NCBI RefSeq assembly: GCF_900113135.1 | Contig: NZ_FOOH01000031.1 | Span: forward strand, 1-47,384 | DNA from: Salegentibacter agarivorans | GTDB lineage: Bacteria > Bacteroidota > Bacteroidia > Flavobacteriales > Flavobacteriaceae | Direction: 5' to 3' | DNA length: 47,384 nucleotides | Shown here: positions 1 to 47,384 of the stretch, in pieces | Position numbering within the stretch: position 1 is the stretch's first letter | Layout of the letters: each line of letters begins with the position of its first letter | Made by a program: the position numbers and the translations under genes | Notes under the pieces: generated by a model | What the model was told of the DNA's origin: nothing | What the model saw: the letters and a program-made list of their open reading frames with translations, nothing else | Database searches by the model: none

Positions 1-1
1 T

Positions 2-280
2 GCTTATCTCTATGACGGGAATTTACTTATTGATAATAATCTCATAGAAAATAAAATTCGTCCAGTTGCCCTGGGAAGGAAAAATTACTTATTTGCCGGA
101 TCTCATAAGGCTGCTCAGAGAGCTGCAGCAATTTATTCCTTCTTTGCTATTTGTAAAAAACACGAGGTGAATCCCTATGAGTGGTTAAAATATACCTTAG
201 AGAATATCATGACTATAAAGTACAAGGATATTAAGAACCTCTATCCACAAAATTATAAAAAATTACAGCTGAGTAAATAA
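2..280 (+). CDS. IS66-family transposase, C-terminal fragment (runs off left edge)
   Basis: An open frame enters from the left edge (first full codon at 2) and stops with TAA at 278-280. It carries the typical IS66 TnpC C-terminal block: DNNLIEN, then RPVALGRKNYLFAGS, then AAQRAAAIYS, then a short tail ending in LQLSK. In the family this block holds the end of the DDE catalytic domain and the small C-terminal domain. Only the last 92 residues are visible, so it cannot be judged whether the upstream part is intact. The right end of the element should lie shortly after the stop, probably between 281 and about 340, but no inverted repeat could be paired because the left end is outside the window. 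Confidence 0.85.
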   Translation, partial: AYLYDGNLLIDNNLIENKIRPVALGRKNYLFAGSHKAAQRAAAIYSFFAICKKHEVNPYEWLKYTLENIMTIKYKDIKNLYPQNYKKLQLSK

Positions 281-323
281 ACAAATACAGCTTAAAAGAT
301 TATTTTAGAATTACAAGGGGCAC

Positions 324-860
324 TTAGCCGACTGGATACGTTATAACGCCAAAAACAGTCAATTTTATATTTGGTCTACTTCCATAAATATAAATAACAT
401 TATCAAAATTGCCATTGACTAAATATTCACCCTTGAGGTTGCTTAAAATTTGGAATTGCGGAAATAAATCAAAGGGAGCCAACCTAAAATTTAGCCTATT
501 TGGAGTAAAAGTATCTTAAAAAGTTTTTACTCTTTCTACGAATGTTTCATCCAATAATTTAGCTTCAGTTTCTTCTTGAATTGTTTTATCAAATTATTTT
601 TCTATCGCTTTTAATCTGGCTAATTCTTTATGATTACTTCCTTTTTTCAAAGCTCTTCTTAAATTGTTTATTTCTTCTTTTTTTGATTATCTCAGGATGA
701 TTTTCTATTCCTGAAACATATATTAAACGTTGAATTTCGTTAAAATGAGACATTATTATTTTGAGTCTTTCGCAATCTTCGAAAGAACTCCAACCACATT
801 CTTGCATTGCAGATGGGTAATATTTATATGAAGAAAATTTTGCCTTAGGCCGTTACTCTC
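324..860 (-). pseudogene. Decayed gene of unknown function
   Basis: On the minus strand a protein-like reading runs from about 860 down to a TAA at 324-326, but it is broken three times. The first part (for example MQECGWSSFEDCERLK from an ATG at 805-807) shifts frame in the T-rich run near 671-685. The second part has in-frame stops at 594-596 and 516-518. After the last of these the frame continues through FPQFQILSNLKGEYLVNGNF to the end. The pieces join in one reading order, so a real gene decayed here. No family was recognised. There is no start upstream of 807 in frame, so the 5' end may also be lost. It sits between the IS66 tail and the Fic gene, a typical place for decay next to a mobile element. 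Confidence 0.55.
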
Positions 861-941
861 ATTTAAATAAACTTATAATTAAAATGTTTATATTCATTTC
901 AAAATCAAAAAGATACTAATAGTTTATATTCTGAAAGGATT

Positions 942-1937
942 ATGGAATCGCAGCAGGATCAAATACTGATTTATAAAACAGAGACCGGGCAAACCCAAAT
1001 TGATGTCAGGCTTGAAGAAGAAACGGTTTGGCTTACACAAGCTCAAATGATCGCCCTATTTGAATCTAGTAAGGCTAATATTAGTGAACACATTAAGCAC
1101 ATATTCTCATCTGGGGAGCTAGATGATAATTCAACTGTTCGGAAATACCGAACGGTTCAACGGGAAGGAAAGAGAGAAGTAGCCAGAGATAGAATGCATT
1201 ATAATTTAGATGTAGTAATTTCTGTGGGTTATCGGGTTAACTCTAAACGCGGAATTCTATTTAGACAATGGGCTAATAAAATTTTAAAAAATTATTTAAT
1301 AAAGGGATATTCCATCAATGAAAAAATTCTTCGAGAAAAAACCCGCCAGCTTGAAGAACTAAAAAACGTGGTTCGCTTGCAGGAAAAAGTTATTTCTGAA
1401 CACGACCTTAATACTGATGAATCAGCCGGATTAATAAAAATTATTGCACAGTATTCTCGCGCTCTGGATTTGTTAGATGATTATGATCACCAGCGGCTGG
1501 AGGTACCTGAGGAAGGAAGTCGAGAAGTTTTTCAAATCACTTACAATGAAGCTCGAAAGGCTATAGATGAATTAGGAAGGCAAACAGAATTCGAAGGACT
1601 TTTTGGCCGGGAGAAAGACGATTCCTTTAAGGGTTCATTAGAAAATATATATCAAACCTTTGGCGGGAAGGACCTCTATCCCACAACCGAAGAAAAAGCA
1701 GCCCACTTGCTGTATTTTGTGGTTAAGAATCATTCGTTTTCCGATGGAAACAAACGAATTGCCGCATTTTTATTTGTCTGGTTTCTAGACCGGAATCAAA
1801 TCCTTTATACCCAAGCCAGTAATAAAGTAATTCCAGACAATGCCCTGGTGGCATTGACCTTGTTAATTGCTGAAAGCCACCCAGGGGATAAAGAAATGAT
1901 GATCAAGGTAATAGTCAATCTTATATCTCGCCATTAA
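942..1937 (+). CDS. RhuM-domain / Fic-domain fusion protein
   Basis: A 331-residue protein of the RhuM-Fic type. Residues about 10-130 match the RhuM (virulence-protein) domain, with the hallmark VWLTQAQMIALF, NISEHI and the YRT..EG..EV.R block. Residues about 160-330 form a Fic/Doc domain with the motif HSFSDGNKR at 264-272, which has the catalytic His and the phosphate-binding GNxxR. Fic proteins usually transfer AMP or another phosphate-containing group from a nucleotide to a target protein; the target here is unknown. Length is normal for this two-domain family. The start is supported by AAGGA about 8 nt upstream. No partner antitoxin is seen beside it. Such genes are common in accessory islands, and its neighbours (IS66 tail, pseudogene) fit that. 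Confidence 0.88.
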   Translation: MESQQDQILIYKTETGQTQIDVRLEEETVWLTQAQMIALFESSKANISEHIKHIFSSGELDDNSTVRKYRTVQREGKREVARDRMHYNLDVVISVGYRVNSKRGILFRQWANKILKNYLIKGYSINEKILREKTRQLEELKNVVRLQEKVISEHDLNTDESAGLIKIIAQYSRALDLLDDYDHQRLEVPEEGSREVFQITYNEARKAIDELGRQTEFEGLFGREKDDSFKGSLENIYQTFGGKDLYPTTEEKAAHLLYFVVKNHSFSDGNKRIAAFLFVWFLDRNQILYTQASNKVIPDNALVALTLLIAESHPGDKEMMIKVIVNLISRH

Positions 1938-1993
1938 TTGCTACCTATAACCTATAAAAGAGAACAATTCGACAAGAGGTAAGATGAGGTTGA

Positions 1994-2018
1994 TATGCAC
2001 ATTCACTATATGTGCATA
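1994..2018. repeat. 9-bp perfect inverted repeat after the fic gene
   Basis: TATGCACAT (1994-2002) and ATGTGCATA (2010-2018) are perfect inverted copies around a 7-nt loop. No run of T follows on the plus strand, so it is not a standard terminator for the Fic gene. It could be a protein-binding palindrome or a weak RNA hairpin. Confidence 0.5.
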
Positions 2019-2074
2019 ACATATACAAAGGCGTGGAGTCTAATATTATGCCCTCCTTAAATTAATAATTTGGA

Positions 2075-2105
2075 TAAAAAAGCCACTCTTTTGGAGTGAC
2101 TTTTA
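2075..2105 (-). terminator. Intrinsic terminator of the lipoprotein gene
   Basis: Read on the minus strand, GTCACTC and GAGTGGC (one G-T pair) form a 7-bp stem (arms 2094-2100 and 2082-2088) with a 5-nt loop, followed directly by a run of six or more T. It lies about 25 nt past the stop codon of the minus-strand lipoprotein gene. Confidence 0.8.
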
Positions 2106-2128
2106 TCTTAAGCTAATCAAAATTAAAA

Positions 2129-3451
2129 TTAATCGGAAATCATATGATCAAATGGGATGTATTCCACTTGAATTATTGTTGATTCTGCATCCATAACTTC
2201 TTGAACAGCTTTGTTGTAATCTGCATTAGAATTAATTACTACTCCATTGCGATGCATTTTAAGGGTGGAGAAAAATTTAACCTCAAACCAAACCTTATTC
2301 AATATCACCAGTTCTTCGTTACTTAGTTGGTTTTCCCCGTCTATCAATCCATTCATATGCTTTCGGGCAATATCTTTTATTTCTTTAGCTGCTTTGTCAT
2401 TAGTAGGCATATTACGTAAGGCGCCAATTACAAAAATGTTTTTCCCATAATGTATTTTTTCGATGTATTCATTGCCGTATTTCAATTCAAAAAGGGAGGG
2501 ATTTTCCTGCATTTCCTTATCCAGTGCTCGTCTTTCTTCAAAGGGAGGTAAATAGCTGCCGCTACCTTCAGTATACTGGTAGCTTAATACTAAAGCTTCA
2601 TCTTCGGTAACAGGATATTGCTCAATAATCGACTGGTATACTTCTGAGTTTACAGCAAATTCCGTTGCAAATTTCGACACGAATTCAGCCCCACCAGGAA
2701 TGTGGTATCCGTAATAGTTTCGGTAAGGTTTTAGGTATTCAATAGGATCTGCATTGTTTTCCCACATAGTGCTGGTAAAAAAGGATGAACGTATTTGACG
2801 ATAATATCCTTCAGTATCAGCAAATGGGTTCGCCATTGGAGCCCGGTTACTCGTCAACATTCCGTCACCATAATTTTCCAGGTCACTATATTCCTCTTCC
2901 AGCACGGTTTCTCCATCCTGGATGATAGTAAGCTTTTTTGTTCCTGCGATCCTGTTATAAACAGTAGTACTTGTTACGCTATTATCGGCCGAAGTAAATT
3001 CTACAGAAGTTAAGTCACCATCGGTGTAGGAATGCACAGCAGTTCCTTTTTCGCTATAAACCTTTTTTGTTGAAAGCTGCCCGTTTTGATACACAGTTTC
3101 AAACCAAAGGTCACCTTCAGGAGTGTAGTATTTAGACCAGAGGGGCTTGTTGTCTTCACTGCGGTTTACTTCCATATATAAATGTTGTTGCGGATAGCTG
3201 GAATATACCTTCGCAGATTTTATATAACCGTTTTCATAATATTCGAATTCATTTTGAGGCACAGTTTCTTCTAAATGAAAATTGTTGTACTGTGCTTCTT
3301 TGATCCATCCATTGGAATGCTGGCTGATTAACTCAAAAGAAATATCAGATTCTATAGAATAATCGGTTTGAGGAATAGTTTCATCTTTCTGACAAGAAGA
3401 CAATAAAACTGTAGCTAAAAGAAGTAGCGACAGAGAAAACTTTTTGTTCAT
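2129..3451 (-). CDS. Lipoprotein with MORN-like repeats and a possible CDC/MACPF-like C-terminal half
   Basis: A 440-residue protein with a lipoprotein signal: a hydrophobic stretch, then LSSC with the lipidated Cys at 20. Residues about 60-200 hold degenerate MORN/YwqK-like beta repeats (EYYENGYIKSAKVY, YYTPEGDLWFETVY, VYSEKGTAVHSY). The C-terminal half has YGNEYIEKIHYGKNIFVIGAL followed by an amphipathic helix and ends with IIQVEYIPFD. The order 'Y-I..-I-YG-..-V' then helix resembles the core of cholesterol-dependent-cytolysin-like proteins, some of which are lipoproteins in Bacteroidota. That resemblance is weak and judged by eye only. It stands alone with its own terminator. It would sit on the periplasmic or surface side of the outer membrane. 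Function is unproven. Confidence 0.8.
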   Translation of the reverse strand: MNKKFSLSLLLLATVLLSSCQKDETIPQTDYSIESDISFELISQHSNGWIKEAQYNNFHLEETVPQNEFEYYENGYIKSAKVYSSYPQQHLYMEVNRSEDNKPLWSKYYTPEGDLWFETVYQNGQLSTKKVYSEKGTAVHSYTDGDLTSVEFTSADNSVTSTTVYNRIAGTKKLTIIQDGETVLEEEYSDLENYGDGMLTSNRAPMANPFADTEGYYRQIRSSFFTSTMWENNADPIEYLKPYRNYYGYHIPGGAEFVSKFATEFAVNSEVYQSIIEQYPVTEDEALVLSYQYTEGSGSYLPPFEERRALDKEMQENPSLFELKYGNEYIEKIHYGKNIFVIGALRNMPTNDKAAKEIKDIARKHMNGLIDGENQLSNEELVILNKVWFEVKFFSTLKMHRNGVVINSNADYNKAVQEVMDAESTIIQVEYIPFDHMISD

Positions 3452-3674
3452 TGTTAAAGTTTTGAGTTTTGAAAAATTTGTAACCTGTCCAACTATGTAG
3501 TAATAGTTCGAAATAGTACTTAATCTTGTTGGTAGAAAATTCTTATGTTTTGTTACAAACTATTTTTTTACTGCTTTTAGATTTTCTGAAGAATGAGCCT
3601 AATCAAAAATATTAGGTCATAGAGATTGTAAATTTATCGCTTCTTAAGCTGCCATTTTGAAAAGCAAAGCGAAG

Positions 3675-3723
3675 AAAAATGAGTAGGAAGAGGGTAACGG
3701 GCAGAGCCACGTTACTCATTTTT
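3675..3723. repeat. 11-bp inverted repeat with an alternative internal hairpin
   Basis: AAAAATGAGTA (3675-3685) and TACTCATTTTT (3713-3723) are perfect inverted copies. The region between them can form a competing hairpin, GGGTAACG (3692-3699) with CGTTACTC (3710-3717, one mismatch). Mutually exclusive pairings of this kind can act as a switch, but they may also be a chance product of low-complexity DNA. Confidence 0.5.
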
Positions 3724-3772
3724 AAAAAACTGTAAATCAGTTGTTTAAGATCTTGTTTATTTTCATTTTTTG

Positions 3773-3830
3773 TCGAATTTGCGACAAATGCCCTGTAAAG
3801 CCGCATAAACAGGCTCGAATTTGCGACAAA
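3773..3830. repeat. Two direct copies of a 16-bp sequence, 42 bp apart
   Basis: TCGAATTTGCGACAAA occurs at 3773-3788 and again at 3815-3830 with no mismatch. The first copy sits in a small palindrome, TGTCG-6 nt-CGACA (3771-3786). The exact repeat and the spacing of about four helical turns would suit a DNA-binding protein or the end of a small mobile element. Confidence 0.6.
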
Positions 3831-4068
3831 GTAATATTTATAGGCCATCATTATATATAATACGATTGAAAAAATTGTAAGTATATATTTCGGCTATTCA
3901 TCTAAAGGAATTAAAAATGACCGCAAGTATTATGATGTTGGAAAGTGATATTAATATTGGGGAGGTTACTTCAAGTATTTCCCCCAAAAAAAAGGTCAGA
4001 ATAATAAACTCATATAGTCTCTGTACAATTTATGACTAAACATTTATCATTTCCGTAATAATATTTTA

Positions 4069-5178
4069 TTAATCAATACTAAATACTTCCAGTTTAGCTT
4101 CCCTACCTTTAAGAGTTCTAAATCCTAGGGAGGATATCTTGTATTTTTTATCTACCATTGTTTTTCTTATTAGTGCGCCTGAAAAAAGTACAGATCTATC
4201 TAATTCTTTACACAATCCTTCTAATCTTGCAGTCACATTTAAAGTGTCTCCATGGTAGGCAAGATTTCTTTTTATATTTCCTACCTCAACTCTGGTAACA
4301 ACACCGACGTGAGCCCCGGCTTTAAAGGACGGAGTAACACCAAATTTATCCGTGTAATATTTTGAACGCTCCTGTAAAAGTGCTATAACAGCAAAGAAGA
4401 ATTCTATATACACATATTCTTTCATGCCCTCCAAGGGCCAACTTACAACAATTTCGTCTCCAACGTATTGATATATTTCAGCATTATATTTTTTTACCAT
4501 CTTATTAATATCCAGAAAGCATTCCTGTATAAGATTACTGTAGGCAATGTGACCCAATTGTTCAGCCATTCTTGTAGAGTTAGAAAGATCCAGGAACATA
4601 AAAATGCGTTCTTCTTCTCTCGGATATCTAAACCAGCCCAATAAAATAGGAAGTAGGTAGCCAGGACCAAGTATTTTTTCAATTTGGCTGATAAAACTGA
4701 TTATTAAGGTCATAAACAAGGTGTAGACGAGTAGGATAGCATAATGATATATCCAGTTATCTCTTAAAATCACCTCTACAAAACCTATATCCATATGTAA
4801 TAATTCCAATACCCAAAAGATGATAAGTCTTGTTAAACTTATCAAACCCATAATTGTTATGAAATAAGCAAAACTTCCTATAAGTATTGTGAGACCTAAG
4901 CTGTTATTTAAATTGGATTTTTTATTTAAGAAGTATTCAAAAATACCTAAGATGATTCCATTCATAAAACCAAATATTAATACTGTTAGTATTAACATTG
5001 CTAAACTTAGGGTAAATGGGGAATTCGTGCCTTCAAAAATTGAAAGACTTGAAAAATATAATATAAAGCCCAGGACTCCGTAAGCTATGATCCAAAAAAT
5101 TACCTGTTTGATAATAATAGTTAGTAATGGAAATCTATAACTTAAACGAATAATCTCATATAAGTAATTTTGTTTCAT
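4069..5178 (-). CDS. Membrane-anchored class III adenylate/guanylate cyclase
   Basis: 369 residues. The N-terminal half (about 1-185) has six likely membrane segments; the C-terminal half (about 190-360) is a class III nucleotidyl cyclase domain. Expected residues are present: metal-binding Asp197 in MFLDLSNST and Asp241 in YVGDEIVVSW, substrate/transition-state residues Asp311, Asn314 and Arg318 in GDTLNVTARLEG, and the AGAHVG strand. The catalytic set therefore looks complete and the enzyme should make cAMP or cGMP at the inner membrane. The layout resembles other Bacteroidota cyclases with a simple six-helix anchor. It lies 57 nt downstream of the small ACP-like gene on the same strand and may share its transcript. 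No cyclic-nucleotide receptor is seen in the window. Confidence 0.88.
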   Translation of the reverse strand: MKQNYLYEIIRLSYRFPLLTIIIKQVIFWIIAYGVLGFILYFSSLSIFEGTNSPFTLSLAMLILTVLIFGFMNGIILGIFEYFLNKKSNLNNSLGLTILIGSFAYFITIMGLISLTRLIIFWVLELLHMDIGFVEVILRDNWIYHYAILLVYTLFMTLIISFISQIEKILGPGYLLPILLGWFRYPREEERIFMFLDLSNSTRMAEQLGHIAYSNLIQECFLDINKMVKKYNAEIYQYVGDEIVVSWPLEGMKEYVYIEFFFAVIALLQERSKYYTDKFGVTPSFKAGAHVGVVTRVEVGNIKRNLAYHGDTLNVTARLEGLCKELDRSVLFSGALIRKTMVDKKYKISSLGFRTLKGREAKLEVFSID

Positions 5179-5235
5179 TAAAAATGTTCTTTAAGCTTTC
5201 TAATTAATAGACGGAGAAGGAATCTGACAGGAATT

Positions 5236-5529
5236 TTAGTAGCGGAGGGTTAAGGCCAAGGTGTTTAACTTAAATCTTTTAAAAGATTGTGTCATTTTAG
5301 GCCTGGATTCTACCCAATCTATAAATTCCTTTATGGTGGTAAAATCCTGGCGGGTTTTATCAGATTCTACTAAATTTATTAAAAATGCGTTCTCTAAAAG
5401 CATAAGTATTTCTATAAAATCAACATCACATTGACAAATACTATCTAAATCATCTTCAATCTTAACCGGATATCCTGACCAGAGGCTTAGCTTTTTTTCA
5501 TAAATTAAATTTTTTTCGTAGCGCTTCAT
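5236..5529 (-). CDS. Small protein with acyl-carrier-like pattern lacking the carrier serine
   Basis: 97 residues. The stretch 25-75 (DDLDSICQCDVDFIEILMLL, then ENAFLINL, then FTTIKEFIDWV) follows the helix pattern of acyl carrier proteins: acidic start, helix II, an EExF-like turn, and a final helix starting with T-I. At the place of the usual D-S-L phosphopantetheine site it has D-V-D, so it probably could not carry an acyl chain. It may be a structural relative such as the DUF1493-type proteins, or the likeness may be accidental. It precedes the cyclase gene by 57 nt on the same strand and follows the TetR gene by about 130 nt. Confidence 0.55.
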   Translation of the reverse strand: MKRYEKNLIYEKKLSLWSGYPVKIEDDLDSICQCDVDFIEILMLLENAFLINLVESDKTRQDFTTIKEFIDWVESRPKMTQSFKRFKLNTLALTLRY

Positions 5530-5658
5530 AAGTATGGTATTTAGTAATGAGCTGTGTATTAGTAATCAAAAACAAGAATGATAATTTTCAGTGAAGAAGT
5601 ATTGCTGAAATTTTTCCAGAGCAGTATTTTTTCTAAAGCATTTAATTCCAGATAGGGG

Positions 5659-6267
5659 TTATAATTTTTTTATTTCAAGACCTCTCATTACTTCTTTGCC
5701 CTTTTCGGTGGTAATTGCATTCATATAGAATAAGAGGGCTTCCTCCTGATACCTGGACCTGCTTATCTCTTGGGTATCCAGATAAGGAGAGTTATCATAG
5801 CTCATAGTCATTTGGAAAAATAATTTCGAATAAAAATAGGCATCAAAATCTTTTCGGTATAAGCCTTGACTTCTTCCTCTTTCAACATTATGCATAAGTA
5901 TTTCCGAAAGTTTTCCGGAAAAATATAGCATATGTTTATTGAAGATCTGGGGATAATACTTCAGGAGTTGGCGAAGAAAGATGGAATCATTGGTTCTTGA
6001 TGCCTTTTCAATTTCTGTATCTCTGGCAAACATTCTTTCTATAGCATTCTCGATTGTTTCATCCAGGTCATTAAATTTTTCCAGGACTTTCTCTAAACTG
6101 TAACTTAACACCTCCTCAAGAAGTATATCTTTATTTTGATACTTTTCATAAAGTGTCTTTTTAGAAACCCGAAGTTCCCTTGCAATCTCGTCCATGGTCA
6201 CAGTCTTGGCACCATTCTTTAAAAACATCTGGGAAACCTTACTTAATAATTCTGTATCTTTTTCCAT
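5659..6267 (-). CDS. TetR/AcrR-family transcriptional regulator
   Basis: 202 residues. The N-terminal helix-turn-helix (about residues 8-55) reads VSQMFLKNGAKTVTMDEIAR followed by ELRVSKKTLYEKYQNKDILL, a typical TetR DNA-binding domain. The C-terminal part is the variable ligand and dimer domain. It lies 110 nt downstream of the RND pump gene on the same strand and is probably the local repressor of the efflux operon. A perfect 13-bp inverted repeat (6336-6368) lies between the two genes and an inverted repeat overlaps the operon promoter (11991-12046). Either could be its operator; their sequences differ from each other, so probably only one is. Confidence 0.9.
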   Translation of the reverse strand: MEKDTELLSKVSQMFLKNGAKTVTMDEIARELRVSKKTLYEKYQNKDILLEEVLSYSLEKVLEKFNDLDETIENAIERMFARDTEIEKASRTNDSIFLRQLLKYYPQIFNKHMLYFSGKLSEILMHNVERGRSQGLYRKDFDAYFYSKLFFQMTMSYDNSPYLDTQEISRSRYQEEALLFYMNAITTEKGKEVMRGLEIKKL

Positions 6268-6335
6268 ATCTCTTAAATTTTTTGCTAATTCTTCAAAGAT
6301 CTACATTTAAAAGAAGTATTGAAAAATTAGATTAA

Positions 6336-6368
6336 TAAATCTGGTTACTTAAGCAGTAACCAGATTTA
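6336..6368. repeat. Perfect 13-bp inverted repeat between RND gene and tetR
   Basis: TAAATCTGGTTAC (6336-6348) and GTAACCAGATTTA (6356-6368) match exactly around a 7-nt spacer. On the minus strand a T-rich stretch follows only after several bases, so it is a poor terminator but a good candidate for a dimeric repressor site controlling tetR. An attenuator that lowers tetR expression relative to the pump is the alternative. Confidence 0.65.
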
Positions 6369-6377
6369 ATTGATCTA

Positions 6378-9300
6378 CTAGAATTCAAGCTCACTCTTTG
6401 GATTGAGGTGCTCGTATTCTGCATGCATTAATTTATCATAATCTTGTTTTTCTTTAGAAGAGAATTTCTCTTCAAGCCGAACAAAGATCAGGTAAACCAC
6501 CGGTACAATGACCAGGGTAAGGAATAAGGAGGATAATAGGCCTCCAATAATAACAATGGCTAGACCATTGTTCATTTCTGCCGCTGCGCCAGAAGCTAAA
6601 GCAATAGGTAGCATTCCGAAAACCATTGCAATAGTGGTCATCAAAATAGGACGCAGCCTGGCGTGGTTTGCCTGTATTAAAGCTGTTCTTATCTTTTCTC
6701 CATGGGCTAACCTATGGTTCGCAAAATCAACCAGCAAAATGGCATTTTTGGCAACCAGGCCTATTAACATAATAATACCAAGAATGGTGAAAATATTCAA
6801 ACTCTGATCAGTTAAAGCCAGTGCCCACAATGCACCAATAAACGAAAGCGGAATGGAAAACAATACAATAAACGGCTTGATAAAATCATCGTAAAGCACT
6901 ACCATAATCATATATACCAACATGATAGCCGCCAGCAGCGCAATTCCCAGGGTTCCAAAACCTTCACTTTGATTTTCCATGTCCCCACCCCAGGTCCATT
7001 CCACACCTTTTGGTCGCTCAATATCTGCTAGTTTTTCTTCCCACTCCTGAGCTACTGCACCCAAGGTTTTCCCTACGGTTTGGGCAGAAATAGTTACAGA
7101 AGGTGACCTATCATATCGCTCTAATAAGGAAGGACCAGATTCATAACTAATATCAGCGAACTGTGCCAGGTTTATTAACTCACCATTGTTATTGGTGAAC
7201 TGGATGTTTTGCACGTCTTCTATATTGTTTCTTGACGCCTCATCAAAAATAATATTGATATCGTATTCATTATTTCCAGTTCGGTATTTATTGTCCGTAT
7301 TTCCACTAAAAGCTGTACGCATTGTTTGCCCAACTGTGGCAACATTTAATCCCAGGGAGGTCATTTTATCCCTGTTAACATTGACAGAAATCTCAGGATT
7401 TCCTTCCTCAACACTGGTTTCAATTTCGGTTGCTCCATCTACTGTTTTTAATGCTTGTTCAGCAGCTTTTGCATAAGCCAAAGCTTCCTCAAAGGTGTTC
7501 CCAGTTATAGTCATTTGAAGAGGTGCATCTTCAACTCCAACCAATCCAACAGAAACAGTAGTAACATCGGCTGCAACTAAATTTTGTTCCAGATCTCGTT
7601 TAATCCTCGCAGCTATAACGCTAGTTTTTTCTTCTCTTTCAGATTGATCCACCAGGGTAACCGATACTTCCGATTTATTATTGGTTGCCTGTGCACCTCC
7701 CATACCTCCACTACTGGATTGCCCCACGGTAGTAATTAGTCTTTCTACTTCAGGAATTTGTGAAAGGTAATTCTCTGCTTTTTGCGTGATAAAATTCGCC
7801 TCTTCAATAGAGGCGTCTTTATCTATTTCCAATTGAACTAAAAATTCGCCCCTATCAGTTGAAGGAAAAAAGTTGGAACCTATATAGCCCATTGCCACAA
7901 GGGCGATTGAACTTATGAAGAGCCCGGCTACAACTACAAAGGTTTTTACTTTATTATCTAAAGACCATTTCAGGATTTTTGTTACTTCCTCTGTAAACCA
8001 GGTCAAACCTTTTTCAAACTTATGGATGATTTTTCCGAAGAATGATTTATTGCTTATAAGCTCCAATTTTCCAAATCTCGAAAATAACCAAGGCACTACG
8101 GTAAAGGAAACCAATAAGGACAGTAAAGTGGCTATAACTACAGTAACACAGAATTGTCTAATAATATCGGCCACGAGACCGTCACTTAATGCAATTGGTA
8201 AAAATACTACTACAATCACCAGGGTAATCGCCGTTACTGTAAATCCAATTTCTGAAGCCCCATCATAGGCGGCACGTACTTTATTCTTACCCATCTCCAT
8301 ATGACGGTGAATGTTTTCAATAACCACAATGGCATCGTCTACAAGAATACCTACTACCAAAGAAAGTGCAAGCAAACTCATTAAGTTTAAACTGTAACCT
8401 AATAACCACATACCTATAAAAGTTGCAATTAATGATGTTGGAATTGCTACCATTACAATAAGAGCATTACGATAGCTATGTAGGAAAAATAACATAACGA
8501 AGGCCACAAGACCTATGGCGATTAAAAGGTCTTTTATTACTGAGTTTGCTGCTTCCAGGGTAAATACAGAATCGTCACTTGCTATATTTATATCTACACC
8601 CTGGTCAGCATACTGCTGTTCAATTTCAATTATATTCTCCTGTACAAGTTCACTTACAGCCACTGCATTCGCGTCAGTTTGCTTCTGAATTTGAAGCAGG
8701 ATCGTATTTTCACGGTTAATACGCGCAATCTTCTCAACTTCTTTTTGAGTATCTTGAATTTCAGCAATATCAGAAAGTTTAATATTCTGCCCGTTTTGTG
8801 AAGCTATGGTAAGGTTTCTTAGCTCATCTACAGACTGTATTTTTCCGGCAAGGCGAATAAGTGTAGTATTCTCCCTGGTCGTTAAGTTTCCAGTAGGAAA
8901 ATCCAGGTTTGACGCAGTGATTATTTGCTGTACCATTGGAACGGTAAGCCCATAGCCCTGAAGCCTGTTAGGATCTAAATTCACCCTAATCTCTCTTTCC
9001 TGACCTCCTACAAGATTCACCTGGGCTACTCCGTTAAGACGTGAAAAAGCAGGTTGGATTTTTTGATCAATTAAATCATATAATTCATTCTCTGAAAGAT
9101 CTGCAGTAACTCCCAAACTCATAATAGGCAAATCAGAAACCGAAAATTGGGAGAGGGAAGGTTCATCAATGTCATCAGGTAGATCCGAACGGATTGCATT
9201 TATGCTACGTTGTGCTTCATTAAGCGCAAAGTCCACATCAGCCTCATTATTAAACTGGATGGTCACCACCGACAGACTTTCAAAAGAACTGGTCTGAATT

Positions 9301-9536
9301 TTGTCGATATTCTCAAGGGAAGACACAGCATCTTCTATTTTTCTACTTACTGTATTCTCTACCTCGGCCGGTGACGCGCCAGGATATGGCGTCATCACGG
9401 TTACTACCTTTACTTCGAATTTTGGAATCAACTCATAGTTTAATTGACTATAGCTGAAAAGGCCTCCAATAATAAGTAATGCGAGCATCACTATTACAAG
9501 ACTGGGCCTTTTTATAGATACTTCTGCTAATTTCAT
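6378..9536 (-). CDS. RND efflux pump, inner-membrane transporter (HAE1/AcrB type)
   Basis: 1052 residues, the usual size of hydrophobe/amphiphile efflux-1 pumps. It has an N-terminal membrane helix, two large periplasmic loops (about 30-330 and 550-860) and two groups of membrane helices. The proton-relay residues are present: Asp400-Asp401 in GILVDDAIVVIENIH and Lys930 in GLVAKNAILLVDF. Other family motifs are TPYPGASPAEVE and LSIPLSF. It would take up amphiphilic compounds from the periplasm or inner-membrane leaflet and pass them to the TolC-like channel, driven by protons. It is third in an operon after TolC and the fusion protein (15-nt gap to the latter). The order TolC-MFP-RND is common in Bacteroidota. 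Confidence 0.95.
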   Translation of the reverse strand: MKLAEVSIKRPSLVIVMLALLIIGGLFSYSQLNYELIPKFEVKVVTVMTPYPGASPAEVENTVSRKIEDAVSSLENIDKIQTSSFESLSVVTIQFNNEADVDFALNEAQRSINAIRSDLPDDIDEPSLSQFSVSDLPIMSLGVTADLSENELYDLIDQKIQPAFSRLNGVAQVNLVGGQEREIRVNLDPNRLQGYGLTVPMVQQIITASNLDFPTGNLTTRENTTLIRLAGKIQSVDELRNLTIASQNGQNIKLSDIAEIQDTQKEVEKIARINRENTILLQIQKQTDANAVAVSELVQENIIEIEQQYADQGVDINIASDDSVFTLEAANSVIKDLLIAIGLVAFVMLFFLHSYRNALIVMVAIPTSLIATFIGMWLLGYSLNLMSLLALSLVVGILVDDAIVVIENIHRHMEMGKNKVRAAYDGASEIGFTVTAITLVIVVVFLPIALSDGLVADIIRQFCVTVVIATLLSLLVSFTVVPWLFSRFGKLELISNKSFFGKIIHKFEKGLTWFTEEVTKILKWSLDNKVKTFVVVAGLFISSIALVAMGYIGSNFFPSTDRGEFLVQLEIDKDASIEEANFITQKAENYLSQIPEVERLITTVGQSSSGGMGGAQATNNKSEVSVTLVDQSEREEKTSVIAARIKRDLEQNLVAADVTTVSVGLVGVEDAPLQMTITGNTFEEALAYAKAAEQALKTVDGATEIETSVEEGNPEISVNVNRDKMTSLGLNVATVGQTMRTAFSGNTDNKYRTGNNEYDINIIFDEASRNNIEDVQNIQFTNNNGELINLAQFADISYESGPSLLERYDRSPSVTISAQTVGKTLGAVAQEWEEKLADIERPKGVEWTWGGDMENQSEGFGTLGIALLAAIMLVYMIMVVLYDDFIKPFIVLFSIPLSFIGALWALALTDQSLNIFTILGIIMLIGLVAKNAILLVDFANHRLAHGEKIRTALIQANHARLRPILMTTIAMVFGMLPIALASGAAAEMNNGLAIVIIGGLLSSLFLTLVIVPVVYLIFVRLEEKFSSKEKQDYDKLMHAEYEHLNPKSELEF

Positions 9537-9551
9537 TTTTTTTCTTCTCTA

Positions 9552-10607
9552 TTATTTAATCACTTTTACTGCAGTCCCATCTGTCAGGTTAATCTGCCCG
9601 CTGGTTACCACTGCATCCCCTTCATTAAGCCCATTGGTTACTTGCACCTTATTTCCGTAATTAATACCGGTGCTAATTTCCGTCAGGTATGCAATACCAT
9701 CTTTTACAACGAAAACCCGGTTGTCGCTAACGCTTCCCACGAAGGCTTCTCGGGGTATTACAAGTACATTATTCTCTCCTTTTTGGTTAAACACTGCCGT
9801 AGCATACATTCCTGCTCTTAAGTTTGATTGGGAATTATCTATAGAAATTTCTACAGGAAACTTTAAGGCTCCATTGGAAGCAGGAGCTATAAAAGTAATC
9901 CTACCCTCAATGGTTTTTTTGGTAGCACTTGGAGTTACTTTAACCGAATCTCCAAGCTTAAGTTGACTAACAAGAGATTCGTCTACTTCTACTTTTAAGT
10001 CTAACGAAGAAATGTCTACTACCTCTATTATTGGAGTTCCCGGAGCTACGACCATTCCAACTTCAACCATTTTTTTATTTACCACTCCACTCATCTTTGA
10101 GCGTACGTTGGTGTCGCCGGAATTTAGTTGGGCAGATTGATACTGTGCCCTTGCATTTTCTACCTGTAGTTTTGCCTGATCAAGCTTTGAGGCAGTTACT
10201 CCCCCCGTTTTGTAAGCAGCCTCGAATCTGTTTAAGTTAGATACAGCGTTGTCAAGATTGGCTTTTGCATTCCCCATATTGACATTTGCTTTATCTCCAA
10301 TTAGTTTCGCTATTACCTGACCTTTCTTTACATTATCGCCTTCTTCGACATAAATAGCTCCTATTTGTCCTGAGATCTCCGCAGAAATATTTGCTGTGGC
10401 TGTGGGTAAAAAAGTACCGTTTACCGTAAACATGGAACCAATTCTTTCTTTTTGTGCAATTGCAGTGTTCACTGCTACTTCTGTATTTTCCTGTGTTACA
10501 ATACTTAATTCTCTTTCGTTCTCTTTTTTATTGTTTTGTAGGATAAAATAAAACGCTACGGCTACGCCTAATAGCACTACTATTGTGATGATTGTCTTTT
10601 TTTTCAT
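9552..10607 (-). CDS. RND efflux membrane fusion protein (AcrA/HlyD type)
   Basis: 351 residues. It has a single N-terminal hydrophobic helix (TIITIVVLLGVAVAFYFIL, about 5-23) without a lipobox, so it is anchored by the helix rather than by lipid. Next come the biotinyl-lipoyl-like half (ISAEISGQIGAIYVEEGDNV), an alpha-hairpin (about 110-165), the second lipoyl half (RSKMSGVVNKKMVEVGMVV), a beta-barrel domain and a membrane-proximal domain ending in GLNEGDAVVTSGQINL. It bridges the RND pump and the outer-membrane channel. Its start codon follows the stop of the TolC gene by one base, so the two are translationally linked. Confidence 0.95.
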   Translation of the reverse strand: MKKKTIITIVVLLGVAVAFYFILQNNKKENERELSIVTQENTEVAVNTAIAQKERIGSMFTVNGTFLPTATANISAEISGQIGAIYVEEGDNVKKGQVIAKLIGDKANVNMGNAKANLDNAVSNLNRFEAAYKTGGVTASKLDQAKLQVENARAQYQSAQLNSGDTNVRSKMSGVVNKKMVEVGMVVAPGTPIIEVVDISSLDLKVEVDESLVSQLKLGDSVKVTPSATKKTIEGRITFIAPASNGALKFPVEISIDNSQSNLRAGMYATAVFNQKGENNVLVIPREAFVGSVSDNRVFVVKDGIAYLTEISTGINYGNKVQVTNGLNEGDAVVTSGQINLTDGTAVKVIK

Positions 10608-10608
10608 T

Positions 10609-11949
10609 TTAAAGGTTATTTTCGTTTAATGTGTCTAATTTTCCCTGGGATTTTAAAAGCTCCACTTCTGCTAGTTTATAATCTAACCTGGCATTGGTTA
10701 AACTGTTTTTAGCATCAGCAAGTTCTCTTTCAACATCCAGCATTTCGTTAAGAGTAGCTAAACCCAACTCATAATTATTCTGAGTGTCTTCCAATACTTT
10801 TTGAGCAAGCTCCACATTTAGTTCTTGTGTTTGAATGGAAATAAAGCTGTTTTCTAATTGTGAGATCGCATTTTCGTAGGCAAGCTGTAGAGCTAGTTCA
10901 GTTTCTTGAAGATCCTCTTCAGCTTTCTCTATCTCTACTTGGTTCTGCTTCACCTTTGCCCGGGTAGCACCTCCATTAAAAATAGGGATACTGATATTTA
11001 ATCCTATAGCGCTGAAATCTGACCAGAAAGCACCTTCGTTTTTTCCATTCCATAGAGGAACAACATCTCCCTGTCCCAGCCAGCCATAGTTAGCAACCAA
11101 TGAAACTGAAGGATAATATTCAGCCAGGGTTGATTTTTTCTGAAAATTTAAAAGTTCAATTTGCTTATTCAGTAACTCTAGTTCCGTACGACTGGAAAAT
11201 TCAAGCTCTATTCCTGGTAAAAATTCCGGTTGGAAATTTTGTTGTGGCAATCTTATTTCTTGAGAAATGGACATTCCTATCATAAATTTTAATGCATTCT
11301 CACTTAATTCTACTGCATTAATGGCTTGCTGTTTATTACTTTTCAAATTATTTAGTGCTACCATGCTCCGGTCATAATCAATCTTTTTTGCAAGTCCGTT
11401 CTCGTATAACCCCTTAACGATACCTACCGTTCTTTCTGTGAGTTCCAAATTATTCTGAAGGTTTTCCAGAATCTGCTTTGATTGGAACACCTGATAGTAA
11501 GCAACTGCTACTTTTTCAATTATTTCTTCGTTGGTAAGCTGTGCATTAAGCTTATAAAATTCTTTTGTAGATTTTGCAGCTTTCAAACCCACAAAGACGG
11601 CCTGATTGAATATGGTTTGGGAAAGCTGTGCATTGGCTGTGGAATTCCATTTCCTTCCAAAAGCTACCGCAATACTTTCTCCGGGAGCCCCAAAAATTTC
11701 TCCGGGTAATATATTTTCCTGCAAAAGGGCATTATAGGTAGTACCCGCATTAGCCGATAAGTTCGGTAAAGCTTTGGCCCTGACCTCAGAGATTTGTGCA
11801 TCGGCGTTAGTAATATCTAGCCTGGCCTTAGCTGCATCTGCCTTATGCTCTAAGGCATACGAAACAGCATCTGAAAGTTTGAGCTCCAGGGGTTCCTGAC
11901 CAAAGGTAATCCCATATACAAAGAGAAAACCAATTATCATTTTTTTCAT
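10609..11949 (-). CDS. TolC-family outer-membrane efflux channel
   Basis: 446 residues, normal for the family. A cleavable signal peptide (MKKMIIGFLFVYGITFG) is followed by two repeats of outer-membrane efflux protein helices: LSDAVSYALEHKADAAKARL at the start and LGLATLNEMLDVERELADAK near the end, with long coiled-coil segments between. It forms the trimeric outer-membrane exit duct. It is the first gene of the efflux operon and has a recognisable Bacteroidota promoter 32-39 nt upstream (11981-11988). Confidence 0.94.
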   Translation of the reverse strand: MKKMIIGFLFVYGITFGQEPLELKLSDAVSYALEHKADAAKARLDITNADAQISEVRAKALPNLSANAGTTYNALLQENILPGEIFGAPGESIAVAFGRKWNSTANAQLSQTIFNQAVFVGLKAAKSTKEFYKLNAQLTNEEIIEKVAVAYYQVFQSKQILENLQNNLELTERTVGIVKGLYENGLAKKIDYDRSMVALNNLKSNKQQAINAVELSENALKFMIGMSISQEIRLPQQNFQPEFLPGIELEFSSRTELELLNKQIELLNFQKKSTLAEYYPSVSLVANYGWLGQGDVVPLWNGKNEGAFWSDFSAIGLNISIPIFNGGATRAKVKQNQVEIEKAEEDLQETELALQLAYENAISQLENSFISIQTQELNVELAQKVLEDTQNNYELGLATLNEMLDVERELADAKNSLTNARLDYKLAEVELLKSQGKLDTLNENNL

Positions 11950-11980
11950 ATTAGGTACAATTTTTTTGTGATTTAGAATG

Positions 11981-11988
11981 CAAATATA
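11981..11988 (-). promoter_or_regulatory. -7 box of the efflux operon promoter
   Basis: On the minus strand the sequence is TATATTTG, an exact match to the Bacteroidota -7 consensus TAnnTTTG, 32 nt before the TolC start codon. The expected -33 region falls within the inverted repeat at 11991-12046. Confidence 0.65.
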
Positions 11989-11990
11989 AA

Positions 11991-12046
11991 ACTAAAAAAC
12001 TAAAAAACATTAAAAGTTTTCTGGTTTTTTAGTCTTTTTTGGTTTT
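11991..12046. promoter_or_regulatory. Operator-like inverted repeat over the efflux promoter
   Basis: ACTAAAAAAC occurs twice in overlapping tandem (11991-12000 and 11999-12008), and its exact inverse GTTTTTTAGT lies at 12024-12033, with further T-rich imperfect inverse sequence to 12046. The left copies abut the -7 box, so a bound protein would block RNA polymerase. The TetR protein encoded at the end of the operon is the natural candidate. The sequence is poor in complexity, so the arms may partly reflect A/T tracts. Confidence 0.5.
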
Positions 12047-12560
12047 GAAGCTTTGATGGGAGTTTTAATAACCTCCTCAATTTTTTATTGAATAGGAATT
12101 TGTTTTCAAAAACTGAGTAGTCTTAAGCCAATGATAATTGCTATTATAAAGATCCGCATCAAAATGCGTTGTCTGAATTGAAGAGCCAGCAGGATAGTCA
12201 ATTATATTTGGTTTGGGTTTTGTGTGAAGTACGTTAAATAGCTTCGGAAGCCACATAATCAGCTCAGAGTTTAGGGCAGATTAATATTTGATGTCCATTT
12301 CGCAGATGGATTGAATAGGAAAGTTTTTTCTGGATACCAAGTTTTTTCATATTCTAAGAATAATAATATATGTTGTGTATGGTACCAGTATATCCATTAA
12401 AGAAGGTAAAAGGTTATTTGATTTTTTTGAATATGTGAAACCTATATAACATTATCCATCTTTGATACTATATTGCTCAAGAATGGAAGTAAGGTTGTTG
12501 AAGTGAGCAATAATTTACAAATTTATTGCTTTGTTCATATACCTCTCATAAATCAAATTA
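12047..12560. other. Intergenic region, no gene seen
   Basis: About 510 bp between divergent operons (efflux to the left, peptidases to the right). No frame longer than a few dozen codons and no RNA gene was recognised. It must hold the promoter of the peptidase operon, but no exact TAnnTTTG box was found. It contains a partial inverted copy of the motif shared by the Hyp-locus promoters (12465-12474). Confidence 0.5.
12465..12474 (-). promoter_or_regulatory. Partial, inverted copy of the Hyp-locus motif
   Basis: On the minus strand this reads AATATAGTAT, the exact last ten bases of the 15-bp motif found at 18816-18830. The rest of the motif is not conserved here. A second partial match (ATGTTA-TATAG, minus strand) lies about 20 nt to the left. 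It is about 90 nt upstream of the peptidase operon. In A/T-rich DNA a 10-base match can arise by chance, so this is only suggestive. Confidence 0.25.
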
Positions 12561-14237
12561 ATGAAGCATAATTCTTTCTCTTTTTTTCTTATTGTACTTT
12601 TTTCATTTCAAATGTTGGGGCAGGAAAAACAATTTACCCGAGCAGATACACTGCGAGGTAGTATTACCCCCGAAAGAGCCTGGTGGGACGTGCTGAGATA
12701 TGATATCCAGGTTAAACCCTCTTTTAAAAATAAATATACCTCGGGTTTTAATAAAATAACCTATAAGGTAGTCCAGGAAAACCATCCTAACCTGATGCAG
12801 ATTGATCTTCAAAAACCTTTGGTAATTGATAGTATTATCTATGACAAAAAACAAACATTGAGGTTTATTCGTGAAGGAAATGTTTATCAGGTTAAAACCC
12901 CTTCACAAAGTATGGGTTCTGAACATGAGGTGAAAATCTATTTCAGCGGTAAACCCCATGAAGCTATTCGCCCCCCGTGGGACGGTGGTTGGACATTTAC
13001 AAAAGATGAAAAAGGAAGACCCTGGATGACTGTAACCTGCCAGGGACTTGGGGCCTCTATATGGTATCCAAATAAAGATCATCAAAGTGATGAGCCGGAT
13101 AGAGGAGCATCGCTTACTATGCGTGTTTCAAAAGAATTAATGGCCGTGGCCAATGGACGTTTATTAGATAAAACTCCCCATCAGGATGGCACAATATCCT
13201 ATAAGTGGGGAGTTGAGAACCCGATAAGTAATTATACCATCATACCATATATCGGACATTATGAGAATTTCGCAGAAGTATACAAAGGTATACAAGGAGA
13301 TTTAGATTTAAATTATTGGGTCCTGGATTATAATTTGGATAAAGCCAAAGATTATATGCCCAGGGAGGTTCATAATATGCTTGATGCTTTCGAATATTGG
13401 TTTGGGCCCTATCCCTTTTATGAAGACGGTTTTAAGCTTGTGGAAACCTCAAACACGGGTATGGAACATCAATCCAATATCTCTTATGGGAATTATTATG
13501 CGGGAGGTTATAGAGGAAATGATGGCTCCGGTACAGGACTCGGATTAACCTGGGATTTTATTATTATTCACGAAAGTGGACACGAATGGTTTGGTAATAA
13601 TATTACTACAAACGACCTAGCAGATATGTACATCCATGAAAGTTTTACCAATTATAGTGAAACGCTATTTATGGATTACGTTTATGGAGAGGAAGCCGCT
13701 AACGATTATAATTACGGAACCAGGAGTGGTATCCAAAATAAGGAACCTATTATTCCATCGTATGGGGTAAACGCAAAAGGGAGTGGCGATATGTATCCAA
13801 AAGGCGGGAATATGCTTCATAGCATAAGGCATAGTATTGATGATGACAAACTCTTTAAAAATATCCTCACTGGTTTGAATATGACTTTTCATAATAAAAC
13901 GGTTGACGGTATTGAGATTCAACGATACATTTCTGAAAAATCGGGATACGATTATTCCGAAGTTTTTGCCCAATATTTGACCACGACTGATATTCCCATA
14001 TTACAACTGTATGTAGACGCTCCCAATAATAAAATGTTTTATAGGTATACCAACTGTATAGAGGGTTTCAATTTACCATTGGTTCTAAATGGTACGCAGG
14101 AACGGATTAAAATTATTCCATCTACAGAGTGGCAAAGTGTACCTATTCAGAACAGAAACCAATATCTTTTTACCCCTTGGAGAATAGAACACAAGTATTA
14201 TCTAGATGTAGAATTAGTTAAACAAATGGAAGAATAA
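12561..14237 (+). CDS. M1-family (gluzincin) aminopeptidase, secreted
   Basis: 558 residues with an N-terminal signal peptide (FSFFLIVLFSFQMLGQ). Residues about 40-260 are the beta-rich N-terminal domain of M1 enzymes and about 265-480 the thermolysin-like catalytic domain. The zinc motif is HESGH at 337-341 with Glu360 nineteen residues after the second His (HEXXH-18-E). The substrate-anchoring GxMEN motif appears as GMEH at 300-303. It removes amino acids from peptide N-termini, probably in the periplasm or outside. It lacks the large C-terminal helical domain of long M1 enzymes, as many Bacteroidota forms do. Its stop codon is followed at once by the start of the Xaa-Pro aminopeptidase gene, so they share an operon. 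Confidence 0.92.
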   Translation: MKHNSFSFFLIVLFSFQMLGQEKQFTRADTLRGSITPERAWWDVLRYDIQVKPSFKNKYTSGFNKITYKVVQENHPNLMQIDLQKPLVIDSIIYDKKQTLRFIREGNVYQVKTPSQSMGSEHEVKIYFSGKPHEAIRPPWDGGWTFTKDEKGRPWMTVTCQGLGASIWYPNKDHQSDEPDRGASLTMRVSKELMAVANGRLLDKTPHQDGTISYKWGVENPISNYTIIPYIGHYENFAEVYKGIQGDLDLNYWVLDYNLDKAKDYMPREVHNMLDAFEYWFGPYPFYEDGFKLVETSNTGMEHQSNISYGNYYAGGYRGNDGSGTGLGLTWDFIIIHESGHEWFGNNITTNDLADMYIHESFTNYSETLFMDYVYGEEAANDYNYGTRSGIQNKEPIIPSYGVNAKGSGDMYPKGGNMLHSIRHSIDDDKLFKNILTGLNMTFHNKTVDGIEIQRYISEKSGYDYSEVFAQYLTTTDIPILQLYVDAPNNKMFYRYTNCIEGFNLPLVLNGTQERIKIIPSTEWQSVPIQNRNQYLFTPWRIEHKYYLDVELVKQMEE

Positions 14238-15626
14238 ATGTTTTCACCAATAACATATATTACGAGACGAGAAGCATTAAAGAAAAAAATAAAATCTGGC
14301 ATACTGATTTTTCCCGGTAATAAGGAAACAGGTATGAACTATAATGATAACTGGTATCCATTTCGACAGGACAGTACCTTCCTGTATTATTTTGGAATAA
14401 ACCTTCCTGATTTATACGTGATAATTGATCTCGATGAAGGAAAAGAAATCCTATTTGGAAATGATTTAACTCCTGAAGACATGGTATGGGTGGGAGCCAG
14501 TGAACCCATGGTTAGCCTGGCTGAAAAATGTGGTATTAAGAAGGTGCAACCCATGTCGAAGTTGAAGGATCTTATTCAGAAAGCAAAACAAAAAGGACAA
14601 ACCTTACATTATCTGCCACCATACAGAAGTAGGGTGACCATCGAACTAGGTGAACTCATAGGCTTTCCAGTATCTACAATAGGAAGAAATTATTCTATTG
14701 AATTTGTAAAAGCAGTGATTGCGCAACGCTCTATCAAATCTCCCGAAGAGATAAAAGAGCTTCATAAAGCAGTAAATATTACGGCAGCAATGCATCGTCA
14801 TGCGATTAGAAATACCAGGGATGGTGTATCAGAAAAGCAAATCGCCGGAGAACTCCAGGCAATAGCTATTGCCGGGGGAGGGAATATTTCTTTTCCTATT
14901 ATCTTAACTAAGAACGGTCAATACCTTCACAACCACGCCACCCAGGCACGGGTAGAGAATGGAGATATTGTTTTATGCGATTGCGGTGCTGAGACTGAGA
15001 TGGGATATGCCGGGGATATGACCAGGACCTTTCCTGTGGCAGAAAGATTTACCGCTCTCCAGCGGGATGTTTATTCCATTGTTCTCGATGCACACGAATC
15101 AGCCGCCGCTGCATTAAAACCGGGATATCGATTTAAAGATGCCCATCTATTGGCCTGCACCCGGATAGTAGAGGGATTAAAAGGCTTGGGATTAATGAAA
15201 GGGGATACCGAAGAAGCTGTAGATGCAGGGGCTCACACCTTATTCTTTCAATGTGGGTTGGGACATTTTATGGGGCTGGATGTGCATGATATGGAGAATT
15301 TTGGTGAACAATTAGTGGGGTACAATGAAGACTTGAAAAAAAGCGAAAAATTTGGGTTGAAATCCCTTCGTTTGGGCAAAGAATTAGAAGAGGGTAACGT
15401 GCTAACGGTTGAACCAGGAATCTACTTTAACCCCTTTCTTATTGAGTCCTGGAAAGCGAAAGGGAATTATACGGCTTTCGTAAATTATGAGGAGGTAGAA
15501 AAGTTTAAGACATTCGGAGGAATGCGGGTGGAAGAAGATTTTTTAATAACCAGGGAAGGAAAAGAATTATTAGGTAATCCATTGGCCAAAACAATCGAAG
15601 AAATAGAAGCGCTTAAAAATGCTTAA
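14238..15626 (+). CDS. pepP: Xaa-Pro aminopeptidase (M24B, aminopeptidase P)
   Basis: 462 residues. The N-terminal aminopeptidase-P domain (about 1-150) contains FRQDSTFLYYFG; the C-terminal pita-bread domain carries the five metal ligands Asp248 and Asp260 (CDCGAE, YAGDMTRTF), His343 (GLGHFMGLDVHD), Glu392 (VEPGIYF) and Glu432 (RVEEDFLI). It cleaves the N-terminal residue when the second residue is proline, and family members can act on hydroxyproline. No signal peptide is seen, so it is cytoplasmic. It is abutted to the M1 gene (TAAATG) and followed 29 nt later by the DPP4 gene. A neighbouring DPP4 makes a proline-peptide salvage unit likely. Confidence 0.95.
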   Translation: MFSPITYITRREALKKKIKSGILIFPGNKETGMNYNDNWYPFRQDSTFLYYFGINLPDLYVIIDLDEGKEILFGNDLTPEDMVWVGASEPMVSLAEKCGIKKVQPMSKLKDLIQKAKQKGQTLHYLPPYRSRVTIELGELIGFPVSTIGRNYSIEFVKAVIAQRSIKSPEEIKELHKAVNITAAMHRHAIRNTRDGVSEKQIAGELQAIAIAGGGNISFPIILTKNGQYLHNHATQARVENGDIVLCDCGAETEMGYAGDMTRTFPVAERFTALQRDVYSIVLDAHESAAAALKPGYRFKDAHLLACTRIVEGLKGLGLMKGDTEEAVDAGAHTLFFQCGLGHFMGLDVHDMENFGEQLVGYNEDLKKSEKFGLKSLRLGKELEEGNVLTVEPGIYFNPFLIESWKAKGNYTAFVNYEEVEKFKTFGGMRVEEDFLITREGKELLGNPLAKTIEEIEALKNA

Positions 15627-15655
15627 TTCAAAAAAATAATAACTCCCACATCAGA

Positions 15656-17899
15656 ATGTACAAAAGCATAGTATTAAAACTACTTCTATTAGTTACAATT
15701 TCATTTCCTGTATTTGCACAGCAAAATGATTCTCTATTAAGCCTGGGACAGATTTACAATTCTGACGAATTCAAAAGTGATTATCAACGTCCTATCTCCT
15801 GGATTGAAAAGGGAAATGCATTCATAACTATCGAAAAAAGTGAAGCTGGTAACGATGAACTTATAAAATATAATAGTAAGAATTATAAAAAGAGTATTTA
15901 TCTTTCCGAAGATCAATTGGTCGTAAATGGGGAAAACCTAAGTATAGAAGATTTCTCATTATCACCCGATGGAAGTAAAGTAATGATCTTTACTAATTCC
16001 AGCCGTGTATGGCGTTCCAATACAAAAGGGGACTTTTGGGTATATGATTTTGATACCGAAAAACTAAAGCAATTAGGGACGGGTTTCCCTTCTTCCACTT
16101 TAATGTTTGCTAAATTTTCTCAAGATAATAAGTTTGTGGCTTACGTGCAGAACCTTAATATTTATAAAGAAGATTTTCAAACCGGGGAGGTCACTCAGCT
16201 TACCAAAGATGGGACTGGAGATATCATTAATGGTACTTTTGATTGGGTCTACGAAGAGGAGTTTGGGATGCGGGATGGTTTTAAGTGGAGCCCTGATGGT
16301 TCAAGAATTGCATTTTGGCAACTCGATGCTTCCGAGAGCGGTACTTTTTATATGATTAATAATACGGATTCAGTTTATTCTGAACCTATTCCGGTACAAT
16401 ATCCTAAGGCGGGATTTGACCCTTCTTCGGCAAAAGTAGGCTTGATCAACCCGAAGACTTCCGAAGTGAAATGGATCCCTGTCCCTGGAAATCCGGTTCA
16501 GCACTATTTACCGGCTATGCAATGGGTAAATGATGACCTGTTACTTATCCAGCAGATGAACAGGAAACAGAATGAACTGAAAATATATACCTATAAACCT
16601 TCTTCATCTTCTTTAAATAGAATATACACTGAAACTGAAAACACCTGGGTTGATCTTCGCTATCCTGATATATCTTCTAACCAATGGGGCAAGAACAATC
16701 AGTTAATCGTCGAAGATGGAAGAAGCTTTTTACGAATGACAGAAAATGATGGATGGCGCCATATTTATAAAATTAATCTGGAAACAGGAAAGAAAACACT
16801 CTTAACCCCGGGAGAATATGATGTGGCTGCATATTACCAAACTGATGGTAAAAATCTATACATAGTGGCGTCTCCTGATAACGCTACCCAGCGCTATTTA
16901 TATAGCGTTCCGCTCAATGGTGACGGGAAGTTAACAAGGATTACTCCGCCAGAATTTGAAGGGGTAAATACTTATGATGTTTCTCCAAATGGCAAATTTG
17001 CCATTCATAATTTTACCAATGTTAATACACCGAATAACGTAAGTCTGATAAATCTTCCAAAGCATAGAACGATTAAAGAATTAGTGGATAATAAGCATTT
17101 AAAAGATAAACTGAATACCCTTATTTTACCTGAAACTACTTTCTTTAAGGTGACTACAGAAGAAGGTATTGAAATGGATGGAAGGATGACCAAACCTATA
17201 AATTTTGATGCTTCAAATAAATACCCTGTTCTATTCCATGTCTATGGGGAACCCTGGGGCGTGGTAGCAACAGACCAATGGGTTGGTTTGTACGAGATTT
17301 TTATGGCGCAACAAGGATTCGTGGTAATTAGTATGGATAACCGCGGCACCCCAACTTTAAAAGGAAGCGAATGGAGAAAAACTATTTATCAAAAGGTGGG
17401 ATTAATGAATACTAATGACCAGGCATTGGCTGCACAAAAAGTATTGGAGACTTATGCTTTTTTAGATAAAACTCGCGTTAACGTATGGGGTTGGAGTGGA
17501 GGAGGTTCTATGACCCAGAATTTATTATTCCGTTATCCGGAAGTTTATCAAACAGGAGTTGCGGTAGCCGGCGTTGCCAACCAATTATTTTATGATAATA
17601 TTTACCAGGAACGCTATATGGGGTTGCCCTCTGAGGATAAGGATAAATTTATTGAAGGTTCACCGGCAAGCTATGCGAAAAATTTAGAGGGAAATTTACT
17701 TTTAATCCATGGTACCGGGGACGATAATGTTCATTATCAGAATATGGAGTACCTGGTAAATGAATTGATAAGGAATAATAAGCAATTTGATATGATGGCT
17801 TATCCAAATCGTTCACACGGGATTTTTGAAGGTAAAAATACTTCACTACACCTGTATACTCTGATTACCAATTATTTTTTGAAACACAACGGCTTATAA
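15656..17899 (+). CDS. Dipeptidyl peptidase IV (S9B), secreted
   Basis: 747 residues with a signal peptide (LLLLVTISFPVFAQ). A beta-propeller domain (about 60-480) is followed by an alpha/beta-hydrolase domain. The catalytic triad is Ser614 in WGWSGGGS, Asp689 in HGTGDDNVH and His721 in RSHGIF. The Glu pair that grips the free N-terminus of the substrate is in DWVYEEEFG (Glu200-202), which marks true DPP4 rather than other S9 enzymes. It releases X-Pro (and often X-Ala or X-Hyp) dipeptides. It is last in the operon with the M1 and Xaa-Pro aminopeptidases. Its end faces the end of the AraC gene, only 23 nt away. Confidence 0.95.
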   Translation: MYKSIVLKLLLLVTISFPVFAQQNDSLLSLGQIYNSDEFKSDYQRPISWIEKGNAFITIEKSEAGNDELIKYNSKNYKKSIYLSEDQLVVNGENLSIEDFSLSPDGSKVMIFTNSSRVWRSNTKGDFWVYDFDTEKLKQLGTGFPSSTLMFAKFSQDNKFVAYVQNLNIYKEDFQTGEVTQLTKDGTGDIINGTFDWVYEEEFGMRDGFKWSPDGSRIAFWQLDASESGTFYMINNTDSVYSEPIPVQYPKAGFDPSSAKVGLINPKTSEVKWIPVPGNPVQHYLPAMQWVNDDLLLIQQMNRKQNELKIYTYKPSSSSLNRIYTETENTWVDLRYPDISSNQWGKNNQLIVEDGRSFLRMTENDGWRHIYKINLETGKKTLLTPGEYDVAAYYQTDGKNLYIVASPDNATQRYLYSVPLNGDGKLTRITPPEFEGVNTYDVSPNGKFAIHNFTNVNTPNNVSLINLPKHRTIKELVDNKHLKDKLNTLILPETTFFKVTTEEGIEMDGRMTKPINFDASNKYPVLFHVYGEPWGVVATDQWVGLYEIFMAQQGFVVISMDNRGTPTLKGSEWRKTIYQKVGLMNTNDQALAAQKVLETYAFLDKTRVNVWGWSGGGSMTQNLLFRYPEVYQTGVAVAGVANQLFYDNIYQERYMGLPSEDKDKFIEGSPASYAKNLEGNLLLIHGTGDDNVHYQNMEYLVNELIRNNKQFDMMAYPNRSHGIFEGKNTSLHLYTLITNYFLKHNGL

Positions 17900-17922
17900 A
17901 TCCGGACAAAATTTAAAAGACT

Positions 17923-18765
17923 TTAATCGGCCTGGTGACGGTATTGCGAAGGGGTTATTCCTTTTAATTCTTTAAACTTCCGGTTAAAATTAGCGATATT
18001 CTGAAAACCACATAATTCAGAAATTACTGAAATAGATAGATCGTGATCTTTATAAAGCAACTTACACGCATGGTCTATTCGTATTTCAATTAAAAACTGG
18101 AAAAATGTTTTATTAGTTCTTTTTTTAAAATAACGACAAAAAGCATTTTTACTCATAAAAGCAATATCTGCAATATCATCCAGGGAGATACCTTCCTGGA
18201 AATTATCCATTGCATATTGAAAAACATCGTTCATTCTTTTACCTTCATCCTCGGTATATTTTTTCCTGTAAACAAAAGAGGAAAGGGGGTTTTTCTCTGA
18301 GGAAATCAACCCATTCAATAAGTAAAGAAGAGAGGCAATCCGTTCAATTTTATTTTGATGTTTAAGCTGGTTAAAAAGAATGTAATTATCTTCATTTGCT
18401 TTTATTTTCATTCCATATTCAGATTCATCAAAAAATTTTTGAACTCCTGTTAAATCTGTGATATTAAAAAAGTCTTTCCCAAAAGATTTCTTAGTGAAAA
18501 ATAAAGTATACATCACTGATTTGGGGTGGGCTTTTGCATCACTACGGAAAACGTGTGGTATGTTCTCCCCAATAACCAATATATCGTGGGGTTGGTATTC
18601 ATTAATACTGTCTCCAACTATTAATGAACCACTCCCTTCCATGATATAACTAATCTGTATTTCCTCATGTTGATGAAGCTTATCGTAGAAGACTATTTCA
18701 TGGTCTTCCTGATATACCAGCGCTTCTTTTTCAGGCTTCGGAATTTTGAAGGGTAATACTTTCAC
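17923..18765 (-). CDS. AraC-family regulator with cupin sensor domain
   Basis: 280 residues. The N-terminal half (about 15-110) has a cupin-like pattern (HQHEEIQISYIMEGSGSLIV, then PHDILVIGENIPHVF), the usual ligand-binding part. The C-terminal half (about 185-278) is an AraC DNA-binding domain with two helix-turn-helix motifs (LDDIADIAFMSKNAFCRYFK and ISELCGFQNIANFNRKFK). It is divergent from the hydroxyproline operon with 136 nt between the two starts. The shared motif at 18811-18830 lies in that gap, so it probably controls that operon and perhaps itself. Its ligand may be hydroxyproline or an arabinose compound; the sequence does not say which. Confidence 0.92.
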   Translation of the reverse strand: MKVLPFKIPKPEKEALVYQEDHEIVFYDKLHQHEEIQISYIMEGSGSLIVGDSINEYQPHDILVIGENIPHVFRSDAKAHPKSVMYTLFFTKKSFGKDFFNITDLTGVQKFFDESEYGMKIKANEDNYILFNQLKHQNKIERIASLLYLLNGLISSEKNPLSSFVYRKKYTEDEGKRMNDVFQYAMDNFQEGISLDDIADIAFMSKNAFCRYFKKRTNKTFFQFLIEIRIDHACKLLYKDHDLSISVISELCGFQNIANFNRKFKELKGITPSQYRHQAD

Positions 18766-18810
18766 ACTTATTTTTTTGTAAATATTATTAAAAAAAAATC
18801 AATAATTCAA

Positions 18811-18830
18811 TTTATATGTTAATATAGTAT
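18811..18830 (+). promoter_or_regulatory. Shared motif, copy 1 (before the hydroxyproline operon)
   Basis: TTTATATGTTAATATAGTAT. It matches copy 2 (23679-23698, before susC) at 18 of 20 bases, and its last 15 bases match copy 3 (28520-28534, before the S9 peptidase gene) at 14 of 15. It ends 45 nt before the first base of a -7 box (18875). A weaker second half-site, ATGTTAAGAT, starts at 18853. Direct half-sites upstream of a promoter are the usual layout for AraC activators. Confidence 0.7.
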
Positions 18831-18874
18831 CAGGTTTGGTTAATGACTACAAATGTTAAGATGATTAATCGATT

Positions 18875-18882
18875 TATTTTTG
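18875..18882 (+). promoter_or_regulatory. -7 box of the hydroxyproline operon
   Basis: TATTTTTG matches the Bacteroidota -7 consensus TAnnTTTG and lies 20 nt before the start codon of the first gene. No good -33 TTG is seen at the proper distance, which suits a promoter that depends on an activator bound at 18811-18860. Confidence 0.6.
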
Positions 18883-18901
18883 TCTTAAAATATATATTAT
18901 T

Positions 18902-19819
18902 ATGGCAATTAAATGGGAAGGGGTAATGCCCGCAGTGACAACTAAATTCGACGAGAATGATGAGTTGGATTTAATCACCTTTGAAAAGAATATTAACGCA
19001 CAACTGGAAGCTGGTGTAAGTGGAATCATTTTAGGGGGAACTCTAGGAGAAGCCAGTACACTAACTCCTAAGGAAAAGGAGAGCTTGGTGAAAAAAACAT
19101 TGGAAATCACCAATGGAAAAGTTCCAGTGATTATAAATATAGCTGAGCAATCCACAAAGGATGCTATTCAGGTTGCTAGGGATGCCGCTACCTGGGGTGC
19201 ACAAGGGCTTATGCTTTTACCACCTATGCGATATAAAGCTACCGATCGCGAGACGGTAGTGTATTTAAAAGAAATTGCGAAAAGTACTTCACTTCCTATA
19301 ATGATCTACAATAACCCGGTGGATTATAAGATAGAGATTAGTCTTAAGATGTTTGAAGACTTATTAGCTGAATGTGATAATATTGAGGCCGTAAAAGAAT
19401 CAACACGCGATATAAGTAATGTTATACGCCTTAAAAATAAGTTTGGTGACCGTTTAAAAGTTTTATGTGGTGTTGACACTCTGGCGTTGGAAAGTATGGT
19501 TTCCGGGGCCGATGGTTGGGTCGCGGGCTTAGTCGCTGCATATCCAGAGGAAACAGTAGCCATTTACAAGTTGGTTAAGGCAGGGGATTTAAAGGAAGCT
19601 TTGAGGGTTTATAGATGGTTCATGCCGCTCTTGGAACTTGATATTTCTCCCCAATTGGTACAAAATATAAAACTGGCCGAAGTGGCAACTGGTCTGGGAA
19701 CTGAGAATGTAAGGGCTCCAAGATTACAACTTGAAGGTGCAGAACGTAAGCGTGTTTTGTCTGTTATCGAGGATGCTATGGCAAAAAGACCTACACTAGT
19801 AGATTATAAATCATTATAA
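18902..19819 (+). CDS. DapA-family lyase, probable 1-pyrroline-4-hydroxy-2-carboxylate deaminase
   Basis: 305 residues of the dihydrodipicolinate synthase / N-acetylneuraminate lyase fold. The Schiff-base lysine is Lys165 in EAVKEST, and the conserved tyrosine is Tyr136 in MIYNNPVDY. GGTLGEASTLTPKEK marks the substrate pocket. Fold membership is certain. The specific reaction is inferred from neighbours: in hydroxyproline catabolism an enzyme of this family removes water and ammonia from pyrroline-4-hydroxy-2-carboxylate to give 2-oxoglutarate semialdehyde (HypD in Sinorhizobium literature). The next genes encode the semialdehyde dehydrogenase, a hydroxyproline epimerase and a D-amino-acid dehydrogenase, which completes that pathway. 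Cytoplasmic; first gene of the operon. Confidence 0.88.
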   Translation: MAIKWEGVMPAVTTKFDENDELDLITFEKNINAQLEAGVSGIILGGTLGEASTLTPKEKESLVKKTLEITNGKVPVIINIAEQSTKDAIQVARDAATWGAQGLMLLPPMRYKATDRETVVYLKEIAKSTSLPIMIYNNPVDYKIEISLKMFEDLLAECDNIEAVKESTRDISNVIRLKNKFGDRLKVLCGVDTLALESMVSGADGWVAGLVAAYPEETVAIYKLVKAGDLKEALRVYRWFMPLLELDISPQLVQNIKLAEVATGLGTENVRAPRLQLEGAERKRVLSVIEDAMAKRPTLVDYKSL

Positions 19820-19835
19820 ACCAAAAAAAGAAAGC

Positions 19836-21404
19836 ATGATTACAGGGAAAAATTATATAGGAGAAGAGCTTTCCAATAACGGAAATATAAAGTTTAGAAC
19901 TTTTAATCCAAGAGAAAATAAGGAAACCAGTCCAACTTTTTATGAAGCTTCCAAGGAGGAAGTTAATCTTGCAGTGGAAAAGGCAAACAAGGCATTTGAA
20001 TTATATAAGAATAAAACTAATAGTGAGATTGCTGAATTTCTTGAAGCAATAGCATTAGCATTAGAAGCAAATGGTGAAGCACTCAAAGCCGTATACAGGG
20101 AAGAATCCGGCCTTCCGGAAGGAAGATCAAATGGTGAGTTTGCCAGGACCACAGCGCAGTTAAGAGCCTTTGCAGAAATGCTTAAGGAGGGTAGTTGGGT
20201 TGATGCAATTATCAGTAATCCAGAGGGAAAACCAGATATTCGAAGAATGCAAATCCCTTATGGGCCAGTAGCTGTGTTTGGAGCCAGTAACTTTCCTTTT
20301 GCTTTTTCAACTGCCGGTGGTGATACTGCCAGTGCATTAGCTTCTGGCTCCCCTGTAGTAGTGAAATCCCATCCTTTACATGCAGGAACTGGGGAACTGG
20401 TTGCTGAAGCGATAATTAAAGCTGCTAAGAAAACGGGGATGCCTGATGGTGTTTTTTCCAACCTTAACAGTAAAGGAATTGAAGTAGGAGAGTGGTTGGT
20501 AAAACATCCCAAAATCAAGTCGGTAGGATTTACCGGTAGTTATAAAGCAGGTACTGCACTTTCAAAATTAGCCGCAGCAAGACCAGAACCTATCCCGGTG
20601 TTTGCTGAAATGGGAAGTGTTAATCCAGTAGTCGCTTTACCTTCCTCTCTGGAAGAGAAAGGTGAGGAATGGGCTGAACAGTATGCAGGATCTATTACAG
20701 CTGGGTGTGGTCAATTTTGTACCAATCCAGGGTTAATCCTTGGTATAGAGAGTCCGGCATTAGACAGTTTTATTGAAAAATTAGGAAAGAATCTAGCGAA
20801 TATTGCTCCAGATGTTATGTTAAGCCCTGGAATCCAAGGGCAATATGAAACCTCAAAATCTGGTGTATTATCTCAGGAAGGTTATAATCTGGTAGGGAAA
20901 TACGATGGGGAGATCCAACCTAACTTTGGAAGGCAGGAAGTAATTTCTGTTACAGGGGAAGCCTTTCTTGAGAATACTCATTTTCATAAAGAGGTATTTG
21001 GACCTTTTTCAGTAATAGTAAAATGTAAGAATAAAAACCAATTAAATGAGGTGCTCCGGCAATTAGAAGGCCAACTCACCGGAACGGTATTAAATTCCGA
21101 TCAAAAGGAACTTCAGCAATATAAAGATGTTATTGATTCCCTTACAACTACTGTAGGTCGGATTATATTCAACAGCGTACCTACAGGAGTTGAAGTGTGC
21201 GCAGCGATGACTCACGGTGGACCATTCCCGGCTACTTCAAACGCGAAATTTACCTCAGTTGGATTGACCGCGGTACAACGGTGGGTGCGTCCGATTTCGT
21301 ATCAGGATTGGCCGGATGAGTTACTACCAAACTCGCTAAAGGATAAAAATCCATTAGGGATTTTGAGAAATATTAATGGAAAATATACAACAGATAGCTT
21401 ATAG
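19836..21404 (+). CDS. 2-oxoglutarate semialdehyde dehydrogenase (aldehyde dehydrogenase)
   Basis: 522 residues, the length of the type III ketoglutarate-semialdehyde dehydrogenases that are linked with hydroxyproline use. Aldehyde dehydrogenase landmarks are the NAD(P)-binding FGASNFPFAFSTAGGD region, the general base Glu258 in FAEMGSVNP and the nucleophile Cys295 in GCGQFCTNPG. It oxidises 2-oxoglutarate semialdehyde (2,5-dioxopentanoate) to 2-oxoglutarate, the exit of the pathway into the TCA cycle. It starts 17 nt after the deaminase-like gene and ends 7 nt before the epimerase gene. Substrate is inferred from length class and context. Confidence 0.9.
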   Translation: MITGKNYIGEELSNNGNIKFRTFNPRENKETSPTFYEASKEEVNLAVEKANKAFELYKNKTNSEIAEFLEAIALALEANGEALKAVYREESGLPEGRSNGEFARTTAQLRAFAEMLKEGSWVDAIISNPEGKPDIRRMQIPYGPVAVFGASNFPFAFSTAGGDTASALASGSPVVVKSHPLHAGTGELVAEAIIKAAKKTGMPDGVFSNLNSKGIEVGEWLVKHPKIKSVGFTGSYKAGTALSKLAAARPEPIPVFAEMGSVNPVVALPSSLEEKGEEWAEQYAGSITAGCGQFCTNPGLILGIESPALDSFIEKLGKNLANIAPDVMLSPGIQGQYETSKSGVLSQEGYNLVGKYDGEIQPNFGRQEVISVTGEAFLENTHFHKEVFGPFSVIVKCKNKNQLNEVLRQLEGQLTGTVLNSDQKELQQYKDVIDSLTTTVGRIIFNSVPTGVEVCAAMTHGGPFPATSNAKFTSVGLTAVQRWVRPISYQDWPDELLPNSLKDKNPLGILRNINGKYTTDSL

Positions 21405-21410
21405 AAATTA

Positions 21411-22412
21411 ATGGCAAGAAAAACTTTTTTTTGTGTGGATGCCCATACCTGTGGGAACCCTGTGAGGGTAGTAGCTGGTGGTGGTCCTTTCATTGAAGGA
21501 AAAACCATGAGTGAAAAGAGGCAAAATTTTATGCGAGAATATGATTGGATTAGGAGGGGTTTAATGTTTGAACCTAGGGGCCATGATATGATGAGTGGGA
21601 GCATTTTGTTCCCGCCATCAGATCCCCAAAATGATTGTGGTATTCTTTTTATTGAAACTAGTGGCTGTCTGCCTATGTGTGGACACGGTACCATTGGTAC
21701 GGTAACCGTGGCAATTGAAGAAGGTCTGGTTACACCGAAAAAACCAGGTATTCTACGCCTCGAAACACCGGCTGGCCTTGTAAAAGTTACTTATAAGCAG
21801 GAAGGAAAAAAAGTAAAATCTGTCAAAATTGTCAATATTAAATCTTACCTGGCTAAAGAGAATATCACTGTAAACTCCAGTGATTTGGGTGATTTAATCG
21901 TAGATGTTTCCTATGGTGGAAATTTCTATGCTATTGTAGAAGTCCAGGATAACTTTAAAGGACTTGAACACTACCAGGCAAGTGAATTGATAACCTGGAG
22001 CCGGGAACTTCGAAATAATTTGAATGCCGAACATAGCTTCGTGCACCCTGAAGACCCAACGATCAATGGACTAAGTCATATTCAGTGGACAGGTTCCGTA
22101 ATAAATGAAAATTCCACCGCTAGAAATGCAGTTTTTTATGGAGATAAAGCAATTGACCGTTCTCCATGTGGAACAGGTACATCTGCAAGAATGGCGCAGT
22201 GGTATGCAAAAGGTAAATTAAAAATGGGTGATGAATTTATCCATGAAAGTATAATTGGAAGCAGGTTTATTGGGAGAATAGAAGAAGAAACAGAATTGGC
22301 TGGAATTAAATCAATTATTCCCAGTATAGAAGGGTGGGCAATGGTAACAGGCTATAATAATATAGTAATCGATGATGATGATCCCTATGCCCATGGGTTT
22401 CAGGTACTTTAA
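21411..22412 (+). CDS. 4-hydroxyproline 2-epimerase (proline racemase family)
   Basis: 333 residues. Proline racemase family members use two active-site residues as acid and base; here both are cysteines, Cys90 in PMCGHGTIG and Cys253 in SPCGTGTSA. That fits a racemase or epimerase and excludes the related dehydratases, which have Thr at the first site. It would invert C2 of trans-4-hydroxy-L-proline to give cis-4-hydroxy-D-proline. The presence of all downstream enzymes favours hydroxyproline over proline as substrate. Cytoplasmic. The next gene starts after 10 nt. Confidence 0.93.
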   Translation: MARKTFFCVDAHTCGNPVRVVAGGGPFIEGKTMSEKRQNFMREYDWIRRGLMFEPRGHDMMSGSILFPPSDPQNDCGILFIETSGCLPMCGHGTIGTVTVAIEEGLVTPKKPGILRLETPAGLVKVTYKQEGKKVKSVKIVNIKSYLAKENITVNSSDLGDLIVDVSYGGNFYAIVEVQDNFKGLEHYQASELITWSRELRNNLNAEHSFVHPEDPTINGLSHIQWTGSVINENSTARNAVFYGDKAIDRSPCGTGTSARMAQWYAKGKLKMGDEFIHESIIGSRFIGRIEEETELAGIKSIIPSIEGWAMVTGYNNIVIDDDDPYAHGFQVL

Positions 22413-22422
22413 TATTTAGAAC

Positions 22423-23664
22423 ATGAAAAAAGTTGCAATTATTGGCGGTGGCATTACAGGCTTATGTTCAGCATACTACTTAATAAAAGAAGGGTATAAA
22501 GTGACTATTATTGATAAAGGAGATATTACTGGGGGCGCTTCTTTTATTAATGCCGGTTATGTTACACCAAGCCATTTTAAACCTATTGCAGAACCCGGGA
22601 TGATTACCCAAGGCATTAAATGGATGTTTAATAGTTCCAGTCCTTTTTATATTAAACCCCGTTGGGATATGGAATTTTTTAAATGGGCTTGGTATTTTAA
22701 AAAGTCATCAACAAGGAAGAATGTAGAAAAGGCAATTCCAGTTCTGGTTGAGCTAAACCTTAAAAGCCGGGATCTCTATATGGAAATGTTGGAGACCCTC
22801 GATTTTGACTTTCATATGGAAAAGAAAGGTTTGCTCATGATTTATAAAACCGCTAAGAATCAGGATCACGAACTAAAATTGGCAGAGAGAGGAAAGGATT
22901 TGGGATTAGAGGTCTCTGTATTGGATAAAGTGGGTATTAAAGCAATCGAACCAGGTTTGAAAGAAGATGTATTAGGTGGGGTACATTATTTATGTGACAC
23001 CCATAGTACGCCAAATATATTTATGAAGAATCTAAAAAAATGGTTAGTAGATAATGGAACCAATTTTATCTTAGAAAAAAATGTCACCGGATTTAAAACA
23101 GAAGAAAATAGTCTCAAAGCTATGATCACTGAAACTGAAAGTATTGAAGCAGATGAATTTTTGGTGGCTACCGGTAGTTGGACTTTTGAAATGACAAAGC
23201 AGCTAGGTATAAATATTCCTATTCAACCAGGGAAGGGCTATAGTATGGATGTTTTTAGAAAAACTGATATTAAATTACCAGCTATATTAACAGAAGCCAA
23301 GGTTGCCGTGACACCCATGCAAAACTTCACACGTTTTGCAGGAACTATGGAGTTTTCAGGAAATAATTCTAGTATCCAGACCAATAGGGTGGAAACCATT
23401 GCCAACGCAGCATCTAATTTTTACAAAGATTTAACAATAACTGAAAAAGAAAAAAAATTAGCCACAAGTGGCTTAAGACCGGTATCCCCAGATGGTTTAC
23501 CCTTTATCGGAAAGTCCTCGAAATATAGCAACCTTAGTATTGCCTCGGGTCACGCTATGATGGGTTGGAGCTTAGGACCCGTCACCGGAAAATTAATTTC
23601 AGAAATTATTGGAAACCGTAAAACCTCCGTGTCTATAAGTCCATTTAATTTAGAGCGCTTTTAA
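22423..23664 (+). CDS. FAD-dependent D-hydroxyproline dehydrogenase/oxidase (DadA-like)
   Basis: 413 residues of the D-amino-acid oxidase-like fold. The FAD dinucleotide-binding motif is at the N-terminus (AIIGGGITGLCSAYYL, about 4-19), and the C-terminal FAD contacts are in LRPVSPDGLPFIG and SGHAMMGWSLGP. It should oxidise cis-4-hydroxy-D-proline to 1-pyrroline-4-hydroxy-2-carboxylate, the substrate of the DapA-like enzyme. Context points to this substrate; sequence alone would only say D-amino-acid dehydrogenase. Last gene of the operon; 150 nt separate it from susC, and that gap holds motif copy 2. Confidence 0.9.
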   Translation: MKKVAIIGGGITGLCSAYYLIKEGYKVTIIDKGDITGGASFINAGYVTPSHFKPIAEPGMITQGIKWMFNSSSPFYIKPRWDMEFFKWAWYFKKSSTRKNVEKAIPVLVELNLKSRDLYMEMLETLDFDFHMEKKGLLMIYKTAKNQDHELKLAERGKDLGLEVSVLDKVGIKAIEPGLKEDVLGGVHYLCDTHSTPNIFMKNLKKWLVDNGTNFILEKNVTGFKTEENSLKAMITETESIEADEFLVATGSWTFEMTKQLGINIPIQPGKGYSMDVFRKTDIKLPAILTEAKVAVTPMQNFTRFAGTMEFSGNNSSIQTNRVETIANAASNFYKDLTITEKEKKLATSGLRPVSPDGLPFIGKSSKYSNLSIASGHAMMGWSLGPVTGKLISEIIGNRKTSVSISPFNLERF

Positions 23665-23678
23665 AAACATCCTGACTA

Positions 23679-23698
23679 TTTATGTGTTAAGATAGTAT
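23679..23698 (+). promoter_or_regulatory. Shared motif, copy 2 (before susC)
   Basis: TTTATGTGTTAAGATAGTAT matches copy 1 (18811-18830) at 18 of 20 positions. It ends 45 nt before the first base of TAAGTTTA (23743-23750), the same distance as in copies 1 and 3. A second half-site, ATGTTAAG, begins at 23716. Confidence 0.7.
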
Positions 23699-23721
23699 TA
23701 ATTGTCGCTAACTTTATGTTA

Positions 23722-23750
23722 AGTCTTGTATAAGACTAATTGTAAGTTTA
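23722..23750 (+). promoter_or_regulatory. susC promoter region with a 6-bp palindrome and -7-like box
   Basis: AGTCTT-GTAT-AAGACT (23722-23737) is a perfect palindrome just upstream of TAAGTTTA (23743-23750), which fits TAnnTTTG except at its last base. A transcript from here would have a leader of about 60 nt before the susC start codon. Confidence 0.45.
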
Positions 23751-23814
23751 CAAATAAGGAATAGAAAACTAAACGTTTGATATTCTCTACTGCTAACTTT
23801 ATAAACTTACGATT

Positions 23815-26796
23815 ATGATAAACCAACTTTTTTTAATCAAATTCATCAGAAGAAAATCTTTTCTTTGTTTTTTTCTATTCTTTTTAGTGAGTTACTTTGC
23901 GCATTCACAGGTTTCTTTAACAGGTTCTGTTCAGGACGAAGATGGAATGCCTATTCCAGGAGTTTCAGTTATAGAAAAAAATACTGGAAATGGAACAGTA
24001 ACCGATTTTGATGGTAATTTTCAGCTAAATACCATCTCTGAAAATCCTGTCTTAACTTTTTCCTTTGTCGGGTATGAAACTCAGGAGGTAAATTTCTCAG
24101 AACAAACCAATTTAAATATAATACTCAAAGAGGATTTATCGGCTTTAAATGAAGTGGTGGTTATTGGGTATGGTACGCAAAAAAGGGCAGACGTTACCAG
24201 TGCAGTTGCTACGGTGAAATCAGAAGAATTTATCCAGGGAAATGTTAACGATGCCGCACAACTAATACAAGGTAAGGTCGCGGGTTTGTCTGTTTCTACT
24301 CCTTCAGGAGATCCCACCCAGGGAGCGCAAATTATGCTTAGGGGTATCTCTTCTATAAGTGGAAGTTCACAACCCCTGATTCTTATTGATGGGGTTCCAG
24401 GAAACCTTCAAACTGTTGCGCCGGAAGATATTGCTTCTATAGACGTATTAAAGGACGGTTCAGCAACAGCTATTTATGGAACGCGGGGAACCAATGGAGT
24501 GGTTATAATAACAACCAAGGATGCCGGGATGGAAATTGCTCCAACCATTGATTATAATGGGTATATGACATTATCCCAAATCAATAATAAAATGGACTTT
24601 TTAGACGCATCAGAATTAAGACAGAAGTTTGATGAAGGATATACCTTTAACGGATCCAATGTTGAAGATTTTGGAGCGAATACCGACTGGCTGGATGAAA
24701 TAACAAGAGATGCACTTAGCCAGGTACATAACCTAATTTTTCGAGGTGGGAACAAAACAACGAATCTCACAGCTTCACTCAATTATAGGGATAATGAAGG
24801 AATTTTTATAAAAACGAATAACAAGCGATATTCTGCCAGAATTGATGTGAATCATAACATGTTCGATAATAGATTAAAATCCAATTTTAATATAATAACA
24901 AGTGAACAGGAATTTTTTGCAGGCGGGGATGGTGCTAGTTTTAACCCGTATGTATACAGGCAGGCATTAATTCGAAATCCCACAGAACCGGTAAAAAATG
25001 AAGATGGTACTTGGTATGAAAGGGATGTTTACTTTTATGATAACCCTGTTGCTTATTTAGAGGAAACTGATGGAAAAAATCGTTATCGGAATTTAAGAGT
25101 AACGGGAAGTCTAAGTTATGAACCCATTGAAGACCTAGTAATTCAGGGTTTATATACCAGAAAAGGTAATTATAATATACGAGGATTTTATCAAACAAAA
25201 AATCACGTCTCTACCACGAAGAATGGATTAGAGGGATATGCCTCCCGTGGGACCGATGATTATATCGGTAATTATGGTCAAATAACTGTAGATTACAAGA
25301 AGAATTGGGGAGATCATAAATTTACCGCCCTGGGAGGATATAACTATGAGGATAATACCTATGAAGGTTTTTACGCTACCAACAGGAATTTTCCGACTGA
25401 TGCCTATACCTATAATAATATAGGTATAGGACAAGGCTTGCCATTGGGTGAAGCCGGAATGGGAAGCTCTAAAAGTTCAGATAAATTGATCGCCTTCTTT
25501 TCCCGTCTTACCTATAATTATGCAGATAAGTACTTACTAATGGCTAGTATTCGTCACGAAGGTTCTTCAAGATTCGGAGCGGAAAATAAATGGGGTAGTT
25601 TCCCAGGTATATCGGCAGGATGGCGTATGAACGAAGAAGAATTTCTTAAAGATGTATCCTGGATAGATAACATTAAATTAAGGGCTGGTTTTGGGGTTAC
25701 AGGAATTAATGCCGGAAGCTCTTATCAATCTTTAAGTAGTTTGAATTACGATAGCTATTTTCTTTACAATAACCGTTGGATAAGAGAACTAATTCCTGCG
25801 CGAAATCCTAACCCAGATCTACGTTGGGAAAAGAAAGAAGAATTTAACGCAGGGGTGGATTTCAGTTTTTTTGGAGGCCGGTTAGGAGGTGCTCTTGATT
25901 ATTATAACAGAACTACGAAAGATGCTCTTTACGATTATGATGTTCCTGTTCCTCCTTATCTATATGGAAGTATCACTGCAAACGTAGCACAACTTAAAAA
26001 CGAAGGGTTTGAAGCCCTTATAAATTTCGTTCCTGTTCAGACGGAAGATTTCCAATGGAGTGGAAATATGACATATTCAACCAATAGAAATGAATTACTC
26101 TCTATTTCAAATGATCAATTTGAAACTACTAACGATTTCTTCTATACCGGTTATGTGGGAGAACCTATTCAAATTTCAAGTCATATTGTCCAGGTTGGAG
26201 AGAGCATTGGTAATTTTTACGGTTTAAAGAGTGTGGATATTAACGAGGACGGTGTCTTTATGATTGAAACTCCCGATGGGGACATAATCCCGGCAACTGA
26301 ATCTGATGCCTCTGATAGGCAAATTTTAGGAAACGGCTTACCCGAGCACTATGTGAGTTGGAATAATACCTTTAATTATAAAAATTGGGATCTGAACGTT
26401 AATATGCGAGGTGCATTTGGCTATCAGATTCTTAATTCACAACGGATGTTTTATGAGAATCCTACAGTAGGTTATAATGTTCTGGATACCGCATTTGATG
26501 AAATCTATGGAAAAGCTGTTTTGGCCGATGTGCAGCGATATGTTAGTCATTATCTGGAAGATGGGGATTTCTGGAAGATAGATAACATTACGCTGGGCTA
26601 TACCTTCAATACAGAAAATATTGATTTTTTACAGAATTTGAGACTATACGCAACCGGTCTTAACCTGATAACCATTACAGGTTATGAAGGAATTGATCCG
26701 GAGGTTAACCGCTCAGGGCTTGCACCGGGAATTGATAGTCGTGATAAATATCCTACTAATAGGTCGTTCACCCTTGGTGTAAACTTAACTTTTTAA
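23815..26796 (+). CDS. SusC-like TonB-dependent outer-membrane transporter
   Basis: 993 residues. It has a signal peptide (FLFFLVSYFAHSQ), a carboxypeptidase-like beta-sandwich (VSLTGSVQDEDGMPIPGVSV, about 32-105), then the plug domain (about 115-230, with VVVIGYGTQKR and LILIDGVPG) and a C-terminal beta-barrel ending in FTLGVNLTF, with the terminal Phe expected of outer-membrane proteins. It imports large ligands together with the SusD-like lipoprotein, powered by TonB. The SusC/D pair next to hydroxyproline enzymes, peptidases and arabinofuranosidases suggests glycopeptide or oligosaccharide cargo. Family members import either glycans or peptides, so the cargo cannot be read from sequence. 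Confidence 0.96.
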   Translation: MINQLFLIKFIRRKSFLCFFLFFLVSYFAHSQVSLTGSVQDEDGMPIPGVSVIEKNTGNGTVTDFDGNFQLNTISENPVLTFSFVGYETQEVNFSEQTNLNIILKEDLSALNEVVVIGYGTQKRADVTSAVATVKSEEFIQGNVNDAAQLIQGKVAGLSVSTPSGDPTQGAQIMLRGISSISGSSQPLILIDGVPGNLQTVAPEDIASIDVLKDGSATAIYGTRGTNGVVIITTKDAGMEIAPTIDYNGYMTLSQINNKMDFLDASELRQKFDEGYTFNGSNVEDFGANTDWLDEITRDALSQVHNLIFRGGNKTTNLTASLNYRDNEGIFIKTNNKRYSARIDVNHNMFDNRLKSNFNIITSEQEFFAGGDGASFNPYVYRQALIRNPTEPVKNEDGTWYERDVYFYDNPVAYLEETDGKNRYRNLRVTGSLSYEPIEDLVIQGLYTRKGNYNIRGFYQTKNHVSTTKNGLEGYASRGTDDYIGNYGQITVDYKKNWGDHKFTALGGYNYEDNTYEGFYATNRNFPTDAYTYNNIGIGQGLPLGEAGMGSSKSSDKLIAFFSRLTYNYADKYLLMASIRHEGSSRFGAENKWGSFPGISAGWRMNEEEFLKDVSWIDNIKLRAGFGVTGINAGSSYQSLSSLNYDSYFLYNNRWIRELIPARNPNPDLRWEKKEEFNAGVDFSFFGGRLGGALDYYNRTTKDALYDYDVPVPPYLYGSITANVAQLKNEGFEALINFVPVQTEDFQWSGNMTYSTNRNELLSISNDQFETTNDFFYTGYVGEPIQISSHIVQVGESIGNFYGLKSVDINEDGVFMIETPDGDIIPATESDASDRQILGNGLPEHYVSWNNTFNYKNWDLNVNMRGAFGYQILNSQRMFYENPTVGYNVLDTAFDEIYGKAVLADVQRYVSHYLEDGDFWKIDNITLGYTFNTENIDFLQNLRLYATGLNLITITGYEGIDPEVNRSGLAPGIDSRDKYPTNRSFTLGVNLTF

Positions 26797-26807
26797 AAAT
26801 TACAATT

Positions 26808-28391
26808 ATGAAAATGTTGAACAATATAAATTTTAAAATCGTACTATTTCTCCTGTTTGGTTTTACTATCACTGGATGTACCAATCTTGATGAAGAAGTG
26901 TTTTCCGAAATTACAGAGGATTCTTTTGTACCGGCAGAAGAGGACATTGTAGCGCTATCTGCCTCGGCATATACCCCTTTAAGATATATTATGGGGTGGC
27001 AAGGATTATTTGACCTGCAAGAAGAATCAGCAGATATTTTCGTCACACCAACTAGGCCTAATGGCTGGGATGATGGAGGTGTATATAAGCGTATGCATTT
27101 TCATACGTGGAATGAAACACAATGGCAGCCGCGTAATACCTGGATCACTTGTTTTAATGGAATAAATAATATCAACCGGGTCATTTCACAATTGGAATCC
27201 GGTGACTTACCGGTGAGTGCCGAACAGGCAAATGCTGTGATTGCTGAAATGCGCGGAGTAAGGGCATTATATTATTCTATCCTTTTAGATACACACGGCA
27301 ATGTGCCAATTCTAGAGGATTTTAGTGATGAAATACCACAGCAAAGGTCAAGGCAGGAAGTTTATGATTTCGTAGTATCGGAGCTAAATTCAGTTATACC
27401 CGAATTAACTGAAACCGTTGATCAGAGTACTTATGGTAGACTTACCAAATGGGGGACTTATCAATTGCTGGCGAGAGTTTACCTAAATGCAGAGGTGTAT
27501 ACAGGTACAGCGCAGTGGGAGAAAAGTTTAGAAGCCAGTAACCAAATCATTAATTCTGGCAAATATTCTCTGGACTCCAATTACAGTAATATTTTTACAA
27601 CCGAGAATCAGAATTCCCCGGAAATTGTATTCGCTGTGCCTTATGATTATATCTATGCTACAGAATGGAGCCAACATATGAAGATGTTATTACCTAGTCA
27701 TAGAGATGTTTTTAATATGCAAGCACAACCCTGGGGCGGTTCCAGTGCTAATCCGCAGTTTATTGACAGTTATGAAGAAGGCGACCTTAGGCTCGAGAAC
27801 ACCTGGCTAATGGGAGATCAATTAGATGCAGACACTGGTGAAGTATTGTTCACACTAATCAATGAAATCCCTAGTATTTATGAGAGTGATGGTACTGATG
27901 GTTTTAGATGTAAAAAGTATAATATAGAGGCAGGAGCAACAGGTAGTCTAAGCAATGATTTTCCATATTTCAGGTACACTGATGTCTTAATGATGAAAGC
28001 GGAAGCCTTATTAAGGATTGGCAACAGTGCGGAAGCCGCGGAAATAGTTTCCGAGGTGCGTTCAAGATCATTCGATAACCCAGAGGTTGCTACGGTAACT
28101 GGAGAAGAACTCGAAGGGGATACTACTTTTGAATACGGAACCCTGGATGAGAATGGCAATATTGAAGACCCAGGAGATCAAAGTCCTGTTCAGTATGGAC
28201 GTTTCTTAGATGAGCTGGGATGGGAATTTGCTGCAGAAGCCAGAAGGAGAACAGACTTAATAAGGTTTGGTGTCTACCAGACAAAAAACTGGTTTAACCA
28301 TGTTCCTCAGGGAGACCATACGACACTTTTTCCAATTGGTTTGGAAGAACTAAATACGAATACTAACCTTCAACAAAATCCTGGATATTAG
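26808..28391 (+). CDS. SusD/RagB-like surface lipoprotein
   Basis: 527 residues. It has a lipoprotein signal with ITGC and the lipidated Cys at 24, then the SusD N-terminal domain (about 30-230, with NNINRVISQLE and EMRGVRALYYSILLDTHGNVP) and the SusD/RagB C-terminal part (FRYTDVLMMKAEALLRIGN, EFAAEARRRTDLIRFG). It caps the SusC barrel and captures ligand at the cell surface. It starts 11 nt after susC and is followed by a strong terminator, so the pair is a transcription unit of its own. Confidence 0.95.
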   Translation: MKMLNNINFKIVLFLLFGFTITGCTNLDEEVFSEITEDSFVPAEEDIVALSASAYTPLRYIMGWQGLFDLQEESADIFVTPTRPNGWDDGGVYKRMHFHTWNETQWQPRNTWITCFNGINNINRVISQLESGDLPVSAEQANAVIAEMRGVRALYYSILLDTHGNVPILEDFSDEIPQQRSRQEVYDFVVSELNSVIPELTETVDQSTYGRLTKWGTYQLLARVYLNAEVYTGTAQWEKSLEASNQIINSGKYSLDSNYSNIFTTENQNSPEIVFAVPYDYIYATEWSQHMKMLLPSHRDVFNMQAQPWGGSSANPQFIDSYEEGDLRLENTWLMGDQLDADTGEVLFTLINEIPSIYESDGTDGFRCKKYNIEAGATGSLSNDFPYFRYTDVLMMKAEALLRIGNSAEAAEIVSEVRSRSFDNPEVATVTGEELEGDTTFEYGTLDENGNIEDPGDQSPVQYGRFLDELGWEFAAEARRRTDLIRFGVYQTKNWFNHVPQGDHTTLFPIGLEELNTNTNLQQNPGY

Positions 28392-28439
28392 TTCGTTAGT
28401 TAGTTAAGTGTATTTTTATAGTTTGAGTTAATGTCAGGT

Positions 28440-28471
28440 CAACGAAGTGCTATATGCACTTCGTTGCTTTT
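28440..28471 (+). terminator. Strong intrinsic terminator after susD
   Basis: CAACGAAGTGC (28440-28450) and GCACTTCGTTG (28456-28466) form a perfect 11-bp stem with a 5-nt loop, followed by CTTTT. It separates the SusC/D unit from the peptidase/glycosidase operon. Confidence 0.85.
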
Positions 28472-28519
28472 AACAATCTATATTATAAGTGGCCTTATAT
28501 CATATAATAAGTTTCAGGG

Positions 28520-28534
28520 ATGTTAATATTGTAT
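28520..28534 (+). promoter_or_regulatory. Shared motif, copy 3 (before the S9 peptidase operon)
   Basis: ATGTTAATATTGTAT differs from copy 1 (18816-18830) at one base of 15. It ends 45 nt before the first base of a -7-like TACTTTTA (28579). A second weak half-site, GTGTTAGAT, begins near 28556. Confidence 0.65.
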
Positions 28535-28578
28535 TATATGTTGATAATATTTGGTGTGTTAGATCACTTTTCCAAGCT

Positions 28579-28586
28579 TACTTTTA
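28579..28586 (+). promoter_or_regulatory. -7-like box of the S9 peptidase/glycosidase operon
   Basis: TACTTTTA fits TAnnTTTG except for the last base. It stands at the same distance from the shared motif as the other two boxes. It is only 4 nt before the ATG at 28591, so transcription would start at or next to the start codon and the message would be leaderless or nearly so. That makes this assignment less sure. Confidence 0.4.
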
Positions 28587-28590
28587 ATCT

Positions 28591-30852
28591 ATGCGAATAA
28601 TTAAGAAATTTTATATTTTTAGTCTTGCTTTTTTTAGTCTTTTTTCATTTAGTACTTTGCTAGCTCAGGGAAAGATTGAAGATTACAAGAGAGCAAATTC
28701 AATCGATACTTTGTTCAAAAATAAAGTATTTAATACGCCCGATTCATTTCAATGGGTGAATGAGAAAGAATTCTGGTATAAAAATAACTCTGAAAATACA
28801 GATGAATATTTACTTGTTGATGCCAAGTTGAAATCTCAAAAAGAGGCTTTCGATCATATCCGGCTTGCCGGAGCTCTAAGCGAGGTATTAGATGAAGAAG
28901 TAAAACCTACCTCTATAAAAATTTCAGAATTGAATTTTACGGAAGATGAGCAGTACCTTGATTTCCAAAATGATTCTCTAAAATTTCGCTTAAATTTATC
29001 CGATTACCATCTTGCCGTTACCGGTTCTGTAAATAAGAAAGAGCAGGAAAAAAGATATTGGGGAGATCGTCGTGAAAAGGAGAAAAAGGAGCCAGTTCCT
29101 TCGTCAAACGGACAATATAAAGCATTTATTAAAAATTTCAACCTTTTTTTAGTGGATAAAAACAGTGGTGAGGAAGAACAATTAAGTTTTGATGGATCCA
29201 AAGGGTTTTACTATTCTCCTAATATTATTTGGTCACCCGACAGTAAAAAAATCCTGGCTTATAAAGTAAAACCTAGACAGGAACATAAAATCTATTTTGT
29301 AGAATCGAGTCCCGAAGAACAGCTTCAACCAAAATTACAGTCCAGGGATTATTTAAAACCGGGGGATGAGTTGGATTTTAAAAGTCCCCAGCTCTTCCAT
29401 GTTAGTGAAAAGAAACATATCCCGATTCCTAGTGATCTTTTTGCTTCTCAATATAACCTCTTTAATTATAAATGGTTTGATGATAGTTCAGCTTTTACTT
29501 TTGAATATAATCAACGAGGTCACCAGGTATACCGAATTTTAAAAGTAAATGCTGAAACCGGGAAGGTTGAGGTAATTATTGACGAAACCAGCCCGACTTT
29601 TATCGATTATAGCGGGAAAAGGTATCGATACGATGTGGAGGGGGAAAATGAAATTATTTGGGCATCAGAACGGGACGGTTATAACCATTTATATCTATAT
29701 GATGCTGTAACAGGGAAAATAAAAAACCAGGTGACTTCAGGGGATTGGCCTGTTAGGAAAGTCCTTGAAATTGATGATGACAAACGACAAATTTATTTTA
29801 CAGCCAGTGGTTTCGACAATGACCAGGATCCATACTTAATTCATTATTTTCGAATTGATTTTGATGGTCGCAACCTCACCCGGATTACCTCCGAAAACGG
29901 AAATCATAAAGTTACTTTTTCACCAGATCATAAATATTATGTAGATCAGTATTCCCGGGTAGATTTACCCCCGGTTACTGTACTTAAGCAAACCGGAAAG
30001 AAGAAGCCGATAATGGAACTTCAAATGGCGGATATTTCAGCTTTAGAAAAGAATAACTGGAAAATGCCCGAGGTTTTTACCGCAAAAGGTCGGGATGGTA
30101 CAACAGATATTTGGGGCGTGATTGTCAGGCCCACAAATTTTGATCCTAATAAAACTTACCCCATTATTGAATATATATATGCAGGGCCTCATAGCTCCTT
30201 TGTTCCAAAGGAATTTCACTCCCAATATAGCACATTACAACCATTAGCCGAATTAGGTTTCATAGTGGTACAAATTGATGGGATGGGGACATCGAATCGG
30301 TCTAAAGCTTTTCACGACGTTTGCTGGCAAAATTTAAAAGACTCTGGTTTTCCTGATCGTAAACTATGGATCAAAGCAGCTGCTGAAAAATATCCTTATA
30401 TGGATGACGAAAGAGTCGGGATTAGGGGTACTTCTGCCGGGGGGCAAAGTGCTGGTGCAGCTCTGGTATTTAATTCAGATTTTTATGATGTTGCGGTTGC
30501 CTCATGTGGATGTCATGACAACCGTATGGATAAAATTTGGTGGAATGAACAATGGATGGGATATCCAATTGGTCCTCATTATGCAGCCTCTTCAAATATT
30601 GAACATGCGGATAAATTAAAAGGGAATTTGATGTTAATTGTAGGGGAAGTTGATGATAATGTAGACCCGGCATCCACTATGCAGTTCGCAGATGCATTAA
30701 TCAAAGCTAATAAAGACTTTGAACTGGTTGTTCTGCCTGGAGAATCCCATACCTCCGGGGGAGAGTTTGGAGAACGTAAACGAAGAGATTTTTTTGTAGA
30801 ACACCTATTAAACGTTAAGCCACCGTCGTGGGACAAAATTTACCAGGATTAA
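28591..30852 (+). CDS. S9-family prolyl oligopeptidase / dipeptidyl-peptidase-like enzyme, secreted
   Basis: 753 residues with a signal peptide (LAFFSLFSFSTLLAQ). A propeller domain of the DPP-IV N-terminal type (about 70-490) is followed by a prolyl-oligopeptidase catalytic domain. The triad is Ser615 in GTSAGGQS, Asp688 in VGEVDDNVDP and His720 in GESHTSGG. The nucleophile motif G-T-S-A-G-G differs from the G-W-S-x-G-G of DPP4, and no YEEE motif was found in the propeller, so specificity differs from the DPP4 at 15656. It would cut after proline-like residues in imported peptides. First gene of an operon with GH127, DUF885, GH51 and DUF5695-like genes. Confidence 0.92.
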   Translation: MRIIKKFYIFSLAFFSLFSFSTLLAQGKIEDYKRANSIDTLFKNKVFNTPDSFQWVNEKEFWYKNNSENTDEYLLVDAKLKSQKEAFDHIRLAGALSEVLDEEVKPTSIKISELNFTEDEQYLDFQNDSLKFRLNLSDYHLAVTGSVNKKEQEKRYWGDRREKEKKEPVPSSNGQYKAFIKNFNLFLVDKNSGEEEQLSFDGSKGFYYSPNIIWSPDSKKILAYKVKPRQEHKIYFVESSPEEQLQPKLQSRDYLKPGDELDFKSPQLFHVSEKKHIPIPSDLFASQYNLFNYKWFDDSSAFTFEYNQRGHQVYRILKVNAETGKVEVIIDETSPTFIDYSGKRYRYDVEGENEIIWASERDGYNHLYLYDAVTGKIKNQVTSGDWPVRKVLEIDDDKRQIYFTASGFDNDQDPYLIHYFRIDFDGRNLTRITSENGNHKVTFSPDHKYYVDQYSRVDLPPVTVLKQTGKKKPIMELQMADISALEKNNWKMPEVFTAKGRDGTTDIWGVIVRPTNFDPNKTYPIIEYIYAGPHSSFVPKEFHSQYSTLQPLAELGFIVVQIDGMGTSNRSKAFHDVCWQNLKDSGFPDRKLWIKAAAEKYPYMDDERVGIRGTSAGGQSAGAALVFNSDFYDVAVASCGCHDNRMDKIWWNEQWMGYPIGPHYAASSNIEHADKLKGNLMLIVGEVDDNVDPASTMQFADALIKANKDFELVVLPGESHTSGGEFGERKRRDFFVEHLLNVKPPSWDKIYQD

Positions 30853-30895
30853 CTTCGCTTGACCAGGAATAATATAGTTGAAAATTTATTTAATA

Positions 30896-33800
30896 ATGAG
30901 AGTAGCCAATAGAATACCAATTTATTTAAGCCTGATTTTAGTTGCTTGTTCTGGAATTATATTTCCTACCCAGGCCCAATCCGGTGATCAAATCCTGGAT
31001 GGAATAGGCGAAACGGGATTAATAGCACGTTACGTGCTGGACGGAGATGTCAGGGATTGGTCCCGGAACAACCTTCACGCTGAATTAAATGGCCAATATG
31101 AGTTTGTCAATGATGAAAAGTTTGGTAAAGTTCTTTCCCTGCCTGGTAAAGGAAAAGCTTATATGGCTATTCCCGGGGAGGCTTTAAATGGAGAGGAATC
31201 CTTCAGTATAACCGGGTGGGTATTTTTACGGTCTTCAGAATCTAATCAGCAATTCTTTGATTTTGGTAAAAGTAGGAAGAACCATTTTTCTGCCTCACCT
31301 ACCGGGTCGAAAAAGCAGGAAGGATTCCAGGCTCAGATTGTTATGGGAGATAAGAAGAAACAGAGTCTGGCTGCCCCTTTAGTGAATACTAATAAATGGG
31401 TTCATTTGGCGGTGGTGGTTGATTTTCCCTCACAAACCCTTACGGCATATTTGGATGGTAAACCCGTAGGCAAGAAAGAAAATACAACAATAGATCTCCA
31501 GGAATTATTCGATAGTAAATCAACAGAAAATTTACTCTTGGTGGGTAAATCCCTGGTGCCTGGGCATCCTTATCTTAATGCGAGCTTGCATGATATCAGG
31601 TTGTACCGAATTCCATTAAGAGATGGACAGGTTTCGAGAATATATAATAATTCCACAGGAGATGGTAGTAGTCTTGTCAATGAAGGAGAAGAAAAGGAAG
31701 ATAACCTCCAAAGGTTTTCCAAAACCGCTCCACAACTTTATAATAAATACCTTAAAAGCGTATCCGACCTAATGGTTGAGACAGAGGTGGGCCAGATGCC
31801 AAGGTTACCCCGTTATGTAGATGGGGTTTATCAGGATGGTATAGAGGGACCTGAGGTACGGGTACTTTGGCCGGCACCAAATGACAATAGTTCAGTTCTT
31901 AAGCCGGGAAAGTATGTAGTGGAAGGTCGAATCCCTGGTACAAATATACGGCCAAAAGCCACGGTTATTGTTAATGCAGCTAAATTAGAGGCTGCAGCTG
32001 CACCAAACCGCAGGCTGGAGGCATTCGGGTTAAATCAGGTTTCTTTGAACCCTGATGTTAATGGAGATGATTCCAAGTTTATTGAGAACCGTGACAAATT
32101 TGTATTAACCTTAGCGGAAACCAATCCTGATTCTTTCTTATATATGTTCCGTAATGCTTTTGGCCAGGAACAGCCGGAAGGTGCAGAGCCATTGGGAGTA
32201 TGGGATAGCCAGGAAACTAAGTTGCGGGGACATGCTACGGGCCATTATTTAACAGCCATCGCCCAGGCCTATGCGAGCACTGGTTACGATGAATCACTTA
32301 AGGATAATTTTGCGGAGAAGATGGAGTATATGGTCAATACCTTGTATGAATTATCTCAGCTTTCTGGACGTAAAGCGAAAACGAGTAAAGAATTTGTTTC
32401 TGACCCAACCGCTGTGCCAACCGGTCCGGGTAAATCAGAATATAACTCCGATCTTAGTGAAGAGGGAATTCGTACTGATTACTGGAACTGGGGAGAAGGG
32501 TATATTAGTGCTTATCCACCAGACCAGTTTATTATGTTGGAGAAGGGTGCCTCTTATGGGGGGCAGGAGGATCAGGTTTGGGCTCCTTACTACACCCTGC
32601 ATAAAATTTTAGCAGGCCTGATGGATATTTATGAAGTAAGTGGAAATGAGAAAGCCCTTGCAATAGCCAGGGGAATGAGTGACTGGGTAAATTTGCGATT
32701 AAGTGAGCTACCTACCGAGACTCTTATCAGTATGTGGAATACATATATAGCAGGGGAATATGGGGGTATGAACGAGGCAATGGCCCGTTTGTATAGGATC
32801 ACCAATGAACCGAGTTACCTTAAAGGGGCCCAATTATTCGATAATATTAAAGTATTCTTTGGTGATGCACAGCATTCACACGGGTTGGCTGAAAATGTTG
32901 ATTCCTTCCGAGGACTGCATGCCAACCAGCACATACCACAAATCGTAGGAGCCCTTGAAACTTACCGCGGTTCTGGTTCACCTGAATATTTTCAAGTAGC
33001 CGATAATTTTTGGTTCAAGGCGAAGAATGATTACATGTACAGTATTGGAGGGGTTGCTGGTGCTAGAAATCCGGTAAATGCAGAGTGTTTTGTTAGCCAG
33101 CCGGCTACACTCTATGAAAATGGTTTTTCTGAGGGAGGGCAAAATGAAACATGTGCTACCTATAATATGCTTAAATTAAGTAGAGATCTATTCCTGTATG
33201 ATCAGCGCACAGAGTTAATGGATTATTATGAGCGAGGATTGTATAATCATATCCTTGCCTCTGTAGCAGAGGATAGCCCGGCTAATACATACCATGTCCC
33301 ACTCCGGCCCGGCTCCATTAAACATTTTGGAAATCCGGATATGAAGGGTTTTACATGTTGTAACGGGACAGCTATTGAAAGCAGCACCAAATTACAAAAC
33401 TCTATTTATTTTAAGAATAGGGATAACCAGGCCCTCTATGTGAACCTTTTTGTTCCTTCCACTCTAAATTGGACAGAACGGAATATACGGGTGGAACAAA
33501 CTACAGCATTTCCCAAAGAAGATCATACCCAACTAAGAATAAGTGGAGAGGGGAAGTTTGATCTGAATATAAGAGTGCCCCAATGGGCCACTAAGGGATT
33601 TTTTGTCAAGATCAATGGTAAGAAGGAAAATGTTGCTGCCGTCCCAGGAAGCTACCTAAAACTTAGTCGTGAGTGGAAGGATGGTGATACGGTAGAATTA
33701 CAAATGCCATTCGCATTTCATTTAGATCCTGTTATGGATCAGCCAAATGTTGCCAGTTTATTTTATGGTCCTGTATTGTTGGCAGCACAGGAAAGTGAAC

Positions 33801-33964
33801 CACGAGAAGAATGGCGAAAAGTAGTTTTAAATGCTAAGGATTTAAGCAGTTCCATTGAGGGCGACCCGGGCAAATTGCATTTCACTATTGACGGGGTTGT
33901 TTTCAAGCCCTTCTATGAAACCTATGGGCGTCATTCCGTTTACCTGGATGTTGAATTGAAATAA
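30896..33964 (+). CDS. GH127-type beta-L-arabinofuranosidase (DUF1680) with LamG-like domain
   Basis: 1022 residues from the ATG at 30896. A TTG at 30878 is in frame, but the ATG gives a standard signal peptide (IPIYLSLILVACSGIIFPTQ). Residues about 40-235 are a LamG/concanavalin-like domain (FSITGWVFLRSSES, HDIRLYRIPL), about 295-360 an Ig-like linker (LKPGKYVVEGRIPGT), and about 370-1020 the glycosidase. The zinc-thiolate site of characterised GH127 enzymes (E-x-C then C-C) is conserved: Glu751 and Cys753 in NETCATYN, Cys821-Cys822 in FTCCNGT. These enzymes release beta-L-arabinofuranose, including from arabinosylated hydroxyproline. GH146 is a close sister family, so the family number is not certain. 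Second gene in the operon. Confidence 0.88.
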   Translation: MRVANRIPIYLSLILVACSGIIFPTQAQSGDQILDGIGETGLIARYVLDGDVRDWSRNNLHAELNGQYEFVNDEKFGKVLSLPGKGKAYMAIPGEALNGEESFSITGWVFLRSSESNQQFFDFGKSRKNHFSASPTGSKKQEGFQAQIVMGDKKKQSLAAPLVNTNKWVHLAVVVDFPSQTLTAYLDGKPVGKKENTTIDLQELFDSKSTENLLLVGKSLVPGHPYLNASLHDIRLYRIPLRDGQVSRIYNNSTGDGSSLVNEGEEKEDNLQRFSKTAPQLYNKYLKSVSDLMVETEVGQMPRLPRYVDGVYQDGIEGPEVRVLWPAPNDNSSVLKPGKYVVEGRIPGTNIRPKATVIVNAAKLEAAAAPNRRLEAFGLNQVSLNPDVNGDDSKFIENRDKFVLTLAETNPDSFLYMFRNAFGQEQPEGAEPLGVWDSQETKLRGHATGHYLTAIAQAYASTGYDESLKDNFAEKMEYMVNTLYELSQLSGRKAKTSKEFVSDPTAVPTGPGKSEYNSDLSEEGIRTDYWNWGEGYISAYPPDQFIMLEKGASYGGQEDQVWAPYYTLHKILAGLMDIYEVSGNEKALAIARGMSDWVNLRLSELPTETLISMWNTYIAGEYGGMNEAMARLYRITNEPSYLKGAQLFDNIKVFFGDAQHSHGLAENVDSFRGLHANQHIPQIVGALETYRGSGSPEYFQVADNFWFKAKNDYMYSIGGVAGARNPVNAECFVSQPATLYENGFSEGGQNETCATYNMLKLSRDLFLYDQRTELMDYYERGLYNHILASVAEDSPANTYHVPLRPGSIKHFGNPDMKGFTCCNGTAIESSTKLQNSIYFKNRDNQALYVNLFVPSTLNWTERNIRVEQTTAFPKEDHTQLRISGEGKFDLNIRVPQWATKGFFVKINGKKENVAAVPGSYLKLSREWKDGDTVELQMPFAFHLDPVMDQPNVASLFYGPVLLAAQESEPREEWRKVVLNAKDLSSSIEGDPGKLHFTIDGVVFKPFYETYGRHSVYLDVELK

Positions 33965-34032
33965 ATAATAAAGCCAGTATAGCGCTTTGAAAGTTAAAAA
34001 GCTTGGAATAGGTCAAAATTATAGGTCATATT

Positions 34033-35727
34033 ATGAAAAGACTCATTAGCACATTTATAATTTTTCTCACAATATGTAGTGTTAGCTCTGCTAATGAAAT
34101 GGTAGATATTATTAACACTTTTAAAGCAGATAAAAATGCCCTAAGAGGAACTTATACCATTAAGGAATCTGAAGAATATTATCAACGCTTTTTCCAGTTT
34201 TATGATAATTGGGAAAACAGGATTAAAGAAATTAAATTTAAGGATCTTACACCAACTGAAAAGGTAGATTATGTTTTGCTGAAAAACCTGATCGAAAAAG
34301 AAGGCTATTTATTAAACCAGGATTATAAAGCTTTTGAAGAGGTAGCTTCCGTAGCGGATTTTACTGAAATTTTATTTCCGTTTATCCAGGAAAGGAGGCG
34401 GGGAAAGCAGCCAGATGCCAAGGTGTTGGCTCAGCAGTTTAAAAAGGCTGAAGAAATTATTCAAACGAAAATAAAACAACTTGAAAACGATAAATTCCAG
34501 GATTGGCTTATAGCCGAAAAAGCAGCTGGGATTGTCACTTCATTTCAGCAAGGTTTAAAAGAAGCTTATAATTTTTATTATGCATATGACCCGGATTTTA
34601 CGTGGTGGATGGAATCCCCTTACAAATCTCTAGATGAAGACCTCACCAAGTATTCAGACTTTTTAAAAGAAAATTATTCTAAAGAAAGTATAAAGGATGA
34701 CGGAAGCGGTATAATTGGGAAACCGGTGGGTAGAAAAACTCTTATTCGGAACCTAGAATATGAATTTATTCCATATACCCCGGAAGAACTCATTGAAACT
34801 GCTGAAAAACAGTTTGAGTGGTGTAAGCAGGAAATGATTAAGGCTTCCCAGGAAATGGGTTATGGCAATGACTGGAAGGCAGCTTTGGAACATGTGAAAA
34901 ATACATATGTTGAACCTGGTAAGCAGCCGGAAGCAATTAAAGATTTGTATGATCATTCGGTAGATTTTATTGAAAAGCGCGACCTTATAACTTTTCCCGA
35001 GATGGCGAAAGAGACCTGGGGCATGATCATGATGACCCCGGAACGCCAAAAAGTGAACCCTTTCTTTACAGGTGGTTGGGAAATTAGTATTTCTTACCCT
35101 ACGCAAGGGATGTCCCACGAAGATAAGCTAATGAGCATGAGGGGAAACAATCCTAATTTTTCTTTTCCTACAGTGCAACATGAACTTCTGCCTGGTCATA
35201 ACCTCCAGTTTTATATGAATGCCCGTCATAAACCTTACAGGAGTGTTTTTGGTACCCCGTTCTGGATGGAGGGTTGGGCACTTTATTGGGAAATTAACCT
35301 TTGGAATAAGGATTTTCCAAGAACACCAGAAGAAAAAATGGGAATGTTGTTTTGGAGAATTCACAGGTGTGCTAGAATTATATTTTCCCTTAAATATCAA
35401 TTGGGAGAATGGACTCCACAAGAATGTATAGATATGTTAGTTGATGAAGTAGGACACGAGTATGCCAATGCAGAAGCCGAGGTACGCAGGTCTTTTGCAA
35501 CTTCTTATACGCCGCCATTATACCAGCTGGCATATATGGTGGGGGGACTTCAATTTTATGCCCTACGCAATGAATTACTCGAAAAAGGCTGGACAGAAAA
35601 GCAATTCCATGATCGGGTTATGCAGGAAAATATGATGCCGGTTTCAGTGCTTCGGTTCCTTTTGGAAAATAAAGAAATACCTGAAGATTATAAAGCGAGC
35701 TGGAAATTCTCAACTGACTTTAAATAA
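34033..35727 (+). CDS. DUF885 metallopeptidase-like protein, secreted
   Basis: 564 residues with a signal peptide (LISTFIIFLTICSVSSA). It belongs to the DUF885 family: mostly helical, with HELLPGH at 383-389 and the second conserved block EGWALYWE with Glu413. The HExxPGH arrangement with a downstream Glu is that of a zinc peptidase, and the family is believed to be peptidases, but substrates are poorly known. Here it is inside an operon of glycosidases and a prolyl peptidase, which points to cutting of glycopeptides or of the deglycosylated Hyp/Pro-rich chain. It starts 68 nt after the GH127 gene and ends 18 nt before the GH51 gene. Confidence 0.88.
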   Translation: MKRLISTFIIFLTICSVSSANEMVDIINTFKADKNALRGTYTIKESEEYYQRFFQFYDNWENRIKEIKFKDLTPTEKVDYVLLKNLIEKEGYLLNQDYKAFEEVASVADFTEILFPFIQERRRGKQPDAKVLAQQFKKAEEIIQTKIKQLENDKFQDWLIAEKAAGIVTSFQQGLKEAYNFYYAYDPDFTWWMESPYKSLDEDLTKYSDFLKENYSKESIKDDGSGIIGKPVGRKTLIRNLEYEFIPYTPEELIETAEKQFEWCKQEMIKASQEMGYGNDWKAALEHVKNTYVEPGKQPEAIKDLYDHSVDFIEKRDLITFPEMAKETWGMIMMTPERQKVNPFFTGGWEISISYPTQGMSHEDKLMSMRGNNPNFSFPTVQHELLPGHNLQFYMNARHKPYRSVFGTPFWMEGWALYWEINLWNKDFPRTPEEKMGMLFWRIHRCARIIFSLKYQLGEWTPQECIDMLVDEVGHEYANAEAEVRRSFATSYTPPLYQLAYMVGGLQFYALRNELLEKGWTEKQFHDRVMQENMMPVSVLRFLLENKEIPEDYKASWKFSTDFK

Positions 35728-35745
35728 TTAGTAGATTCATCCAAA

Positions 35746-38079
35746 ATGAAAATTACCTTCAAGCTTCTTATTGTCCTTGCTTGCTTTTTTTCGGCCTGTA
35801 GTGAGAAAGAAAACAATAGCCTTCTTTCTCCACGTGAAGGGGGAAATATAAAAGAACAAGGCTGGCAGTACGAAGAATGGAGTCCTACGGAATTATTTTC
35901 TGATACGCTTTCGGAAAATTATAACACCAAAGTCTTGATTTTACATTCAGATAGTCTCATTACCGAGCGTTGGTTCAAAAAAATAGGGGTAAAGCCCTTT
36001 GCAGAATATAAAGTTTCAGGATATATAAAAACGGTAAATGTTGCCGGGGAAAGTAAGGAAGCTGGTGCGGGTTTTCGTCTGGGGAAATTTGATTTTAAAG
36101 GTGACACTATTTTTAAAGGTACTACCAATTGGACCAAAGTAGAAATGGAATTTTCAACCGAAATGGATGATAGTTTTATTTTGGAGCTTATCCTAGGCAA
36201 AGGTGGTAAAGCTAAAGGTAAAGTTTATTTTGATAACCTGAGGTTAGAAGAAATATCTGCAGATTATTTAAATCCCACCGTGAAAATTGAACCGGAGAAG
36301 AAATTAGAGCCAATGTCACCCTATATCTACGGGCAGTTTATAGAACATATGGGTAAGTCCATTTATGGCGGAATCTGGGCGGAAATGTTGGAGGATCGTA
36401 AGTTCTATTACACCCCGGGTACCTCAAAGTCCCCCTGGTATGCCTCTCTGGATACAAATGAAGTGGGTATTGATAGTTCATACTCCTACTCTCAGGGAAA
36501 ACTACCGGTTATTCAAGTTGAAAAGAAGATAACCTTAAATCAGGATAATTTAAGCCTCGAATCAGGTGAAAATTATGTGGGGCGGATAGTTTTTAAAGGT
36601 GATGGAATTAATGAAGTGATCATTTCCCTCAATGGAAATAAAAAATCATTTGTAATTGATAAAGAAATAGAATTTCAGAAAATTCCTTTTGAATTTTCTG
36701 CGGAATCTGACACCAAAACCGGGTCATTGGAATTTAATTTTATAGGCACGGGTGATCTTACATTAGCTGCTGTTTCATTAATGCCTGCAACTAATATTAA
36801 GGGATACCGTCCTGGGGTAATCAATTTAATGAAAGAATTGAATTCACCAATTTACCGATGGCCCGGAGGAAATTTCGTTTCAGGTTATGACTGGAAAGAC
36901 GGCATAGGCGATCCTGATAAACGCCCAACCAGATTTGAACGTGCCTGGAATGGCTTGGAATATAATGATGTCGGGATTCATGAATTTATGCAATTATGCG
37001 AAATTCTTGAAGCCAAAGCCAATATTGCAGTGAATACCGGCTTAGGTACTGCCCAACTTGCAGCAAACAAGGTTGAATATATTAATGGTTCCAGGCATAC
37101 CAGAATGGGAAAATGGAGAGCAAAAAATGGGCATCCAGATCCCTACAATGTGAAACTTTGGGCAGTTGGAAATGAAATGTTCGGGGATTGGCAGTTGGGA
37201 CATATGCCTATTGAAGAATACGTTGAAAAACACAATAAAGTAGCTAAGGAAATGTGGGATATTGATCCCGACATTGAATTAATAGCCGTAGGATATCCAG
37301 GGAAGTGGAATAATATGATGTATGAGCACTGCAGCGAGAACATGACCTATATCAGTGAGCATTTTTATAAACAAGATTGGCATGCTGGTGGCTTGTTAAC
37401 CCATGTAAATCAAATGCCAGCAATAATTAAAGAGGTTGCCGAAGAGCATCGCAGGGCCAGGAGGGAAATTCCCGGTATTAAAGAAAAGAATATTAAAATT
37501 GCGATGGATGAGTGGAATTACTGGTATGGTCCCCACGTTTATGGACTTTTAGGTACCCGATATTTTCTTCGCGATGCCCTGGGGATTGCCGCTGGATTAA
37601 ACGAGTTTTCCCGGCAATCAGATATTTATTATATGGCAAATTATGCTCAAACTGTAAATGTTATTGGAGCCATTAAAACCACCAAGACGGAAGCCTGGCT
37701 TGAAGGAACTGGACTGGTCTTAAAACTATACCGAAACCAATTCGGTACACAGCCAATTGAATTATCCGGAAATCCTCAACCATTGAACGTTGCTGCAACC
37801 ATCACTGAAGATGGTAAATTCCTAACAGTTTCAGTGGTAAATGCTACACATAAAGATCAGGTTCTGGAAATAGAGGAAGCTGCTAATACCATACGTAATA
37901 CAGGAACATCTTATATTATTTCAGGAGAAAATGATATGGTGTACAATGATGAAGATAATCCAAAAAGAATTAAAATTACTGAAGCTGAAATTCTAATTTC
38001 AGAGAACAAGCTTGACATTCCCCGTGAAAGTGCAGGCATTTATAAATTTAGCCTAATTGAGAACAGTTATGAAAATTAA
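35746..38079 (+). CDS. GH51 alpha-L-arabinofuranosidase, lipoprotein
   Basis: 777 residues. It has a lipoprotein signal with FSAC and the lipidated Cys at 18. Residues about 40-180 look like a CBM4-type beta-sandwich (YKVSGYIKTVN, GKVYFDNLRLEE). From about 190 comes the GH51 (beta/alpha)8 domain with YGQFIEHMG, an inserted beta region, and YRWPGGNFVSGYDW. The acid/base is Glu477 in AVGNEMFG and the nucleophile Glu589 in AMDEWNYW. The C-terminal beta domain ends the protein. It releases terminal alpha-L-arabinofuranose. The lipid anchor places it at the outer membrane or periplasmic face. Its stop overlaps the next gene by 11 nt. Confidence 0.94.
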   Translation: MKITFKLLIVLACFFSACSEKENNSLLSPREGGNIKEQGWQYEEWSPTELFSDTLSENYNTKVLILHSDSLITERWFKKIGVKPFAEYKVSGYIKTVNVAGESKEAGAGFRLGKFDFKGDTIFKGTTNWTKVEMEFSTEMDDSFILELILGKGGKAKGKVYFDNLRLEEISADYLNPTVKIEPEKKLEPMSPYIYGQFIEHMGKSIYGGIWAEMLEDRKFYYTPGTSKSPWYASLDTNEVGIDSSYSYSQGKLPVIQVEKKITLNQDNLSLESGENYVGRIVFKGDGINEVIISLNGNKKSFVIDKEIEFQKIPFEFSAESDTKTGSLEFNFIGTGDLTLAAVSLMPATNIKGYRPGVINLMKELNSPIYRWPGGNFVSGYDWKDGIGDPDKRPTRFERAWNGLEYNDVGIHEFMQLCEILEAKANIAVNTGLGTAQLAANKVEYINGSRHTRMGKWRAKNGHPDPYNVKLWAVGNEMFGDWQLGHMPIEEYVEKHNKVAKEMWDIDPDIELIAVGYPGKWNNMMYEHCSENMTYISEHFYKQDWHAGGLLTHVNQMPAIIKEVAEEHRRARREIPGIKEKNIKIAMDEWNYWYGPHVYGLLGTRYFLRDALGIAAGLNEFSRQSDIYYMANYAQTVNVIGAIKTTKTEAWLEGTGLVLKLYRNQFGTQPIELSGNPQPLNVAATITEDGKFLTVSVVNATHKDQVLEIEEAANTIRNTGTSYIISGENDMVYNDEDNPKRIKITEAEILISENKLDIPRESAGIYKFSLIENSYEN

Positions 38080-40765
38080 GAAAGCAAAGATTTTATTATT
38101 CCTATTATTTATAGGAGCGACGGGTATATCGCAGGAAAAATCAACCTATTGGGATAATATTATAGATAGGGAATCAACCTTGGGTCTGGAAGATGGTTTC
38201 ATTGAATTGAAAACCGAGGAATTTACCCTAAAGTTGGTAAAAGCATCTCAAACCGTTGCAAAGCTTTCTCCAAATTCTGATCCTGATTTCGATTTCACCC
38301 CGGGTGAGCGAATTGAAACCCGAGACAAAGACAGTATTTATTATATAGGGGATTTAAATTTCAGAATAAAAGATAAGGATGGAAAATATAAATCTTTTTC
38401 TACGGCATATAATCGTAAGAAGGTGGAGGCATTGCCGGCCTCAGGAACCGTCCTTGCAGCTTCAGACCTAAGCAATACACTACCTGAAGATAATCCTTTA
38501 GCGATTAAAAGATATTACGAAGAAAAAGATGGTGGTTTATTAATGAGGTTTGAAATAACAAATCCTACCAGTATTCCAATAGAAATAGGGGCGCTGGGGG
38601 TACCAATGGCATTTAATAATATTTTAGAAGGGAAAAACCTTGATGAAACCCATGCAGATAATGTGTTTTTTGATCCTTATATCGGAATGGATGCGGGGTA
38701 CCTGGAAGTAAAGCACCTTACCGGGGAGGACGAGGCTTTATTGGTATTACCAGGAGAGAATATGCCATTTGAAGCTTATCGCCCGCTTTTGGATGATCCA
38801 AGTAACAGGAGTATTGTATTTGAAGGTGTACACGAATGGATGGCATTATCCAAAGCCTATGCGGAAAATGAATGGAAAGGTGTGGAACAATGGAACCAGC
38901 CAACTTCCTTGACTTTAAAAGCGGGAGAAACCCAGGATTTCTCTTTGAAGTTTGTTTTGGCACCAGGAATTGAACAAATTCAGGATAAGCTTATCGAAGA
39001 GGGACGTCCGGTTGCTGTGGGTATCCCAGGCTATGTGTTGCCAATGGATGTAGAAGCAAAATTATTTCTCAATTACCCAGAAGCAGTTGAAGATATAAAA
39101 ATTGAACCGGAAGGTGCCCTAGAAATAATGGAAGCCGAAAGGAAACCGGGTGGGTTTACAGCATATGAGTTGCATGGAAAAAAGTGGGGCAGGGCCCGGG
39201 CAATTATTACTTATAAAGATGGTCTAAAGCAGAGTATCAATTATAAAGTTATAAAACCTGAAAGCGAAGTTGTAGATGATTTTGGTGATTTTTTAATGAC
39301 ACAACAATGGTTTGATCAACCTGATTCTCTTTTTGGCAGAACCAACTCCGTAATTTCTTATGATTATGAAACAAAAAAGCAATTAACCCAGGATAGTCGT
39401 GCATGGGTCGCTGGTTTAAGTGATGAAGGAGGAGCTGGGAGTTGGCTTGGCGCAATTATGAAGCAATTGATTCAGCCTGAAAAAGAAGAAATTAAGAAGC
39501 TTCAAAAATTTATAGATGAAACCATGTGGGGTGGTATCCAATATTCAGAGGGAGAGCTAAAATATGGAGTCAAGAAAAGTATTTTCTATTATGAACCTGA
39601 GAAAATGCCAGAAGGCACTTACAGTGATACCATAAATTATAATACCTGGGCTGCATGGAATAAAAAAGGAGCAGATGATCCCGGAAGGTCTTATAATTAT
39701 CCTCACGTGGCAGCTGCACATTGGGTAATGTACAGGTTGGCCAGATACCAGGAGAACCTGGTAGATAATCATAGCTGGAGGTGGTACCTGGAAAATGCAT
39801 ATCATACTGCAGTAGCGATGAACCGCTTGGCACCACACTATGCCCAATATGGTCAGATGGAAGGTACTGTGTTTCTTATGATTCTTAAAGATCTTCAAAG
39901 AGAAGGCTTAAATGACTTAGCTAGCGAGCTTGAAACCGAGATGAAAAAACGAGCTGATGTATGGGAATCATTAAACTATCCTTTTGGCTCTGAAATGCCT
40001 TGGGATTCTACCGGCCAGGAAGAAGTATATATGTGGAGCGATTATTTTGGCTACGATCAAAAGGCTGATATTACTTTGAATGCAATCCTAGCTTACATGC
40101 CCACTATGCCTCACTGGGCGTATAATGGAAATGCAAGGCGATACTGGGATTTTCTTTATGGGGGTAAATTATCCCGTGTAGAAAGGCAAATTCATCATTA
40201 TGGTTCCGGATTAAATGCTATTCCGGTTTTAAAAGCTTATCGCAATGATCCAGATTTCTATTTATTGAAAGTGGGCTATGCAGGAACCCTGGGTGCAATT
40301 GCCAATATAACCCAGGATGGATTTGGTCCGGCTGCTTTTCATTCCTACCCATCTACTTTAAGGATTGATTACCATTCAGGGGATTATGGCTCAGGGTTTT
40401 TCGGCTATGCTATAAATTCTGCGACTTATATTACAAAGGAAGAGAATTATGGATGGTTAGCTTTTGGAGGTAATTTGAAAACTAAAAATAATACGGTTGA
40501 AGTTGAGCTAACTACGGCCGCTAAAGATAAAGTTTTTCTAGCTTCAGAAAATTTATGGATAATATTAGATGCGGGAACCATTGAGAAGGTAAGTTATAAC
40601 CAAAAGAATAAAGAAGTTAAATTACAACTTAGCAAAAAAAATAAGTTCACACCTATGGCATATTTGCGCTCCAATAAGGATCTTGACCTGGACTTCAAAA
40701 AAATAAGGGATGCATACCAGATAGAACTTGATACTAAAAAACAGGAAATTATTATTAAATTATAA
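38069..40765 (+). CDS. DUF5695-like secreted protein, probable carbohydrate-active enzyme of unknown activity
   Basis: 898 residues from the ATG at 38069. A TTG start at 38057 is possible, but the ATG gives a clean signal peptide (ILLFLLFIGATGISQ). The N-terminal block (GFIELKTEEFTLKLVKASQT, then DFDFTPGERI, then YYIGDLNFRIK) is typical of DUF5695 proteins. The middle is beta-rich; from about 430 the protein becomes helical with many aromatics (HVAAAHWVMYRLARY, WEFL-type helices, GSEMPWDSTGQEE), like an alpha/alpha-barrel glycosidase or lyase. No catalytic residue can be named with confidence. It overlaps the GH51 gene by 11 nt, so the two are co-translated. It may supply a linkage activity missing from GH51 and GH127. 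Confidence 0.8.
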   Translation: MKIKKAKILLFLLFIGATGISQEKSTYWDNIIDRESTLGLEDGFIELKTEEFTLKLVKASQTVAKLSPNSDPDFDFTPGERIETRDKDSIYYIGDLNFRIKDKDGKYKSFSTAYNRKKVEALPASGTVLAASDLSNTLPEDNPLAIKRYYEEKDGGLLMRFEITNPTSIPIEIGALGVPMAFNNILEGKNLDETHADNVFFDPYIGMDAGYLEVKHLTGEDEALLVLPGENMPFEAYRPLLDDPSNRSIVFEGVHEWMALSKAYAENEWKGVEQWNQPTSLTLKAGETQDFSLKFVLAPGIEQIQDKLIEEGRPVAVGIPGYVLPMDVEAKLFLNYPEAVEDIKIEPEGALEIMEAERKPGGFTAYELHGKKWGRARAIITYKDGLKQSINYKVIKPESEVVDDFGDFLMTQQWFDQPDSLFGRTNSVISYDYETKKQLTQDSRAWVAGLSDEGGAGSWLGAIMKQLIQPEKEEIKKLQKFIDETMWGGIQYSEGELKYGVKKSIFYYEPEKMPEGTYSDTINYNTWAAWNKKGADDPGRSYNYPHVAAAHWVMYRLARYQENLVDNHSWRWYLENAYHTAVAMNRLAPHYAQYGQMEGTVFLMILKDLQREGLNDLASELETEMKKRADVWESLNYPFGSEMPWDSTGQEEVYMWSDYFGYDQKADITLNAILAYMPTMPHWAYNGNARRYWDFLYGGKLSRVERQIHHYGSGLNAIPVLKAYRNDPDFYLLKVGYAGTLGAIANITQDGFGPAAFHSYPSTLRIDYHSGDYGSGFFGYAINSATYITKEENYGWLAFGGNLKTKNNTVEVELTTAAKDKVFLASENLWIILDAGTIEKVSYNQKNKEVKLQLSKKNKFTPMAYLRSNKDLDLDFKKIRDAYQIELDTKKQEIIIKL

Positions 40766-41194
40766 AGAAGTATGGACAGCAGCAAGAGGGTCACACGCTT
40801 CGCGATGTTAAGTTCTCATTTTTATAGATTATAATTCTATATGATGCTAAATGAGATTGAATTATATGGGTTCTGGAATTTATTAGAATTATTTTTCATG
40901 GAAAAATTTTCCAAAGCCAGTAATACCGGTGATTTTTTCACGGAAAAGTTTAATTAACAGTGCCATTCAACACTTTTATCTTCACTCCGCAAAAGCTTTG
41001 CTTCAATAAAAGAGGTTCATTATAAATGGTCTTGTACACGAGCCAAAAAGCTTTGAAGATGAATAGGTAAATTTGATTTTCTAGTTTAAGCTTTTTAACT
41101 CAAGTCCGCTTGATAATAACTAAAATTTACCGATCAGGATTTCAGTGTTTTTTAGTCTTTCTTATACCGCATTACTTTTTGCTGCTAAAGAACC
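40766..41194. other. Intergenic region with an imperfect direct repeat
   Basis: About 430 bp with no gene seen. It marks the change from the glycoprotein locus to the mobile island. TTTTTCATGGAAAAATTTT (40892-40910) recurs as TTTTTCACGGAAAAGTTTA (40934-40952), 16 of 19 bases alike and 42 bp apart. No clear terminator was found for the long operon before it. Confidence 0.45.
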
Positions 41195-41252
41195 AGCTTT
41201 GAAATTAACCGGAGCGCCGGGCTATTTATAGCTCCTCTATAATTTCAAAGCT
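41195..41252. repeat. Perfect 13-bp inverted repeat with internal hairpin
   Basis: AGCTTTGAAATTA (41195-41207) and TAATTTCAAAGCT (41240-41252) are exact inverse copies. The 32-nt loop has a further 5-bp stem (GGAGC 41211-41215 with GCTCC 41231-41235). One arm overlaps the end of the minus-strand gene fragment at 41226. No T-run follows on either strand. Confidence 0.6.
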
Positions 41253-41372
41253 TGAAAATCCTAGGGCATCAAAAGGTAATGCGATGGCGCTGGAAGAAGT
41301 AAATTGAAATAGCTGAATAACAAAATCATCCTGATCTACAACTGTTTTACCGTTCGACGGCAAAAGGAAAAT
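41226..41372 (-). pseudogene. Possible 3' fragment of an unknown gene
   Basis: On the minus strand the last about 49 codons before a TAA at 41226 read like protein (KTVVDQDDFVIQLFQFTSS, then AIALPFDALGFSSFEI). The frame continues to 41453, but that part is antisense to the XRE promoter and start and looks non-coding. It may be the tail of a gene cut by the arrival of the toxin-antitoxin segment. Family not recognised. Confidence 0.3.
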
Positions 41373-41405
41373 GCTTAAGATGAAAAAAGTAAATGATTTT
41401 AATGT

Positions 41406-41419
41406 AAACAAAATTGTTT
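41406..41419. promoter_or_regulatory. Palindrome upstream of the XRE antitoxin gene
   Basis: AAACAA-AA-TTGTTT is a perfect 6-bp palindrome ending 11 nt before the preferred start codon (41431). Antitoxins of this type usually repress their own operon by binding such sites. Confidence 0.45.
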
Positions 41420-41430
41420 GTATTTGGTAT

Positions 41431-41913
41431 ATGGATGATCTATTTAGATACAAAGGTATTCACCCGGGAATTGTTTTAAAACGGGAATTAAAAAAGCGTT
41501 CCATAAAACAACGTCCATTCGCTATGGCTATTAAAGAGCATCCACAAACTTTGAATGCTATTACCAAAGGCAAAAGAAACTTAAATACATCCCTGGCACT
41601 TAAAATTGAGAGGGAACTGGGTTTGGAAGAAGGTACTCTGGCAATTTTACAAACCTATTATGAAATAAGGAGGGAGAAAATGAAAATGCAATTACAATCT
41701 CCTAATATTTCTCTACTTAGAAAATCATTGTTTTGGGACACTGATATTGATCATATTGATTGGCAAAAACAAAGTAAGGCCGTTATAAAACGAGTATTTG
41801 AACGTGGTAATGAAACTGAGAAAAAAGAAATTATTCGGTTTTATGGTAGACCAGAAGTGGATAAAATACTTCGTACTAAAACTAGAAAGCCTTATACAGT
41901 TTCCTCAAAATAA
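41431..41913 (+). CDS. HigA/XRE-family antitoxin
   Basis: 160 residues from the ATG at 41431. An upstream in-frame ATG at 41371 would add 20 residues that do not fit the family and would include the palindrome at 41406. The first about 75 residues are an XRE helix-turn-helix (FRYKGIHPGIVLKRELKKRS, AITKGKRNLNTSLALKIERE), with IHPGIVLKREL typical of HigA-like antitoxins. The C-terminal part (LRKSLFWDTDIDHIDWQKQS) is the extension found in antitoxins paired with AbiEii-type nucleotidyltransferases. The gene is intact. The next gene, 6 nt downstream, is the frameshifted toxin. Confidence 0.85.
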   Translation: MDDLFRYKGIHPGIVLKRELKKRSIKQRPFAMAIKEHPQTLNAITKGKRNLNTSLALKIERELGLEEGTLAILQTYYEIRREKMKMQLQSPNISLLRKSLFWDTDIDHIDWQKQSKAVIKRVFERGNETEKKEIIRFYGRPEVDKILRTKTRKPYTVSSK

Positions 41914-41919
41914 ATAAAT

Positions 41920-42561
41920 ATGCTTCATTATAATACTGTAAATCTATTACTCCGTGAGTGTTTGAATCAATTAATGACTGCAAAGGAATTTGAAGAGTTC
42001 CGATTAGTTGGCGGAACAGCTCTTAGTTTGCAGCTAGGACATCGTGAATCTTATTGATATTGATCTCTTTAGTGAAGTGGAGTATGGTGCTATTGATTTT
42101 AAGACTATAACTGTCTATTTGGAAAAAACTTTCCGCTATGTGGGTCATTTAAAAATGGAACCAGCCCTCGGAAGATCTTATTTTATTGGAGAGAATCCTG
42201 AAAATGCCATTAAACTAGATGTTTTCTATACTGATAGCTTTATTGAACTGCCAATTGTTGTTGATTCAGTACGTATGGCTAGCCTTGAAGAGATTATCGC
42301 TATGAAAGTAGATGTGGTCAACGTGGTGGCAGGAAGAAAGATTTTTGGGACCTTCACGCACTATTTAATTCCTACAGCCTGGCGCAAATGTTACAACTGC
42401 ACGAAAGGCGATATCCCTATAGTCACGACAAAAATCTAATACTTAAAAACTTTACTGATTTTTCAGAGGCTGATGATGATTTTGAGCCTATTTGTCTATT
42501 AGGAAAATACTGGGAGTTTATTAAAGATGATATTGAGAATATTGTTTCAAGCTATAAGTAA
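41920..42561 (+). pseudogene. AbiEii/AbiGii-family nucleotidyltransferase toxin, two compensating frameshifts
   Basis: The reading starts at ATG 41920 (MLHYNTVNLLLREC) and contains the nucleotidyltransferase motif LVGGTALSLQLGHRES. An extra T at 42051-42052 then shifts the frame. Removing it gives IDIDLFSEVEYG, the Asp pair of the active site. The shifted frame runs on through MKVDV, then a base seems to be missing near 42318; restoring it gives QRGGRKKDFWDLHALFNS and a good C-terminus ending IVSSYK at 42561. The start and end are in the same frame, so the two errors compensate. As written the product stops at 42057 within the catalytic motif. Restored length is about 213 residues. The toxin is probably dead while its antitoxin is intact. 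Confidence 0.8.
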
Positions 42562-42577
42562 AGTATTTATAAACACT

Positions 42578-43444
42578 TCAAACAAGATCTGTTTCATTTT
42601 TTAATTTATCATTGAGATCTACAAAATCTTTATAAGAATCACTGCGATTGGTGATATGGTCATATTGGTTTAAAAGCGAAGCCGTTGCTTTTTCACCAGC
42701 GGGATCATTATCCAGGTAGAGTAAAACCCGCTTATATTTTGGGATCAAAGTTTCGATCCTCTTTATAAAAGCAAGGGAATTTAAAATGATACTATCTGAA
42801 CTTTGTACTAAATCTTCATCAATGGTAGCCAGGGATAGAAAATCAAACATCCCTTCCGTAATGAGTAGCTGTTTGGAATCGTTTTCAATGAGGGAAAAGG
42901 TTTTAGGACTACTGGAGTTTTTGAAATATTTATTTCGAAGTTCCCAGCCTCCCAGTTTATTTTTAAGTCCCAGGGCATAATACTGTTTCTCCTTCCATTG
43001 ATACCATACCTCATTACAAAAATCCCCGGCTAATGCTACATTGATCTTTCGTGATTTCAAATAGTAGAGTAGGGCTGGATGATCTAATGGTTTCACGGCT
43101 GTAACCTGAATTTTCCTGTTGTTAGGCCTGTGGTTATTTGGTGAGCTGTAAGTAGGTATGATGGATTCTTGATTTAAAAACTGCAAAGCTTCTTTAACCT
43201 CACAATTTTCGATAAGGCATATTAGATCAATTACGTTGCCTCCTTCTCCTATTCCAAAGTCATACCACCTGTTGAGTTCTTTAGATACCTTAAAAGAGGC
43301 CTGCGTTTCTGACCGCAGGGGACTCAGAAACCAGGCTTCTTTTTCCGTTGTTCTGCTGGGAAAGTGTCCCAACTTTGCGAGGCTTTTGACGATGCAAATG
43401 TTGCGGGCTTTTTCACAGCTTAATTTTTCTTCTTTCATTAGCAT
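42578..43444 (-). CDS. Toprim-domain primase-like protein of a mobile element
   Basis: 288 residues. The N-terminal part (about 25-95) resembles the CHC2 primase zinc-finger region (FLSPLRSETQASFKVSKELN, WYDFGIGEGGNVIDLICLI) but without the cysteines, as often seen in Bacteroidota mobile elements. The C-terminal part is a Toprim domain with LLITEGMFDFLSL (Glu) and VLLYLDNDPAG (Asp-x-Asp). Such proteins accompany integrases of mobilisable elements and may prime their replication. A second ATG at 43438 is an equal start candidate. It is convergent with the toxin pseudogene, 16 nt apart. Confidence 0.88.
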   Translation of the reverse strand: MLMKEEKLSCEKARNICIVKSLAKLGHFPSRTTEKEAWFLSPLRSETQASFKVSKELNRWYDFGIGEGGNVIDLICLIENCEVKEALQFLNQESIIPTYSSPNNHRPNNRKIQVTAVKPLDHPALLYYLKSRKINVALAGDFCNEVWYQWKEKQYYALGLKNKLGGWELRNKYFKNSSSPKTFSLIENDSKQLLITEGMFDFLSLATIDEDLVQSSDSIILNSLAFIKRIETLIPKYKRVLLYLDNDPAGEKATASLLNQYDHITNRSDSYKDFVDLNDKLKNETDLV

Positions 43445-43780
43445 TTAATTTATTGGGTTTTAATCCTGTTTATGGTTTAGATTTTTATTCCTGTTTTCGG
43501 TCATCATTATTTTTTGATGACATTTTGATGACCACCGGAAGCTTTAGTATTACTGGGCTAATCTTATTCTGACATCATTCATCAAAAAATAGAAGGATTA
43601 AAAACCTTTTTCTTTCAAAAGCAGCTTCAGTTTTGATGAGACGATGACAGCGCACGGGAACCCCAGCGAACACTGGCTATTCCGCGTCATCATTTTTTCA
43701 TCAATTCATCATTTTTTGCCGAAAACCTCAATTTACCTAGGCTGATTGCTCCGGGAAATTTTCAGCTAGAAAACTTTTAC
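43445..43780. repeat. Iteron-like patch of TTTTGATGA / TCATCATTTTTT repeats
   Basis: This 336-bp gap has no gene. TTTTGATGAC occurs in tandem at 43512-43521 and 43523-43532, a further TTTTGATGAG is at 43631-43640, and inverse copies (TCATCATTTTTT) lie within 43687-43719, with TCATCAAAAAA near 43585. The clustering between a primase-like gene and an integrase gene suggests an origin of replication or transfer, or recombinase/excisionase sites. Exact boundaries are judged by eye. Confidence 0.5.
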
Positions 43781-44785
43781 TTACAGTAAAATAGCGACCC
43801 TTGGCACCTGTAAGGTTAGTGCTGCCATCTCCCCAAATGATAAACCTTTGGGGTTTTCAAAGTCCTCATATTTTTTAATAAGCTCTTCCGGTACTGTCAA
43901 AAGAGGGACGCTGCTTAGGGATTTTGTTTTTGTTCTTTTCAACTTTAACCATTGGCTGCCATCAATTCCCTTAATAATATTCTGTTTAGTTAGCTTTTTA
44001 ATATCGGAATAAGAACACCCAGTATAGCAGGAGAACATAAATGCATCCCGTACTTGTTCCATTCTTTGAATGGTAAAGGTTTTTTCCATTATTCTAATGA
44101 TTTCCTCTTTCGATAAAAATTCCCGATCTATAACCTGGCGCTTTAATTTTAAATTGTAAAATGGATCCTTCTCTAGCCAACCATTAGCAACAGCAATTCG
44201 GATAATTTTTTTCAAATAGGCTAAATATTTTAAAGCCGAATTATGAGAGAGGTTGAGTTCTGTTTTTAAATAATAAATAAAACTATTAATGAATTTTATG
44301 TCAATATCTTTTACACGAAAATCATCAGCTTTATAACTAGATAAAATAAAATTGGTTAAATGTTTTTTAGTAGTTCTATAACGTTGAAGTGTTCTATAGG
44401 AGTAATCTTTATCAATCAGTTTTTCCATTCTTAAGTTATGATCCTCGAATATTTTAAGAATTCTATGATCAACTAAATTTTTACCGAGAAATTCATCTTT
44501 AATTTTCACTGCTGTTATTTCTTCCTCATCTTCCAATAATCTTTGATAGATATCATAGATCCTATTCTTTATAATTTCAAAATTCCTATTGACTTGCTTA
44601 GCTTCAGCAGAATAACCGTTCACTTTGCTAGCCTTGGCATTCCATTTTGAAAGTTGAACTTTCCTCATTGTGCTGGCCTCTGCTCGTTTACCCTGATAAG
44701 TAATTCCAAGGTAAACAGTGGCGTGAGTAGCATTTTTATCTTTGCTTTTTCTTACGTAAAATAAAATTGATAGTAAATTTTGCAT
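43781..44785 (-). pseudogene. Tyrosine recombinase (integrase), C-terminal catalytic part lost
   Basis: 334 residues are open. The arm-binding domain (FYVRKSKDKNATHATVYLGI), the SAM-like core-binding domain (about 100-205, with FINSFIYYLKTELNLSHNSA) and the start of the catalytic domain (FMFSCYTGCSYSDIKKLTKQ) are normal for Bacteroidota integrases. After about residue 305 the sequence changes to GLSFGEMAALTLQVPRV and stops, so the HxxR and the catalytic Tyr, normally in the next about 100 residues, are missing. The nearby DNA shows no continuation in another frame. The enzyme must be inactive unless helped in trans. It lies 239 nt from the 3' end of tRNA-Leu, a classic insertion point. Confidence 0.8.
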
Positions 44786-44937
44786 CTTATTAGTTTTTTA
44801 TTTGAAATAAATTTAGCTGAAATAAATATACCGTCAAAGATGTAAACACTTATTTAACAGGGAGTTGGTTGCTATTCGGGCGCACCTATTTTCATTTCTT
44901 AAGTGTCACCGAATTAGGCACCTTTTAGATGTAATTA

Positions 44938-44959
44938 TATGATATTCTTTGATATCATA
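44938..44959. repeat. 8-bp inverted repeat before the terminator
   Basis: TATGATAT (44938-44945) and ATATCATA (44952-44959) are perfect inverse copies with a 6-nt spacer, between the integrase start and the tRNA terminator. It could be a site for the recombinase or an excisionase. The rest of 44786-44967 shows no gene. Confidence 0.4.
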
Positions 44960-44967
44960 AAAAATAA

Positions 44968-45001
44968 AAAACCCCGTAAACAGTGAAGTTTACGGGGTTT
45001 T
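44968..45001 (-). terminator. Intrinsic terminator of tRNA-Leu
   Basis: AAAACCCCGTAAAC (44968-44981) and GTTTACGGGGTTTT (44988-45001) form a perfect 14-bp stem with a 6-nt loop. On the minus strand it is followed by more T, so it ends tRNA-Leu transcription. The A/T arms make it usable in both directions. Confidence 0.85.
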
Positions 45002-45024
45002 GGTGGTATTTGAAGTCTTAAAAG

Positions 45025-45106
45025 TGCTCGAGGCGGGAATCGAACCCGCACAACCGAAGTTACTGGATTTTGAATCCAGCGCGTCTACCAGTTCCGCCAC
45101 TCGAGC
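45025..45106 (-). tRNA. tRNA-Leu (anticodon CAA)
   Basis: 82 nt on the minus strand. The 7-bp acceptor stem is GCTCGAG with CTCGAGC and discriminator A. The anticodon arm CTGGA-TTCAAAA-TCCAG gives anticodon CAA, which reads UUG. A short variable arm (TAACTTCGGTTG) and the T-arm GCGGGTTCGATTCCCGC follow. CCA is not encoded. Its 3' end faces the truncated integrase, so it is the probable attachment site of the island. Confidence 0.95.
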
Positions 45107-45116
45107 AAGTGGATGG

Positions 45117-45124
45117 CAAAAGTA
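45117..45124 (-). promoter_or_regulatory. -7 box of the tRNA-Leu promoter
   Basis: On the minus strand TACTTTTG is an exact TAnnTTTG match, 10 nt before the 5' end of the tRNA. Confidence 0.65.
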
Positions 45125-45212
45125 AAAAATTTTTCCCATCCCCAAATGTTTTTTTTCCAATTTTAAAGTTTCAGTCTAAACATATTCGTGAGGTGTGAAA
45201 GGAATTAATTTC

Positions 45213-45220
45213 TAAATTTG
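45213..45220 (+). promoter_or_regulatory. -7 box of the prs promoter
   Basis: TAAATTTG is an exact match to TAnnTTTG, 36 nt before the prs start codon. Confidence 0.7.
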
Positions 45221-45256
45221 CAGCACAACAAACAACATTCATAAAAACAACACAAC

Positions 45257-46198
45257 ATGCCCAACGTAATTCCAGAGGCTAAGATTTTTTCCTGTACCCA
45301 GAGTAAAGCTTTAGCTGAAAAAATAGCGGCCGCTTACGGCACCAAATTAGGAAATGTAATTACTTCAACTTATAGCGATGGCGAGTTTCAGCCTTCTTTT
45401 GAAGAATCGGTTCGCGGTTCGCGAGTTTTTATTATTGGTTCTACCCACCCGGGCGCAGACCACTTAATGGAGATGCTTTTAATGCTTGATGCTGCAAAAA
45501 GAGCTTCGGCGAGACATATTACCGCGGTGCTTCCATATTTTGGTTGGGCACGTCAGGATAGAAAAGACAAACCCAGAGTCCCAATTGCTGCCAAAATGAT
45601 TGCCAGTATCCTGGAAACCGCAGGAGCCACCAGAATTATAACTATGGATTTGCACGCCGATCAAATTCAGGGATTTTTCGAAAAGCCCGTAGATCACCTT
45701 TACGCTTCCACAGTTTTTCTTCCGCATTTAAAGAAATTGGGATTAGATAATTTAACAGTTGCATCGCCAGATATGGGGGGGTCTAAACGAGCTTATGCAT
45801 ACTCTAAAGCATTGGAGAGCGATGTGGTAATATGTTACAAACAAAGAGCAAAAGCCAATGTGATCTCGCACATGGAGCTTATTGGTAACGTAGAAGGTAA
45901 AAATGTGGTTTTGGTAGACGATATGGTAGATACTGCCGGAACACTTACTAAAGCTGCCGATTTAATGATGGAACGCGGGGCAAAAAGTGTGCGAGCTATT
46001 TGTACCCACCCGGTACTTTCTGGCGGAGCTTATGAAAAGATTGAAAAATCAAAACTAATGGAATTAATTGTGACCGATTCTATTCCGCTAAAGCAAGAAA
46101 GTAAAAAAATTAAGGTTGTAAGCTGTGCCAATCTTTTTGCCGATGTTATGAATAGGGTTCATAACAATGAATCTATTAGTTCTAAATTTATTATGTAA
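45257..46198 (+). CDS. prs: Ribose-phosphate pyrophosphokinase
   Basis: 313 residues, full length for bacterial PRPP synthetase. Landmarks are YSDGEFQPSFEESVRG near the N-terminus, the flexible-loop RQDRKDKPRVPIAAK, the HADQIQGFF block and the PRPP-binding VVLVDDMVDTAGTL. It makes PRPP from ribose 5-phosphate and ATP for purine, pyrimidine, NAD, His and Trp synthesis in the cytoplasm. It precedes rplY, the usual order in Flavobacteria, but each gene has its own promoter. Base composition and codon choice look more balanced than in the island to its left. Confidence 0.97.
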   Translation: MPNVIPEAKIFSCTQSKALAEKIAAAYGTKLGNVITSTYSDGEFQPSFEESVRGSRVFIIGSTHPGADHLMEMLLMLDAAKRASARHITAVLPYFGWARQDRKDKPRVPIAAKMIASILETAGATRIITMDLHADQIQGFFEKPVDHLYASTVFLPHLKKLGLDNLTVASPDMGGSKRAYAYSKALESDVVICYKQRAKANVISHMELIGNVEGKNVVLVDDMVDTAGTLTKAADLMMERGAKSVRAICTHPVLSGGAYEKIEKSKLMELIVTDSIPLKQESKKIKVVSCANLFADVMNRVHNNESISSKFIM

Positions 46199-46307
46199 TC
46201 AAACCCTTTATTCATAGTTAATATTCAGTTTTTTAGCTTCGATTCTCAATTATAATTTTCTTTTTAAAGAATTTTAAGTCAGGGTTTTATAGAAAGGAAA
46301 AAAGCGC

Positions 46308-46315
46308 TACTTTTG
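46308..46315 (+). promoter_or_regulatory. -7 box of the rplY promoter
   Basis: TACTTTTG is an exact match to TAnnTTTG, 20 nt before the rplY start codon. Confidence 0.7.
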
Positions 46316-46335
46316 CAGCCTAAAATTTTTCAACA

Positions 46336-46992
46336 ATGAAATCAATTACGATCAACGGATCTAAAAGAGAAAGCGTAGGAAAGAAAGCCACGAAGGCCCT
46401 ACGTAATGCTGGACAGGTTCCTTGCGTATTATACGGGGGAGATGCCAAGCCGTTGCACTTTGCAACAGAAGAAATTTCGTTTAACAACCTTGTGTACACC
46501 CCAGATGTGCATACAGTGGAAATTAAGTTTGAAGACGGCGAGAAGTTTAACGCTATTCTTCAGGATATCCAATTCCACCCGGTTACCGATGCTATATTGC
46601 ACGTAGATTTCTACCAGATTAGTGATGATAAACCAATCACTATGGAAATTCCTATCCATACCGAAGGTGTTGCGAGAGGGGTTAAAAATGGTGGTGTTTT
46701 ACGTTATAACCTACGTCGTTTAAAAGTAAGAGGTTTGGCTAACGAATTGCCAGATTATATTACTGCAGATGTAACCAAACTTAAAATTGGTCAAAAACTT
46801 TATGTTACTGCAGTTGCAGACGAGTCTTACGAGATTCAGCATCCAGATAACACAGTAATTTGCCAGGTTAGAACTTCACGTAACATTGTTGCCCTTGAGG
46901 ACGACGAAGATGAAGACGAAGTACCAGCAGATGAAGTACCATCTACTGAAACAGATGATGTTGCTGCAGTTAAAGAAGGAGAAGATAATTAA
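46336..46992 (+). CDS. rplY: 50S ribosomal protein L25 / general stress protein Ctc
   Basis: 218 residues, the long Ctc/TL5 form. The N-terminal L25 domain (about 1-95, with [20 protein letters not shown] and LYGG) binds 5S rRNA. The TL5-type C-terminal beta domain follows (about 100-185, with [20 protein letters not shown]). The tail is acidic ([17 protein letters not shown]). It is part of the 50S central protuberance. In related genomes pth often follows; here the rplY terminator and an intron-like sequence follow instead. Confidence 0.96.
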
Positions 46993-47017
46993 TCTTTTCT
47001 TTTTTCAACAAAAATTT

Positions 47018-47045
47018 AAAAGCATCCCAAATGGGGTGCTTTTTT
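47018..47045 (+). terminator. Intrinsic terminator of rplY
   Basis: AGCATCCC (47021-47028) pairs with GGGGTGCT (47033-47040) with one T-G pair and a 4-nt loop, then a run of T. It begins 26 nt after the rplY stop. Confidence 0.82.
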
Positions 47046-47126
47046 GTTTGCCCTGCATGCAAACAATTCCGAGGCTTGAAAGAAAGCCCGCTCACCTGAT
47101 CGGAGGGAAGAGCAATGTAAAGTCAA

Positions 47127-47384
47127 GTGCGTCACTGGCAACGGTGGTGTGTGAAGGAAGACCTAGCAAGTTAGTGGAACATAGAGAAATCGAACCGATT
47201 CTGGCATATATTGGGGGTAAGGTTGCAAAAAGTGCCGATGCCCAAAATCCGAATAGCAATATATGTTAAAACGGATGGCTTCACTAACAGGAATGTTTGC
47301 TTAACGGGGGAAGCCTGATTATTCGCCTTTCCAGGCTAAGCAGAAACAAGTCGAGAGACAAGGATTTGTTATGGAAAATCAGGT
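47127..47384 (+). mobile_element. Probable group II intron, 5' part (runs off right edge)
   Basis: After the rplY terminator the DNA changes to a G/A-rich, structured, non-coding type. GTGCG at 47127-47131 fits the group II 5' consensus GUGYG. The following purine-rich sequence with many short complementary blocks (for example CACTGGCAACGGTG, AACAAGTCGAGAGAC) looks like intron domain I of Bacteroidota elements. An ATG at 47371 (MENQ...) could begin the maturase, but only a few codons are visible. The true 5' end may lie earlier, up to about 47046, because some group II introns insert just after terminators. No domain V or reverse transcriptase is in the window, so this is a recognition by general appearance. 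Confidence 0.5.

Follow-up and report, generated by a model that had tools for sequence, protein, structure and literature searches.

In the Bacteroidota, a classical SusC/D PUL consists of a SusC/D pair, periplasmic GH enzymes and a local regulator. The locus described here has these three features in common with such PULs, and it adds to them predicted peptidases and a predicted complete route for the catabolism of the amino acid that bears the glycan. The nearest precedent lies in the Proteobacteria, where, according to the available text of PMC5343134, the GntR-type HypR regulon of Alteromonadales and Aeromonas combines a hypE/O/D/H core with an upstream reach to secreted collagenases, proline peptidases and a TonB-dependent transporter; a hydroxyproline (Hyp) regulon that extends to protein degradation is hence not wholly new. 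Compared with the HypR system, the present locus has an AraC-type instead of a GntR-type regulator, possesses a SusC/D transporter, adds predicted arabinosyl-Hyp glycosidases, and belongs to another phylum with another motif. The hypBA1-hypBA2-hypAA systems of Bifidobacterium longum and Xanthomonas euvesicatoria likewise pair a β-L-arabinofuranosidase of the GH127/GH146 fold with an α-L-arabinofuranosidase for Hyp-linked arabinans, but they use GH121 and GH43 enzymes and stop at the sugar, with neither peptidases nor Hyp catabolism mentioned in the available portions of the reports (PMC10850190, PMC6085000, PMC7263609). A GH127 enzyme has also been proposed for extensin, together with proteolysis, in the predicted HRGP degradation by Latescibacteria; this case was inferred from the gene content of single-cell genomes, and a linkage to Hyp catabolism is not mentioned in the accessible part of that report (PMC4454575).

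The window that we analyzed is a stretch of 47,384 nucleotides from Salegentibacter agarivorans (contig NZ_FOOH01000031.1), in which the locus occupies positions 12561-40765. Pfam/NCBIfam profile searches verified its genes and their coordinates; all genes named in the original prediction are present, with intact catalytic residues where these were inspected. Three operons had been counted, while the sequence suggests four transcription units instead, since the SusC/D genes and the S9 operon are parted by an operator copy and by a hairpin resembling a terminator (28440-28466). This hairpin is absent from the output of a terminator scan that required 5 T in 8, and the region 28425-28480 following susD has a fold z-score of -6.1. 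Operator scores in the following list derive from a PWM trained on 19 Hyp promoters (AraC-DHDPS gaps) of other genomes, with the window left out.

12450..12478, minus strand: candidate operator of the M1 operon, inverted, 83 bp upstream of the start (PWM 13.1; 24-mer pattern with 1 mismatch)
12561..14237, plus strand: M1 family metallopeptidase, signal peptide-like N-terminus, HESGH zinc motif (H337ESGH) (PF01433)
14238..15626, plus strand: Xaa-Pro aminopeptidase (AMP_N + M24; PF05195, PF00557)
15656..17899, plus strand: dipeptidyl peptidase IV type S9 peptidase, DWVYEEE motif, signal peptide-like (PF00930, PF00326)
17923..18765, minus strand: AraC-family regulator (cupin + HTH_18; PF12833, PF02311), divergent from the Hyp operon
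18817..18845, plus strand: operator motif of the Hyp promoter, 85 bp upstream of the DHDPS start (PWM 25.0)
18902..19819, plus strand: DHDPS-fold enzyme, predicted pyrroline-4-hydroxy-2-carboxylate deaminase, hypD (PF00701)
19836..21404, plus strand: aldehyde dehydrogenase, predicted 2-oxoglutarate semialdehyde dehydrogenase, hypH (PF00171)
21411..22412, plus strand: 4-hydroxyproline 2-epimerase, hypE (NF010578, 601.4 bits, cut-off 376; Cys90 and Cys253 motifs)
22423..23664, plus strand: FAD D-amino-acid dehydrogenase, predicted D-Hyp dehydrogenase, hypO (PF01266)
23685..23713, plus strand: operator motif of the SusC promoter, 130 bp upstream of the start (PWM 14.8)
23815..26796, plus strand: SusC-type TonB-dependent outer membrane transporter (TIGR04056, 761 bits)
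26808..28391, plus strand: SusD-type surface lipoprotein (PF07980, PF14322)
28440..28466, plus strand: terminator-like hairpin seen in the sequence, 11-bp stem and 5-base loop, then CTTTT
28521..28549, plus strand: operator motif of the S9/GH promoter, 70 bp upstream of the start (PWM 19.2)
28591..30852, plus strand: S9 family peptidase (DPPIV_N + S9), signal peptide-like (PF00930, PF00326)
30878..33964, plus strand: predicted GH146-like β-L-arabinofuranosidase, GH127/GH146 fold, LamG and Big_4 modules (PF07944, PF20736)
34033..35727, plus strand: DUF885 predicted zinc peptidase, HELLPGH, signal peptide-like (PF05960)
35746..38079, plus strand: predicted GH51 α-L-arabinofuranosidase, lipoprotein-like N-terminus (PF06964; 3s2c, 8e-74)
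38057..40765, plus strand: DUF5695 protein, signal peptide-like, candidate carbohydrate-active enzyme (PF18951, 1296 bits)

The susC and susD genes are adjacent, the arrangement by which SusC/D PULs are recognized. The claim of a complete four-enzyme Hyp operon was borne out: the epimerase scores above its curated cut-off, and the deaminase and the two dehydrogenases are encoded in the same operon. These three enzymes are placed at the family level, with the specific equivalogs under cut-off. The predicted hypD role of the DHDPS-fold enzyme comes from its operon context, with the gene name taken from the available text of PMC5343134; the top NCBIfam matches of the hypH candidate are 2,5-dioxovalerate and alpha-ketoglutaric semialdehyde dehydrogenase, both sub-cut-off, and the hypO candidate falls short of the NCBIfam threshold set for D-amino acid dehydrogenase. 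The AraC-family gene at 17923-18765 (minus strand) had been absent from the gene list of the original prediction.

Among the peptidases, the DWVYEEE motif in the enzyme at 15656..17899 is what we take to be the mark of the dipeptidyl peptidase IV type; motif inspection found no DWxYEEE motif in the second S9 peptidase (28591..30852). No obvious signal peptide was seen when the N-terminus of the Xaa-Pro aminopeptidase (14238..15626) was judged by eye. In DUF885, residues H383, E384, H389, E413, and E420 are invariant among 26 aligned sequences, and this conserved HE...H plus downstream Glu pattern predicts a zincin peptidase. No Pfam match in the window names a GH121 enzyme or a Hyp-specific secreted endoprotease.

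The gene at 30878..33964 had been labeled GH127. Its fold family stands, while its family number does not: the structure matches place it nearest to GH146 (5opj, E=1e-62), far ahead of HypBA1 (3wkw, E=2e-8), with 5opj, 8k7y, and 8k7x as the three best matches, and we dropped the GH127 label. The alignment points to E757, C759, C827, and C828 as Zn ligands, corresponding to the Cys3-Glu site of the GH127/GH146 cysteine glycosidases (E723, C725, C804, and C805 in the reference; available text of PMC10850190), and to E736 as candidate acid/base. XeHypBA1 and Bll4HypBA1, both of GH146, are active on Araf-β-Hyp (same text, PMC10850190), so a GH146-like identity would suit a Hyp-arabinan substrate better. 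The enzyme forms its own branch outside the GH127 and GH146 proteins compared and, since it branches off from the GH146-type proteins at other Hyp loci, it may represent a separate subfamily. The GH127 fold covers other activities as well, and the best NCBIfam match of this protein is aceric acid hydrolase, far under cut-off. The GH51 protein carries the GNE (E477) and DEWN motifs and matches GH51 structures. What had been called DUF5695-like is a full family match; a structure database search yielded no PDB match for it, and a low-confidence model gives the domain order beta - helical - beta.

Arabinan PULs commonly hold GH51 and GH146 enzymes, and the sugar-directed genes might thus constitute an arabinan or type II arabinogalactan PUL that lies by chance beside an unrelated Hyp operon. 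BT0349 was assayed on arabinotetraose derived from arabinan (available text of PMC10850190), and a second PF07944 gene is present in the same genome about 4 kb from araA, which lies outside the locus (C23). The operator motif argues against a chance neighborhood: a 16-mer common to three window gaps was reached in 0/400 shuffles, and the PWM derived from the Hyp promoters of other genomes picks out the SusC and GH promoters.

In alignments, the Hyp-promoter motif is recognizable at the same position in 19 other AraC-DHDPS gaps. The SusC-promoter motif holds its position in S. salinarum, and an orphan copy is retained in MAG oa5, from which SusC/D is deleted; the S9/GH site recurs at the same position in S. 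salinarum, oa5, and eight further loci (L013-L016, L018, L130, L132, L133). The four S. salinarum genome sites with at most one mismatch are exactly the Hyp, SusC, S9, and M1 promoters, and these are also the four best matches genome-wide. Scores of at least 14 were found at 11/13 SusC and 10/12 S9b copies in relatives and at 7/9 held-out Hyp promoters (below it L137, 8.0, and L029, 13.8), compared with 0/9 operon-internal GH127 and 0/10 DUF885 genes in relatives; the identical scan gave 1/201 for control promoters and 1/630 across all 40 control regions. Since genome-wide match totals do not exceed those of a reversed-pattern control (38+36 vs 46+46 with ≤2 mismatches; 3 vs 4; a further comparison gave a similar picture), the case rests on the positions of the good matches. 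A PWM match (13.6) lies inside hypO (23280, minus strand), and the DUF6055 genes found in oa5 and in Galbibacter lack a site (-2.9 and -5.9).

The M1-operon copy is the weakest in the window, and reversed; it is one of seven sites with at most one mismatch to the 24-mer in the 4.3-Mb genome. In S. salinarum the orthologous site reaches 18.0, and in three Zunongwangia the scores are 24-28. A site is also present at M1 operons situated about 27-31 kb off (Z. mangrovi, oa5) and at one carried on a separate contig (Z. atlantica). No site precedes the M1 genes found in Galbibacter and Sinomicrobium; in the latter, M1 is part of the S9 operon, downstream of DUF885. The Galbibacter M1 protein is only 50% identical and is perhaps a paralogue. 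The SusC/D and GH units share the motif, yet a relative without SusC/D (G010) retains the GH operon. Collectively, these data support the view that the motif links the transcription units in the Flavobacteriia loci examined.

A search for the same neighborhood in other Bacteroidota, which the original prediction had called for, covered 392 genomes drawn evenly over the phylum, 79 of which encode a hydroxyproline epimerase. The linkage recurs in several families: within 15 kb of the epimerase, a GH127-family gene is found in 13/79 genomes (0.64 expected) and DUF885 in 18/79 (0.69 expected). In the other 66 genomes no GH127-family gene lies within this distance, and most Hyp operons in the sample stand alone; a Hyp operon set apart from CAZyme genes is thus the prevailing but not the universal arrangement, and separation in every relative, which would have refuted the original prediction, was not observed. 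GH127/146, GH51, or DUF5695 genes are near 12/78 Hyp operons vs 0/40 random regions, and any of the peptidase types near 23/78 vs 2/40, with no enrichment over control regions for M1 alone or SusC alone. GH51 occurs within 10 kb of the Hyp operon in 0/78 sampled genomes and is therefore a local feature. The long GH146-like (GH127-like) enzyme of the window type is present in 13/392 genomes, 11 of which have the epimerase, compared with 68/379 (p=7e-7); two lack the epimerase, and in four the two genes are distant. Either S9-DUF885 (L120, L125) or a GH127-family gene (L050/L094, L060, L068) can be inserted between hypE and hypO, and three GH127/146-fold branches occur adjoining Hyp operons. This co-occurrence and repeated co-location, added to the shared motif, make an arabinan PUL placed here by chance very improbable. 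They support the conclusion that sugar removal, peptide cleavage and Hyp catabolism are linked beyond the coincidence of one window, and in this respect the combined system envisaged originally holds; its full novelty does not, given the HypR precedent (available text of PMC5343134).

A different alternative is a protein-only Hyp regulon serving collagen, gelatin or Pro/Hyp peptides, with the GH genes acting on another sugar of the same meal or being passengers. It would accord with the proteobacterial HypR regulons, whose collagenases, proline peptidases, and TonB receptors are described with no mention of an arabinosidase in the available text of PMC5343134, and with four loci (L126, L131, L134, L139) that pair an Xaa-Pro-peptidase-like gene with SusC under the motif and lack any GH127/146, GH51, or DUF5695 gene within 10 kb, although L131 does have a GH36 gene. 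We consider it unlikely: GH127-family genes of three branches adjoin or interrupt Hyp operons, a GH127-DUF5695-GH43-GH97 operon about 22 kb from the Hyp operon (G380, G259) has kept the motif (22.7, 27.2), and a profile scan of the 28 window proteins matched no collagenase family.

The nearest loci belong to Salegentibacter and Zunongwangia, which are marine or saline genera. The same regulon could accordingly be directed at arabinogalactan protein or at an algal galactose-bearing Hyp-glycan (e.g., chlorophyte Hyp-Ara2-Gal) and not at land-plant extensin. Chlorophyte extensins carry Hyp-Ara2 and Galf (PMC5371791), the available text of PMC11015965 describes Ser-O-Gal on a Chlamydomonas HRGP, S. 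salinarum has a GH2 gene within its peptidase operon, and relatives possess GH42, GH36, and GH97. The profile scan found no galactanase among the 28 window proteins, and we judge this target quite improbable.

From the genes, the catalytic residues where checked, the common operator motif and the recurrence in relatives, all read from sequence, we conclude that positions 12561-40765 probably represent one regulon of four units that uses arabinosylated Hyp-rich protein (extensin-like, from plants or green algae) as food. The GH43, GH36, and GH97 genes that the loci of relatives add would suit the Ser-α-Gal of extensin (PMC5371791). The AraC-type regulator would bind the motif and respond to hydroxyproline or a close product, and Hyp-glycopeptides would enter the periplasm via SusC/D. 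There, GH51 would take off the terminal α-L-Araf, the GH146-like enzyme would remove β-L-Araf down to the Hyp, and DUF5695 may remove or bind a sugar that is left; the bared Pro/Hyp-rich peptide would then be cut by the S9 enzymes together with M1 and the zincin DUF885, with the last peptide steps performed inside the cell by the Xaa-Pro aminopeptidase. Epimerase, D-Hyp dehydrogenase, deaminase, and semialdehyde dehydrogenase would convert Hyp to 2-oxoglutarate, and L-arabinose would be burned through the araA pathway encoded elsewhere (C23). We lean slightly toward regarding this as a distinct Bacteroidota class of whole-glycoprotein regulon, in which glycan removal, uptake through SusC/D, peptide cleavage and breakdown of the glycosylated amino acid itself are all under the command of one AraC-type Hyp regulator and its direct-repeat operator; the free amino acid instead of a sugar would induce SusC/D, and peptidase and GH operons located elsewhere on the chromosome would stay under the operator.

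Hyp-rich glycoproteins are common in the walls of plants and green algae, where arabinose and galactose cover the Hyp/Ser backbone, and this sugar coat protects them against proteases. If true, our reading would explain how Hyp-rich glycoprotein re-enters the cycling of carbon and nitrogen. It would point to functions for DUF885, DUF5695, DUF6055, and the long GH146-like enzymes, and it would show the amino-acid moiety of a glycoconjugate to be capable of controlling a PUL-like locus.

Family searches across the window bore out the gene list of the original prediction, and the epimerase of the hydroxyproline (Hyp) operon (DHDPS, aldehyde dehydrogenase, hypE, hypO) scored 601 bits against a cut-off of 376 for the curated 4-hydroxyproline epimerase. 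They also revealed a gene absent from that list, encoding an AraC-family regulator (17923-18765, minus strand); it lies between the peptidase operon (M1, the Xaa-Pro aminopeptidase AMP, and DPP4) and the Hyp operon, from which it is divergently oriented. Judged by eye, the N-termini of M1, DPP4, the S9 peptidase heading the glycoside hydrolase operon, DUF885 and DUF5695 resemble signal peptides and GH51 has a lipobox-like start, while AMP has no signal-peptide-like start. The araA gene is encoded elsewhere in the genome. The AlphaFold model of the DUF5695 protein has a mean pLDDT of 54, too low to support a fold search. The surroundings of the locus contain the following genes:

942-1937: a two-domain RhuM-Fic protein (PF13310 and PF02661)
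5659-11949: an RND efflux operon (AcrB-type, HlyD, OEP) with a TetR regulator, directly preceding the locus
42578-44785: a gene resembling Toprim/CHC2 primases and another resembling integrases, the latter matching arm-binding and SAM-like domains only, beside the locus

A search for the same neighbourhood in other Bacteroidota, as the original prediction had proposed, showed that sugar and peptidase partners recur by Hyp operons, above expectation for PF07944 and DUF885 genes. We drew 392 genomes evenly from the phylum; 79 of them, the window genome included, encode the epimerase at E<=1e-90. For the neighbourhood count, we first discarded every PF07944 match scoring under 49 bits, these being weak hits or a gene's second fragment, along with DUF885 matches that fell short of the cut-off, and joined split DUF885 pieces. 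Within 10, 15 and 25 kb of the epimerase, a PF07944 gene was present in 10, 13 and 16 of the 79 genomes (expected: 0.43, 0.64 and 1.07) and a DUF885 gene in 14, 18 and 20 (expected: 0.46, 0.69 and 1.15). These counts are not independent because the genomes are related; at 15 kb, the 13 GH127-linked genomes represent 7 genera and the 18 DUF885-linked genomes 13 genera. The flanks of the other 78 epimerase genomes were also set against 40 regions picked at random from 40 of these genomes (E<=1e-20). S9 (16/78 versus 1/40), DUF885 (11/78 versus 0/40), AMP and GH127/146 (each 10/78 versus 0/40) were more frequent in the Hyp flanks; no significant enrichment was seen in the 78 flanks over the 40 random regions for M1 (4 versus 1), SusC (10 versus 4), SusD (4 versus 1) and DUF5695 (3 versus 0), and GH51 was found in none of the 78 flanks at this threshold.

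The long GH127-like enzyme of the window type is present in 13 of the 392 genomes, taken as the same set as that of the epimerase count, with which handles and totals agree. Eleven of these 13 genomes possess the epimerase, as opposed to 68 of the 379 others (Fisher 6.8e-7; 2.8e-6 without the window). The two genes are far apart or on different contigs in four of the 11, and two genomes have the long enzyme without an epimerase at E<=1e-90. In the window's own genus, whose members Salegentibacter salinarum DSM 23400 and Salegentibacter MAG oa5 are its two nearest relatives, the epimerase was detected in 3 of the 15 genomes searched, that of the window included, and the long enzyme (E=0) in the same three genomes among 40 relatives compared. 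This patchy distribution would be compatible with acquisition by transfer or with recurrent loss.

The partners near Hyp operons are reshuffled yet recurrent. The order AraC-Hyp-S9-GH127-DUF885 is found in Zunongwangia atlantica, Sinomicrobium and Galbibacter (loci L014, L016 and L018). In loci L120 and L125, the Hyp operon contains S9 and DUF885 genes, and AMP, DPP4 and M1 genes lie past araC on its strand. A GH127-family gene sits between hypE and hypO in L050 (identical to L094), L060 and L068; GH146 is found in L050, and HypBA1-like GH127 in L076 and L107. Relatives add GH43, GH36, GH97, GH42, GH2 and M24 prolidase genes, and 20 of 158 loci an amino-acid permease. In MAG oa5, a deletion of SusC/D has left a 39-residue SusD remnant (87% identical; L009, ~15.1-15.6 kb); the Hyp and S9-GH127-DUF885-GH51-DUF5695 operons are still adjacent despite this loss, and an orphan operator remains at the place of the deletion. 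A distant DUF885 subfamily (21-25% identity to the window protein in a tblastn map; L137 aligned) is encoded directly before hypE in other Hyp operons (L095, L137, L147, L155, L156, L159), a second hint that DUF885 enzymes may process Hyp peptides. A DUF6055 (+DUF4859) gene likewise recurs near the regulon (L008:8356-10251, L010:4485-6404, L018:4074-5972), and in genome G298 it neighbours the long GH127 gene.

The strict GH127 label of the original prediction had to be given up, as the closest solved structures belong to GH146 (5opj, 1e-62; 8k7y, 5e-41; 8k7x, 1e-40, versus 2e-8 for the GH127 enzyme HypBA1). The Glu-Cys-Cys-Cys zinc site (E757, C759, C827, C828) and the candidate acid/base residue E736 are kept in 11 of 11 aligned long-type sequences, and the loop preceding E736 is about six residues longer than its GH146 counterpart. 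The passages of PMC10850190 on such enzymes describe the GH146 members XeHypBA1 and Bll4HypBA1 as active on Araf-beta-Hyp, BT0349 as acting on arabinan-derived arabinotetraose and beta1,2-arabinobiose, and Bll3HypBA1 as beta1,3-specific. Because GH146 members are reported to act on Araf-beta-Hyp, the new label favours the originally predicted substrate, arabinosylated Hyp-rich protein; it does not settle the specificity of the enzyme, since the reported activities of its relatives vary. In extensin, according to the relevant part of PMC5371791, Ser bears alpha-galactose and Hyp 1-5 Araf residues, the two innermost beta-Araf being common to chlorophytes too. Taken as families alone, the GH43, GH36 and GH97 enzymes of the relatives would fit extensin glycans.

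Four candidate operator sites are present in the window:

12450-12478: before M1
18817-18845: before DHDPS
23685-23713: before SusC
28521-28549: before the S9 gene

The element TGTTAA(T/G)AT(A/T)GTAT(C/T)A is common to the gaps upstream of DHDPS, SusC and the S9 gene. With a score of 42/48, the best 16-mer across all three was equalled in 0 of 400 dinucleotide shuffles; the best scores at k=30 and k=36 were reached in 0 of 400 shuffles and that at k=20 in 3 of 400. These shuffles, the partner counts above both expectation and random regions, and the co-occurrence of the long enzyme with the epimerase led us to reject a chance neighbourhood. Exact matches of the consensus at the three window sites from which it was derived are true by construction; less circular tests are the shuffles, a weight matrix (PWM) built without the window, the relatives' genomes, the M1 sites, the relatives' promoters and both-strand controls.

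In the araC-Hyp gap of relatives, the element reads approximately GGTAATATAGTAT, with a TAAT ~21 bp past the first TAAT; it is recognisable in the 19 other aligned gaps, among which that of L122 is degenerate. A 29-column PWM trained on these 19 sites from author-chosen loci, with the window excluded, scored 25.0 at the Hyp, 19.2 at the S9, 14.8 at the SusC and 13.1 (reversed) at the M1 site of the window. Random regions yield a background of 0.125 per 100 kb at a score of 14, which was attained by 1 of 201 control promoters (260 bp upstream, both strands; 11 same-family regions and one same-order region), by 1 of 201 in a one-strand scan as well, and by 1 of 630 across all 40 control regions (260 bp, both strands). 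Among the 28 loci, from 158 scanned, with an AraC at least 45% identical, scores of at least 14 were obtained for 11 of 13 SusC copies and 10 of 12 copies of the S9 gene, both misses lying within the Hyp operon; 7 of 9 Hyp promoters outside the training set passed, and the PWM found no site at operon-internal GH127 (0/9) or DUF885 (0/10) genes of these loci. In genomes G380 and G259, a GH127-DUF5695-GH43-GH97 operon ~22 kb off carries a separate site, scoring 22.7 and 27.2. At the DUF6055 gene, operator scores are 22.0-28.0 in the stretches L210, L211 and L213 and 12.1 in S. salinarum; no PWM site was found at that of oa5 or Galbibacter. We infer that AraC binds these candidate sites, because its gene adjoins the most conserved copy.

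An operator-like match also lies inside hypO (window 23280, minus strand, 13.6), with counterparts at or near the matching place in S. salinarum (G008; 18.3) and Zunongwangia (L013-L015; 13-15); it might reflect an additional site that permits looping, or a coincidence within coding sequence. SusD and the S9 gene are separated by a probable terminator, an 11-bp hairpin free of mismatches and followed by a short run of T (28440-28466, z -6.1).

Genome-wide, a gapped 24-mer with <=1 mismatch occurs seven times in the window genome: at the DHDPS, SusC and S9 sites (0 mismatches, by construction), once before M1, and at three further places:

C20:226086
C43:4059
C52:32940

At <=2 mismatches, the 74 sites of this genome do not exceed the reversed-pattern control (92). 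As for the relatives listed, the four sites with <=1 mismatch in S. salinarum are the Hyp, SusC, S9 and M1 promoters (M1 start 174208, site 174294). In oa5, the four mark the Hyp and S9 promoters, the SusC site orphaned by the deletion and a position ~80 bp upstream of M1; absence of the M1 operon from this MAG was rejected, since the orthologue with its site lies at a distance of ~31 kb from the Hyp genes. In Z. atlantica, M1 is on a contig separate from that of the Hyp operon, and in Z. mangrovi it lies ~27 kb from that operon, with a site 71 bp upstream of its start in both; Z. atlantica has three additional sites with <=1 mismatch and Z. mangrovi one. PWM scores before M1 were 18.0 in S. 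salinarum, 24.1, 27.8 and 24.1 in three Zunongwangia, 12.0 in oa5, and 14.3 and 14.7 in L120 and L125. No site was found before M1 in Sinomicrobium, where it follows DUF885, or before the best M1 (50% identical) of Galbibacter.

The nearest precedent in the literature, as far as the relevant part of PMC5343134 describes it, is the proteobacterial GntR-type HypR regulon, whose Alteromonadales version has collagenases, proline peptidases and a TonB receptor. HRGP degradation has been predicted in Latescibacteria, and the relevant passages of that study do not mention Hyp catabolism (PMC4454575). In a word search of the eLife genome-neighbourhood study PMC4113996, Bacteroid- occurred once, in the references, and peptidases once, as neighbours in a Bacilli cluster; arabino- and glycosid- were absent from the text searched. 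Among the matches listed, no Bacteroidota locus unites GH127/GH146, SusC/D, peptidases and Hyp catabolism; coverage is incomplete, with subscription journals mostly outside it, and absence is unproven. Sequence evidence, both comparative and regulatory, gives good support to the reading that the locus would serve the combined utilisation of Hyp-glycoproteins, with enzyme activities that are so far predicted.
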